Assembly (NCBI GenBank): GCA_038373865.1
Contig: JAXGGA010003455.1
Coordinates: 1-64,000, forward strand
Length of the DNA: 64,000 nucleotides
Direction of reading: 5' to 3'
DNA from: Uloborus plumipes
Taxonomy: Eukaryota; Arthropoda; Arachnida; Araneae; Uloboridae
The notes below the pieces were generated by a model. It saw nothing but the letters and a program-made list of their open reading frames with translations. It searched no databases and was not told the origin of the DNA. The position numbers and the translations under genes were made by a program. Below, piece by piece: positions 1-64,000 of this stretch (its first letter is position 1; each line of letters begins with the position of its first letter).

Positions 1-2255
1 ACTAAATATAAAATTTAAAACTCTTATTTAAATTCAATACAAACAATCCAAATGAACAAAACACATGCTATAATATTGCAGATTATCTCTTTCTTTTTCT
101 ATGAAAGGGAACATAAATTCATTGCTATAAAAACAATATGGCAGTGCTCAAAGGAAGTTTTAAACATTACAGAAATTTGTGACTACGAAGAATGCACTGC
201 AAATTGTGTAAAATAGTTGAAGCTCGGTAAAACAACCTCGGAGTGAATTTTAAATTCAATTTGGTGGATTGTTGAGTGGTGCAGTTTTAAGGATACTTTC
301 ACCTTATTTGACTTAAAATGGAATGAAGTTTGCTTAAATTGTATGGAGACTTCAATATTAAAAAAAGGAAAATACATTTTTGCTTTTTTTTTTTTAAATT
401 AAAAGTTTAAAATAAACATGACTCATATTAGCGGCAGTTACAGTTTTTGCTTCTAATATTAAGATTATGTTGTTTCAATAATATGAAAAAATGTGGGAAA
501 TTTATAAATTTTTTTGTATGTTGGTTGGTTCTATTGCAATTTTTGCCTCAACAGCCTGAATTGGTAGAGCCTTAAACTATTTGTATTCAATAATTTATAA
601 ATAAATTTGTAATTTAGGAGAACATATGTTCCATAATGATCACTGATCTTAAATTCAAAAATCTCTTAATGCTACATGCATCTGAAAACAAATTTAAACA
701 GATTTTTTTTTTTCACCAGTTCATTTTTATAAGAGAAAAACTTGGGGAAAAAAAACCCATCATAATTAAATTCTTATTTTTTTACCTCTAGATAAAAAAA
801 TGAACTAAATAATACTTTATTAATCCACATACACCAACTTTTGAGCAGTTTAAATATCTTACAGATGCGATAACATAGAGGGCAATATTGAAAGCTGGAA
901 ATTTGTGAGACTGGCATAAAATTGGTGAAGGATTTTAGCAACAAAATCTTGATTGTCAAAAGGATTTGAAAGATATAACTAGCGATTCTTTAAATTAAGC
1001 CTTTACAGGACTAAAATTTGGAAATTACTTATAACTTTTTTGAAGAAAAACAAATTTTTCAGGTTAAAAATTTTTTTAAAATGATCATATAAGTTTGTTT
1101 TCCCTTATAAATGATGATAAACTTACCTTGCGGCAGGTAAAAATTTAAGAAATTCAGAGTAAATACAAGAATGTGTTGTTAGATCTGTTTTTGGGGGAGA
1201 CATTTGAAAAAGAAGGAAAATGAAACAAGCATATATTTTTTTTTCTTTCTAAATGGGCTGCTTAAGAAGCTTAATCCTTTTTGCAGAGGTAGTGCGATTT
1301 CCGATATTGCATCCAGTTTTTCATGTGGCACCAGTAAGAAGTGGATGATTAGAATGGGGTCAAAATTATCCATGCCATATACAAAACTGCACTACAAATT
1401 AAATTTTGCCGAGGACATTTAAAGCCAAACAAATACCCAAAGGATCTTTTAAGCGATATGGGAGCTAAGAATTTTTTGTATCTTGAAAATCCATAGATTA
1501 GCCACCATAGGTCAGAACCTGTATCCAGGGCATGGAAGATTAACAAGCATGTTTTTAAAATAATCAGATTAATAGAATTTTCTACGTAATCTCGCACGAA
1601 AAGGTTTTGTATCTGTGATCATGATCACTCTGCTGCAGGGTTTTCTTCAAACATTTTAATCACTGAACAATCTTTTCTGCAAGGAATTACATTGTTTTGA
1701 TGAAAATTTAGGAGATATTTAAATCCTTATGGAGTTTGGGAGAAGGCATTGAAATTCTGAATGAATCGGTAGAGTTGGCAGCTCTACAATTGAGTCTCTG
1801 AAATTTCTTTGATGTTTCGTGAGCCATTTCGCAAATTTTTCTCTGACCATACAACTTATGAATTACAAACATCCAGCTACTTCATATTTTCAGTCTATAA
1901 AGCCGTTTCTCGAAAACATCATTAGTGTACCAAGCTTACAATTTCTGAAGGAATTTAGGATTTAAGTTAAATTTCATTCACTATAAAATAAATCACAAAA
2001 GTTTCAAACTATAACTTAGTGTCATTCAAATGTAAAACATCAGCAAAAACAATCAAATAAGTAGCAGCATTTATATGAAGGACAGATGAGAATAATTCAA
2101 GATGTTAGAAGCTTCAATAAATCAGTTTCTGCCTTCAGCATACATAGATACAGGGTACAAGATACAAAGTCTGCAAAAAAAAAACAACATTAAACGAAAA
2201 TTGTAAGCATGTATGAAAATTACATTGACACAACATATGATACTTACAACAAGGA
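1..2255. other. Downstream of gene 1; no feature seen
   Basis: AT-rich; presumably begins with the 3'UTR of gene 1. A minus-strand AATAAA at 821-816 is too far away to be assigned. No frame longer than 82 codons and none with recognisable content. Confidence 0.5.
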
Positions 2256-2336
2256 TCAATGGCAGTAACTACATTTGGGATGACAGCGAACTCCATTTAA
2301 CATACACTTGCAGCCACCACTTGTATCACCCCGTCC
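2256..2336 (-). CDS. RBCK1-like: Exon 14: C-terminal Cys-rich tail and stop
   Basis: TTTAG acceptor; [15 protein letters not shown] then [11 protein letters not shown] and TGA (2258-2256). The human tail is the same in pattern, ending CH. Structural work on HOIL-1 assigns these cysteines to a two-zinc cluster and the last His (H510) to ester-forming catalysis; the residue is present here as H1313. Confidence 0.95.
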   Translation of the reverse strand, partial: GRGDTSGGCKCMLNGVRCHPKCSYCH

Positions 2337-5300
2337 CTAAATAAATAAAAAATAAACTATATATATATTAACTTAATTGAACCATTTGTCATATACTGAA
2401 GAATTATTGTGGCTCAATTTTTTGCAGACATGATCAATGTTAGATTTATTTCGTGAGGAAAGGTAATACTACTTCGAACTTCGATTAGTGCTCTCAGAAA
2501 AATTACAACCATTATGCACTTCTTGAGAATTTGGTTCTTATTACATACACACACAAACACGAAGTTTTGCTACATATTACATTGCACCCTGTTAACAGAA
2601 GCGACACACCTCAAAAATCACCAACTCCTGCAAATCAAAAATCGCATACAATTAATAAGTATTTTAGCTCTGTTTTCCTCACTTGAGTTTTAAGAATAAA
2701 ACTATATTGTTTTGTAGAATTATAATTATCACCATAACTCACAAACTCGAATTTTCGAGTAGTATCGTTTTTTTTTTTTTTTTTTTTTGTCAAGTGCAAT
2801 ATCTCATCAAAACCATAAAACGTACAAAAATGCAAGTGTTGCTTCTATCGTAAAAAGTTGTAAGGATTTCATGCAAACAAACTCATTTGTTTTGGTCAGT
2901 ATTTCTGGACCTCAGAACCAGAATGACACAAGTCCAAAAATGGCGATTTTCACTTTATTAGTGCATTGTATGTAGAATCTTATTCCTCATTGACACATGA
3001 GAACGGTATTCTATAAAACACACAATTATTTAGCACCATTAAAAGAGCGCGAGTGCCATCCTTTCTCGACAATCGTCACCCCCCCCCCCTTGAGAAGTTA
3101 CAAAAGTGGACTTACGTGAGTCTGGTTCTGAGGTACAGGTTTTAAGAAACACCTGGTTAACAACTTTGTCACAAATGGTTTCCAATTAAATCACTTGGCA
3201 GCATTGATAGTGACCAGATCAATATTTGAAACCATTATTTATATAATAAATAGGGGCTTGGCAATAGCATGCCAGCATTATAGCATCTACCTATAATAGT
3301 AATCTTCAATTCTAGGAAGGGAAACGTGTGAATTATGGACCAAATGTCCTCTTGTCGAATGCTACTTCTACATGCTTTTCTATCGCCCTTCCACTTGTTA
3401 AATTTTTTTGCTTTAAAAAAAAGAAAGCGTTTGAGCTTTAATCTTGACTGGTCTAGTTCTTCTAGAGATTTGATACAGCGACAAATCATCAATCTCAAGA
3501 AAAAAATCAACAATTGATGCTTCTGGGGGATGAATTTTTAAATTTCGTGTCTGTGGTAAAAATATGAAGAGTCATACTTTCTTTCCCTTTTGCTTACTTT
3601 GTTGGCTGGTTTATTTGTGGTAAAATTAATAATCAAGCAAAGCAAACCTAAAACACTTGTTTGTTGGATTTTTTTAATAAGTTTTTTCAAGCACAAAAAT
3701 GTCAAGCGTCTTTTTTTTTTTTTTGCATTTTTGATACCCGGGTTTAGTCTTCTTTTTTTTTTATATTCTCATGGTAAATCAAAGGTTTACCTTATGTGAT
3801 GAACTACACCAAATAATATGCACATCTGAAATAAATTAATTATTTTAAAAGACCCTGACGTAAAAATAAAACACAGCAAAAGAAAATTAATTTACCAATT
3901 GATTCAAAATGTCTTTGTTGTTTTTGTGATGCAATAAGGAACCAAAAAATTACCACATTCAGGGAATTCAGATGAACAAAAAATATTTCTACTCTATTTA
4001 AATTTTTGAGGGACACTGGGAAAGCATAATGACTACTATAATGGTTACTATACATAAAAGCAGCATTAATTATTCAGGAAAATCAAAAGTAAGCGTAACA
4101 AAGCAAATTTATCCCTTAAACCTCTGGCTGCGTGTCTCGCAATTTCCTCGGGCTATGAAGATGTAACAAAATTTGCCCATCCCACAATTTTCACGGAATG
4201 ACATAATTTAAAACCTTGTTCCAATTTTATTCTTTAAATGTCAGTCATGAATTTTCTGAAGTATTTACACTAACTGCTCGACCAGTTTACAAGCTTGATA
4301 TCTCCTAATTTAATAAAGTAAGGGTTTTCGCGAAAGTGTGTTGTTTTTTGCATAATAATTGGAGAAAAAAATAGTATTGTTGCTCGAATTTGGTGTAAAG
4401 AAGGTTAAGTAGAACTTTTTCTTGAACCTTGTTATAAGATTTATCATATTAAGGGTAATTTTTAATGAAATTTGTAAATTTTATACAATAATTTTATATT
4501 GGTTTTCATTAGGGATGCACCGAGTAGCACTTTGGCCGAGTAGCCGAGTTACCGAGTACCAATTGTTTTTTAAAAAATCATTGACATACAGCGGTACAGG
4601 GTTAGAAATCGTTACAAAATTTTATTGGTCTTCTCGACCAGTGAACAGGAAAATATACTGGTTAACAGACAACATCACTGGTTCACCTTAAATCATTAAC
4701 CACATTTTTTTTTCTTAAAAAAATGGTGGTCCTTGGATTGTTTATTATTTTTATGGTGATTCATGGTGAGTTTTACTGGTCTGGAACCAATGGACCAGCA
4801 GTAAATTCGAACCCTGACATATGAACTGATCATTGGAATGGATCTCTATGTGATAGTTCTTAGAACAAAAATCCCATTGAACTTAACTTATGCATTGTTT
4901 AAAATATTTTATTTATTTTGTCAAAAATTTTAGAAAAAAGTTATTTTTAAAATGAAACTACTTTAAATGAAAAATATTAAGTATCAATTAAGTTGGAATT
5001 ATATTAATCTATTATTGAGTAGTTCTAATTCTCTAAGCTTGAATAATTTTTAAAAGCTTTTGGGGACATTAAAATAAATTGGAGCATTACAAACTTGAAT
5101 ATTTTCAAAATTAACTTGAACATTTCTCACTAGATGGCAGTATACCCATAATAAAATGATTGCATTATATACATATATTTGCATATTTTTAATTATTGAA
5201 AAATGTCTCTTGAACTATTCAATTTTCTACAACTACCCGGTATCGGCCGAGTACTCGATCCAAATTTGGCCGAGTACCAAATATTTACTGAGTACTCGGT

Positions 5301-8300
5301 GCATCCCTAGTTTTCATACATAAAAAAACGCATATTTTCAAATAACTTCTTGAAGAAAATTGAGCAGTCAGAAGGTTAAAATTTAGAACTCAATGAAATT
5401 CTTACGCCAGGGCCCCAACGTGGTCCTTTGGTAACCCAGCACACTTCGGTATGACACATTGAGCACTTGAGCCAATCACAACCCCACTTTTTCATCATAA
5501 TGACCTGACACTGGGGGCATTCCATGGCTTCTCCATTTTCAACCATGCTCTAAAATAAATGGATGAAAGTAATAAGGACAGCATTATGTAACTAATAATA
5601 AATGTATGTAAATCTTAAACTGAAACAATATCATAGCTTAAGTAGAAAAGTGAGTCATCAATTTGGACTTGCTAATTATTATAGTAAATGATGCAACACA
5701 AAGTTGCAGTACATTGCACTACAAACTTACTTTCCATAGCTTTTGTGTTGTATTTTACTAAAAGAAAACTTGAAATATTGAAAGGAGTAAGTAGAGACTT
5801 GATTTTAAAGCAATTTTAAGGATGCTTTAAAATTCTCTTTCACTTCAATCCCCAATCTTTAAAATCCTATTCCATACTTTGAAAGTATCAATGCACAAAA
5901 TTTAAAATGATTCAATTATTTCATTAAATTTCATGAGCCACATGGATTAAAGTTAAATTCTGACTGCACTAGTGGTCAGGTTAATTTTTTTTATGCGCTA
6001 CTCAAAAATAATATTAGGAGACGCTTTATTAACTGTTTTTTTAAATATTCACCATCAAACAAAAATTCTTGAACAAAGGCTGCAACTTATTTGTCAATAA
6101 GATAAGTTGATCTTAATACCAGACAATTATTTTTCCTATATATACTAATCAAAGACTTTATGAGTATAAAGGCTCAATATCCACATAACCAGTATTACAA
6201 ATCCCAAAAGCTTTAGTCCTCTCCTGTTTTGTTGTTAAATTAAAAGTTCAGTTATATTATTATTAAAAATCTTTTTTTTAATTAAAAAATATGAAACAAA
6301 TAAAAGACGCATAGAGCAAACAATTCATACAAAATTCACTATTTCACAAAAAGGCAAAGAAGTAAAAAATTGAAAGCACAGCTACAGCTATAATCTTTAC
6401 TAAATTAATTGAATTCCTTAAACCAGTTGTGCAATGTGGCTGCCATCAGAAAACAATCAACTGCAAGCAAAACTAAACATTAATTGATTCATGTATGAAC
6501 TAGTGTATAAGCTCAGCGTCCTGCGGGTTAAAATGCAACATGCAAAATCCAAGAAGGTATTTTTTGTGACAACTTGGTCAGTTAAATTGGCGTGAAGGAG
6601 AAGGTTTAATCAAACTTAAATGAGCAATACTCCGCCAACCCGTTCATTTCGATCCAAGGACTGCAGTTTCGGAGTTGGACGGAACGAATTGGAGGCAAAA
6701 ATTCTCTTATAGAGCAAAAAGAGCCGAAAAAAACTGGTAGTTAAAGTGAAATTAGAATACCAGCGAGCGACCGCACATGGGAACAGTACAACTCGTAAAT
6801 TTTAAGTCAGAGCTCGGGTATAAAGCAGCGAGCAACGGCCCCTAAGCAAGGGCTAAGGCAGGAACATGCAATACCCCGCCAACTTGTTCATTTCGATCCA
6901 TGGACTGCAGTTTCGGGCTTTTTATGCCCTCATATTCTAATTTCACATTAGCTACCAGTTTTTTCGGCTCTCTTTGCTCCATAGGAGGATTTTTGCCTAC
7001 AACTCGTTCACTTTCGTATTCCATGCTGATGAGGGCATAATAAGCCGAAACTGCAGTCCATGGATCGAAATGAAGGAGTTGGCGGAGTATTGCATGTTCC
7101 TGCCTTAGCCCTTGCTTAGGGGCGGTTGTTCACTGCTTTAAACTTACGTGTTATTTATCTGCAATGATTTTCTAAAAATTGCCCTTCTACTTTTGAAAAA
7201 ATAAAAACAGCAGTATTATACATTCAAAGGTGAATACTCACGAAAGAAACATTTCTTAACCATTTGAATCGAGAGAAGCCTCAGAAAAACCACGCGACGC
7301 AGGGACAATATCAAACGCAAAATTAGATATCGACGAGAAGTTGGGATGAAGCACTAAATATTGATTTGAATGGAGGAAAGCCTTTAAAACATTAGGGATT
7401 TTGTGTGGAAGTTTCAACTAAAATTGGAATTAAAAAAAAGGAACTACCTGTCAGATTTATTTTCTAATTGGTCTCTGGATGTGCCCAGTGAGGACACAAA
7501 CAAAATGTGAAATGTTTAGCGAAATCGGACGGGTAGTTTTTGAGTCCATAAAGGACATACATATATACAAAGATACATGCATTCATTTTTATATGTAAAG
7601 ACTTATACAGCAATTTCATTTTTCCCCATTTTATTTCTTTTCTATTTTGGCATGCATGATAAATCCATTATACTGTACTAGGATATCCTACAGTTATTTC
7701 TGGGATTAAATGTCTTACCATAGTTCTCAAGCCATGATATATCCTTTAGAAACCTTTTATCATGCAAGGTCAATGTTTAACTAAAACAAAGCTACAAAAT
7801 ACTGATTTTTGTAAAATAGATCGGATAAAGGTTCAAAATTAAGGATGCATATTGAAAATGAAAAAATTCCTAATTTTTCAAAACTATTCAGGTTGATGAG
7901 ACCTATAACAAAGACTAAACTGCAATCTATGGACGGACTTTTAAAAGTGTTTGATTCTTGCAGTCTCGCCTTCAATCGAGAACCTTGCGATTATTTCTTT
8001 CAAATTCACTATTTTTAAGTTTTTTGGGACAATTTTTCCATGATTTTTGGGACATTGATATGTTTTTAAAACAGAAGCAAGACATGAAAAAAAAAATAAT
8101 AAAAATTATGCATCTGACCAGTTAAAATTTTCAACTTACCTTTAAATATTCTTTAGTCTTTCGAGCTTCCTCGCTGCTGTCACACCTGACTGCTACATCA
8201 TCTTGGTACTGGCGACAGTTTTTCCCTTCGTGAATAGCGGCACAGGTTAGACAATTGGTCCTCTTACATACAGGGCATAAGAACGTGTTGACATTGTCTT

Positions 8301-11300
8301 CAAAAAGACACCACCCAGGGCAGTCGGGAGTCTTGCAGTGAAAACTATCTTGGGCTTGACTCTCGGCTAAAGCCATGCTTTTTTGCAGATGTCGCTCATA
8401 GATATTTTTTGGGACAAGCTAAGGAACGAAATTTGTGTTACAATCAGTGGCGTGCGGAGCAATATTTTTTAGGGGACCAGTTGGTCAAAATAAATTACGA
8501 TACACATAGATAAAAAGATGGATATGTAGAACGATGGATATATAGAAAGATGGATATATAGAGATAGATGAAAATCTATCCGTGTTTTAACGAAAGTTTT
8601 CAGTTGAGTAATGGCTTGATAATGTCTTGATGTGATTTCTCGTGACGAATCTCTGCGTGCCTTATGGAAATTGCTCATGTCTGAAAATCCACTGGCATTC
8701 CAGACAGCTTTTTCCTTTTCAAAAAGGACGCAGGGCCACCAAAATAATTTTTTTCTTAACTTACAAGCAGTCAGCCATTTAATCGACTCATAGTAATCTT
8801 TCTTGAAATGCCGATTATAACTTTTCAGCTTTTGTAGATATTTCTAGGTCAGGAGTAGGCCTGCTCTGCGAAATTATTTGATCTTTCTCTTGGAAATTCA
8901 AAGATCAAAACGAACGTTTCGTGAGATCGTCCAGCCAAGGCTTCACTAGATAGCGTTTTATACAGGCTGCTTCATTTGATCAAAATCTTTGGGATAAAAA
9001 CGGATACATGTCGCCTAGCGACATCTATCGAATTTTGTGGTAACTAACATTATAAACAAATCAGATAATAAAAGACAAAATTAAAATTTAATTTATTGGC
9101 GACAATTTTACAATTTGGCATTCAATTCTATTTTATTATATTTTAACGTCATTTAATAGCTTGTTCGATTTGCTGGTTTATTCTGCATTTTAACGGCTTG
9201 TTTTAATTAGTTAGCGAATTATTTTTCATTTTAATTGATTCTAATTATAATTAAACTATGAAACGACACTGGCACCGCAGAGCGATAAATGGCGATTTTG
9301 GAACGATAGTTCCATCAAAACTTTTGATGAGTTTAGATTGTCAAATTAATTTGTTTGGCGAGTTTTTTGACAAGAATTCTCACATTATTTCGCAGCTTTT
9401 TTTTCAGTTGGCCCATTATTTTACTTTCAAGTATTAAACGTATGTGTGAAATTAGAAACAAAAAAGGGAAGATTTCGGTGATTGGAAGTCTGGTTATCTT
9501 TCCCTATTGGCGTTAAATCTTTGTGGCCAATTTATGAGCGAGGGAAATACTTCCTTCGCAAACATAAACTAAAGAGCAACAAAATAAAGTAATTATCGCC
9601 AAAAATTTGGCAACCACAGCAGATTCCCAATTATCGAAATATTATCAATGTGTGAAATTTAACATAAAAAGAACATTACCTTTTAATGTTGTGTAAATGA
9701 AAACAAAATTTTACAGTTGGTCGTCGTAATATTGTAGTTTTGTTTATTTTTTTCGTACTTGTTTGCTCTTTAGTAGCAAACGATTATATATGCTCATTTC
9801 GTTTTTACTAAAGAAATTAATATGTTTTGTTGTCAATCGTCTTTTCGTTGAACACCATCGCTTCATTAGTGTACATTTCATTCTGGGGCATCAAAATGAA
9901 ATGTCTCTACGAATAGATTCGCCATTTATCGCTCTGATGGGTCAACGCTATCAAAATGAACATCTGAGCTTTTGCGTAGCAATTAAGATCGTGTGAGCAA
10001 CAATAATGAAACTAAATAGTAAATAGAACAATCTTATTTCATTGCTACATTTTTATTTATCGGCTGCGAATTTAAGCGTATATTTTATTAATGCAGAGAT
10101 GTCAAAATTGAACGCCATTGCTATATGTTGCTAATTCGAAGAAAGTAAACAATGAATGAATGTCGTATGACTGAATCATGAGTTGCGACCAACTTTACCT
10201 GAAAAGGGAATTTATTTCCCCTAAAAAGCAGTACTAATAAGGCCTTCGGCATCAATTCACTCTGTACTCCACTTCAGTAAACTATATCAATATTTTTTAA
10301 CCCTTAAAGATAGGATGAACATCACTTTTTACAGCAGAAACAATGTGCTAATAAATGTAAACAAACACATCATTCAGCTCTCTCTAGCGGGCAAATCTTT
10401 ACCATTGATGTTTTGAGTAATGAAGCAGCCTGTATAAAACGCTATCTAGTGAAGCCTTGGTCCAGCACACAGCATTTCTCCTCCGAGCTCCCGGTCAGTC
10501 CGTTCAGCTGCGCATGCTCGGCAACTCCGTCCAGTTGGGGACTCGCTTTTTCGACCGAGTCCCTTTCCATTACGAATAATTTTCACCAAAGACAGGAAAA
10601 CAACTTTTGCAACAAGATTTGTTGTTTCCTGAAGCTTACATAGAAACCTACACACTAGGCGCTAAAACAAAAATTAATCCGTTTGCTTGAAAAATTCTTT
10701 AAATAATCAAATAAGCTTTCGAGCGAACGCCTAAGTTCTAGCAAAGCTACATGACATCGGGGGAACAGTTTCGTTACAGCTAGTCCCCTGAGTGAGTCCA
10801 TTCAAGACGTTGCGCACAGGGGAGAAAGGGAGGGAGGAGGAGTAAAAGAAGTGGCGTTTTAAAGGAAACTCGTATGTCTGCTCATGTTTTTACTTAATAA
10901 ATTGTTCTCGAAGAGAATTTTTTGATAGGGCAAATATTTAAGGGACTAGCCTAGTCCCTCTGGTCCATGGGCCGCACGCTACTGGTTACAATGTACTTAT
11001 ATTAACTAATTATATCAAGTGGAAATGAATTAATAAATAAATAACAAGTACTAAGATTAAGTTAGAAATTTAAATAACCTCTGACCCTGATTGCCGGAAT
11101 CATATTGAAACAAACTTCACTGGTCAGAAAGCATTTTAAATTTAATTAAATATATTTGTCTTCGAAAGGATATGGTAAACATGGAAAAGGAAAGATAATC
11201 CTTACTGTAAAATTTGCTTGCGGCAAAAGCAGAATAAAGAAGGAAAATTGAAAATTCTTATACTAAAACCAATTACGAGTATTTTAATTGTTAACAATTA

Positions 11301-14300
11301 TAAACTGGCGACAGATAAACATTTTAAATCATTGAGTTTTCTTTCCTCGTCGGCTAACAATGACATCGATTTCCAACCGTGTTTATTTAAGATTTAGCTG
11401 CATTTGCTAAAAAACATTATAGTTCGAGTTCTATTTTACAGCAAGAGAAGCAGCGAAGGCCGTAGCAGATTTAGCGTTACCCAGGGCGCACCACAAGGAG
11501 GCTTGCTACCTCTCCAATGACAGGGAAGCATCTTTTTAGCTGTCCCTCTCTTTTTGACATTCATTCCAATGACTACTTTCAGGTCCTCACATCTTCTAAG
11601 GCCACTTCATTTCTATACTGGACTGCAAGACGTCTTATGTTTGAAAGAACAATGACAGGCGTAATTTAAAAAAAAAAATTCTATTTTACACGGAAGTTCT
11701 AAACACATTTAAGCAGATGCAGATTTTTTTTTCTTTCTTTTATTACGATTGTTTTAAATTTTCAAGTATGTTAACACTTCAAAAATTGCAAAAAACGTAA
11801 TAACTTTGTTAATTAATGTCATCCGAAGAGGCTACCTAGCTAAGAACAATCTTGATTACTTCACCTTTCAAACAAAAAAAAAAAATCAAAATCGGTCCAT
11901 CACTTTAGACGCTAGAGTTCCAAAGATTCACAGATCGACAGATACACAGACACGTCTAACTTATAACTCCTTTCCTTATTGCATCAAGGGGAAAAATCAA
12001 ATAGGAACAACTAGTACAAATGGTACAAGAAATTCTCGTCTATTTTGGAGAAAGCAACATCAATAGAAGCCCTGGTGGGTGCTGCTATAAAGCGAGATTT
12101 AGGAAAATTGATTTTTTAATTAAAGCCTGTGTTAGAAACTGAACTCTGCAGGTAAGAGACGTTTACTCAATGCCTAGACTTTTGCTTCTGGGCACAACAT
12201 AGCAACTCAAGAGGCAAACGCCACAGACAACAGCCGTTTGAGGGAGTCACAAGAAACAATTTAAAAAAAGTCATACAATGAACAAGAAAAATTGAATCTA
12301 CTGGAATTTAAGGTTTACTTTTTGTCTTAAAATTAAGTGGTGAAAGTTAGACATTATTATGTTCAAAAAATCAAGTATGCATTTTAAAGTTACTGCTAAA
12401 TTTAAAAGCATGCATTTTTCCTCTCTGCAATTTTTCCATGTAGGCTCAGCGCCAACAGATAGTTAACTACTCATGAGAAGCATTAGATAGAAAACTGGAA
12501 ATGTAAACACAGGTTATAATTTATACTGCACTGTATTCAAAATTACATGACACTGAACAAATCTAAGTAACAAATGATTTCAAAATAATTTCTGTAAGTT
12601 ACAAAGCTTTAAATTTGTACATACACTTTTTTGATTTAAATAATTTCGAAGTTTATTTAACATATAAGAAATGTTTTCAGAATTTATTCCTAAATATGCA
12701 AAGTTTATGTACATTGTAAAATTATACTGCGGTAATGCACTGTATTCATCTTTTCTCAGCATTATTCTCAGAATTACAAGATAGTTGGAAAAAGTGGTTA
12801 TAGAGATAGATATTAACTTGCACATAAAATTGATCAAATTTTATTATCATCATGTCATTAAACTGCTAAAGTTTATTAAAAAATTCAAGAATTATCGAAA
12901 AACGCACTTACAGATTTTATTTCTCGCTCCTGCAAATGGCTCTCACAAGAATAGTCATCATTGCGAAAAGGACATTTAATTAAAGCAGTCTCAGAGTACT
13001 GAACAGATCCAGCCAAACATTCTCTGGAAAAATATGAGAAATAAAATGCTTAAAAAAAACCCTCTAAATAATTTTATTTTAAAGAAAATGTGAGTTAATA
13101 ATATAGAAACTGTCAATAAAAAGTACTACAGATAAAAGACTATATAATATAGTATTGTTGGTGCTATGAATTCGGTTGAGGCTTTGGAAGTCTAAAACTG
13201 GTTTTGGCCAGGGCAGGTAATTTTTACAACCTAGAACTGTCTAAAACCCTGAAAGTATCGTAAATTGCAGAAAAGTATGCTAAAGCTAACGGGGTCTAAT
13301 TAATTTGTATCTAGCGCAATATTAGTAATGTGTATCAATTTAAATATTAATTAATTATAATTAATGCATATTTGACAATATTTTTCTCTGAAATGTCCCT
13401 TAAAAAACATTTTACTTTAAAAACGGCCAATAACTATTACATAAAAACTTCCAAACATAAGAGTTGGTAGGGTTATGAAAAGGAACTTCTAATACTACCA
13501 AAATTATTGATTTCAGTTATGTTTATAACTCTAAGAAATGCTATGAAATACATAATATTTAGAAGCAAAAAAAAAAAAAAACTTCATCTTTTTACTGGTT
13601 TGTGCATAATAACATTTCACATGAAGTTTAAACATAAATGCTTTTTTAAATCATTGGGTAAAGAAAGATTAGTTGACGATAAAATGTCTGCACTTAAATT
13701 TTAAAACTAGCGTAAATTTTATTTTTTATTGACATTTTTAGTGCAATGCTTTCTGTAACTAAAATAAACAATAAATGTATTGTAGCTTGATAAATTTCGG
13801 AAAAAGATATGAGTAATTTTCTACAGTAGATTGGGGGTAATGTAGTTTCAGATTAAGAAAAGGCACTTTATTTCATCACAAAAGTCAAGAGAGGAAAAAC
13901 TAACTCCAAAGCTATAAAAGAGTTTCAAACCAATACAGTGGAACCATTATTTTATACAACTTGTTTCGTACGTTATCCTGCTTCCAACGTTATTTTCTTC
14001 TGGTCCCCAAAAAAAGGCTATACTCTGTTAATGTTAAAAGATTCCCTATTTTATGTTTTTCCTTTGCAGAAAGTCCGCTTTTAAATGGCTTTTTTACAAA
14101 CAGGTCAAAATTGTTCTTCATCTACAAGACATACACAAACTTTTTTTAGATTTTTTTTCAACATAAATTAGTTCTGATCATCTGATCTCTCTTCTTTTAA
14201 AAATAACAGAGAACCAGAGCTGCTGACATTCTCCTTAAAATTTCCTCAACAGTCGATGTGGCATGAATCACCTAACACACCAAGAATTCCTTCAATATCA

Positions 14301-15343
14301 GATTCAATACTTGCTTTTGATGATTAAAATGATGATGAAGATGAATAAGAAATAATGGAAAGGTATAAACAGCTGATTTAGCAATTCAAAGCATTTGAAC
14401 CTTTGTTTCTCTTTTTTATGAATGCAAAAGAAGAAGTAAATTAGCAAAATTTGTTAGTACAAAATGTGCTGTAAATGAATTAGTATCTAAAAACAAAAAG
14501 TAAATAGAAATTACACATTTTCTCCACTAGTTCATTGGATGAGTTTCAATTTCTTAACAGCATGCTTAAATTATTTACTCTGCTCCCAATTTTAAGTTTT
14601 CCCGCTTAATACGTTTCTTATAACTGGTTTAACTGAAAGCATAAAACTGAGCTTCTGCTGTATATACTTTTTCTGTAGATGAAAAATTATTATTTATTGC
14701 ATTTAGGTCAATTATTGCATTATATTTTAAACATCTTCTGCCTCATTGGTACAAATGCATATACATGTTGGAAAGTTTGGTTACTTTTATTTAGAAAAAA
14801 ATATAAAAAATCACACATATTAATTGAAATTTTTAGTGAGGAATTGACTAGATCAGCAGTAACAATAAGTTTTACATGCTTTTAAAAATAGATATTTACA
14901 CACTACAATAAATGTTTTGTATAAAATATTTCTTTAACATATTTCATGTGGTTTCAAATATTTTCTCACAAAATGGTTTCACAAAAAAGTTCTGAACGCT
15001 TTTAAATACAATAGTTTTGGATTTTTATTTCCTTCAAATATAAATTTCAAAAGCCTGTATTCATACTTACTTGCAAAAGCTGTGCAAACAATCTTGTAAT
15101 GTGGCTCCACTTCCAGGTTCAACTTCTAGAAAACATACTGGACATTCAAAAATGTCGGTGTTAACGACTAAATCCACATCATCTAGGGCGACTAATGTAC
15201 GATAATCTGATTTCTTTTCATATTCAGCTTCCCATGCTTTGTGGTAATCACTCTAATTAAAAAAGGATGAAAGAAGATTAAAATTACACCTAAAACCATT
15301 CAAAAAGATGTACCATATATTAAAAAGCTAACATTTCTAAGCA

Positions 15344-15374
<31 letters not shown>

Positions 15375-18300
15375 GACAAAAATGGTCTTATACATTGAGC
15401 ATTCGTCAAATAAAGCCTTTTTTTATGTTATAAAATTTTACTTTAACACTCTCCAAGAGTAAGATATTTCTAAAAAACACCAGACTATGAGATATTATAT
15501 TATGTATATATTACATAGACTATATAAACACTCTCCGATCCATGATTGTATAGCAGCCAACATTGCAAGCAGAAAATTAGGAAGATGTTGCGTAAACTTG
15601 GGAAGACCTTGCATAAATAAATTGAATGACGCAAGTTTGAGGGTAAAAGGGGTTTTTAAAACGCAACAGGGATTTCCTGAATTAAGCCTGTATAGCCTCA
15701 AAGTTAGGTGCTTGGAAATCTGGCGAGACACAAAACTTGGAAACTGGCAGCACTATTATTTCCCATTATTACTTTTTTGAGCTTATAAAACTAATTAAAA
15801 AAAATGGTTTAAATCAGTTTATCCTGTCTAATAAAGTCAGGGCTGCGCCATGCCAATTTGCAAAGTGATAGCGTAAAACGACGTTCATACGATGTTCGAT
15901 CGAGTTCTCATGCCTAATGTAATATAATGTATTAGAATGAAGTTGGTATTCAAATTAGGTGGACGCTTCTCAACTCTTCTGATTCTACTTGCAGTTTTAG
16001 GTTGGCATCACCAGATGCCCAATCATTTGTATATGATTGCAAATGTGTGTGATTGATAAATAGTGAAGATTGCGAGTCCGATTGGACTCGTTCTTTCTTT
16101 TTTTCATCGCTGCCCGCTCAGAGGTAGGTCCGGCATCGGGGCCGGCGGTTCTTTTCGCCTTTTTGATTATGGCCAGGGTTTTCCTTAATTTTAAATGGTT
16201 CGTGTAATATTATTCTTTTAAATGTTTGACCAATAAATTCTTGGTTATCTTTTAAATGATTGTCCTACATTTCTCAATCTCAAACACATAGCCATAGCTT
16301 CTATCTCGCTGTAACAGAACTCTGCAGTATAAATTGTATAATATTTGGATTAACTCTAGGATCTTAACCTTTTAAACTTAGCTTGTTATTGAAACATGGA
16401 AGTTATTCAAATGGGTTTGGAACCTAGAAGTTATCACAAAGCCGTGCGGCGCACGGGGGCGCCAGAGCCTAAAAGGCGCCGAGCTCTACCGACCACAAAA
16501 AGCTCCAAACAGAAAAAAAAAGTTTTAAAAAAATCCAAATAAAAAAATAAAATTTAACTCTTCATTAAAACGAACTCTGGGGATGAAATTATATTGCTCA
16601 ATGAGACAAGCAATCCGTCTCCCTACCCACCCATAAAGGAAAAATTATTGCTTTGTTGTGTCTAAACAAGCTATTCAAAAGCTTAATCTTTTACACTGGA
16701 AACATGGGATGTTAATGCACACATCAGCACTTTTCTTCCGAATGAGGCACAGCATGTCTATAAGGTTATAAGCAAAAGAGTCCAAGCAAATCTTCTGCTC
16801 TTCAATAGGTTTCTTCATTCCGTTGAAATCAATACTACGTAGGATTTTCTCTAGTGCAATGTATTTTAGTATTTTAACAATTGTTCGTAGGTGATTCGAC
16901 TGCTTTGCGTTATCGTGCATAAAAAAGTACGGTAAGCATATTTGCATCTTATTTACTTATGCGTAATATTTACATATTATAGACTACAGTTTAGGTAAAC
17001 GCTTCAAAAAGTAACAATTTGACCATAATCACAGGATTATCTCGTCTTTGCTTCAAAACATTGTTTTTTTTTTAAATTAAAAAAAGACCTTTGGACAATG
17101 CATTTGTATTTCATATTAAATTCAATGCCTTTTTACTAATCCGAGTTTTGTTAGTTTTCCGGGAAAGATTTCAGTTTCCAATTTTAAGAGGAATATCCTC
17201 CCTTTTAAACTTCACTTCAGAAATATAATCAGTACCCTATTGTCATATTTTGACAGACAAAAAAATGTGATTAATTACACTGTTCGACAAAAAAAAACCT
17301 TGAAAATGCTTCTGGTATTTTGAAGGCTGATTCTTATGTAAAATGACCCCCTGAATCCGAATATGACCCCCGTTTTCCCCCATCACGTCCCAATTTTTTT
17401 TAAAACGCCCCCTTTTTTTTTAATTTTTCCTTAGTTTCAGGGCTATAATATTTTTTTTGGAGGGGAAAGGAGCCTTATATTCACCAATAAATTTTTTTGG
17501 ATGTCAAGAGAGACTCAAAGTTTAAAATCATGAGCACCGAGAAAAAATCAGGGAACTTGGGGGGGCGTGGCCCCCCAAAATATTTGAAAAATCACCAAAA
17601 ACGATCTTTTTATTCTAGTTTCTTTAAAAAGACCTTTAAAACATTTTTTTCGGTGCAGAACCAGAGTATAGGATCCGCTCCTATGGCTCCTGGGTCAGAA
17701 AAAATTTTCACGCTGTAAGATTTTTAAAAAAAAAATAAAATAATGCTTTAAAAATCGCACTTTGCACTCGAGTTTTAAAGCAGGTCTTCAGCCAAAAAAA
17801 AAACAAAATTGTGGCTGATTCTTATGTCAAATGACCCCCTATTTCCAAATATGACCTCAGTTTCCCTCCTCCACCCCCTCTTTCCAGAGAGTCCCCCCCC
17901 CCAATTCAGAGTCATTTTACTAATTCGGAGGGGAAAAGTAAATTACGTAACCCGTTAACATAATTCTAAAAGGCAACAGAGGTTCAAAGTTCAAAATCAT
18001 GTACATGTGTACCAAAAATATAAACTAGGGCGGTATACCTCCCCCCTCCCCCCCCAAAAAAAAGAAAAGAAAATTCAATACTCTGATTTTTCACAAAAAA
18101 AAAAAAGGTTTAAAGCGTCTTTTAGAAAAACAAGAAAAGAAGATTTTTTTTTTTTTTTGGGGGGGGGGGGGGTACACCGCCATAGTTTATATTTTTGGTA
18201 CACATGTACATGATTTTGAACTTTGAACCTCTGTTGCCTTTTAGAATTATGTTAACGGGTTACGTAATGTACTTTTCCCCTCCGAATTAGTAAAATGACT

Positions 18301-21300
18301 CTGAATTGGGGGGGGGGGGGGGGGAAACTCTCTGGAAAGAGGGGGTGGAGGGGGGAAACTGAGGTCATATTTGGAAATAGGGAGTCATTTGACATAAGAA
18401 TCAGCCACAATTTTGTTTTTATTTTATTTTTTTTTTTTTGGCTGAAGACCTGCTTTAAAACTCGAGTGCAAAGTGCGATTTTTAAAGCATTATTTTATTT
18501 TTTTTAAAAAATTTTACAGCGTGAAAATTTTTTCTGACCCAGGAGCCATAGGAGCGGATCCTATACTCTGGTTCTGCACCGAAAAAAATGTTTTAAAGGT
18601 ATTTTTAACGAAACTAGAATAAAAAGATCGTTTTTGGTGATTTTTCAAATATTTTGGGGGGCCACGCCCCCCCAAGTTCCCCGATTTTTTCTCGGTGCTC
18701 ATGATTTTAAACTTTGAGTCTCTCTTGACATCCAAAAAAATTTATTGGTGAATATAAGGCTCCTTTCCCCTCCAAAAAAAATATTATAGCCCTGAAACTA
18801 AGGAAAAATGAAAAAAAAAAGGGGGGCGTTTTAAAAAAAATTGGGACGTGATGGGGGAAAACGGGGGTCATATTCGGATTCAGGGGGTCATTTTACATAA
18901 GAATCAGCCTTCAAAATACCAGAAGCATTTTCAAGGTTTTTTTTTGTCGAACAGTGTTATTTATCAAATGCAAATTCGAGTTAGAGCTATGTTAACTTTG
19001 ATATTTAAAATATTTCTTTTCCGAATCACAATGGTGTATTCAAGGCAGGGTTGTTTGATTTTGTCCGGGGTGGAAAAAACCTGGAAAAAACCGCCCCGGA
19101 CAAAATAGCATTTTGTCCATTTCGTCCATTTTGTCCACTTTAAAGAAAATGACAGTTCTTGATTAAAAAATCCAAAGTTTAAAAGTAATGTTTTAAAATA
19201 TTGATTTTTTTTCAATGAGGTACTAGTTTTATTATCAAAATTAGCACATATAATTGTGTATACCAACAAATATATATTTAATAAACTACAGATACTATAA
19301 AAATATAGTATCTGTATAAAATAAATGAATATTAACGATAAGATTTAATGCTTACGAGAGTACACATCAGCAGTAAATAATTTTAAGATGTTTATTTTTT
19401 GTGAAGGAGTTTCATTGCTACATAACATATAAAAGTAGAAATGAAAATTTTAAAAGGTTTTAGTCTCAAAATATTAAAAACCCTATGAAGTAAACATTAT
19501 TTGATGTCAAAAAAGGAAATTTTACCATGAAATGAAATATGTTCCTATAATAACATTAATATATCCATAAAACAATGCTGTGTACATAAATATTTTACAA
19601 CGGGACAACATTCATTAAATCCTTAAAAAAATATAATGTAAAATGATCAAATGAATCAAAATTAAACCAATATTTCTTGTAGCATCTAATGTATTTTCAA
19701 ATACAAATGATATACATTTATATGTGTATTTAATTCAAACAAAATTTAACCATAGAATTTATGAGAAAATATCACATAAAGTTTACTTTTTAAGGGATTG
19801 TAATGTGTTAAATAAATATCTAAGGTCACAGAACACTTTAATTTCTTTTTAAAAATATGTATTAACGAAAAACACTTTTTTTTCTATTTGTCTACTTTAT
19901 AATAATGTAACTACATTCAATAGTTTATTCACTATGTTAACTTTTATTTTTTTTCAACTAAAATTAGTTAAAAATCAATGGTTTAATTGCCATTCTTTTT
20001 TTTTTTTTTGCATGATATCATCATTCTATTTTGGGAAATAGGTAACGAAAGAGAGATACTAATTGTACATCATAACAGTTTTATACATCAAACGTATGAA
20101 AATAACTGTTTTTTTTTTTCATTTCTTCCATTTTGTCCATTTCGTCCAATTTTGTCCAATTCGTCCATTTCTTCCAGCGTCCCGGACTTTTTGTAAAAAA
20201 GTGGCCGAAATGACAACCCTGATTCAAGGGGCTATTGAACTCGAAATAACTTTGAAATATGAAGTAAAAATGTACAGAGTATTCCAAAATTAAATATTTG
20301 CCATGCTCCGATTTTTGGCTACACATAAAACTGGACGTTACGCTCGATAGGATTTTAAGTGAATCTAAAAACTTTTTATAAGTAGCATTTGACAAGTAGT
20401 AGTTTGGTTTTATAAGCAGCAGTTAAAATTCAGAGTTATTCCTATATTTATCTAGTTAAATGTTTAACGATATTTTTACTCACTTAAATTGTTAAATGTT
20501 ATAAATATTTTATTTTCAATGTCAAGATTTGCACATTTCAGCTTACAAATGTTTCTGTTTATGAATTTTTATTCTGTCCAGATTGGCCACAATAGAATAC
20601 TGTCTGTTTGCGTATTGTGCGCCTGGCAGCCACAAACGCTTCCATTTGGAAAAGGGGAGATAGGTTTAGGATGCGTACTTCCCGATGCCTTCAGTTTTTC
20701 TTCGCTTGCTACTTCCTCGTTGCATTTCCTCCCTATTTCGAGAAAGTCAGAAGAGACTTGGCGCGTGCGTACATTCGATGGAGGTCGCGCGAAAAAATTT
20801 TAGACTTTTAGTAGTCTCATCCTTTTTAATGACGATAGAGCTCGTATAGCTCATGTCGAAAATGTTTTGTTTTTACCCCCAATTTGCCGACTTGTTTGCA
20901 GCAAGAAAGTCGTGTGTGTGTCCTCTCGCACGTGCAGATTTTTTAAAACTGACAATAGTAATAATTAGTATTGACTTTTAGCCAGCTTCACACTTTTAAA
21001 TTTTGTGATTATTTACGGTAAAATGATGAAGTCTATTTGGGGCACGGTAATAAAGGAGTGTTTTTTGAGATAGAATATTAGCTTGAAATGATTGAGAGTT
21101 GACTGTAATTCTCGAAAACCAGACCCGCCATTGGAGGGGGCTTTGAAAAATCAGTGTATTAACAGTCGGCGTGGTTTTTATTGTTTACCGATAAAATTTG
21201 CACCCTTTGACCCCGCTCCCAGGACAACTTTAAAACAACGAGCCTGTCTATGTGCTAATTTTAGCGCATTTTTTTCAACTCCCAAAAGAAATAAAAATAG

Positions 21301-24300
21301 CTAGATAAATTTATGCACATATATTTTTAATTTGGAACTTTTTCTGCACTAAAAGAATACACAGATCAAGTTTCACATACCCATTGCATGTTTTCATTAT
21401 AAAAAAATAAATAATTAATTAATAAATACACGTCGAAAGATCATCAGGTAAAGCGATCTTGGAGATTACGGTAAAACTGTTTGTTGGACCATTTACTCGT
21501 TGATTGCGTTATATGAACGATTTGAATTTGACACAAAAGAAATTTTAGTCATGTACTTTTTTTAAATTCAACTATCAAAAAACCTACTACTTTAGTTTGA
21601 GCTTCTAAAATTTAATATTCTTTATATTCTAATACTTTTACGAAATAAATGTTTCGGAATATTTAAAAAAACCTATTGCTCGAAAAATAGAACGAAAATT
21701 GAGAATAATCATTTTGAAAAGAATAAAAATATAATGTTGTGTGTGAAGGAGTTTTTCGACATTTGGAAGTATTTTTAGGGGGGGGGGGAGACATTTTCCG
21801 CGAAACTTATTTTTCTAAATGATATTTGTCTTTAAAACATCACTGCTGGTGTTAACTATTGAACGTTACTGCATAAGGCGCTCAGAAGACATTTGCACAA
21901 GGGCGCCGATCAGGCTTGGCGAGGCTCTGAATAAAGTGATATTAAACATCCCTTGCAGCAGATAAAAATTTTAGATAGTGAAAAAAAAAATCGGGGAAGT
22001 TTTACTGCAATTTTAAAACAAATTAAAACTAAATAAATGACTTTCAAAAATGAAAAGGCATTTCATTTTTAAATGCGTGTATGAAAGAGTTTCCTTCTTT
22101 TAATCGTAATCCTTTTACTGTAGGGATTTTTCCCAAAATTCAAATCACTGGAAAATCCATTTTTTAAGGAATTCGGATGTTTTGATGAAAATTTGGGAGA
22201 TATATACTTCATTAAGGAGTTTGGGAGAAAGCATAAAAATCCAGGATCCCACAAATGAGTCGGCAAAATTTGTAGCTTTGTGATTGTTCTTGCTTTTGAA
22301 ACAATTCTTGTTTGCCCGCATTCCTGAATGTTATGGCACAATCTATTTGAAAGCACATATTCACTGCGGTTTAAAAATGAGTTTTGCTTATTTCTTACAA
22401 AAAAAAAAATATGTTGTTAAGTGAGTTTTACTTATGTAACTAAACAAATATAAATAATGCAATTAAATGATAGAAATTTGTTAATTTCTTGAGTTAAAGA
22501 TCATGGTTCCCTCGTGCTTTGTTTCAGATTTTTTACAAAAAATAACCTTTTTTTAAAAAAATGTATTGTGTATGGATTCTTTTTTTCCTAATTATTGGAA
22601 AAAATAATAAATAAAAGTCTATGAGGTTTGTGCAGTGTTCTTATCAATTTTTGACAATTTTCAGCTTTTATCACCAGATGAATCCTTTCCATGTTAACCC
22701 ATTTATGCCCAGTAGCCTAGAAATGGGGCGCTTGTTAGTTACTGCATACAAAAACCTGTAATGGGTATATGATTTTACTAACGCTGTTTTTCAAAAGTTA
22801 AATAGTCCTTCTTGAGAAAACCAGATAGAACCACTAGTTGGACATCAGAGTTTATTTATTGACAGCTATTTTCAGACAAATCAGTCAAGCAACGATCCAG
22901 CATGGGTAGTCGCAGAAAGTAAGAGTTTTTTGCGAGCTTTTTTTCATAAACTATTTTGAAATGATATGCTTAACATTGATCACAGATGCCTTCTGTAAGG
23001 TTACTTTGCAAAAGTAAAGTCAAGTAAGATCGTATTTTGCTCACATATCTGCCCGGTGTCCCATAAACAGGACATTAAATAACTTAATAAGTATGGCAAC
23101 GGCGAACTATTTTATGCCTAAAATGTATGTAAATCATTCCATGTAAGAGTTTTAAGCAGATAAAAATTGAAAAAAATGGTTAAAACTTGAAACTTGATTG
23201 AAAAAAACTTGGTCATAAATGGATTATTATTTTATCTTTAGAAACATAAAACTGTCAAACACTACATTTCGCATACAATACAAAGTTCTAAAAAAAAGTC
23301 TTCCAAGTACCAAAAAGTAGAAATCCCTACATTGGACGTTATATTAAATTGAATGGCGCAGTTGAAAAGTTTTAGTGGATGTTAAAATGACATTTCTTCA
23401 ATGTTATAACAAATAGGACATTATGCATCAGTCACTGAAATGAAAGGGCTACAGTAATATGAGATTGTTCTAAAGAATGTTGATAGTACATTATTTCTTA
23501 AAGTGTTTTTCTGCGGAAATGTCATAACGTCCTAAACACATCACCAAATGACCAAACGTCATAAGTAAGGTATTATTTTAAAGATAATATCTCAGAAATC
23601 AAACAGACCAAGTTCACCTTTTTCTTTTCTGCCGAATTTGCATGCTTCAATTTTAAAGAACGAGACGGAGCCTTTTGAGACCTTGTTTTGCTCCATTTTT
23701 CTAAGAAGAAAAAGGGGAAAAATACATTAATTTTAAAACACAATTCAAACTATATGACAAGTTACTTCAACAAGAATTGAAACAAAAAGAAAATCCTAAA
23801 AATTATTTTAGGTAGAATCAAAGTAGAAAATTTTTGATAAGAACCAACTTAGAATTGTATAGAAATGAAAAGAGTGCAGACATTATAAAATTCCTAAAAA
23901 TACAAACATGTAATTAGAATTAATGAGAATAGAACTAATTTTTTGACTGAACCTACAGGTGTTTGTAAAATAGGTCTGCACATGCTTCGATTGATTGAAC
24001 AGAAAAACATTTTTCTAGATATGGTTATACTAACTCAAAGACTTTAAACAAAATACCAGCACAAGAAGGGACTACAAGGAAAGTTATGTCTTTTCTAAAG
24101 CTATGCTACAGACGAAAATTTGAAAACAATTTTTTATTTTTTAAAGAATGCATTTACATTACTGGTCATAAGTATTGCAAGTTTGAGAAATGGAACATTT
24201 TTACAAGATAAGGCTATAGAGCAATAGTACTCTCCACAATTAGTATGATCTTCTTAAAGAGTAAATGTTTTGGAGAATTTAACAGTTTAGCACTATGCAG

Positions 24301-27300
24301 AACCGAACTACCAAAAGAAGTGTTGCAAAACCTTACACATTACATGCCTAAAAGAAAGGTTTGTTGTGGTTAAAGCTAGATGTGAACCAAAACTATGTTA
24401 AGCACTTTTTGGTTGAACTGCCCCCATTTACTACCTTTCCTTTGAAGAAGAGCTTGAAATTGTGTCTTTAATTTATTTCATTCTGGGGAAAACAAAATGA
24501 ATTGAAATTTGTAATAATCTAAACTTTCCTTTTTTTTTTTGTGCTTTTTTTTTGGAAATAAAATAATTTTGTTCAGGAAATTAAGCAGGTCTTGTCTTAA
24601 ACTAATTTAATACATTAAAATGAAAGATATCATTCAAATTAAAAATAATAAATATATACTAATATTATTATTATCTTTAAATCTGTTTTATTCTTGAAAA
24701 TGTCTTATATTTCTCAAGCTGGCAAAACTGTATATGGAAAAAGGTTTAAAAATTTTTAGACACAAGACGTCTCATGAATTAAAGTTTAATACCCCTCCTC
24801 CTCTTTCCAAGTAAAAATAAAAGTACATAAGACAGACAGTACAACACTAAAATTATTTTCACATACCTTGCGTTTCAATCTCTTTGTGAGCAGAACTTTT
24901 TGTTTTTCTTTCCTGTGCCTGATCATTATACTTGGGCCTTCCAATAATTTTATGTATTTGTTTTTGTAAAACTGCACTTTCCTCATCACTTGAATCGCTG
25001 CAACTTTTGGCAACTTTAGAATGACTAAATCTTGCTTTAGAAGGCAGAGAATGACTTTTAGAATCTTTGGCCATGGCGTACAAAAGAATAGGACAACCCG
25101 GATCAGTGACACCATAGCTGGCTAACGAGTTTTCATCAGCAACGGCAAAGGATTCACCCAGTATCCAACATTGCTGATGCCTGGGAATTTCATACTCTTT
25201 CTCCATCTGTAAGAAAAGAAATCCAATTGTTCAAAAATATTCCCCCTTCAAAAATATTTGAATTCTATTCATACATTTTTTTAATAGATTACGTAAGTAT
25301 AGCTACATCTATCTACCAAGGGTCCCATTGGAGGAAAAAAAAAAATAGGTGAGAAAATCTCGCCCTGTTAGAATTTGAGAGAGATTTTTAAAAACTATGA
25401 GAGATTTTTTTATAAATCTTCATTCCACAAAAAATTGCAATGCTTAAAGACAAAGTATATATGCATTGATGAAATTTATTACAGGGTTAATATATAAAAC
25501 AAATGATTAATGAGTACATAAAAAAATTTCAGAGTGGAACCGTGAAAGGACCATCAGTTCACAGCAAATAATTCATGACACTTTATTGCAATTTTTTAGT
25601 AACTGCTGACCCCTTCATGATTTTACTCTGAATATTTTCGTATGTACTTATTAAAATACATTAAACACCATACAGTATTCGCAAAATTTTTGAGGTACAC
25701 TATTTGAAAATTCTTTGAATTTTTAAATTTTATAGCTATTTTTTTAAATTAACCAAATTATATAACAAATTAAAGTGAGTAATTTTCTTCAAAATGAACT
25801 ATTATAAAACTCCAGTTTTCATAGAACTAAAGCTATAACACGTTTAAATACTGCCAGCAAGCAAAATATCCTTTTCAATGAATTTCAAACATTAATTACT
25901 CCTCAACTATGAATGATAGCTTTTTTAATATCATATAAATAAAAATGTAAGACTTCAAAGAGTAGGATTTCTGAAAGTTTCATCAAAATCTGAGATAGTC
26001 AGGATGAGAATTGAATTGGTTGATATGATATAGAATGACCCAAATGCTAAAAATTAGGGTCATTGTCAATTTTTACCTTGTGCTCATTTGGTTACTAAAT
26101 ATGACAATTAGAAGGACCCCTACAAACAAGCTTTAAAAATAGGGAATTCATGGGGGTTTTTGAGGGTCCATGAGAACTCTGCCACTTTTAGGAATCAAAT
26201 ATTTTTTTCATATTATTTTATGTGTTTTTCAATTCTTAGCTTTATTGGTTGACATTTATCTATCTTTGTAAACAGATTCATTACGTAAACCCAAATATTG
26301 CAATTCAGAAAACATGATGCGTTTTTTTTTAATTCCATAGAACACAACTAAAATTTAAATGAAATACATGCATAGATCCTCATGCATTACAAATAACTGA
26401 CAGTAGAAATTTTCAAAATGCAAGTTCAAAATTTGTAAATGAGTAGTCATTTGCCATTACAGTGGTTCACAAGTTATGAAAAAATAGAAGAAATAAAAAG
26501 TAATAAAGGAGAAAAAACAACTAAGCACATTCATTGACATCATAAATATTCTTGATTAAAACAAATGAACCACATTCAGACCTGTTTTTTTAACTTCTTC
26601 AGTGACATTGAAGGAGTTACGAGTAATGGAATCGGACCTCTGTGGGAGGACTTATCTTCTATGTAAAGGCCAACCCTGTAATTAAATACATTAACTTAGC
26701 ATTTTGAAATAAATAAACATTAAATTAAGGAACAACAAAATTTTTTGACATACATGATTGGTTGATCCATTTTGTCCTGATTTTCATTATCACTAGATAC
26801 AATTTTATTTTTCCCTGCAAAAAATAAGCAAAAAAATAAATAAATAAATGAAAATAACAATTACAATCACAAATCAATTGCAATCTTCTGGCAATATACT
26901 CAGGTAAAAACTTTTTGACCTTTTCAGTTTATTTTCAAGGAACCAATAATTTAATTACTAAAATCAATTTCTAAAAATTCATTATTCAAATAAGGATAAA
27001 ATCTGCTGATATTTATTGCTATTTAGTAAAATGATTTTTAAATTTTAAACTAATTAAATTATTTACAAGATACAAAAAGAGTAAAATCTCAAGCACTGCA
27101 TATATGCTTTTTGGTGAAGCACTGGATGTTGGCATGCTACCAAGAGAAACTTTTTACTAATAAAGATTTAAAATGATGAATATTGAAAAAAAAAAATGCC
27201 AAGGACCTTTATCTATAGATTTATATTTCTCTTCATTAGAATGATGAGAGAGTTACAAGCAAAAAATTCTCTCCACTCCCTAACATAGATATATATGCAC

Positions 27301-30300
27301 TCAAACCTATTTTTGTGCAATGAGCAGGGACTGCATAAAAAAGCACATTTAAAACGGAAATCGTCCAAAAGTTCACAAGTAACTGTATAAAAACAGTCAA
27401 ATCAATTAGACTGAAAATTTTGCAGAAAAAAAAATCACACAAAAACAGGTTTGAGTGTACACAATAAAACCCCACTGGTCAGGAATTCCAAATTATTTAC
27501 TGAGATCACATTTTGAAAATTAAAAATATTAATTGGATAAATCTTTGTAAATGAAAAAATATGCACAAAACATGAAAAATAAACTATTCTTATAGCACAA
27601 TGGCAATAATAATAATATTAATGAATATAATGACATTTCAAATAACAACTCACAGTTAACACCCAAGTAATAACTTTATGATGAACAAAAAAAAAAAAAA
27701 AAATAACAATATGGTAAGGAGAAACTAATTCGATTACTTATTTTATGAAAACAATATTAGTGAAGTTAAATGTTAGTGCATCTATTCTATCATGCCACTA
27801 ATGTTTAACAATAGTATTTTAAAATAAAATTTTATATAAAGAGAAAAATATTTAATGTATTGGGTCATTCCATAGTGACTAACGTAAAATTCAGAGCTGA
27901 TTTTGTAACTGTGTTTACTTGTAACTTAAAGGATAAAAAATATTTTTTAGTTATGCTGGTGGATTTACAATGTACATGGTATCTATGTATCATTTCTGCT
28001 AAGAATTTAAAACAAAATTACTGACAGTAGATACTTTTTTAACAAAAATAGCAGTGTGACTAACGTAACATTTTTGCAACCCTGAAAATTATGCTCATGT
28101 TGTGAGGCAAAAATTTCTCAAAGTTAAGCAAGTGTTAAAAATTAAATGATGTATTTGAAAACTGTGTAAAGTTGGCTTTTAAAAACATAAAACACATTTA
28201 TTAAATCTTAATTTTTTTTAGTCTTAAGGGTCACTTTTACTCAAGATGGAGTGTGACTAACGTAACGTGACTAACGTAACCATCAAATAATAAGCAGTAT
28301 AGACACACTACAAACTATTTATTATCGTTAATTTCAGTGATAATTACAATAATTTTTCAATTTTTTTAACTTCTTATGTTGTATGATTTTTATTTATGTA
28401 TTTATTCATTTATTTTTTTATGCTTTTTTCACTTCGGTATTTTTTTTCTTCGGCTGAGGTTGACATTTTCATGGAATGACCCTATTATGCTAATAAATTC
28501 CAAATCATTTTTTTATTATTATTATTAAAGGCATCAGTCTATCTAAGAATTTCTAGCATTTAAAATCTGAAATTGTTCTACAAATTATAAGTATTACTGT
28601 TTTTAAGGAAACTAAAAGGAGGATTGAGAAAGCAATTATTTATAAGAGCTAAGAGGTATGAATCCTGTTAAAAAAATAGCTTTCAACAGTAATTTAATCA
28701 CAGTAATTTAATCTTTTGAATTTAATTCAAAAGATTAAATTAAGAGACTTTTCAAAAGTATTTTTTGTACGTTATACAAATAAATAAAGTTTTTTTCTTT
28801 AATACAAATACAAATGTGACGACCAGCAACAGGTTCTGGGCCCAACTGGGCTGGTCCTGTTGTTTTTTCTTTTTTTTTTAATTAAGGAAAAGAAAAAAAC
28901 TATGGACTGTTAAATTTGAACAATAACTTGTGTAACTCTTCAAAGAAGGTTCTTTATATTAAGATCTTGAATGATTCTCAACAGCAAAAGTATTTTATAA
29001 AAAAGCTAATATATCTTTGCATTAATTTTATATTAGAATTATTAAGATACATACTATTATATATTGACAATATTTGAACTTTCATGACCAGCAAAAGCAA
29101 GGCAATTAAAATGCAATGAAATAGGATGCACTACAGATAGGGAAGAAAAGGAATTCATGTATTTGAGGATAAAGTCCCCCCTCCCCTCTCCCAATAGATT
29201 AATGGACCATTAAGGCAGACGTTTTTCCTTATCAAAAATTTAAAAGGAAATAACTTACCATTCTTCAACTCTGCCTTTTCATTCAGTAGAGAAGAAATAG
29301 CAGCCATTGAAGCTTGAGTGGGTGAGCCCTTTTTCTTTGATTTTGCGCTATCATACACAACTTTCATATTTTTATTCATACCCTTTTTCTTTTCAGTAAC
29401 GCATGGTGGGGCATGCTTCTCACTACAATGAGAGCATACCTTAACTGAATCATCGCCTCTTCCAGAAACGGAGGCCACTTGGATATTGTGCTTCTTTTTC
29501 AATTTAGACGACCTGGAACCTTTATCGCTGGCGTGGACATTTCCGTCGTGTTCAGAAGTATCGTTGTAGGATTCCTCCTCGATAGGTAATAAATACTGAT
29601 TTAGTGGAAAGTTGGTGGTTTGGTTTGTCTGATACTCCCACTTGGTGGGAAAAGATAATGTAGATTTGCCAACCTTAGGGGGACTGTTGCTCAAACTATT
29701 TGGCTTATTCTGAGGCCCATTCTGCTTCTTGTTCAGCATTTCTCCACCATTCTTACTGGCTAACATATTAAAAGCACTGACAAAATCTTTAACAGAACCT
29801 TTAACAGGGGGTTTCAGTTGCAATTCCTCAAAAATTGTTTTCGATTTATCTGCAGCTTCTTCTGTAGAGCTATCGGTCGAATTGACTTTCGGTTCAGAGG
29901 AATTTGTGATTTTCTTCATGCTTGAATAGTCTGGATCATCAGACAAATCTGTAGAGGACTCTACTACGTTGTATTCAACTACCTGAGGCGTAGATACTTC
30001 TTCCACGGTAACAACATTAGTTTCAGTTTTCTGTATGGATATTTTCAAACAAACATCATTGTTGTTATTTGAATATGGCAAGTAAGTTGATGTACTTGGA
30101 GCATTCACATCATCCTCAATTGTATTTAATCCTCGCATCATTCTATACTTCACAAGGCCATATTTGTCTTCTTCACTTTCTTCCTCAGAAAAAGAAATGG
30201 ATCCCGTGGACGCTCGCTCATCGTCGGACTCCGAGCCTTCGGACGCATCGGCAAATTCGACAGATTCGTCGTAATAAGGATTTCTCAGATTCTGGCGAAA

Positions 30301-33300
30301 AACTTTATGCTGCGGTTGCTTCAATTTTGATTTTGAAGATTTAGTTATCTGATTGTTGGAGAAATTTCTTGCTTGATTACTATTTACATTCTTGTGCCTA
30401 CGACTAGAATCATTCACTTTTTCTTTAACCGACTCATCTTCAAATTTGTTATTTACAACTCTTAGCACAGGTGGTGGCGGTGCTTTTCTTTTTTTGTGTT
30501 TTTTAGTAGTTGAAACAGTGAGAGAACGTACGCTGCTTGTTCTCACAACTTTGTATCCAACACCATTGTGGGTGGATTCTTTTAAAACTCCACTTTTTTG
30601 CTTCTGGGTGGCTTGTTTTAGTATTGGTTCTGATGTAAGTATGAACTTCATGTTTGGGAGTGTTAGACGAAACAGCGATTGGAGGCATCGGAGCAGGTCG
30701 TTTTTTACGTCTTTTGACCCTTTGAACAGTATTGCTGCCATGTTCAGCAACAAGTACATTGCTTTTCTTTATCGTATGATCGGGAGCAACTGAATCTGAT
30801 TTTGATGATTTTCTAGAAACATTAACGGCTGAATACTCGCTGAAAGACGACAATCTCTGTCCAGTCACAGAATGTGAATTTTGTGCTACAAAAACACTGG
30901 TGATTGATCTTCTGTCTTTGAGGACCAGTTGATTTTTTCTTTTTCTTCTGTTTGTGCCGGTCATCAAACACGCCACCCACTCTTTGAATTCGTTGATCAA
31001 TCGTAAACTGGCTCTAGGATTGAAAAAGGAATCTTTCTGAAAGACATTCATTTTAAGCCCATTATTGGAATAATTTCTGCCATCAGCATTTTCTTCACCC
31101 CTCATGGCAGAAACGGCAATGCTATTTCCCAGGCGAAAATTTTGACATTCAGCAACCGACTGACGCTCACATACATTGGAATTGCAAGGGTTGCGTTGAG
31201 AACTGCACGGTACAAACGCTTCATAAGGATGATCATCGTAGCATAATGATCGTCGACTAGTTATCCTGTCATATACTGGGGCTCTGCTGCAATAGTGGCC
31301 ATTATGGGGGAAATCACTTTGAGCACAAGTTGAGCACTAAAAAAAATCATTTTTTTTTTAAATTTGAGACAATAAATAAGAATAAGTGCTAATTAGCCAA
31401 TTGAAAATACATTTACATGGACACAGACATAAAATAAATATTTTTTTAAGATATCATATACAAGATTTTGATTTATAGAATTTAAATATAATAAAGTTTT
31501 TTACAGAATGATTTTTTTTTTTAATCTAAGACCTACACATAATTTTATAAAGAATATCTGCAAATTAAATTAGCAAACATATTTTTAAAATTGTAACTAA
31601 GGAAAAATACTCAAATTAAAATTTTAAGCTAATGATAAAATTTGGTAGCTCTTCAGCATTGAAACTCAGTGTTAAATATTAAATATTCAATTTATGACAT
31701 ACAAACAAAAGGATACTAAGTAACATTTACTAGTATAAAAATACAATATAAATAATTAATAGTATATTTTTTAGTTTTAACAAAATGCTCACTTCAAAAA
31801 CTTTTAAAAACATTTTTTAAAAATACTTCTGGTACCCTTCTCATCAACAAATAAATTAAGAATGATTGGAGATCAGAAACAAATTGGAAATCACCAACAT
31901 ATTAAGACTCAAATGCATCATAATTTTGATGATTATTCTCTTTCTCTTTTTTTTAAACATATGCCATCAATGGGTAAATATAATAATATTATTTGTTTAG
32001 TTTCCTGTTATTGCACAGCATCTTGCAGATGAACCCTACTTGGCTTAACTCTTCAACAGCACTGTTTGATACTTTTGGAAGCAGTGGCTTTTTACTAATT
32101 ATAAATCAGCTATTCTTAAAAATGTATCTTTTAATTTTTTTAGTAAAAATTAATTTAACTTAGCTTACAAAAAGTAGTTGCATCTCATAGGTGCAGCACA
32201 ACCAATCATGTCAGAAAAGAGTGCGTGACTAACAGAAGGTCAATGGAGAGAAATTCCTTCAATCATAATAGTCAATAAAACTTCAATAACTAACATCTTA
32301 TCTGAGTAAAATATTACGGTGAAAGTTTTAAAATTTAACTAACAGCAAAAAGCAAGCAAGAAATATTGTCCCTGCAAATAATACTGGAATTATTGGAGCC
32401 AAGAAATAAATGACTTGAGTGGTTATTAGATATATACATAATTACTAGAATTAGTTTATACTAAAACTGCATACCAGTAAGAATATGTTTTTTCACAAGA
32501 ATCATAATTTTTCATTCAATAAAAAATTAAGCAGAGTTTGTTAGCTACATTATTGGGCTGAAAGTAGAAACCTATAGAAAATTGCAATAACGTCTTTCAG
32601 TTACAAAATGGAAATATGATGATTATAACTTAGCAAATTACACAACAAGAACTTTTTAATTAGAAATTACAATGATAGACAAACATTGATAAAATTCAAA
32701 AGAAATTGTCAAAAAAATGTAAGCAAATGAGTTCAACACACTATTATAAATGTAATGAGCTAGAAGAATGATCATATATATTTTAATAAATAAATAAAAA
32801 ATTAGCAAAACTTTCACGCTTGTTTCTAAAATATTTGCATTCATAGTTTGTTGTCGTGCATTTATGAGAAAGAAATTTAACTAATTAAAAAGACATGCAT
32901 TTTGTAATACTCTCAAAAGCAATGCAAAGTCAGAAATTACTGGTAAGCATCAATAAACGTATTCAATAGGTAAGTAGAAAAATTACACTGCAATCTATTA
33001 GCAAGTTTTCAACAGAATATTATGTCCATTATTCATTTATAAACCTGACAAAGATTAGTGGATTAGTTTTATTATGTTTATAAGACAAGCAAGGCTTTAA
33101 ATTATTTCATAGGGAATACAAAGCAGTTAGTACAACATTACCTCTTGCACACTTCAAACATCATGCAAAAACCTATAATAGAGAAAAAAAATTATATATA
33201 ATATCATTATTTTTAAATATTAAAAAATCCACAGTATAAGAAAGTGCAGAAATATGCATTGCAAAAAAATTTTTGCATGTTAAGTATAAATCCAGGGGTG

Positions 33301-36300
33301 ATTGTGAGTTCATGAAAAAATACCTGAAAGTTTTGAAGAGAAAATGTGTGTGGGGGGGGGTGCTTTTTTTCAAAAAACCAAGGCCCCTATTATTTAATTA
33401 CACCTAATTTTATAATTATACACATTAAATAACAAATTGCCTCTCATAAACAAACAAGACACATTTCATACATTCGAATAGTTTCAAATAGTTTTTAGTC
33501 AAAAAAAAAAGAATGGCATCTTAACATTTTTGCTCGATGAATATTATTAGTAATTATCGGAAAATCACCGAAAATTCGAAAAAAAAAATACCGAAGGTGG
33601 GAAGATAAAAGCATAATTAAAATTATTTTATTTCCGGTATTTTCGAACATGAAAATACCAAAATGGATCATGAAAATACCGGAAATCCAGTAAAATACCA
33701 GAACACAATCACCCCTGTATAAATCACTCAAACATGTTGCATGTGTGTCTTAAACTTTCAGATTTGACCAGTGCAAAATCTTTTAAAGTATTTTTCCATT
33801 TTTGAATGCTGCACAATGCAATGCTGGGGGACATGTTGATGCCTTGCCATTTAGCAATGAGCAAGCCAAGAGCAAGGTTTGGTGTCTTGGCTTTTCTGAG
33901 CAACCATAAAGTGCCCTTTTTGAAGAGGCAAGTGTGTGAACATATCCACATGATGAAGCGCTATTGGAAATTTTCAGTGGAAATAGACATAGGTTTCCAG
34001 TTTTCTTAAAAGTACAATGGTGTATTAACTGTTTAAATTTCTATTGTAAATAAATAAATTGTTTTTATTGTTATCAAAAGAACCAATCTCTGTCAACAAC
34101 TCTACATTAATGTTCAGTCCACTGATCAAATTATAAATAGTGTTCCAAACAGAGTCAAGCTACATCTGTGAAAATAAGTTTTGAGATATTTGAAGAATCC
34201 CGTTCTGGATTCCATACTATAGCAAAATATTGGAATTTGACTATTTTATGGGGCTTTATTTTCAGCATGAACTAAATAAGTAAGCTAGAACAATAAAGCT
34301 TACTCATAAGGATAATGGATAACAAAAATGCAAAAAAAAAAAGAAAAGAAAAACAGAAAATTTGCGGATAGGACGTTTTACCTTCTCATGGCAAAATAAT
34401 TCTGAACTCTCGAGACATGACACAACAATGCAGTTATGTGCAGCGTCAGCACTTTTATAGTGATTTGATAATATAAATAGAAAATTACTATCAAAAGTCT
34501 AATGTGAATTTAAAAATTAAAAAGGAAAAATAAGACAGTTCTAAGATGCACAAGAAAAACGTTGCCATAATCCCAAAATGCTGGCATATAAATGACTCGT
34601 ACAAAATTCATATTTGAAAAGAAAGAATAAGAATAAATAAAAAAGAATTAACATAAATATTTAAAGGTAGTTCAGGGACAGTTAAATTTTTTGCAACTTA
34701 AAGAAATTTTGAAAGTTTTTGATTAATTGGATAAGATAAATATAACCTAACATTGAAAATACACTTAACATATTTAACTGTACTAAAAAGTAATTTCCAT
34801 ATGAGTAAAAAATTAAACATTAGTTATAGTTAAATTTTCAACAAAAATAATTAATATTCAATTCTGTACTATGCACAGCAATTAGAGTTTAGATCTAACA
34901 TTTCTAATTTTGATAATGTGTTCAACTATTTTTCCCCACTTGAATACACATACACATGGAAATTTTGTTGAATTTCAAATTCATGTCTTTACAATACTAT
35001 AATGGGACAGGTAATTTACAAAAAGTAATTTTGAAGTATTTGAAGAAACCGTTTTGATTCTTCACATATACTAGCAAAATGCTGAAATCAGGACAATCTT
35101 TCCACGTTTTATTTCCTGCAGAAACCTAACAAGCAAGTTGCACAATAAAGCTAAAATAAAATAAATAGATGACAAAAATAGAAAACAATGCAGATACTGC
35201 TGCTCGTGTTTACAGGGCAGAAAATATTTTGAAGTAATTTTCATGCACAAGTTTTGCTAAGTGTATTTTGTAATCTTAGAATTTGATTTATTATACAGTG
35301 GTCTCTGCCTAATGTGATCCAGGTATCATACTGTCAATTGCTTATTGCTATCAAAATCGCTGAGTCCAGATTTTCTCTACTCACCTGTATGTTAAAATTA
35401 TGCTTAACATGATCATTACTTTGTTTAATGTCATCAGTTTCTAAAGCAGACATCAAGTTCAAAATGATCAGAACTTGCTTTATCTGCTAAAGATTTTTCA
35501 AAAAAGTTGCTAAGAAAACTAAAAATGGATAGAAATAACTTCAGATGTGACATCTTAAAAGTTCATATAATGAATAAAAACTGACATAGAGAAGATGCAG
35601 GGGAAAAGGCAGATAATGGAACTCAAGAGTCAGGTGAAAAGAAGGCCTAGATAAAAAGTCATCTCCTACAAATGTTGAAATGAAGAATACATTGCAAGTC
35701 TTTGAAACGAAGAGTACAATACTGCTTCAATAGTTTAAAAGAAAATAAAACATTGATTCTGAGAAATTTACAAATGAGATTTTTAAAAATTGCAGATAAT
35801 CAACTGATGAAATTTATAAAAATTGGTATAATTTTTATTTTAATTCAAGTATAAGGTACATAAATGAAGCATTAGTATTTTTGTTTTATTTATAAACTTT
35901 GTAAGTGTGCTTTAAACTGGTAACTTTCACTAATTTAGTGATTGATTTATTGTTATTAATCAGTTATTATTATCAAAACCAACATGTCCCTAAGTGATCA
36001 CATTAACCGGATCAACTGTACAAAGCTAAGTATTTTACTCTAAAATACTAGTTAAGTCATGGGAATATGACTGAAAAGCAAATGTTTCTTGGTGATCACA
36101 TTATATAAGTGACGGGTAATAAATGACATTCAACTGGTATAGCATTAAGGTTCTCTTATTTTTACGTTACATTGAAAGTTAGTGTGAGAAGCATAAAAAA
36201 TTACAATAATAGAGAAAGCTAACATCTCAATGAAAATAAAAAGTGAGTACTTTACCTTACTGTACCCAAGTACCTTACTATACTTGGGATTTCGCTTCCC

Positions 36301-38438
36301 ACCTCAGTAGAAAAAGAAAAGAAAAATGTAATAACCAATTAAAGTCCAACTCATCAGATCCATGAAAGTCAAAAGTATTTACTAAAAATTGCAGGCTTGT
36401 AAAGTTAACCATTAAGTCTAGAGACAAGGCAAGCTATTACATGCATGAAACACAGTGTCCATAAGAATTAAGTACAACAAATGTGTAAGATACAAAAAGA
36501 AAATCCTTAACCATGAGTAAGAAGGTAGCCCCTCTTTAGCAAAACATGAAACAACAGATACTACATATAACAGATTCTAAAAATGCATATATCTGTGATA
36601 CCTAAAACAAAATTATTAAGTCTAGCTTTTAAAAACGCTGATTCACCTTTGAACCTACACAAAACACACAAAAGCAGAAAATAATACATTCTAACTAGGA
36701 AGGAAACAAATCTATTAATATGCGAAACAAACTAGAAGTTGTATTTTTAGGTTTTATTGCCTTGTCATGCAAAACTTTTTGATTTCTGATGATTAAGGCA
36801 TTGAGATTCACCAAACACGTTCAGTAATTAACAAGCATTTACAAGTTTTCACTGCAAATAAATAAACATACAAGTTGCAACTGTTTTAATCCTTCTTGTT
36901 CAACAATGTAAAAACATCATGGGGTAAGTGATTTCAAATTAATGAAATAATATTGTTAAATTTATAATTAAAGCTTTCACACTAATAAACACCAAACCTT
37001 TGACAAAACTCTTAATGCAATTAATTTCCAAATAGACAAAAAAAAACCAGCATCGAGTGAAAGTTTTAATAACCTATACGCTCTATAGCTATAGCAATAA
37101 TAACTAGCTATAATAACAAGAATTTCTGTTCTTACATATTCGTTCTTAAAATGACCAAATGTAGCATCTCTTCTCTTCCGATGGGCAATATTTGAGCAAG
37201 AGTCCTGCAACCGTCCAAAGAACGATCTTTCCCCTGCAGATACCAAAAGAAACATGAATATTTATATACAGTAAGAATGAGTTACAGTAAGAACCCAGTG
37301 CAAAATCCCATAATGTTAAGTGTCTTACATGAAACTAACTCTAACACAGAAAAATAGCTAAAGATGGGGATTATCAGGATTTCAAGTTCCATTTTCCCAC
37401 TTTTTGCTTCCTTATGTCAAGAAAATGAGTTATATAGGTATTGAACCCCCCCCCCCCACACACACACACACACACGTTTGATACATTACATATAATAAGA
37501 TTTTGCACAAAATGTTGTGTCCAGCATTGAAAACACATTTATATAAAGTCGAGGCCATTTATTAGAATATGGGTTAAAAGAATATCTCGCTTAATATAAT
37601 ACATTTCCAAAGTACCGGACAGTTGTAATGCATTATTTTGATAGTGGATTATGGAATATCCCCCCTCCCCCCATATTATGGATTATGAAATATTCTAATG
37701 ATAATTAGAATATTTTTTGGAGCAAAAAGAATATTCCATTAAGCAGGCTCGACTGTAGTTAGATGAGTATGTATGGTGACTTACTGTACCAAGATAATAA
37801 TTATAGAAAAAAAATCAAGTTACTTGGACTACATAAACTATAGTTGGTCAAAATAAATTCATTTTATGAATAAAACATCACAAGGCTATATAGTTTCATA
37901 TTAAGTTTATTATTAATATCATATGTAATTATCAAAATAACCATTTGATCAAAGAAATGAACTAACAAACACAAGTAATTTTTTTAGCTAACTGAAATTT
38001 CACAAAAAGAAAAACATGGCGAGTTGAGGGAGGAGGTAGAAACTTAAAAGAAAGTAATGAGTACAATATAAAAATAATCAGGCATTTTTCTTCACAACTA
38101 AGTACTTTAGAAGTCCTTTGAAAGAAGTTATTACAATTAAGCAATTTTTGAACCCTTTGAAGAATTCATAACTGAAAAAGCATTAACATAAAAAACATAC
38201 AGTGTTATAGAGTAGACTAGACATAGAGAGAGGATGTTTGATGTTTTTGTTGTAATCGCATTAAAAATGGAACATAGTAAAATCTTAAAGTAAAGGAAAA
38301 AATCTTAACAAACCTATGAATTAGCAGTGGCGTAACTACTGGTTGGTTTCATGGGGGGTTATATTCTAAATTGTCACGAGGTTAAAAAAACGGCGGGGGG
38401 GGGGCAACCCCTTTTTACCCACACTTTGCATGTATGTA

Positions 38439-38484
<46 letters not shown>

Positions 38485-41400
38485 AAAGCATTTGAAAATG
38501 CGTACTTCCGAAGTTCGAAAAACCGGACAGCTTTTTAAAGAGTAAAGAAATATTACTGTAGAAAAATGGAAGGGGGGTCCGGGGTTTCGCCCCCGGAAAT
38601 TTTCATAACTTGTACCTCTAAAAACTTCATTCTAGACTATCTTGGTGATGTTTGATCTCTTCCTCAGTCAGTAAAACACGATTGCCCAACATTTTTAATA
38701 ATGTGACAGAAAATGATAGGATACAGAAATTCTTCCCAGCGATTTTTTCGAAATTTCAGTTCCAAAAACGCAATTTCATACGAATTTAGATCATAATGAG
38801 AGGTTTAGAGGCCTACCTCTGGAAAATTTTGACATTTATTTCCTAAAAAAGACAATCCTTAATGATTCTGGGAAGGGGAGGGGGTGGCAATGAAGTCTGC
38901 AACACAATGATATTCGCTGGAGAATCGTACTTTTTCATTCTAGGAGTTATATATTTTTTCATCTCATTTTTGCATTTTTGGACCAACGTTTGGGGGGGGG
39001 GGATTTGTCCCCAAAACACCCCCCATAGGTACGCCACTGAAAGTTAGCAATATCAAAACGATTGCATACCATTTCTAGTGGGGTGACTGGTATTGTCATT
39101 AACATTGATGAGATCAGATACAGGAAGGAAAAGAGAATGACCAGGTCTGGACATAAAATACATTCTCCCATGGAAGTTCCCACTTCCTCCACCAGGCATC
39201 ACATTGTCCTAAACAACAGGGAAAAAAATATAAAAAATTGAGGAATTTCAATAGATTAACAAAGTATCAAAAATATTGCAAGAATCGAATGTTCATTCAA
39301 ATTCTTTTATTTTTATACAGGCATTTTTGACGCATGGGAAATCTAGTTAAAAAAAAAACATCTTTAATATTCCAATTAATCAGGTCATTAAATTTCATAA
39401 AACATACTAAAGTTGAACACACTCCTCAAAAAGTGGTTTACAAAATTAAACGATTTTAAAAGACCCACTGCTTCAATTTCAGCATCTGTGTTTATTTTAA
39501 GGAATAACTAATTGGTAATTAGTTTGGAATTCTAAATCATTTGCATTAACATTTAAGAGAACAAGGTACCTCAAAATTTAATAAAATTAAATAAAAGACA
39601 CAGGGACAAATGACACCACACACACTATGATTTTTTTTTAAACTTAAATGGGGAAAAAAGAACATGTTATTTGGATAGTATCTTTGCAACTTGCGAAAAA
39701 TGATACTGTAACAGCATAAAAAACTATTTTCATATCTTCAGTTTTGATTGGAAAAGGTTAAAAAATGAATAGCTTTAGTCAAAAAAATACACCTGTGGGA
39801 AATATTTAAAGGAAGCATTTTGAAAATTGATGCCTTTCAGCTTAGTTACTTGATATATTTTATAGCAACAATAATCTAGAAGAACTTAGCATTCGTACAG
39901 CAAAATATAATGCTGCAAAATTTATTCAAAAAATCAATGATGCAACAAACAAGTGAGTTATTTTAAAAATTTCTAACAGAACTCTCAGATATGTTAAAAA
40001 AAAAATAGAATACAAATAAATATAAGCATTTCATTTGCAAATAAAACTTCTTTGCTCTCTTTTTAATGAATATTTCAACAGTTTTCTCATTTGTATGCTC
40101 ACAAAACCTTGAACATGCCGCTCTTAACCCCCCCCCCCCCTCCCAGGGGTCTGGCCAGAGGAAATTCGGGTCCGTTAACGGACCCTTCACAAAAATACGA
40201 TCAAGCAAAACGGACCCTTCACAAAAATACGATCAAGCAAAACGGACCCTTCACAAAAATACGATCAAGCAAAACGGACCCTTCACAAAAATACGATCAA
40301 GCAAAACGGACCCTTCACAAAAATACGATCGAACAAAACGGACCCTTCACAAAATGCTGATCAAACAAAACGGACATTTCACACATTATTCATTCAAAAA
40401 GTAAATCTGAAATCAAAATAAGCCATAGCATATTTCTGCTTAAAAGCCCACAACTTTTGATCCTTTTCTGAAGTTAAAGAAGGGAATCGCTTATCCACCA
40501 ATTTTGCGGAAAAAAAAAGTCGGCACTTCCTGCCTACCATACTCCGGCAAGCGATAAATCTTTAATGTAAAATGTAGCACCCTTTGTTGGTTTCTTTTAA
40601 AGAAATTAACAACTTAAAAAAGGTGTTTGTTTTGCTTTAATAGTTCTGCTTGTTTTTTTACCGTATGCAAATCAAAGTGGCTTGCTGCGATGTTGCTGTT
40701 ATAGATTTCTCTGGAAATGCAGAGTAAGGATTTTCCTCCCAGCTCTTGACTTAAACGAAAAGGAAATAATAATAATAGCAATTATCAGCGGAATGAACTT
40801 AGAACTGCTAACAGCTGGGGTTGGAGAAGCAATTGGATTGCTTCTGGTAGCGCGATCAGCTTTTTGAAATTATCGCCATCTGAGGTCTTTAGTGCGACGT
40901 TTTGACCTTATTTTGGCAGAAAATTATCTGGATTTTTTTTTTTATGCTTACAGGTGTGGCGTTTCGGTTATGTACATGAATCAATGTATTTTTTCATCTG
41001 TTAATATTGGAAGCTCGGTTTTGTTCGTTTTGCTACAACTCCCTACTTCCGTATTTTTTTCCTCCGAATTTTCGGCGAATATTTCGGTTATCATTAATAA
41101 CATTCATCTTACAGATCTAATGAAATGTAATTCTAGTATTATTCGACTTTAATAAAGTATTTTATTTACAGTTTTTATAATTTTAATGCTTTTATTTTGA
41201 AAATTGCAATCTCTACATCCGATATGAAAATCGAATTTTACTTATAATTTAAGCTGATTACTCTTTATTAGGAGGCAAATAAATGAAAAATCACTTTATT
41301 TTTTGTTCGAATCATTATTTTAAATTTTTTAAAGCAAAATTAACTGTTCTTTTATGAGTCTAAATGCTAAACGCTGAATGGCTCGTTTCATTTTATTTTT

Positions 41401-43023
41401 ACATTTATTGTATTAACAGTCATTTATAATCTGTTTTCAATAGACCTTTAAAATGCAATTGTGAAAAAATATAACCAAAATAAATTCATTTATATTCCGT
41501 TTTTTTCCGTTTGATGCCATCACTTTGAAAACTGCAATCTCTTTGCATCCGCTACAGGAATCGGATTTTTTGCATTTTTTATGTTTAAAACGCTTTTTTA
41601 AGAGGAAAATAAATGAAATTTATTTTTAGTTTTTATTAAATTCAAATTTTTTTTTTTTTTCTCTTTCAAAATTGTATGATTTTCTCAAAATTATTTGATT
41701 TTTCACAAAATTATTTAGTTTTTCACAAAAAACGGACCCTGTGAAAAATCCTGGACAGACCCCTGCCTCCATAAATAAGAAATATATTAATTCTGACATA
41801 CAAATAAACGAAGAACCAATTAAAGGCATACAATATTTTTAAGTAATAGTAAAATTAAGGAGAACACACAAAGGCACACACATAAGGAAAAAAACAAAAC
41901 CTACAAACTCTACGCCAGCTGTCCATTCCGATGAAACAGAAGGGATGCGGCCAATCCAACGAACAATTCCGGAAGCAGCCTGAAAGTCTGTCAGCCATAA
42001 AATTCGATTACCCAGAGATAAAGTTGGAGCAACCGGCTCTTCAATGTGTTCAGACACGGCAGGAACATCTAAATTTTTCATTCAAATATGAAAATAATTA
42101 TTAAATGCACTATAATGACCCTAAATTATAACAAAGAAACAATGGATGATTTAGGGTGGGGACATATGAAAATAACATTGCACATTTGAAAAATTTCTCC
42201 TAATAAATAAAAAAACTAAAGCAAACATCTTTCTTTTGTTTTAATTAATTGTTTCTCTGGTTAGTATGCTAAATCATATTTAATAACCTAAATTGCAAAA
42301 AAAAATGATTTTTTCTGCAGGCTGTAAAAAGATTGCACTATGCATTATTTCACTAATGTGTGGAAAAGTAAGCTTATACATTATTCTACAGTATTTCTGA
42401 AATTGGATAACAATTTCTAAACATGTCATTGGTTTTCTAAACTTGCTGTTATTTCCTAAACAATGGATACATTATAAAGTCTGCTGAGGAAAAATTCAGT
42501 TTTTTTTTTTTTTTTTTTTTTTTTAAGTTCAAGTTTTTTGTTTAATTAGTGTATTTTTCCAAACAAAAAGGAATAACTCAAGTATTTTTTAATCGTAATT
42601 ATTTTTTAAACAAGAAAAAGGTTTTTATAATGTTTAGTTTCAAAAATAACAATGAAAACTGAGGAAATTTAGATTTATATTTAAATTTATAATCGAGAAG
42701 GGGTACAACAGAATTAGCAAGGTCAAACTTGCGTCTTTGCCTAACAAAAAAAAAAAAAAGAATTGGCTTTTGAGATGAAGTTTTGTTATAACTTCAAAGG
42801 GGCAAAGAGAGAACACCTTGAGAAATTTACTTTGTGTTTATTAAATACTAATCTACCTTTTCAAAACAGTAAGTCCCTACTTATACAGAAAATAGATGTT
42901 ATGTAATGTAAATTTTAAGTGCACAACAAAATTACCAGAATAATTGTGAGCTTCAAAACTAGCTGTATGATTGTAAGTTGACTGGCAACAGTGACATGAT
43001 CTAGAGCACAGTTCATAAGCCAT
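2256..43023 (-). CDS. RBCK1-like: CAP-Gly / UBL / RBR E3 ubiquitin ligase, HOIL-1 (RBCK1)-like, 14 exons
   Basis: Spliced gene assembled from 14 exons with GT-AG junctions whose phases all agree; about 1313 residues. Predicted order: short Cys-rich N-terminus (1-29), CAP-Gly domain (about 49-120), long low-complexity region (164-855) with two basic/proline motifs, ubiquitin-like domain (about 877-955), short basic linker, RING1 (from C1085), IBR (C1174 to C1214), RING2 (C1250 to the end). Known for the family: HOIL-1 joins HOIP and SHARPIN in LUBAC, its UBL docks HOIP, and its RBR makes oxyester ubiquitin linkages. Human HOIL-1 is 510 residues and has no CAP-Gly, so this protein is far longer. 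No RanBP2-type zinc finger is visible between UBL and RING1. Exon 5 contains one base too many for an open frame. The alternative is two genes, a CAP-Gly gene and RBCK1, whose phases match by chance; no stop or terminal exon separates them. Confidence 0.8.
4510..5309. mobile_element. Non-autonomous hAT element, 800 bp
   Basis: Inverted ends TAGGGATGCACCGAGTA and TACTCGGTGCATCCCTA with an exact 8-bp duplication GTTTTCAT (4502-4509 and 5310-5317). Subterminal copies of GCCGAGTA repeat at both ends. No transposase frame. It lies in intron 13 of gene 1, about 100 bases from the exon 13 donor. Confidence 0.88.
5406..5549 (-). CDS. RBCK1-like: Exon 13: catalytic RING2
   Basis: TTTTAG acceptor and GTAAG donor; 48 codons in phase 0. 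It contains [33 protein letters not shown] and [11 protein letters not shown]1263 in GCDWLKC aligns with the catalytic cysteine of human HOIL-1 (C460). The GPRWGPG tail is specific to HOIL-1 among RBR ligases. Confidence 0.95.
6838..7122. repeat. Inverted repeat with arms of about 95 bases
   Basis: CCCCTAAGCAAGGGCTAAGG to TTTTATGCCCTCAT (6838-6932) is mirrored at 7026-7122. A third, direct partial copy (CCGCCAACCCGTTCATTTCG, then CAAGGACTGCAGTTTCGG) lies at about 6632-6677. Intron 12. Confidence 0.75.
8140..8418 (-). CDS. RBCK1-like: Exon 12: in-between-RING (IBR) domain
   Basis: Acceptor CCTTAG before 8418 and GTAAGT donor after 8140; 93 codons in phase 0. It contains [38 protein letters not shown] and [10 protein letters not shown], nearly word for word the HOIL-1 IBR. 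A hAT element ends only 26 bases upstream of the exon in the intron. Confidence 0.95.
8445..10984. mobile_element. hAT element, 2.5 kb, with a nested insertion
   Basis: Ends CAGTGGCGTGCGG and CCGCACGCTACTG, flanked by an exact 8-bp duplication GTTACAAT (8437-8444 and 10985-10992). No transposase remains. It is inserted into the 3' end of intron 11, so that only 18 intronic bases separate the duplication from exon 12. Confidence 0.82.
8935..10460. mobile_element. Nested 1.5-kb inverted-repeat element
   Basis: A perfect 42-base terminal inverted repeat beginning CCAAGGCTTCACTAGATAGC occurs at 8935-8976 and 10419-10460. It is flanked by TCCAG on both sides (8930-8934, 10461-10465), a possible 5-bp duplication. 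Further inverted segments lie inside (GCGATAAATGGCGA at about 9283 against TCGCCATTTATCGC at about 9919). No coding frame; superfamily not assigned. Confidence 0.7.
12912..13023 (-). CDS. RBCK1-like: Exon 11: RING1 second part
   Basis: CCAG acceptor and GTAAGT donor. It encodes [19 protein letters not shown] then [16 protein letters not shown], matching the human ECLQGTIRNS...CPF...YSC...LEREIK region. It completes the zinc ligands of RING1 (C1111, C1126). Confidence 0.92.
13024..15070. other. Intron 10 of gene 1; nothing distinctive
   Basis: AT-rich sequence without inverted ends, tandem repeats or recognisable coding content. Confidence 0.5.
15071..15252 (-). CDS. RBCK1-like: Exon 10: start of RBR, RING1 first part
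   Basis: TTAG acceptor and GTAAGT donor. It encodes [20 protein letters not shown] and then [13 protein letters not shown] and LQDCLHSFC. The C-x2-C (1085, 1088) and C-x-H-x2-C (1103, 1105, 1108) pattern is RING1 of HOIL-1. The last codon is split (AA|A, Lys). Confidence 0.92.
17278..18956. mobile_element. 1.68-kb near-perfect palindrome with CACTG ends (CMC-like foldback)
   Basis: CACTGTTCGAC at 17278 and GTCGAACAGTG ending 18956, flanked by TTA on both sides (17275-17277, 18957-18959). Arms of roughly 770-800 bases are near-identical reverse complements around a loop near 18060-18150. CACTR ends with a 3-bp duplication fit the CACTA/Mirage/Chapaev group. A 73-residue frame occurs in mirror image in both arms and is not a gene. 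Intron 9. Confidence 0.75.
19046..20221. mobile_element. Non-autonomous hAT element, 1.18 kb
   Basis: CAGGGTTGT at the left and ACAACCCTG at the right, flanked by ATTCAAGG (19038-19045, 20222-20229). Both subterminal regions carry iterated TTTTGTCCATTTCGTCCA sequence and CCCGGAC motifs. Intron 9. Confidence 0.85.
22698..23223. mobile_element. piggyBac-like MITE remnant
   Basis: Left TTAA followed by CCCATTTATGCCCA; right end TTGGTCATAAATGG followed by TTAT. The ends are imperfect inverted repeats, and one TTAA duplication appears mutated. A lone similar end, CTGGGCATAAAGGGTTAA, is at about 59876-59893. Intron 9. Confidence 0.45.
23618..23700 (-). CDS. RBCK1-like: Exon 9: short basic linker between UBL and RING1
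   Basis: TTCTTCTTAG acceptor and GTGAAC donor. Two bases complete the Glu codon from exon 8, followed by 27 codons ([16 protein letters not shown], then KKK) ending in phase 0 as exon 10 requires. It occupies the place where human HOIL-1 carries its NZF zinc finger but has no cysteines. Support is phase and splice signals only. Confidence 0.55.
23701..24866. other. Intron 8 of gene 1; nothing distinctive
   Basis: AT-rich with poly-T near 24530; no repeat boundary or coding content seen. Confidence 0.5.
24867..25206 (-). CDS. RBCK1-like: Exon 8: rest of UBL plus Ser/Lys-rich linker
   Basis: ACAG acceptor and GTATGT donor. It starts [18 protein letters not shown] and continues [19 protein letters not shown], matching the helix and last strands of the HOIL-1 UBL (human has a comparable 'FPPVLQQWVIG' stretch). 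Then about 70 residues of polar linker. In HOIL-1 this UBL binds the UBA domain of HOIP. The internal ATG is not a start, since exon 7 supplies the first strands. Confidence 0.87.
25207..26581. other. Intron 7 of gene 1; nothing distinctive
   Basis: AT-rich, no recognisable element. Confidence 0.5.
26582..26675 (-). CDS. RBCK1-like: Exon 7: first strands of ubiquitin-like domain
   Basis: TACAG acceptor, GTCTGA donor, separated from exon 6 by a 78-base intron. It encodes [18 protein letters not shown] followed by [10 protein letters not shown], the first beta hairpin and start of the helix of the HOIL-1/SHARPIN-type UBL, ending in phase 0. Confidence 0.82.
26754..26814 (-). CDS. RBCK1-like: Exon 6: leader into UBL
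   Basis: GCAG acceptor and GTATGT donor. It encodes 19 complete codons ([19 protein letters not shown]), with split codons at both ends that match exons 5 and 7. It is acidic and polar, a linker ahead of the ubiquitin-like fold. Confidence 0.75.
27862..28482. mobile_element. MITE with GGGTCATTCCAT ends
   Basis: GGGTCATTCCAT at 27862 and ATGGAATGACCC ending 28482, with TATT at 27858-27861 and 28483-28486. Inside, the motif GTGACTAACGTAA occurs four times in the same direction (27875, 28056, 28253, 28267). No coding frame. Intron 5. Confidence 0.65.
28821..28862. other. Short GC-rich interleaved inverted repeats
   Basis: GACCAG, CAACAG, then CTGGTC, CTGTTG. The complementary pairs are interleaved rather than nested. 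It stands out in very AT-rich intron 5. Role unknown. Confidence 0.5.
29259..31336 (-). CDS. RBCK1-like: Exon 5: long low-complexity region with two basic/proline motifs; frame break inside
   Basis: TTTAG acceptor before 31336 (phase 0) and GTAAGT donor after 29259 (phase 1). It opens with [16 protein letters not shown], continues open with no stop, and holds [12 protein letters not shown] (30715-30680) and [12 protein letters not shown] (30504-30469). Further on are an acidic Ser/Glu stretch, a CSHC cluster, and a predicted helix ([15 protein letters not shown]) just before the UBL. The exon is 2078 bases long while phases require 3n+1, so one base is extra (or two are missing). The reading frame changes somewhere between 30759 and 30503, best placed near 30632-30655. 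Assembly error, allele-specific indel or an unrecognised small intron are all possible. The proline motifs resemble KRAP motifs of cordon-bleu proteins; that link is tentative. Confidence 0.75.
33293..33717. mobile_element. Short hAT MITE, 425 bp
   Basis: CAGGGGTGATTGTG and CACAATCACCCCTG ends with an exact 8-bp duplication TATAAATC (33285-33292, 33718-33725). The right half carries several GAAAATACC repeats. Intron 4. Confidence 0.88.
35296..36018. mobile_element. pogo/Tigger-like MITE, decayed
   Basis: CAGTGGTCTCTGCCTAATGTGATC at the left matches, with several mismatches, the reverse complement of the right end (GATCACATTAACCGGATCAACTG), both beside TA. This is the usual look of a Tigger derivative. 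No transposase. Intron 4. Confidence 0.55.
37136..37233 (-). CDS. RBCK1-like: Exon 4: linker after CAP-Gly
   Basis: CTGCAG acceptor and GTAAGA donor. The two bases completing the split Gly codon of exon 3 fit exactly, then 32 codons follow, including [10 protein letters not shown] and [12 protein letters not shown], leaving in phase 0. No domain recognised. This exon is the bridge supporting continuity between the CAP-Gly exons and the HOIL-1 half, because its phases suit both neighbours. Confidence 0.7.
37448..37477 (+). repeat. Poly-C followed by (CA)n
   Basis: A run of C then CACACACACA in intron 3. Confidence 0.8.
37546..37755. mobile_element. Short pogo-like MITE
   Basis: The right end CAGGCTCGACTG next to TA and the left AAAGTCGAGGCC, with paired GAATATT/TTAGAATAT segments, form a degenerate inverted repeat. 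Intron 3. Confidence 0.45.
38325..39039. mobile_element. hAT-like element with CAGTGGCGTA ends
   Basis: CAGTGGCGTAACTA and TAGGTACGCCACTG ends; flanks TGAATTAG and AAAGTTAG agree in five of eight bases, so the duplication is decayed. It includes long G runs and a (TA)n/TATG tract. It lies just inside intron 3, 31 bases after exon 3. Confidence 0.55.
38448..38481 (+). repeat. (TA)n microsatellite
   Basis: TATATATA tract with one TATG interruption, inside the hAT-like element of intron 3. Confidence 0.8.
39070..39208 (-). CDS. RBCK1-like: Exon 3: second half of CAP-Gly domain
   Basis: TTTAG acceptor at 39209 and GTATG donor after 39070; phase 0 in, phase 1 out. It continues GVEF with [18 protein letters not shown] and then [12 protein letters not shown], the usual end of a CAP-Gly domain. 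The GKNDG microtubule-tail signature is replaced by a glycine-rich loop. A repeat element begins 31 bases into the following intron. Confidence 0.82.
40144..41765. mobile_element. hAT-like element, 1.6 kb, carrying a 32-bp tandem array
   Basis: CAGGGGTCTGGCCAG at the left and CTGGACAGACCCCTG at the right, the latter preceded by AAACGGACCCTGTGAA. No clean duplication is seen because the left flank is a C run. Two diverged copies of GCAATCTCT plus CATCCG occur near 41207 and 41533. Intron 2. Confidence 0.6.
40178..40375 (+). repeat. 32-bp tandem repeat, about six units
   Basis: CGGACCCTTCACAAAAATAC followed by GATCAAGCAAAA recurs with period 32; the first four units are essentially identical and the last two have drifted. 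The unit resembles the element's own right end (TTTCACAAAAAACGGACCC), so it likely grew by internal amplification. Confidence 0.9.
41905..42068 (-). CDS. RBCK1-like: Exon 2: first half of CAP-Gly domain
   Basis: Bounded by a TTTAG acceptor and a GTAGGT donor. It codes for residues 30-84, including [16 protein letters not shown] and WTAGVEF. The pattern of a Gly-Ile/Val-Arg-Trp-Ile-Gly strand followed by an acidic 'GVEF' strand is the N-terminal half of a CAP-Gly fold. The RWIG..P form is closest, in recall, to the third CAP-Gly of CYLD rather than to CLIP or dynactin CAP-Gly domains. Confidence 0.82.
42069..42935. other. Intron 1 of gene 1; poly-T tract only
   Basis: A run of about 25 T near 42501-42525; otherwise unremarkable. 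Confidence 0.5.
42936..43023 (-). CDS. RBCK1-like: Exon 1 (of those found): Cys-rich N-terminus, likely start codon
   Basis: A TTTCAG acceptor sits immediately before ATG at 43023, and a GTAATT donor follows 42936. It encodes 29 residues beginning [13 protein letters not shown] plus one base (phase 1). Because the ATG directly follows an acceptor in phase 0, translation may start here after a 5'UTR intron, or more coding exons may lie upstream; I found none between 43024 and 51706. The CSRSCHCC cluster resembles no zinc site I can name. Confidence 0.62.
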
Positions 43024-44129
43024 CTGAAATAAAAAATGCATTAGATGTTGAAAAGAGTTCACTGTTGTGACGTAATACATGTTATTTTTATAACAAATCT
43101 TTCAAGTGTATGTAAAATGATAAGTTGTTTGTAGAACAATATAAGTGTTCGCAATATTAAAGCTTCTTTTCCAGAGAGGGGAAAAAATGAATCTAAGAAA
43201 AAATTCAAGGTGGGGCTTTCCATCATGACCAAAATGTTCAGGGAAAGCTCCTGAAAATTTCCCTTTTTGTACTACTACTATAAGGATAGTTTACTCCTCT
43301 CTAGTAAGACAACTATATTAGTGCAGATTTTGTTTCATAATAAGAACGCGCAATTAAAATTATCTAAGCAATGTTGCAAACAAAAGGTTAAGTATAATGA
43401 AAATCCTATCCGAATCAATTCAACTATGTATACAACAAACTTAATTTCGGTGCAATATTAATTTATATTGTGCAGTAAACATTGGTATGTTGAGCAATCA
43501 TTACAAAAAAAAAAAAAAAAAAGAAAGATATTTCATCCCCTTTTCTCATTTTTAACCTTGGATGAACTAACCCATTTCCCTCCTAATACTGGTAGTAGTT
43601 AGCCCTTTCTTAGGCATAAATCAACTGACTGACCATTTTGTTGCATTTCACATTTGACAAAGCAAACATGATGAGCCCATTTGGATCACTAGGGTACCTT
43701 TTGTTTCATATTTATTTTCAAAATTTGGTTTAAAAAATTGCAATTTTTTCCCTCAAACATTCCATTGCTTTTATTGAACTTACTATTTAAAGGGCTTGAT
43801 TTAAAATTATATAACTTGTTTTTCAAATATCTAAAGTACTCTACCAAATGAGAAAAAACAACAAATCAGTTTCATGAATGTTTTATTATTTTATTTTCGT
43901 TCCGAACGGGGGGAGGGAGATTCACATATACATGGAAGCTGTTAGCTTCATTTACTCTTACAATTAATATTGGTCCACATTTTATTTTATTTGATTTTTT
44001 GTTTGGTCGTACCAACTTTTATGAGCTAAGTTAAGCTGGGCTTGATCATCAATTTATCCAAGCCGGTGTAAATCGGTACATCTTGAAATTTGCCTCCTGT
44101 TTCTTCCTGCTCTCATATCCAGTTCCAAG

Positions 44130-45202
44130 CATGGGTGCAAGTTTGGCCATGCTTCCAAGACGGAAAATATTTGACCCCCCCCCCACATGCGTGCTCAAGG
44201 GGGGGGGGAAACAAATACTTATTGATTTTACTGTGTCAAAACTGGGGGTTTAGTACTCATTTTATTTTTAGTAGTAAGATCATAGTTTTAATTATATTTA
44301 AGCAAAAATGGGGAGGGGGGGGATTTTCGAAATTTGAGTTCTAAAAACCTCATTTTAGACGATCTTTGGTGATATCAGAAAGAGGTGTGGCTTATCTAAA
44401 GATTAGGTGAATGTATAGTTAGGTACTCTTCCCGCACAGCTTTTGAACATTAAAGTTATCAAATCGAAATTTTAGACTATCTCCGATAATGTTAGAAAAG
44501 AAAGGTTCTGAAGTAGTAACCTCGGAAGTTTTTCTAGATCACAGCTGTACTAACAAAATTATAGTACATATTTGATAACGCCAGGGGAATGGAGTGTTCA
44601 GGGGCATTCCCACTCCTTAAAATTGCAGTTTTAAAAATAGTTTTAAACTTTTTAGTGATGTTATGCGAGAGGAGATTCGAAGGCACTCGCCCAAATTTTT
44701 TTCAAAAATGATGTCTTAAAAAGCGATTGCAGGATATATCTCGTAACGTTACGGAAAGGAATGAGGCTCAGAAACGTATCCTCAGGGATTGAAAAGAGGT
44801 CCAAATCAAAATATATTAGTTATTCAATAATATTAGAGTGAGGGTTTTATTTAATTATTTTTTTTAGGGATCAGATTCTTGAAATTTGCTCAAATTTCAT
44901 AAAAAAAGTACAAAATTAAGAATGATAGAAAAGAATGCAATCTGATTTCGAAATACGTAAAAAATCGAGACTGACGGGTAAAGGCGTGAAAAACAACCCA
45001 AATGTTAACTTTATGCAAAACCTGTGAACATTGCCACGTTTAATGGTGTCTTAGAGAAATCTGATTTTATGTTTCATTTATTTTCCTTTGGGGAAAAAAA
45101 CTGAAGGAATGAGATCGGGGTTTTTTTTTCCGTCCCGATATCAGTCTCGGTGATTTCGTCAAGACGGAAATCCGTCCTGAGACGGAAGGTCTTGCACCCA
45201 TG
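44130..45202. mobile_element. Non-autonomous hAT element, 1.07 kb
   Basis: CATGGGTGCAAG and CTTGCACCCATG ends, flanked by GTTCCAAG on both sides (44122-44129, 45203-45210). No transposase; short frames inside are chance. Upstream of gene 1. Confidence 0.82.
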
Positions 45203-45995
45203 GTTCCAAGGAGAAAAACACAAAAATAGGATGGTTTTTCTGCCGCCCAAGGCAAGAGCCCCGGCTTGTTCAGACAGTGAAAAACAGTTTAAACCACAAA
45301 TCATTCGGTTCTAATCAACATTGTGAAACGTTCAGGATTAATCATTTATCTCATATAAAACAATTTCAAAATTTATTACCAGCTATTATAAAAGCTGAAA
45401 GCATATAATTGCTTGAATATTTTAGAGAACAAAGAGGTTTTGCAAAAGGACAGAAGTTATAAGAGGCGCAAAAAGATAAGTCACATTATTCAAGCAACTT
45501 ATAAAGTTAAAAATAGCGTTCATGAAGAAATGAGAAAAGTACCTCTTGGTGATAATATTAACCTTCCAAATTTAAGTTAATGTACATTTTCTAAATTTTA
45601 ATTTGGGTATCACAAAGAATTGTTATAAAACTAAATATAAATAGCATTGCCAAGGATTTTGTCACATTTTTTAACATATTAAAGTTCCTCATCCTCGTTC
45701 CTCGCACAACGTAAACATTCGTAAACCGATACACCTAATAAAGTTGAGGTGAACTGCTCCTTCTTTCTTTTTCCTGTGTTAGATCTGGGCTTCTTAACGG
45801 GGGCCATATGACTCCCTAGAAAGGGGAGGGGGGACAGAAAGTATCAAAAGGATCACAAAAAACAGGCCATTTTTCGTCACTTTTGCGTGTTTCGCTGTAT
45901 GAATGTTCCTTTTTTTTTTTTAAGAGAGTGATGCAGTGACTACTTTAGGTGGGGTTATAGGCTATCTCCAATTTAAGGGGTCATTGGATTTCTTA

Positions 45996-46297
45996 GGCAG
46001 GGATTCAAGTGAAACAGCACTGCGATCGCTTCGAATTGCAATCGCTACTGGAAGTGAATTACATTATCATCAACTTAAATTGGCATGACGTCACTACGGG
46101 TGGAGCCAATAAGAGCTCACAAGCACTCAGCGATGTCCTCTTATTCGCCAAGTAGGCTGTGACGTTTTATCTAGCTCGTTTTTCATAGGCAAACGTCACG
46201 CTGACGTCACGATGTTTTTATCAAGAAACGTTCTAATGTAATTCATTTCCAGTCGCGATTGTAATTTGCGATTGCCTGTTTCACTTGAATCCCTGCC
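45996..46297. mobile_element. PIF/Harbinger-like MITE, copy A
   Basis: Ends GGCAGGGATTCAAGTGAAAC and its reverse complement, preceded by TTA and followed by TAA. The interior includes TGACGTCA-like palindromes. TWA duplications with GGC ends fit PIF/Harbinger. Confidence 0.8.
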
Positions 46298-46300
46298 TAA

Positions 46301-46381
46301 GGCAGGGATTCAAGTGAAACAGGTAATCGCAAATTACAATCACGACTGGAAATGAATTAATTAATCACTTGAATCCCTGCC
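46301..46381. mobile_element. PIF/Harbinger-like MITE, copy B (deleted, 81 bp)
   Basis: The same ends as copy A but nearly all of the interior is lost. It abuts copy A through a shared TAA and copy C through a shared TTA. Confidence 0.75.
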
Positions 46382-46384
46382 TTA

Positions 46385-46686
46385 GGCAGGGATTCAAGTG
46401 AAACAGCACTGCGATCGCATCGAATTGCAATCGCTACTGGAAGTGAATTACATTATCATCAACTTAAATTGGCATGACGTCAGTACGGGTGGAGCCAATA
46501 AGAGCTCACAAGCACTTAGCGATCGCCTCTTATTCGCCAAGTAGGCTGTGACGTTTTATCTAGCTTGTTTTTCATAGGCAAACGTCACGCTGACGTCACG
46601 ATGTTTTTATCAAGAAACGTTCTAATGTAATTCATTTCCAGTCGCGATTGTAATTTGCGATTGCCTGTTTCACTTGAATCCCTGCC
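46385..46686. mobile_element. PIF/Harbinger-like MITE, copy C
   Basis: Almost identical to copy A and in the same orientation (302 bp), with TTA on both sides. Confidence 0.8.
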
Positions 46687-46885
46687 TTACACAGGAAAAA
46701 CTTTGAAAATATATATAAAATTATCCATTTTGAAACCTTTTATAAGGAGTATTTAGGAGAACAAAAGGATCAGGAAAAAAATAGGCAAACAAAAATGCTT
46801 TAAAGTTCTTCATTCCTTTAAAAATTAAGATCTTTTAAAACAAAAACTGAGAAAACACCTCGTCTCTTGCTCACATCGACTTTTA

Positions 46886-47029
46886 GGCAGGGATTCAAGT
46901 GAAACAGGCAATCGCAAATTACAATCGCGACTGAAAATGAATTACATTAGAACTTTTCTTGATAAAAACATCGTGACGTCAGCGTGACGTTCGAAGCGAT
47001 CGTAGTGCTGTTTCACTTGAATCCCTGCC
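46886..47029. mobile_element. PIF/Harbinger-like MITE, copy D (deleted, inverse orientation)
   Basis: 144 bp; starts with the sequence that ends copies A and C, lacks the centre, and is flanked by TTA on both sides. Confidence 0.75.
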
Positions 47030-47032
47030 TTA

Positions 47033-47326
47033 GGTAGGGATTCAAGTGAAACACCATTGCAATCGCTTCGAATTGCAATTCGCGACTGGAAGTGAATTAT
47101 ATTATCATCAACTTAACTTGGTACTGACGTCACTACGGGTGGAGCCAATAAGAGCTCACAAGCAGTCAGTGATCTCCTCTTATTATCTCGACGTTTTATC
47201 TAGCTCGTTTTTCATAGGTAAACGTCACGCTGACATCACGATGTTTTTATCAAGAAACGTTCTAATGTAATTCATTTCCAGTAGCGATTGTAATTTGCGA
47301 TCGCCTGTTTCACTTGAATTCCTGCC
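47033..47326. mobile_element. PIF/Harbinger-like MITE, copy E
   Basis: Begins GGTAGGGATTCAAGTGAAAC directly after the TTA shared with copy D, and ends TTGAATTCCTGCC; more diverged than A and C. Short frames in it are not genes. Confidence 0.75.
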
Positions 47327-48508
47327 AGTGGTTGGAAAAACCAAAGCCTGATTACCGCAGGGGCACGAGGGGCACAGGCCCCTCTCCTTTTAGATTTCAA
47401 GGGGCCTAAAATCCCCTTAGTTTATCCAATGCATCTGAAATACTAAATGCCTACTACTGTATGTTTTACTATTATAGTAAAAGCCTACTGTGTATGGCGA
47501 CGTATATTTTTTCTCTTAATAATTTGATAGCATTACTTTTTTTCAAGTTCGATCTTTGCACAAAACTTCATGCTGGTAATGTAAGAATTTTTTTACTCGT
47601 AACACCGTAACTGATATGAGAGGGGGGCGGGGGCCCTGAAATAGACCTGAAATTTGACCAATGGTTGGAAAAACTACATTTCTTTCGTAGCGAAACTACA
47701 ACTATAACTACTTTGTAATAAATGTAGTTAACTACAACTACAGCTACTTTTTTTTTTAATGTAGCGACTACAAACTACTTTGAATTGTAGGCGCTACTTC
47801 GCAACTTTTTAAAAAATAAATAAATAAAAAGCATACACCGTTTGAGGGTTGACCGAAAAAATTCGAAAAGTGGTTTAGGAAAAAGAATGAACTTATTTGG
47901 ACATGGAATATTTCTAGGAATTTGTCTACTTTTTTTTTTTTTTTTTTGCTCTAATTAGTCCTTTTAAGATTTTTTTTTTTTTTTTTTCAATTTTACGAAC
48001 ATCCAACGCAAGATAGAATTCAAAAGTTGAAAGATTGAAAAATTTAACAATCAAATGTCTACTAATTTCTTGCCAGGGAAGGTTTAGGTTTATGAAAATT
48101 ATTTGTCGGAATATGAAAATTATGAAGCTAAATAAGCCAATGACGTCAAACAGATAGAATGTGTTCAAAATGATGTATCTAAGACCTGAGCTCACATTTT
48201 TATAGTTCTGATTTCTTATTGCGTCCACTGGTGCTTTCGTGCAAGATTTGCACTTATCAGATTCGAAAGAATTTTTTTCTTTCTCCATTTTTTTTTTTTT
48301 TAATTTTTCCATTCATTTATTCACTTATTCTTTTTCAATTACAAATTTAAAAGTAGTTTTCAGAAATCGCTATAAACTACTATTTGTTTGTATCGCGCTA
48401 CTCACTACTCTACTTTATTCAAAAAGTAGTGCCTTTCACTACAAACTACTAAAAAATGTAGCTGCTACAGTAGTTTCGCTACTTGTAGCGCGTTACTTCC
48501 GACCACTG
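47326..48508. mobile_element. hAT-like element with CAGTGGTYGGAA ends and an internal insertion
   Basis: Left CAGTGGTTGGAAAAAC, right TTACTTCCGACCACTG, with many copies of GTAGTTAACTACAA-like and ACTACAAACTACT sequence near both ends. No clean 8-bp duplication. An insertion of about 330 bases lies between two 17-base direct repeats at 47325-47341 and 47658-47674. Confidence 0.5.
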
Positions 48509-51500
48509 CTTTTAGTACAGTGGGACAAAAAAAACTAGTGGGACATTTTTTTTATTGGTTTGCGAGTATATTTAGATCAAGTAACACGAAGCTTCTCTTA
48601 ATTAAAAAAAATCAATTCGTAGTTCCGTAGGAGCCCGGAAAAACCGAATTAATGTAATTCGAATGTCAGTTTTACACCAGGGATTGGTGTGCTCGCCAAA
48701 ATCTAAAAAAATGTCGAAAAATTCAAAATTAAAATCCAAAATTAATGATCTCAAGACACCTCGAAACCTCCATGTCTGTAGAATGTTTCACTTTATTATT
48801 CAGATTTTTTTTGAGCCGTTCAACACGTACAATGGGTTATTTTGTACATAATTCGGACAGCCTTATACCTATCAGTGTGAAAATTGATATAGCCAGATTT
48901 TTTAATAAGGAAGCACAAAAAAACTCACGGAGGTTCTGGTTTGATAAGAAATAAAATTGAAGCCCTTTTCATGTAGTTTCAGATACATTTAGTTATTTAA
49001 AAAGAGTCAAGGGCAATTAGAATTATTAAAGGAACTTCATTTGCAGTTTTCAGTCTCCGAAATTTAAATATTTGATGTGTAGTTTTACAGAATCGTTGTA
49101 ACTCTGTGAGAAACGCCCGAGTTAAGTTAAAAAATATAGTAACTAACTATTGCGCATGACAACGTTTTTTTCAATTACATGTAGTGCAGAAAACGAAACC
49201 GAACAAAGGTAGTGTAATTTTTTTCTCATGCCAAAAAAGATTGACAGTATAAGATAGCAGCTAGCAAAAATTAACTTCTATAAACTTCCGATTATCCGCG
49301 GAATAAAGTGGCAGAGTAACCACGGATAGGTGAATACCACGGATAATCGGACAATAGGTAAAAAAGAGAAACTTTAATGTATGAAATAGCTAAAAAAAGT
49401 CAATGACACAACAGATACATTTATATATTTGCTAAAAATTATGACATTGAATGGAAAAAATCTTCAAAAGGGGGGGGGGGCTAAAAACGAACATTAACGC
49501 ACTCACATTTTTCTCGAGAAGTTTATCCAGAAGTTTTTCAGGAGTTTACTGTAATGTGTCACAGAAACGCTAGAACCATGATTTTTGCATTTGTAATCCA
49601 AAGTGCTTAACACTTTTTTGAAGTCTACAAGCTAAAATGAAACACCAGATTTAAGATGTAAAGTTTAATCTGAAGTAAAATGTAGACACTTTCATTAAAT
49701 ACAATTAAATTGCAATTAGAATAAACAAAAAAGCTTTTTGTGAATTTCCGATCATGTGGCAGCCTTAAAAATATTCTTCAGCTAGAAAAATAATCTATAT
49801 TGAAGAATAACAGAAATCATTTAAGAATGAAATTTAATTCGTGAATTTGAAATGAAAATAACAAATAAATAAATAAATAAAACACCTTGCATACAAATTG
49901 TCATGACAAGAAAATGCCAAGATCTTGATATTTTCTTGTTATAACAATCTTTATGCAAGATTACAAAAGCAATATCATCTTGCATAGAGATTGTCATAAC
50001 AAGAAAATGTCAAGATGTTGATATTTTCTTGTTATAACAATCTTTATGCAAGATTGCATATCAAGAAAATAACAACCTATCTTGTTATTTTCTTGATATT
50101 AGGTTGCATGCTCCTTGTCAGACAATCTTGTGGCAAGACTCTGACAATCGAAAATCAGTAACATAACAATCTTGAGGCAAGATTTCCTTCTTGACACGTC
50201 AATCTTGATGCAATCTTGAGGCAAGAAGTTTTGCTTGCTGGGCAGGATGTATCAAAGGGTTGAATTTCGCATATTTTGGTATTCGCAATTGATTGAAAAT
50301 TTAAAAATTAAGGTTTATAACTGCCTGTTTTCAAATGTTCAAGCACTTTTGAAAATACTGTTTTTTTCCTCATGTTCTTTTCATTTTTTTAGGAGGCGAA
50401 TCATGTGTTTTTGAGAGCTCTAAGCTATAGATTGTTAAACTTAGGTAAATCCAGCACTGCTTAATTGTCCAACAAATCGTTTCTTGCACCCTTCTATCTC
50501 TCTCTGCTTTGCTGTTATATCATTTCAAACTTGAGAAATTTTCTTTGGAACACATATGAAGGTAAGAATGGAAATCTTTCGCATCAAATTGATAAAATAT
50601 GAATGAAATCGTCTCAGTAAAGTGATGAAATACTTTTAAATCCAGCAAAAAAAAAAAGAAAGGATAACTAACTGCTTTTAAAATATAACTTTTCTAGTGA
50701 TAATTTCAATGAAGTTTTTACTTTGTCTTTCAAAATTGAAGTGCGGCTAAAAAGGCTCCAAAATTCATATTCGACCCAATAAAGTGTAAATATGACATTA
50801 AAATTAACACAACTCAGCATTATATGCATTTAAAATGCGATAAAATGAGAATTTGCCTAGAAATTATTAAAACATTTCTTCATTAAGAAATATAGAAAAA
50901 TGCATCATTTTAGTTTTTCAATACAGAAGATGGTACTAAAAGAAGTTTTAATCACAAATCTTGTACAAGAAAATAAGTATAGAAATGATCACCTTTTTAT
51001 ATATTGCAATCGTATTCAGATGTATACATGTGTACAAGTCATATTGAACTGTTTTCTTACTGATAACACGAAAAAAAAAAATAATCAAAATTCATATACA
51101 TAGTAATATAGTATGTTTATTGACACATTTTTTTCCTACCTCATAATACTGTTCATGTTCATTCCATGTTCACCATTAATTAAACAATATTTTACACTCC
51201 AACATATAATATTTCTTTCTTTTCTGTTGTAGCCTCACTGTCAACGTAAAGAGTAACCTATGGGCAAACTTCCTCGGTAACAGACGTATCAGTTTTTCAC
51301 AAAAAAAAAAAGACAAGAAATATGTTAAATCCTTGTTTTTTTTTACCACTTTTATGAAGAACATGATCTTTACCTTTATATAATGCAGATAAATTTTGAA
51401 GATTTATATTAAAAAAAATATATATTATTTTCTCCGTAGCGCGTATCTCGTAAGATATGTCAGAGCCAAAAAAAAAAAAAAATCATATCAATACTATTTC

Positions 51501-51706
51501 AGGAAATGAAAAAAATGAACTGTATTTTATAGAAGTAGTCATGTTCTTTGTAAAATTTATGCAACGAAACAAGGATCTAACATAATTGGAGTTTTTGCAG
51601 GCTACTTTGTGTAGCTATTGATGCTTTTTGCCAAAATGGAATAGCAACTAAGCAATCTATGTAAGAGCAAGTTAATTCGGAAAAATAAGGAGCACAAGGG
51701 AAACTT
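48509..51706. other. Intergenic between the two genes
   Basis: Apart from the hairpins at 49886-50099 I see no element. A minus-strand AATAAA at 51121-51116, about 590 bases past the stop of gene 2, is a possible polyadenylation signal. Confidence 0.4.
49886..50099. repeat. Three consecutive hairpins
   Basis: Hairpin 1 at 49886-49959, hairpin 2 at 49979-50052 (a diverged copy of the first) and hairpin 3 at 50058-50099, each built on CAAGAAAATA / TATTTTCTTG complementarity. The following 150 bases repeat CAATCTTGAGGCAAGA. Likely the end of a DNA transposon. Confidence 0.65.
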
Positions 51707-54700
51707 TTAATGTGTACTTGCATCACTCGATTTCGTCCACTTAAGAGGAATAAGAAAAGCATATGTTTCCCACCTCTCGCTTTTCTTAATTTTTTCAACC
51801 AGTGGGGATAATTCAGTCGCCTCGTCGGAATTCATGATGTCCATGAATCTCGCAAAATCATTCTCCGTCTTGTCCAGCAGTTCCACCATGGCATCAATGG
51901 CATCGCTATCAGACACCAGCCTCAGCATCCGCTGCACCAGCTCTGACGCTAAATCATCGGGGTCTAACAGTTTCCCCAAAGATTCCAACAGTGGATTTCC
52001 GTGGGCCAACACATTCCGGATGTTTATGCCTCGGAACAAGTTAGACGTCTTCCTCCAAAGGTTTTTCAATTCTTTTGTTTTCAATATGTTCATGCAGTCA
52101 AATAGCAGCATTTCAACAGAGGCTTGAAATTCGGAGTCGCTATGGTACAGTTGAACCAACTTTTCGTGAATGAACCTTTTTGTTCTTTTGCTCTTTGCTC
52201 TGTCGAATAAATGCTTGATGTCTGGATTATCGTCGATTAATACTGTCTTTAACATCATTATTCTACTTTTAAGAAATTTTAACTTGTCACCAGAAATTTT
52301 GCGGTTTTGCCCTTTGACTATTTTTTCCAAAATATTTTGGCATTCTTCTGATAACTGAAACTTCTTACACATAAAATCATACCGTTTTTTATTGATCTCA
52401 TTATCATCTATTGCACTGATAAGTTCTGTGTAGTAACAGGACAGGTGATTACCGCCTTGAGAGACACCCTCAAAATTATCCTCCACACATTGCTGTATGG
52501 TAGATTTTTGCTTGTCGTTCAAAAATGTGTATCCCTTTAAAAGTAACTGTAGTTTTTTCAGATTGTCAAATGTTTGATCGTGGAAATTTTCCCTTTCATT
52601 TGGAAAAATTTTATCTGTTACACTTTCATATTTCTTAAAAATTTCTTTCACTGAGAAAAGCCAGTCTGTGACTTCTTTATCGTCTTTTGACGTTTCCGAA
52701 TCAATCGGCGTTATCTCGTCTAACGACTTATCGTCATTAGATCGGAGAGGAGTTTCATTTTTAGAGTTATCAGATAACTTCAGAGGATTATCTGAAACAT
52801 TTTCTATTTCCGTTTGACAGAGGGAATTATTGTATAATAACGCAAATGTTCTTCGTTTGTCTTGAACATTTGGCTCACTTCTGCTCTGAGTTTGTTCCTT
52901 TTTCCTTTTTTTAAGTGGGTGAAAAAGAGATTGACCTTGTCGTAACACATTTAAGATTTCACGCCGATGCAGAGTTACTTCTTTATCTGTTGCTAAAAGT
53001 TTCAAAAAATAACTTATAGCTTCATGGTATTGTTTGAATATGCTTAAGTCTTCATTTTTGTTATGGCAATCAAAGCGAAACTCCTCAAGTTTTTTCTTCA
53101 TGGCGTTCAAAATATTTTTCAAAAGATAGTGAAAATGACAACTGTTGCTCTTATTTAGCATTTTTCTGTTTCTGTTGAAAGATTTTATTTGAGATCTGAG
53201 TTTGTCGTAAATTGATATAAGACAAGATTTCCAATTGTTTTCCAAGTCGTCGTCTTTCGCTTCGTCTTTTGTTGTTTCAATAGCGGTCATAGGATAAGGT
53301 ATCTTTATTTCAGAAATGTCTTCTGGAATGGGTCCTTTCACAGATCTTCCTACGGCTTTTAGAGATATTTTAAGCGTGAACTGATAAAATGAATATTTTT
53401 GCGCTTCAAATAAAGGTTTCAAAATTTCATGAAGGTCCGCTAACTCTTTTTGTACGGAACAAAACAGCTTAATTTCTTTTTCTGCATTCAATCGCCAAGA
53501 GAATTGCCAGGCTTCTAAGTGAGACAAGTTATTTCGGATTCTTTTTAAGCTTTGTACAAGTTCGGCTGGCAAGCTGTGGCATAATGTGTTCTGAATCGGG
53601 TTAAACTCTGAGTCAGTATTTTTTACGCTCTCTCCCAGAACTTGGAGAGCTCTCTCAATTACAAGAATGTACTTCGTAGGTTTCTCTTTTGGACAGGAAA
53701 TTGCCGTATTTAAATATAACCTTAATCGGTGAAGAAAAAACTCGTTGTACATCTCAGGTAAGCATGTCAAGTTTTGAACTTCCGTATCTGGTAAAGCGTC
53801 AACTGAATTGGCGTCAGAAATTTCTATGCATTCTAAAGTTCTCCTAAAATTCTCAATGTTTTTAAACAGTATTAAGCGCTCCTTAAAGAGGACCATTTTT
53901 ATCACAATTGGTTCCAATTTGGAGCTCTCGTCTTCAGAGGGTATCAAAGATTTCAAGTATTTTACACTGTATATGTAGAAGAAAAACTGTGATTCGATAC
54001 TCTGGTAGACATTTTGAGAGGCTTTTAATCGTTCTTTCAACGAGTATAAATTGTCGAAAAAAAGTACAGCGCAACAAAAATCTAGATTCTCTGCAAAGAC
54101 TCCATGCTTCACGAAATTGTTGAAATGAATCAATTCAGACCCAGAACTATCCCAGTGGAAGAAGCAAGCATAGTTTTTCAATATGGTCAAAATTATGCTT
54201 TTCCGTTTATCAGCTTCAAAAGAAATTTCCGACTTATCGTCGTAATAATTGATTCCCAAATGAAAACATACAATATTTCTACACATTTCGGTCTGGAAGG
54301 TATTGAATCGGCAAATTTCCTCGATTCTGTCTTGAAGATAAGTAGCGATTTTAGGATTGTCAGATAAAGGCAAACCGCGTAAAGAGTTCAATTCGTCTTT
54401 GATCGAAAATAAATTGTTCACTATGGTTGAATTTGGTGATCGGATAGACGCATCAGTATCAAGATACACTTTCACAGCATGATCGTACAAAAAATACAGT
54501 GTATCCGGATGTTTCAAGCGAAGAGCATAAAAGAAGGCAGACAACTTTTGTTCGTCTTTCTGCCTGGGATCTGTGGAAAATCCAGCATCATGTAGTTTTG
54601 ACACTATATAAGGCGATTTGAAGAGGGATGGAATAATGTCTTCTTGAGCATTTTTAATCAGAGATATCAAAAAGTTTTTATCGATGTCTGGAAAGTGGCA

Positions 54701-55420
54701 TATCTTATTTGAAAAAACTTTTAACTGAGAACTGGACTTTCCCAGATTAGCTCTTTTGAGTATTTCTCTTAAAGCTTGCTTTTGTTTGTTTGAACCAATC
54801 TCTCTATTCATTGCGAAAGAAAATCTTTCTTGGCCACTGGAAAAGTCGTCAAATACAATAAGCAATGTGTGCCATTCTTGCGTCCCAGATTGTGGAAAAT
54901 AGGAAAATTGAGTTGGAGTTTTCGAAGGCGTGAGCAATATTAATAATATGTTACAGCACAAAACTGTTGACACTGCTTCAAACTTCCTGCGGTTAATATG
55001 CGGCGGTGAATAATACAGGCTGCTAGGAGGAAGTGATTGCACTTTTTGGTTCAATACGTTTAACATCTCTTGCAAGTTTTTATCATACAAACATTTATTC
55101 CTGTTAAGAAATGGATTATTCACATACACACTTTGCTTCACCATTGCTTTATTTTTACATATTTTCAAGTAACTCAGATAGCTCTCAAGTTGCGGGATAT
55201 CACTGAAAGAGTTGATGTAAGCTAGTAAACTGCACCACACAGCATCATCATCATTAGGAATAAAAATTCGATAAACCTCTTGCATTGCGTGAGCTCTCAG
55301 CGGTATGAAAATAATATCGATAAATACAGTAGCTTGTCGTGCATTTACATGACATTGTTGTCTAGGTACACCTGGAGGTAAACTGGGCAATGTCTGAAGA
55401 ATCGGTGGCGGTACACTCAT
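51707..55420 (-). CDS. Large protein of unknown function with two HEPN-type R-x4-H motifs
   Basis: Single uninterrupted frame of 1237 codons, ATG at 55420 and TAA at 51709-51707. I recognise no family by name. It is mostly helical in character, with a Pro-rich start (PPPILQTLPSLPPG), a Lys/Arg block KKRKKEQTQ and an acidic Ser/Asp stretch near the middle. Two helices carry RIRNNLSH (R629, H634) and NIRNVLAHG (R1135, H1140). That R-N-x-x-x-H pattern is the metal-independent RNase or nucleotide-binding signature of HEPN domains, which occur in RNases and antiviral proteins such as RNase L and SWT1. No signal peptide or membrane segment is evident, so a cytosolic or nuclear protein is likely. 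The frame is open upstream to 55486, and a CTCCAG acceptor at 55493-55488 could add 22 codons from an earlier exon. Function is not inferred beyond the motif. Confidence 0.8.
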   Translation of the reverse strand: MSVPPPILQTLPSLPPGVPRQQCHVNARQATVFIDIIFIPLRAHAMQEVYRIFIPNDDDAVWCSLLAYINSFSDIPQLESYLSYLKICKNKAMVKQSVYVNNPFLNRNKCLYDKNLQEMLNVLNQKVQSLPPSSLYYSPPHINRRKFEAVSTVLCCNILLILLTPSKTPTQFSYFPQSGTQEWHTLLIVFDDFSSGQERFSFAMNREIGSNKQKQALREILKRANLGKSSSQLKVFSNKICHFPDIDKNFLISLIKNAQEDIIPSLFKSPYIVSKLHDAGFSTDPRQKDEQKLSAFFYALRLKHPDTLYFLYDHAVKVYLDTDASIRSPNSTIVNNLFSIKDELNSLRGLPLSDNPKIATYLQDRIEEICRFNTFQTEMCRNIVCFHLGINYYDDKSEISFEADKRKSIILTILKNYACFFHWDSSGSELIHFNNFVKHGVFAENLDFCCAVLFFDNLYSLKERLKASQNVYQSIESQFFFYIYSVKYLKSLIPSEDESSKLEPIVIKMVLFKERLILFKNIENFRRTLECIEISDANSVDALPDTEVQNLTCLPEMYNEFFLHRLRLYLNTAISCPKEKPTKYILVIERALQVLGESVKNTDSEFNPIQNTLCHSLPAELVQSLKRIRNNLSHLEAWQFSWRLNAEKEIKLFCSVQKELADLHEILKPLFEAQKYSFYQFTLKISLKAVGRSVKGPIPEDISEIKIPYPMTAIETTKDEAKDDDLENNWKSCLISIYDKLRSQIKSFNRNRKMLNKSNSCHFHYLLKNILNAMKKKLEEFRFDCHNKNEDLSIFKQYHEAISYFLKLLATDKEVTLHRREILNVLRQGQSLFHPLKKRKKEQTQSRSEPNVQDKRRTFALLYNNSLCQTEIENVSDNPLKLSDNSKNETPLRSNDDKSLDEITPIDSETSKDDKEVTDWLFSVKEIFKKYESVTDKIFPNERENFHDQTFDNLKKLQLLLKGYTFLNDKQKSTIQQCVEDNFEGVSQGGNHLSCYYTELISAIDDNEINKKRYDFMCKKFQLSEECQNILEKIVKGQNRKISGDKLKFLKSRIMMLKTVLIDDNPDIKHLFDRAKSKRTKRFIHEKLVQLYHSDSEFQASVEMLLFDCMNILKTKELKNLWRKTSNLFRGINIRNVLAHGNPLLESLGKLLDPDDLASELVQRMLRLVSDSDAIDAMVELLDKTENDFARFMDIMNSDEATELSPLVEKIKKSERWETYAFLIPLKWTKSSDASTH

Positions 55421-55487
55421 TTTGAACGCGTTGACATTCGTCGAGCTATTTGGTCTTTCCTCCGCGATAATATTTTGCGTTCTCTCA
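55421..55487 (-). CDS. Possible N-terminal extension of the large HEPN-motif protein
   Basis: A pyrimidine-rich tract ending CTCCAG lies just before 55487. From there 22 codons (ERTQNIIAEERPNSSTNVNA, then FK) run in frame into the ATG at 55420. This looks like an internal exon start, implying an upstream exon outside what I can recognise. The alternative is that this is 5'UTR and translation starts at 55420. Confidence 0.35.
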
Positions 55488-57328
55488 CTGGAGAAGAAAT
55501 CCCTTCTGATTTCTCATTCCCTCCGTACAAAAAATTGCGAAATGATCGAGCCTTATCTTATCAAGTGTTTTAAGATTGTTGAAAGAGTTGGCTAGTTTTA
55601 CCAATAAGTGGCGACATCTTAAGCCTTCGTTTAAAAAAAATCTTTCGGTGTTATTTTTGGAAATACGCTCACAGATGGTCAATTTTAAACGTTATTAGAA
55701 TATATTTTTGGCTCTAAACAAGGCCTTGGGGCTTGGGAAAGGCTCAGAGGACCAAGCCTCCTCGCCCCAAATCAAATGTCTAACCCTTTAACAGTTTATT
55801 TTTTTTTTCCAGAATTCGGTTCAAAAAATATAATTTTTTGTTGCATTGTTTCTTTTGTCTATTTTATCCAAGCTTTTGCACCAACCAGAATACAAAGCAT
55901 TTATTACAACTGTCACAAACCATACGAATAATTAGTTACTAAAATAGAAAAGATGCACGCGAAACTGAAAGCGAAATAGAATTTAGATTGCTCATATCGC
56001 GTACGGGCAACACAGGGAAGGGGATAAAGCTGTAATAAAAGAACTAAAATATTCCAATGTTTAACAAGAGAAAAAGAAGACATTTGTACAAAATTTAGCT
56101 GCCAGGACAGCTAGATTAGCTTCCTGCGGCATGTTGATGTATAACGCCCCCTCCCCCTAACTTTTACCTCATTCTGATGTTATATTATTTGATATAATTT
56201 AATGTTCATAAGATTTTAAGAGTTACTGCGCACGTGGCCCGTTAATGAGTCTCATGTTTGATTCCATTTTGCCTTCGTTCAAAATTCTCATTATCAATAT
56301 TATTACTATTTCATATCAACCACGTTTCATAACAATGAATTTCATATTTAATCATTTGGGACAAATCGCTTTAAATTTGAGCAAAAATTTGAAGATTTTT
56401 CTCAGTTTCTTCAGATTCCCTTTATCAAACCTTAGTCATTTAAAACTAATGAAGAATGAAAAATGACAAATCTATCGGTACCTGGTACGACTTTCAGTTC
56501 ATTCGCGTTTAGAAGAAAGAAGCAGAACATAGAACTGATAGATAGAAAGATACTTTGGCGAAATAGCGAATGCTTAGTATGGGCTTTCAGTAATAATAAT
56601 TTTTATCAGCAAAAAGCGTAATAAAAAGCATTATTATTATTATTATTTTGAATAGTTTTGAAAATTTTCGGAGATGTTTAAATCTTAAAAACCCACCCCC
56701 CACAATACGACTCTGATTCAACACTTTATGCCCTGAATTAAGTTGTAAATGATTTTTTTTTCTAAAAAGAAAATGCATCAAATAACATACGTACAGAGCA
56801 TGAAATTTTGATAATTACTAGAGTTTAAGCCCTAGAACCGGTACTAGCCCCTAAGAAAACTATTTCCGATCGCTGACACCCACTGTCGGCCTCCCAACAA
56901 AGTACAGGGAATAGTACTTTCAGGCAGAGGTGCTCACAGGGTTATGGCGCAAGTTGAGCCATCAAAATTTTTGGAGTATTTTTTAAAACTAATTTAATTT
57001 TTTGTTCAAATTTTTATTAATTTATTCTTTTAATTTATCTTTTTAATTAAAAAAAAATTCTTTTAGTTCTTTATTATTATTTTTTTTTTTTTTTTTTTTT
57101 TGTGCTTGGAATGTCTGGAAGGGAAAAAAAAGCGATTCTATTCTGCGCATAATTCGAACTTTACAAAAATTAATAATACATAAAAAATAATAGTTATAAT
57201 TAAAAAAATAATAAATAATATTTAAATAAAAAAAAATCTTGTTAAAAAAATACTATTTAAAAAAATAATGAAACAAAAAACAGGGATAAAAATAAACAGA
57301 GCAAGAAGTTCTGTCAAAAACTAAACGA
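55488..57328. other. Upstream of gene 2; no further gene seen
   Basis: It would hold the promoter and any first exon of gene 2, but no start exon can be identified. Poly-T at about 57080-57101 and poly-A-rich stretches near 57180-57290. Confidence 0.4.
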
Positions 57329-58110
57329 GCCTACTTTCCCGTACATCGACATCGGCATTCTCGCATCTGATCATTATTCTCTTGATTATCTGAAACTGAA
57401 AATTATGTCAAACATACCTTTTTAGCACATAGAGCTGATTTCGAAAAGCAAAATATACCCCTCTCATCAGATGAAATGGACACGTAAAAAGTAAATAAAC
57501 GAGTAAATAAAGTTTTGTCGCACCTTTTAAAGATCTTTCAAACAAAAAAAGGTTTATTCCATTCGGACGGTTCACTCAAAAGTTATTAGGTGGGGAAAGG
57601 TTGCTTGAACGGTTCAATGTTGAACGAAAAAATGCTCAAATGGAAAATTTAAATACGGTAATGAAGTATCCTTGCTGAGATCCTTAGAAAAAAAAATCTT
57701 ATTTAAATCGGACTGTTCATTCAAAAGTTATTAGGGGTGACAGCTTGATTGAGCGGTTCAATGTTGAACGAAAAATTGTTCAAATCGGAAATGTAAATAC
57801 GGAAGTGAAGTATGATTGATAAGATCTTTCGAACAAAAAAAAGTTTGTTCAAATCGGATTGTTCACTCAAAAGTTAGCATCGCGGGACAAGTTGTTTGAA
57901 CGGTTCAAAGTTGAACCAAAAATTGTTCAAATCGAAAAATCAAGTATGGGAATGAGCTGTATTCGCCGAGATCTTTCGAACAAAAAAAAGTTTATTCCAT
58001 TCGGATGGTTCACTCAAAAGTTATTAGGTGGGGAAAGGTTGCTTGAACGGTTCAATGCTGAATCAAAAATGTTCAAATTGAAAATTTAAATACGGTAATA
58101 AAGTATCCTT

Positions 58111-59122
58111 TAAAAGCAGTTCACTTTGTGTTAAAATGAGTAAAAAACCGAAAATTGCCGGGAGAGTTTAAATAGCAAAGGAGCAAAAGCTAGGCCAATC
58201 AGGTGTCAGCGTGTGCCGAGCCCTGATTTGGCGTTGCGTTGTCAGAAAATTTAAAAGCATGAAGTAAAATTGGCGAGATGTGTGGAACTGCAAAAGATTC
58301 GTTACAAATATTACTTAAATTTTTATGAACATGAAAGGCTTTTAAGCAATCCAACTCGCCAACAGTTGAAGGTCTGCAAATAATTTTAGCTTCGGAGAAA
58401 ACAAACCTATGGCCCATTTCCCAACAGTGTTTCGCAATTGAGGATTTTGAGAGTTCTTTCTTTTTAACATAATTTTCATGTTCCTTTAACCTAAATTTTA
58501 GCGCCCTTCGGGTCTGTCCGACGTAACCAATTTGACATTCACATTTTATGAGATAAATGCCCCACTGATCAAATGGTTGGATGGGGTCTTTTAATTTGGA
58601 AAAAGTTAGTTTGTTGATGGGTCTGTAAATGACATGAAAGTCGAACTTGCTGAGTATTCTGGAAATGCGAGGAGAGATTTTTGAATAAAATAGTAAGACA
58701 ACGAAATTGGTAGAAGGAACACTGGGTTTTTTGTGGGATGCACTGCGGTTCGAAAGTTTATTGTAAGCATTGTCAATGATTTGATAAGAATAACCTCTGT
58801 CAACGGCCACACTCCTTAAGAAATTAAGTTCATCATTGAGAAGGGATTTGTCGGAACATATATTCATAGCGCGGTGAACAAACGTGTAAAAAGCAGACAT
58901 TTTTTGTTTAATGGGATGACAGGAGCGAGAATGTGGAGGAAGACGAACAGCAAATGGTTTTCGGTAAACGGTAGTGGAAAATTGGTTATTGTTTTTTGAA
59001 ATGAGTACGTCCAAAAAGGCCAAAGAATTATTACTTTCAATTTCGGCAGTAAACTGGATGTTGGGATCAATGGAGTTCATTAAATCAATAACCACAGGAA
59101 CTATTTCCGCTGTGCAGTCCAA
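58111..59122 (-). mobile_element. Penelope-like element insertion with 11-bp target duplication
   Basis: The 1012-base insertion is flanked by AAAGTATCCTT at 58100-58110 and 59123-59133. It interrupts a 146-bp tandem array and sits in minus orientation. The truncated 5' end and short flanking repeat fit target-primed reverse transcription. Confidence 0.75.
58199..59122 (-). pseudogene. Penelope-like retroelement, 5'-truncated: RT thumb plus GIY-YIG endonuclease
   Basis: A 328-codon frame reaches to 59185, but the first 21 or so codons come from the satellite repeat outside the insertion; element coding begins about LLDCTAEIVPVV. Residues with FTAEIESNNSLAFLDVLI and TVYRKPF match the C-terminal thumb of Penelope-like reverse transcriptases. 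GIYLIKCECQIGYVGQTRR, followed by FRLKEHE and AKHCWEMGH, is the GIY-YIG endonuclease. The catalytic RT palm is missing, so it cannot move on its own. Confidence 0.85.
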
Positions 59123-59699
59123 AAGTATCCTTGCCGAGATGCTTCGAACAAAGAAAAGTTTGTTTAAATCGGACTGTTCATTCAAAAGTTATTAGGGGTG
59201 ACAGCTTATTTGAGCGGTTCAATGTTGAACGAAAAATTGTTCAAATCGAAAATATAGATACAGGAATGAAGTATCCTTGAAAAGATCTTTCGAACAAAAA
59301 AAAGTTTGTTCAAATCGGACTGTTCACTCAAAAGTTAGCATCCCGGGACAGGTTGTTTGAACGGTTCAAAGTTGAACCAAAAATTGTTCAAATCGAAAAA
59401 TCATGGGAATGAGCTGTACTCGCCGAGATCTTTCCAACAAAAAAAAGTTTGTCCAAATCGGAATGTTCATTCAAAAGTTATTAGGGGGGGGGGGGGCAGA
59501 CAGACAGACCGACCGACGGACACACAAATTCCCCATCTCAATACACTACTTTCAAATTTTTAATTTTTCGATATTCATTTTACCTTTTTATTTTTTTTCA
59601 CTTAGCGATATTTTTTGGACTTGGCGATATTTTTTAGATGCATTAAGCTACTTTTAATACTTCTTTCGTCCTTCTTTTATTTTTAACGGGAAAGTAGGC

Positions 59700-60335
59700 T
59701 AAAAAGCACAAGATGGTTTGAAAAAAATTGGGAGGGGGGGGGATTTGCGCCATTGAGCTTTGGGAGGGGGGGGGGGATGGGCACCCCTGCTTTCAAGTAT
59801 CAGCGCGATTCCACCTACAGAGAATTCGAAACACTAAATAAATGTAAGTGGTACTTCTGTGTGTGTGAATACCGTCTGGGCATAAAGGGTTAAAGCGAGT
59901 TCGGTATTAAGAATATAGTTAAACATTTTTACATTTTAAAGCACGATTGGATTTCAATGCTACGTCCGCATCGTGAACTTTTTCTGAATGCGCTACCGGA
60001 AATCGCTTTGCTGCATAACAGACGTCCTTTCGAACAGGCTTTCAATAAAACATTTAATTTATTACCGTCACTGAAGCGCGTCCAGCTTTCCTGCGGAAAA
60101 TGAAAGCTTGTCATTTCTGCAGTAAGTTTCGAATTCTAATACTGGCTAGCCTTTCCTCCCGCTTTTTGCGTCATTCTTGACAGCGACACATTTACGGCCA
60201 CAAAACGTAAGTGAAACTTTTTTCAGTAGTAGTGCGATAGTCCGAACCTTGTTTATCCGAAATTCCGGTTAATCTAAATCCATTTCATTTCCGAAAATTA
60301 AGTTTGAAAATATTACGAAAAGGTTAATCTATATA
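59700..60335. other. Intergenic, G-rich runs
   Basis: Two G-run segments (about 59731-59741 and 59764-59776) and a lone piggyBac-like end at about 59876-59893; nothing coding. Confidence 0.4.
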
Positions 60336-60964
60336 CAGGGTGTCCACTCCAATCGTGGACCAATAGCTAATTTCTAAACCGTTAGAGATAAGCATATAGT
60401 TTATTTATGAAAAAATCTCCAAATTACGAAAGGAATTTTGGGTCTATTCAATGTTTTTCAAAAAATCAAATTTTGAAAGAGTTACGAAATTTAAATTTTT
60501 ATACAGCCCCCCAGTCCTATCAATCATATTTAGTAAAAAAAAAAAAAAAAAAATCACCGTTCTACCACAAAAATTGACCGAGTTATGACGTTTTGAAAAA
60601 TCAAGATTTTGCTTTATTTCATGACATCATCGAGAGATCGCTTAAGGGACCGTATGCGAAATTCTTCAAAATCTTGATTTTTCAAAACGTCATAACTCGG
60701 TCAATTTTTGTCGTAGAGCAGTGATTTTTTTTAAGTTTTAAACGTTACAGTGTCAAGAATGTTTTACTAAACATGATTGATAGGACTGGGGGGCTGTATA
60801 AAAATTTAAATTTCGTAACTCTTTCAAAATTTGATTTTTTGAAAAACATTGAATAGACCCAAAATTCCTTTCGTAATTTGGAGATTTTTTCCTAAATAAA
60901 CTATATGCTTATCTCTAACGGTTTAGAAATTAGCTATTGGTCTACGATTGGAGTGGACACCCTG
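60336..60964. mobile_element. Palindromic Tc1/mariner-type MITE, 629 bp
   Basis: CAGGGTGTCCACTCCAATCG and its reverse complement at the ends, in a TATATA context with TA duplication. The arms stay complementary for about 280 bases each, leaving a short loop near 60620-60655. Confidence 0.85.
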
Positions 60965-62767
60965 TATATAAAAATGGATGGATGTGTGTTCCAAATACAA
61001 ATCCAGTTTTCGTCGGATTTTCATCAAGTTTGGCACAGAGGTTCCTTAATGCACATGAATTCACATAGGTGGAATAAAATTGAAATTTTAAAAAAATCCA
61101 AAAAGCTCAAAATTCAAAATTTTTTGTCTCAAAAGGGCCACTTTCTTTCAATTTTGAATGTATAGAGCAGTGTTTCCCAACCTTTTCCACATCGTGACCT
61201 CTTTTTCATCAACTAAACAATCTGCGACCCCATGTTTTCCACAAATCCCCATATTTATATACATATGTGTATGTGTGTGTGTGCGTGTGTGTGTGTGTGC
61301 GCGCGTGCAGGTATTACGCTTATTTTAACGTGATAATTTAACTGCTTGAAATATTTTATTTATGCATAATGGATAGCACAAAATGATTGCAAAAATAAGC
61401 AGGAGATAGTTACTATAATGTTAAATACATATTTCAACACTTTCAAAACTCTTCTGCTCCTGCAACGGCGAATGCAGAATTTGTTTTTGGAGGAGGATGT
61501 TGTGATTGAAAAAAAAAAAAATCGTCTTCGTACCTCCAAATGTCATTCAAGTCAGTAAAGATGTTTTTTCAACACGACCGTCGCAATGTCAAATTACTGG
61601 CGGTTGGCATTTTTCAATCCCTCAATTGTTTTCAAACTTATATATGGACGGTTCAAAGTGAAAATAAGCCATTTCATCCTAGAAATAACAGTCAGATATT
61701 CATCCTACGGTTGTTTTGAGGCAACGACAATGGCGTACAAGTACATAGCATCGGCAGCCCCCACGGCGTACGGGATTTGATGGTGTACGATCCAGAAAAA
61801 TAATACTATGAATTACAAGGGATTTTTTTTTTTATGATTTAATAAGGAAAGGGGGGGGGGGGCGTACCGCGTACTTACAAATCTTGCGGAGGGTGCGCCT
61901 AAGTCTATGTACGCTACTATACGACGATGTAGCAAGGGAGAAGGTTAGCTTTTAGGAGGGGGGGGGGGATTTCTATGGGCAAACAAATCAAGATAACTTC
62001 ATTATAGCGGAGAAAAAGAATGAACAGTATGAGCTGATAGTAGTGAGTTTAATATTCACGAGAGTCCTCTCCCGAAAAAAATCGTAATTGTAGTCCTAAA
62101 ATTGCAGTTCAGACGATCGCTATAGTTGGGGGGCAAAACCTAACCTGACAGCGTTGGGGAGGCTACGCAGATCCTATTCACAGTGAGATATACTGATGTC
62201 CAGTGCAGCCCTTATTTCGTTTATATTAGGCTTTGATTTTAAAATGTTCAATGTAATTTGTCAAGTGCACGCGGGGCGAAGTGGATGGGGCAAAGTGAAA
62301 TAGTTCATTTCGTTTACTTATTCATTCTTTTAGAAAATACCGAAGTATTTCTTTATTTAAAAATTTATTTACATGCTTTTACTTAATTAAAGAGTAAATA
62401 AAGTGAATAATTAACTCATTTTCGTATTCATTCTCGATTTTATTCACTCATTTATCTTTTCTCACGTATTAATTAATTCTTTAATTCATTTGGTTTTTTT
62501 TCATTAATAATTATTTTTTTCGTGTATTCAAGCATTCATTTGATGGAAATTACTGTTAATCGTCGAATAGAAAATTTTTCGTAACTACAATATTTTGTTT
62601 TTCACTCTTCCGCATGATTTTTTGAGGTGAGATTTTTCCACATTTTTTTGAAAGTACAAAATAATGGCCAAAGAAGATGAAAAATAATATTTCAACGAAA
62701 GTTTTTTTTCAAAATACATTTTTCGTTCTTTATGTACAATAATTTTTAGAACAAATTTTCCATTTTT
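60965..62767. other. Intergenic between MITE and inverted array
   Basis: Contains the (TG)n tract, G runs at about 61851-61862 and 61959-61969, and no coding content I can support. Confidence 0.4.
61262..61311 (+). repeat. (TG)n microsatellite
   Basis: Alternating TG with GCGCGTG interruptions over about 50 bases. Just before it, CAGTGTTTCCCAACCTTTT at 61169 looks like a lone hAT end without a visible partner. Confidence 0.8.
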
Positions 62768-63560
62768 AGCCTACTTTCCCGTTAAAAATAAACGAAAGAC
62801 GAAAAGAGTGTTAAAAGTGGCTTAATGCATCCAAAAAATGTCGCCAAATCCAAAAAATATTGCCAAGTCCAAAAAAAAGTCAAAAAGAAACAAATAAGAA
62901 AAATTAATATTGAAAAATTAAAAATTGGAAAGTAGGGTATTGAGATGGGGACTTTGTGTGTGGGTCTGTCTGTCCCCGCCCCCCCCCCCCCCCCCAATAA
63001 CTTTTGAATGAACATTCCGATTTGAACAAACTTTTTTTTGTTGGAAAGATCTCGGCGAGTACAGCTCATTCCCATGATTTTTCGATTTGAACAATTTTTG
63101 GTTCAACTTTGAACCGTTCAAATAACCTGCACCGCGATATACTAACTTTTTAGTGAACAGTCCGATTTGAATAAACTTTTTTTTGTTCGAAAAATCTTAC
63201 CAAGGATACTTCATTCCTGTATTTACATTTCCGATGTGAACAATTTTTCGTTCAACATTAAACCGTTTAAACAAGCTGTCACCCCTAATAACTTTTGAGT
63301 GAACAGACCGATTTAAACGAACTTTTTTTTAATTCGAAGGATCTCGGCAAGGATACTTCATTACCGTATTTAATTTTCAATTTGAACACTTTTTTTGTTC
63401 AACATTGAACCGTTCAAGTAACCTTCGCCCACCTAATAACTTTTAATTGAACCGTCCGAATTGAATAAACATTTTTTTTGTTCGAAAGATCTCGGAGAGG
63501 CTCATTCCCATATTTCGTGTTTTGATTTGAACCATTTAACGTTCAATGTTGAACCGTTCA
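62768..63560 (-). repeat. Inverted second copy of the 146-bp array and its flank
   Basis: GCCTACTTTCCCGTTAAAA at 62768, the TTAATGCATCCAAAAAA flank, the C run and about four array units are the reverse complement of the 59250-59700 sequence. No protein is encoded; short open frames here are repeats translated. Confidence 0.8.
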
Positions 63561-64000
63561 GAAAAAAACTTAACAGTAGTGCCTACGGGGAAATTTTTAA
63601 GTTGGATGTTGATCCTGGACTTACAGGTGGATTTCCTTCAAACTAACTTTGTATGAAAACAGTTTTGATAAATAATGTATTGTAAAGTACTTTTCTGAAT
63701 AATCTTTTGTGAGGACTCTGATTCCGACTTTGACTCCGCAAACATGGCGGAAATGCAGGCTCAGAAAAAAATGACTGACTGTGCAGACGATTTTTTGTTT
63801 ATTTGTTTTATTTTATTTATTTATTTTTATTATTATTATTATTTTTTTTTTGGCAGACGATTTGTTTTTTGTAACAAAAATGTTTCATTCATGAGAGCAT
63901 TTTATTCTTTATTTATATTTAACAACTGACAACAGATTAAAAATAAAATTCGAGATATTTTATTAACGAACGAGTTTTTTTTTTTTTCTTTTTTTCTTTC

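Follow-up and report, generated by a model that had tools for sequence, protein, structure and literature searches.

Gene structure in Uloborus plumipes

The window analysed here is the whole 64,000-nucleotide stretch of Uloborus plumipes DNA, and most of it is occupied by one gene on the minus strand. This gene has 14 exons between 43023 and 2256, a span of 41 kb, and encodes an N-terminus, a CAP-Gly domain, a long linker, a UBL and a HOIL-1 RBR, in that order. Its outer ends are exact: it opens with an ATG at 43023, and 2256 is the last nucleotide of its stop codon. Twelve exons were set by open frames and splice sites, exon 6 by alignment with a spider protein, and exon 9 by a phase-constrained scan of one stretch (a 181-nt piece). 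In the list below, P0001 is an independent spider protein, from Stegodyphus.

Exon 1, 42936..43023, minus strand, 88 nt: start codon and Cys-rich N-terminus; AG before the ATG, GT donor; P0001 N-terminus similar
Exon 2, 41905..42068, minus strand, 164 nt: CAP-Gly, first half; tblastn with P0001 79% identity, E 4e-21
Exon 3, 39070..39208, minus strand, 139 nt: CAP-Gly, second half; phase-0 join; joined domain matches PF01302 with E 2.7e-10
Exon 4, 37136..37233, minus strand, 98 nt: start of linker; 74% identity to P0001
Exon 5, 29259..31336, minus strand, 2078 nt: long linker with two KKRxAPxPP motifs and one frame break
Exon 6, 26754..26814, minus strand, 61 nt: short linker, bridging phase 1 to phase 2
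Exon 7, 26582..26675, minus strand, 94 nt: UBL, first half
Exon 8, 24867..25206, minus strand, 340 nt: UBL, second half, and linker
Exon 9 (probable), 23618..23700, minus strand, 83 nt: basic linker at the place of the tick NZF; phase-fitting open stretch with AG/GT
Exon 10, 15071..15252, minus strand, 182 nt: RING1, first part
Exon 11, 12912..13023, minus strand, 112 nt: RING1, second part
Exon 12, 8140..8418, minus strand, 279 nt: IBR; 87% identity to P0001
Exon 13, 5406..5549, minus strand, 144 nt: RING2 with the catalytic Cys (GCDW)
Exon 14, 2256..2336, minus strand, 81 nt: C-terminal Zn-binding tail, ending in His (CHPKCSYCH*)

Each of the 13 junctions has GT-AG sites and keeps the phase, and in tblastn P0001 is collinear with the gene from 42069 down to 2259. 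Exon 9 is the least certain of the 14, because it was set only by the scan described above; tblastn with P0001 gave no match to it, and a variant 9 nt longer fits too. The exons sum to 3943 nt, which is a multiple of three plus one, because exon 5 shifts frame once. This single break falls in the interval from 30626 to 30597, near an A6 run. The alignment with P0001 covers both flanks of the break, which is most likely an assembly indel. Downstream of the break, exons 5b to 14 form one frame with its sole stop at the end. An intron across the break was considered and rejected: many GT-AG pairs would restore the frame on paper, none of those inspected looked like a convincing intron, and P0001 continues on both sides. 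An earlier sequence-only reading of this DNA, in which the fourteen exons join in phase, is thus borne out at every junction but not within exon 5.

Two introns contain repeats of their own. In intron 2 there is a tandem array at 40177-40383 (32-bp unit, 6.5 copies, 94% matches). Intron 9 has one peptide frame on both strands, at 17246-17419 (minus) and 18812-19105 (plus), about 1.4 kb apart, which suggests an inverted-repeat element.

Domains of the protein

The CAP-Gly, joined from exons 2 and 3, reaches 40.5 bits against Pfam PF01302 (CAP_GLY), for which the curated cut-off is 26.5. The usual CAP-Gly motif is a GKNDG loop; it is absent in 11 of 11 aligned members of the CAP-Gly-HOIL-1 family, which have variants such as GGGSG (U. 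plumipes), GAGDG, GIGNG, GGIDG and alike. The UBL (exons 7 and 8) is nearest to SHARPIN (E 1.8e-06) and HOIL-1 (E 6.8e-06), and scores 23.4 bits against Pfam ubiquitin, slightly below the cut-off of 25.4. The RBR (exons 10 to 14) matches human HOIL-1 in PDB 8eaz with an E-value of 1.6e-102 over a 255-residue alignment, against 3.4e-05 for the best chain that is not HOIL-1. At the position of the U. plumipes active-site Cys the 8eaz chain has Ala; in U. plumipes both the RING2 catalytic Cys and the C-terminal His (in the terminal CH) are intact. In the tick protein P0013, C762 and H812 are at least 90% conserved across 50 sequences. For human HOIL-1, parts of one report describe the catalytic Cys and the C-terminal His as important for placing ubiquitin on hydroxyls (PMC11962058). 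In AlphaFold2 models of the tick P0013 the CAP-Gly had low confidence in both models, and the LTM, the UBL and much of the RBR were confident in the first model only.

The linker between CAP-Gly and UBL has about 730 residues and carries a basic-proline motif, KKRxAPxPP, twice in U. plumipes. This motif occurs in at least one copy in 113 of 129 sequences (the 128 database proteins described below and U. plumipes), including HOIL-1s without CAP-Gly, and the exon-5 linker therefore belongs to HOIL-1.

Human HOIL-1, or HOIL-1L (RBCK1), is a subunit of mammalian LUBAC with the layout LTM, UBL, NZF and RBR, and has no CAP-Gly. The U. plumipes protein shares its UBL, RBR, RING2 Cys and C-terminal His, and differs in having the CAP-Gly and the long linker and in that LTM and NZF were not found. 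For the NZF, no CX2C...CX2C pattern occurs outside RING2 in stop-free frames on both strands of the window, and no half-NZF with a preceding Trp on the minus strand of 15000-31000. Profiles detected no NZF in the ten spider-type proteins P0001-P0010, and no LTM in these ten or in the U. plumipes model (scanned without exon 6). The scorpion protein P0011, and also P0027, likewise gave no profile match for either. Spider HOIL-1 thus consists of UBL, RBR and CAP-Gly, without the tether and the NZF. The sequence-only reading had spoken of a complete HOIL-1 UBL and RBR; this is right for these two parts, but the protein is not a full HOIL-1.

Elsewhere these modules come in several combinations. 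The LTM profile matches before the UBL in ticks, Tachypleus, and the mites and insects examined, and in 5y3t, the LTM structure, both SHARPIN and HOIL-1L are matched by a tick LTM-UBL segment across its two parts (by the ranges of the match table). The NZF is kept in ticks and in a termite, and by profile there is none in Tachypleus or in the spider mites, bees and ants examined. Ticks and Varroa carry the full form. In Lycorma (P0036) and Macrosteles (P0054) there are a CAP-Gly and two NZFs, the additional one behind the CAP-Gly, and Gryllus (P0033) and Penaeus (P0123) have an extra N-terminal NZF before the LTM and no CAP-Gly. The LTM is reported to stabilise trimeric LUBAC (PMC6044281), and for human HOIL-1L the NZF is described as a reader of linear chains (PMC11555115). 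The CAP-Gly may substitute for the NZF in spiders; this idea is weakened because ticks have CAP-Gly and NZF together.

CAP-Gly and RBR in one chain among arthropods

With the RBR part of the 1267-aa model as query, 242 proteins were matched; the best 120 of them were examined with five home-made domain profiles. Identity is 79-85% for the ten at the top, and the named ones among them are from spiders. CAP-Gly and RBR stand in one chain in 21 of these best 120. When the matches of a tick CAP-Gly search and of a full-length profile were added, giving 128 database proteins, the number became 23 of the 124 that bear an RBR, in addition to U. plumipes itself. The 23 are five spiders, five named ticks, eight entries named 'lgn', Varroa, Tachypleus, a termite, Lycorma and Macrosteles; in one of them, P0121, the CAP-Gly is partial. 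The claim that one protein carries both a CYLD-like CAP-Gly and a HOIL-1 UBL-RBR is therefore upheld, and the fusion, which had been expected in related species, is present in spiders, ticks, the mite Varroa, the horseshoe crab Tachypleus and a few insects. Most of the named database proteins are gene predictions. The 'lgn' entries (P0014, P0017, P0019, P0020, P0021, P0022, P0025 and P0026; 1387-1479 aa) come from contigs of 4.6-7.5 kb, as compared to 41 kb for the gene described here, and are therefore without introns of the U. plumipes kind; these eight short contigs appear to be transcript-like. We take all eight to be from ticks, seven on the basis of CAP-Glys 93-99% identical to the tick CAP-Gly and P0021 by its sequence.

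The fusion is not found in all relatives. The CAP-Gly is missing in five of the ten closest spider-type proteins (P0003, P0006, P0007, P0009 and P0010). Of these, P0003 and P0007 begin at the same in-frame Met in the exon-5 region, a Met that P0001 has too, P0006 begins further on in that region and P0009 later still, and in P0010 unrelated residues run into the start of exon 5. These models could be truncated predictions, or reflect an alternative start. That other insects, spider mites and shrimp have no CAP-Gly is based on predicted proteins and may partly be due to truncated models as well. A second HOIL-1 paralogue exists in spiders as well (P0051, P0087, P0097 and P0116); it has UBL and RBR, and neither a CAP-Gly nor an LTM, NZF or linker motif was detected in it. 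The full-length profile, scored against only those 7986 candidates that had most words in common with it, gave 23 matches, with no CAP-Gly-HOIL-1 from outside the arthropods among them, which is a weak negative. Taken together, it looks as if CAP-Gly-HOIL-1 is an older arthropod form that was trimmed in spiders, and not a one-off of one genome.

Among spiders the CAP-Gly is conserved nearly like the UBL and the RBR. Compared with the five spiders that have it, U. plumipes is 76-79% identical in the CAP-Gly, 77-81% in the UBL and 81-85% in the RBR, while the linker has 46-48% and the region before the CAP-Gly 43-57%. This contrast matters for the question whether the break in exon 5 is real and the U. 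plumipes copy a decaying pseudogene. One frame break is what such a copy would show, but the 13 other exons are open, all junctions are intact, the domains hold 76-85% identity against that of the linker, and the break sits at an A6 run, which we consider a frequent place of assembly indels; decay is therefore very unlikely. Likewise very unlikely are two neighbouring genes, of which the first would be short, carry the CAP-Gly and end no later than exon 5, and the second would be HOIL-1: exon 5 is open beyond its donor to a stop just past 29158 and holds the frame break, and three of the five spider-type proteins without CAP-Gly start in the exon-5 region, but the single-chain order recurs in 23 chelicerate and insect proteins, eight of them on short contigs, the linker motif is present also in HOIL-1s without CAP-Gly, and when the tick CAP-Gly was the only query (68 candidates with shared words, about 450-1420 aa long), 12 proteins were matched, every one with a HOIL-1 RBR, and there was no stand-alone CAP-Gly gene among the 68.

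Source and possible role of the CAP-Gly

A profile built from eleven full-length CAP-Gly-HOIL-1 members has its best match outside HOIL-1 in the CYLD of the mollusc Lymnaea (E 4.4e-32). On this protein the HOIL-1 CAP-Gly profile scores 78.5 bits for CAP-Gly2, 34.9 for CAP-Gly3 and 14.5 for CAP-Gly1; a mollusc CLIP domain scores 34.0. In the reverse direction, Lymnaea CAP-Gly2 gives 40.8-87.0 bits against 23 HOIL-1 CAP-Glys (22 proteins and U. plumipes), and 8.1-22.4 bits against five other CAP-Glys. It is the nearest CAP-Gly found outside HOIL-1, and shares with the HOIL-1 CAP-Glys a longer first loop with WL, as well as VRW-G and VEFD motifs. In human CYLD the order is different: the profile scores 37.6-38.2 bits on CAP-Gly3 and 21.3 on PDB 1whm, which we take to be CAP-Gly2 and which matches below human CAP-Gly3 and many CLIP-type chains. 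Assigning the class through PDB searches was tried and dropped as not discriminating; the best matches of the profile (up to 48.3 bits) are a trypanosome tubulin chaperone, which comes first, and CLIPs, then CYLD CAP-Gly3, and a trypanosome tubulin chaperone is also the best PDB match of Lymnaea CAP-Gly2 itself (32.5 bits). In a tree of 24 rows, the HOIL-1 CAP-Glys and Lymnaea CAP-Gly2 are grouped at 92/90, beside Tachypleus (85/83), on a long branch, and constraint tests rejected no alternative (p-AU 0.132, 0.0633 and 0.131).

At the position that by our own alignment should correspond to Leu475 of CYLD, the HOIL-1 CAP-Glys carry Arg in 11 of 11 cases. In the parts of PMC8511506 that treat this residue, the CAP-Gly3 mode would be blocked by Pro or Arg at position 475, and CAP-Gly2 is said to have Arg. 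A CAP-Gly3-like domain thereby becomes less likely, and a CAP-Gly2-like mode is still compatible. An origin from CYLD CAP-Gly2 is thus favoured by the mollusc protein, not proven, and not visible in human CYLD. The proposed link to the NEMO-binding third CAP-Gly of CYLD fares less well, as the human CYLD scores speak for it and both the mollusc scores and the Arg against it.

Starting from the gene structure, the conserved CAP-Gly and a domain order that recurs in predicted proteins of further arthropods, we think it probable that this is one real gene, an arthropod orthologue of HOIL-1 (RBCK1) whose N-terminal CAP-Gly is most likely of the CAP-Gly2 type, and that its product is an ester-forming ligase recruited through the CAP-Gly. 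The RBR would act as an active HOIL-1-type ligase, with ubiquitin loaded on the RING2 Cys and then passed to hydroxyl groups with the C-terminal His as base. A HOIP/LUBEL partner may still be bound by the UBL. Carried by a long linker that has two proline-rich motifs, the CAP-Gly would bring the ligase to its targets, most likely by binding either ubiquitin that is already attached to them or a scaffold tail; for spiders, in which no LTM or NZF was detected, it would be the main remaining recruitment module. In human CYLD, CAP-Gly2 is reported to bind ubiquitin and CAP-Gly3 to bind NEMO, and the key Phe of CAP-Gly2 is described as conserved also in CAP-Glys that do not bind ubiquitin (sections of PMC8511506); this Phe is therefore not diagnostic of ubiquitin binding.

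Other roles of the domain have to be weighed against this. One possible, though not the favoured, role is that of a cytoskeletal anchor, which binds acidic tails of tubulin, EB or CLIP and puts HOIL-1 on microtubules. The domain is a CAP-Gly by sequence, CLIP-type chains are among its best PDB matches, and CYLD CAP-Gly1 and 2 are reported to aid microtubule binding (PMC8511506, in part); against this, the GKNDG loop is missing in all 11 aligned members, and plain tubulin-tail binding is therefore weakened. A docking site for NEMO (IKK-gamma), as the sequence-only reading had suggested, is unlikely: CYLD CAP-Gly3 does bind NEMO according to the sections cited above, and it is the best-matching human CYLD CAP-Gly, but in Lymnaea the profile prefers CAP-Gly2 by 78.5 to 34.9 bits, and all 11 members have the Arg.

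If the domain does recruit the ligase as a CAP-Gly2-type reader, a larger but tentative scenario is that in early arthropods a writer subunit of linear ubiquitin took over the ubiquitin-reading domain of the eraser CYLD, and that spiders and scorpions later lost LTM and NZF, ending up with a free-standing ester ligase guided by its CAP-Gly. In that case, an old arthropod HOIL-1 with a CYLD-type CAP-Gly, the same recruitment module would serve both the writer and the eraser of linear ubiquitin, and spiders, having lost LTM and NZF, would offer a natural experiment that separates the HOIL-1 functions dependent on LUBAC from the others. HOIL-1 has mostly been studied in vertebrates.

Several known proteins combine some of these parts. 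Compared to CYLD, the U. plumipes protein has no USP, one CAP-Gly instead of three, and would be a writer, not an eraser. SHARPIN has a UBL that matches the U. plumipes UBL about as well as that of HOIL-1, and to our knowledge no RBR. The tubulin chaperones TBCB and TBCE also combine a CAP-Gly with a UBL, and the trypanosome chaperone mentioned above is one more likeness to them; we know of no RBR in them, and the U. plumipes UBL is instead of the HOIL-1/SHARPIN type. HOIP and LUBEL (RNF31, CG11321) are likewise RBR ligases of linear-ubiquitin biology. LUBEL is described with B-box, NZF, UBA and RBR-LDD, and D. melanogaster is reported to be without HOIL-1L and to have a CYLD with one CAP-Gly (both from portions of PMC5090701). 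That the architecture is unfamiliar from described proteins agrees with the open-access literature as far as it was searched (mostly not full texts), where no description of a CAP-Gly HOIL-1 was found. The databases already hold such proteins by automatic annotation, several as RanBP-type and C3HC4-type zinc finger-containing protein 1, and for some entries CAP-Gly and RING domains are precomputed together.

It is worth adding what else lies in the window, in which Rfam gave nothing at gathering score. Upstream of the gene and on the same strand, 51710-55513 (minus) is an uninterrupted frame of 1268 codons; Pfam, PHROGs and the PDB gave only weak, probably chance matches to it, and it may be an intron-free gene or a mobile-element protein. 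A frame of 329 codons at 58202-59188 (minus) has a borderline GIY-YIG match (Pfam 2.8e-4, slightly below the cut-off), and arrays of a unit of about 143-147 bp are found at 57530-58106, 59126-59480 and 62996-63560. To us, this frame and the arrays look like a Penelope-type element.
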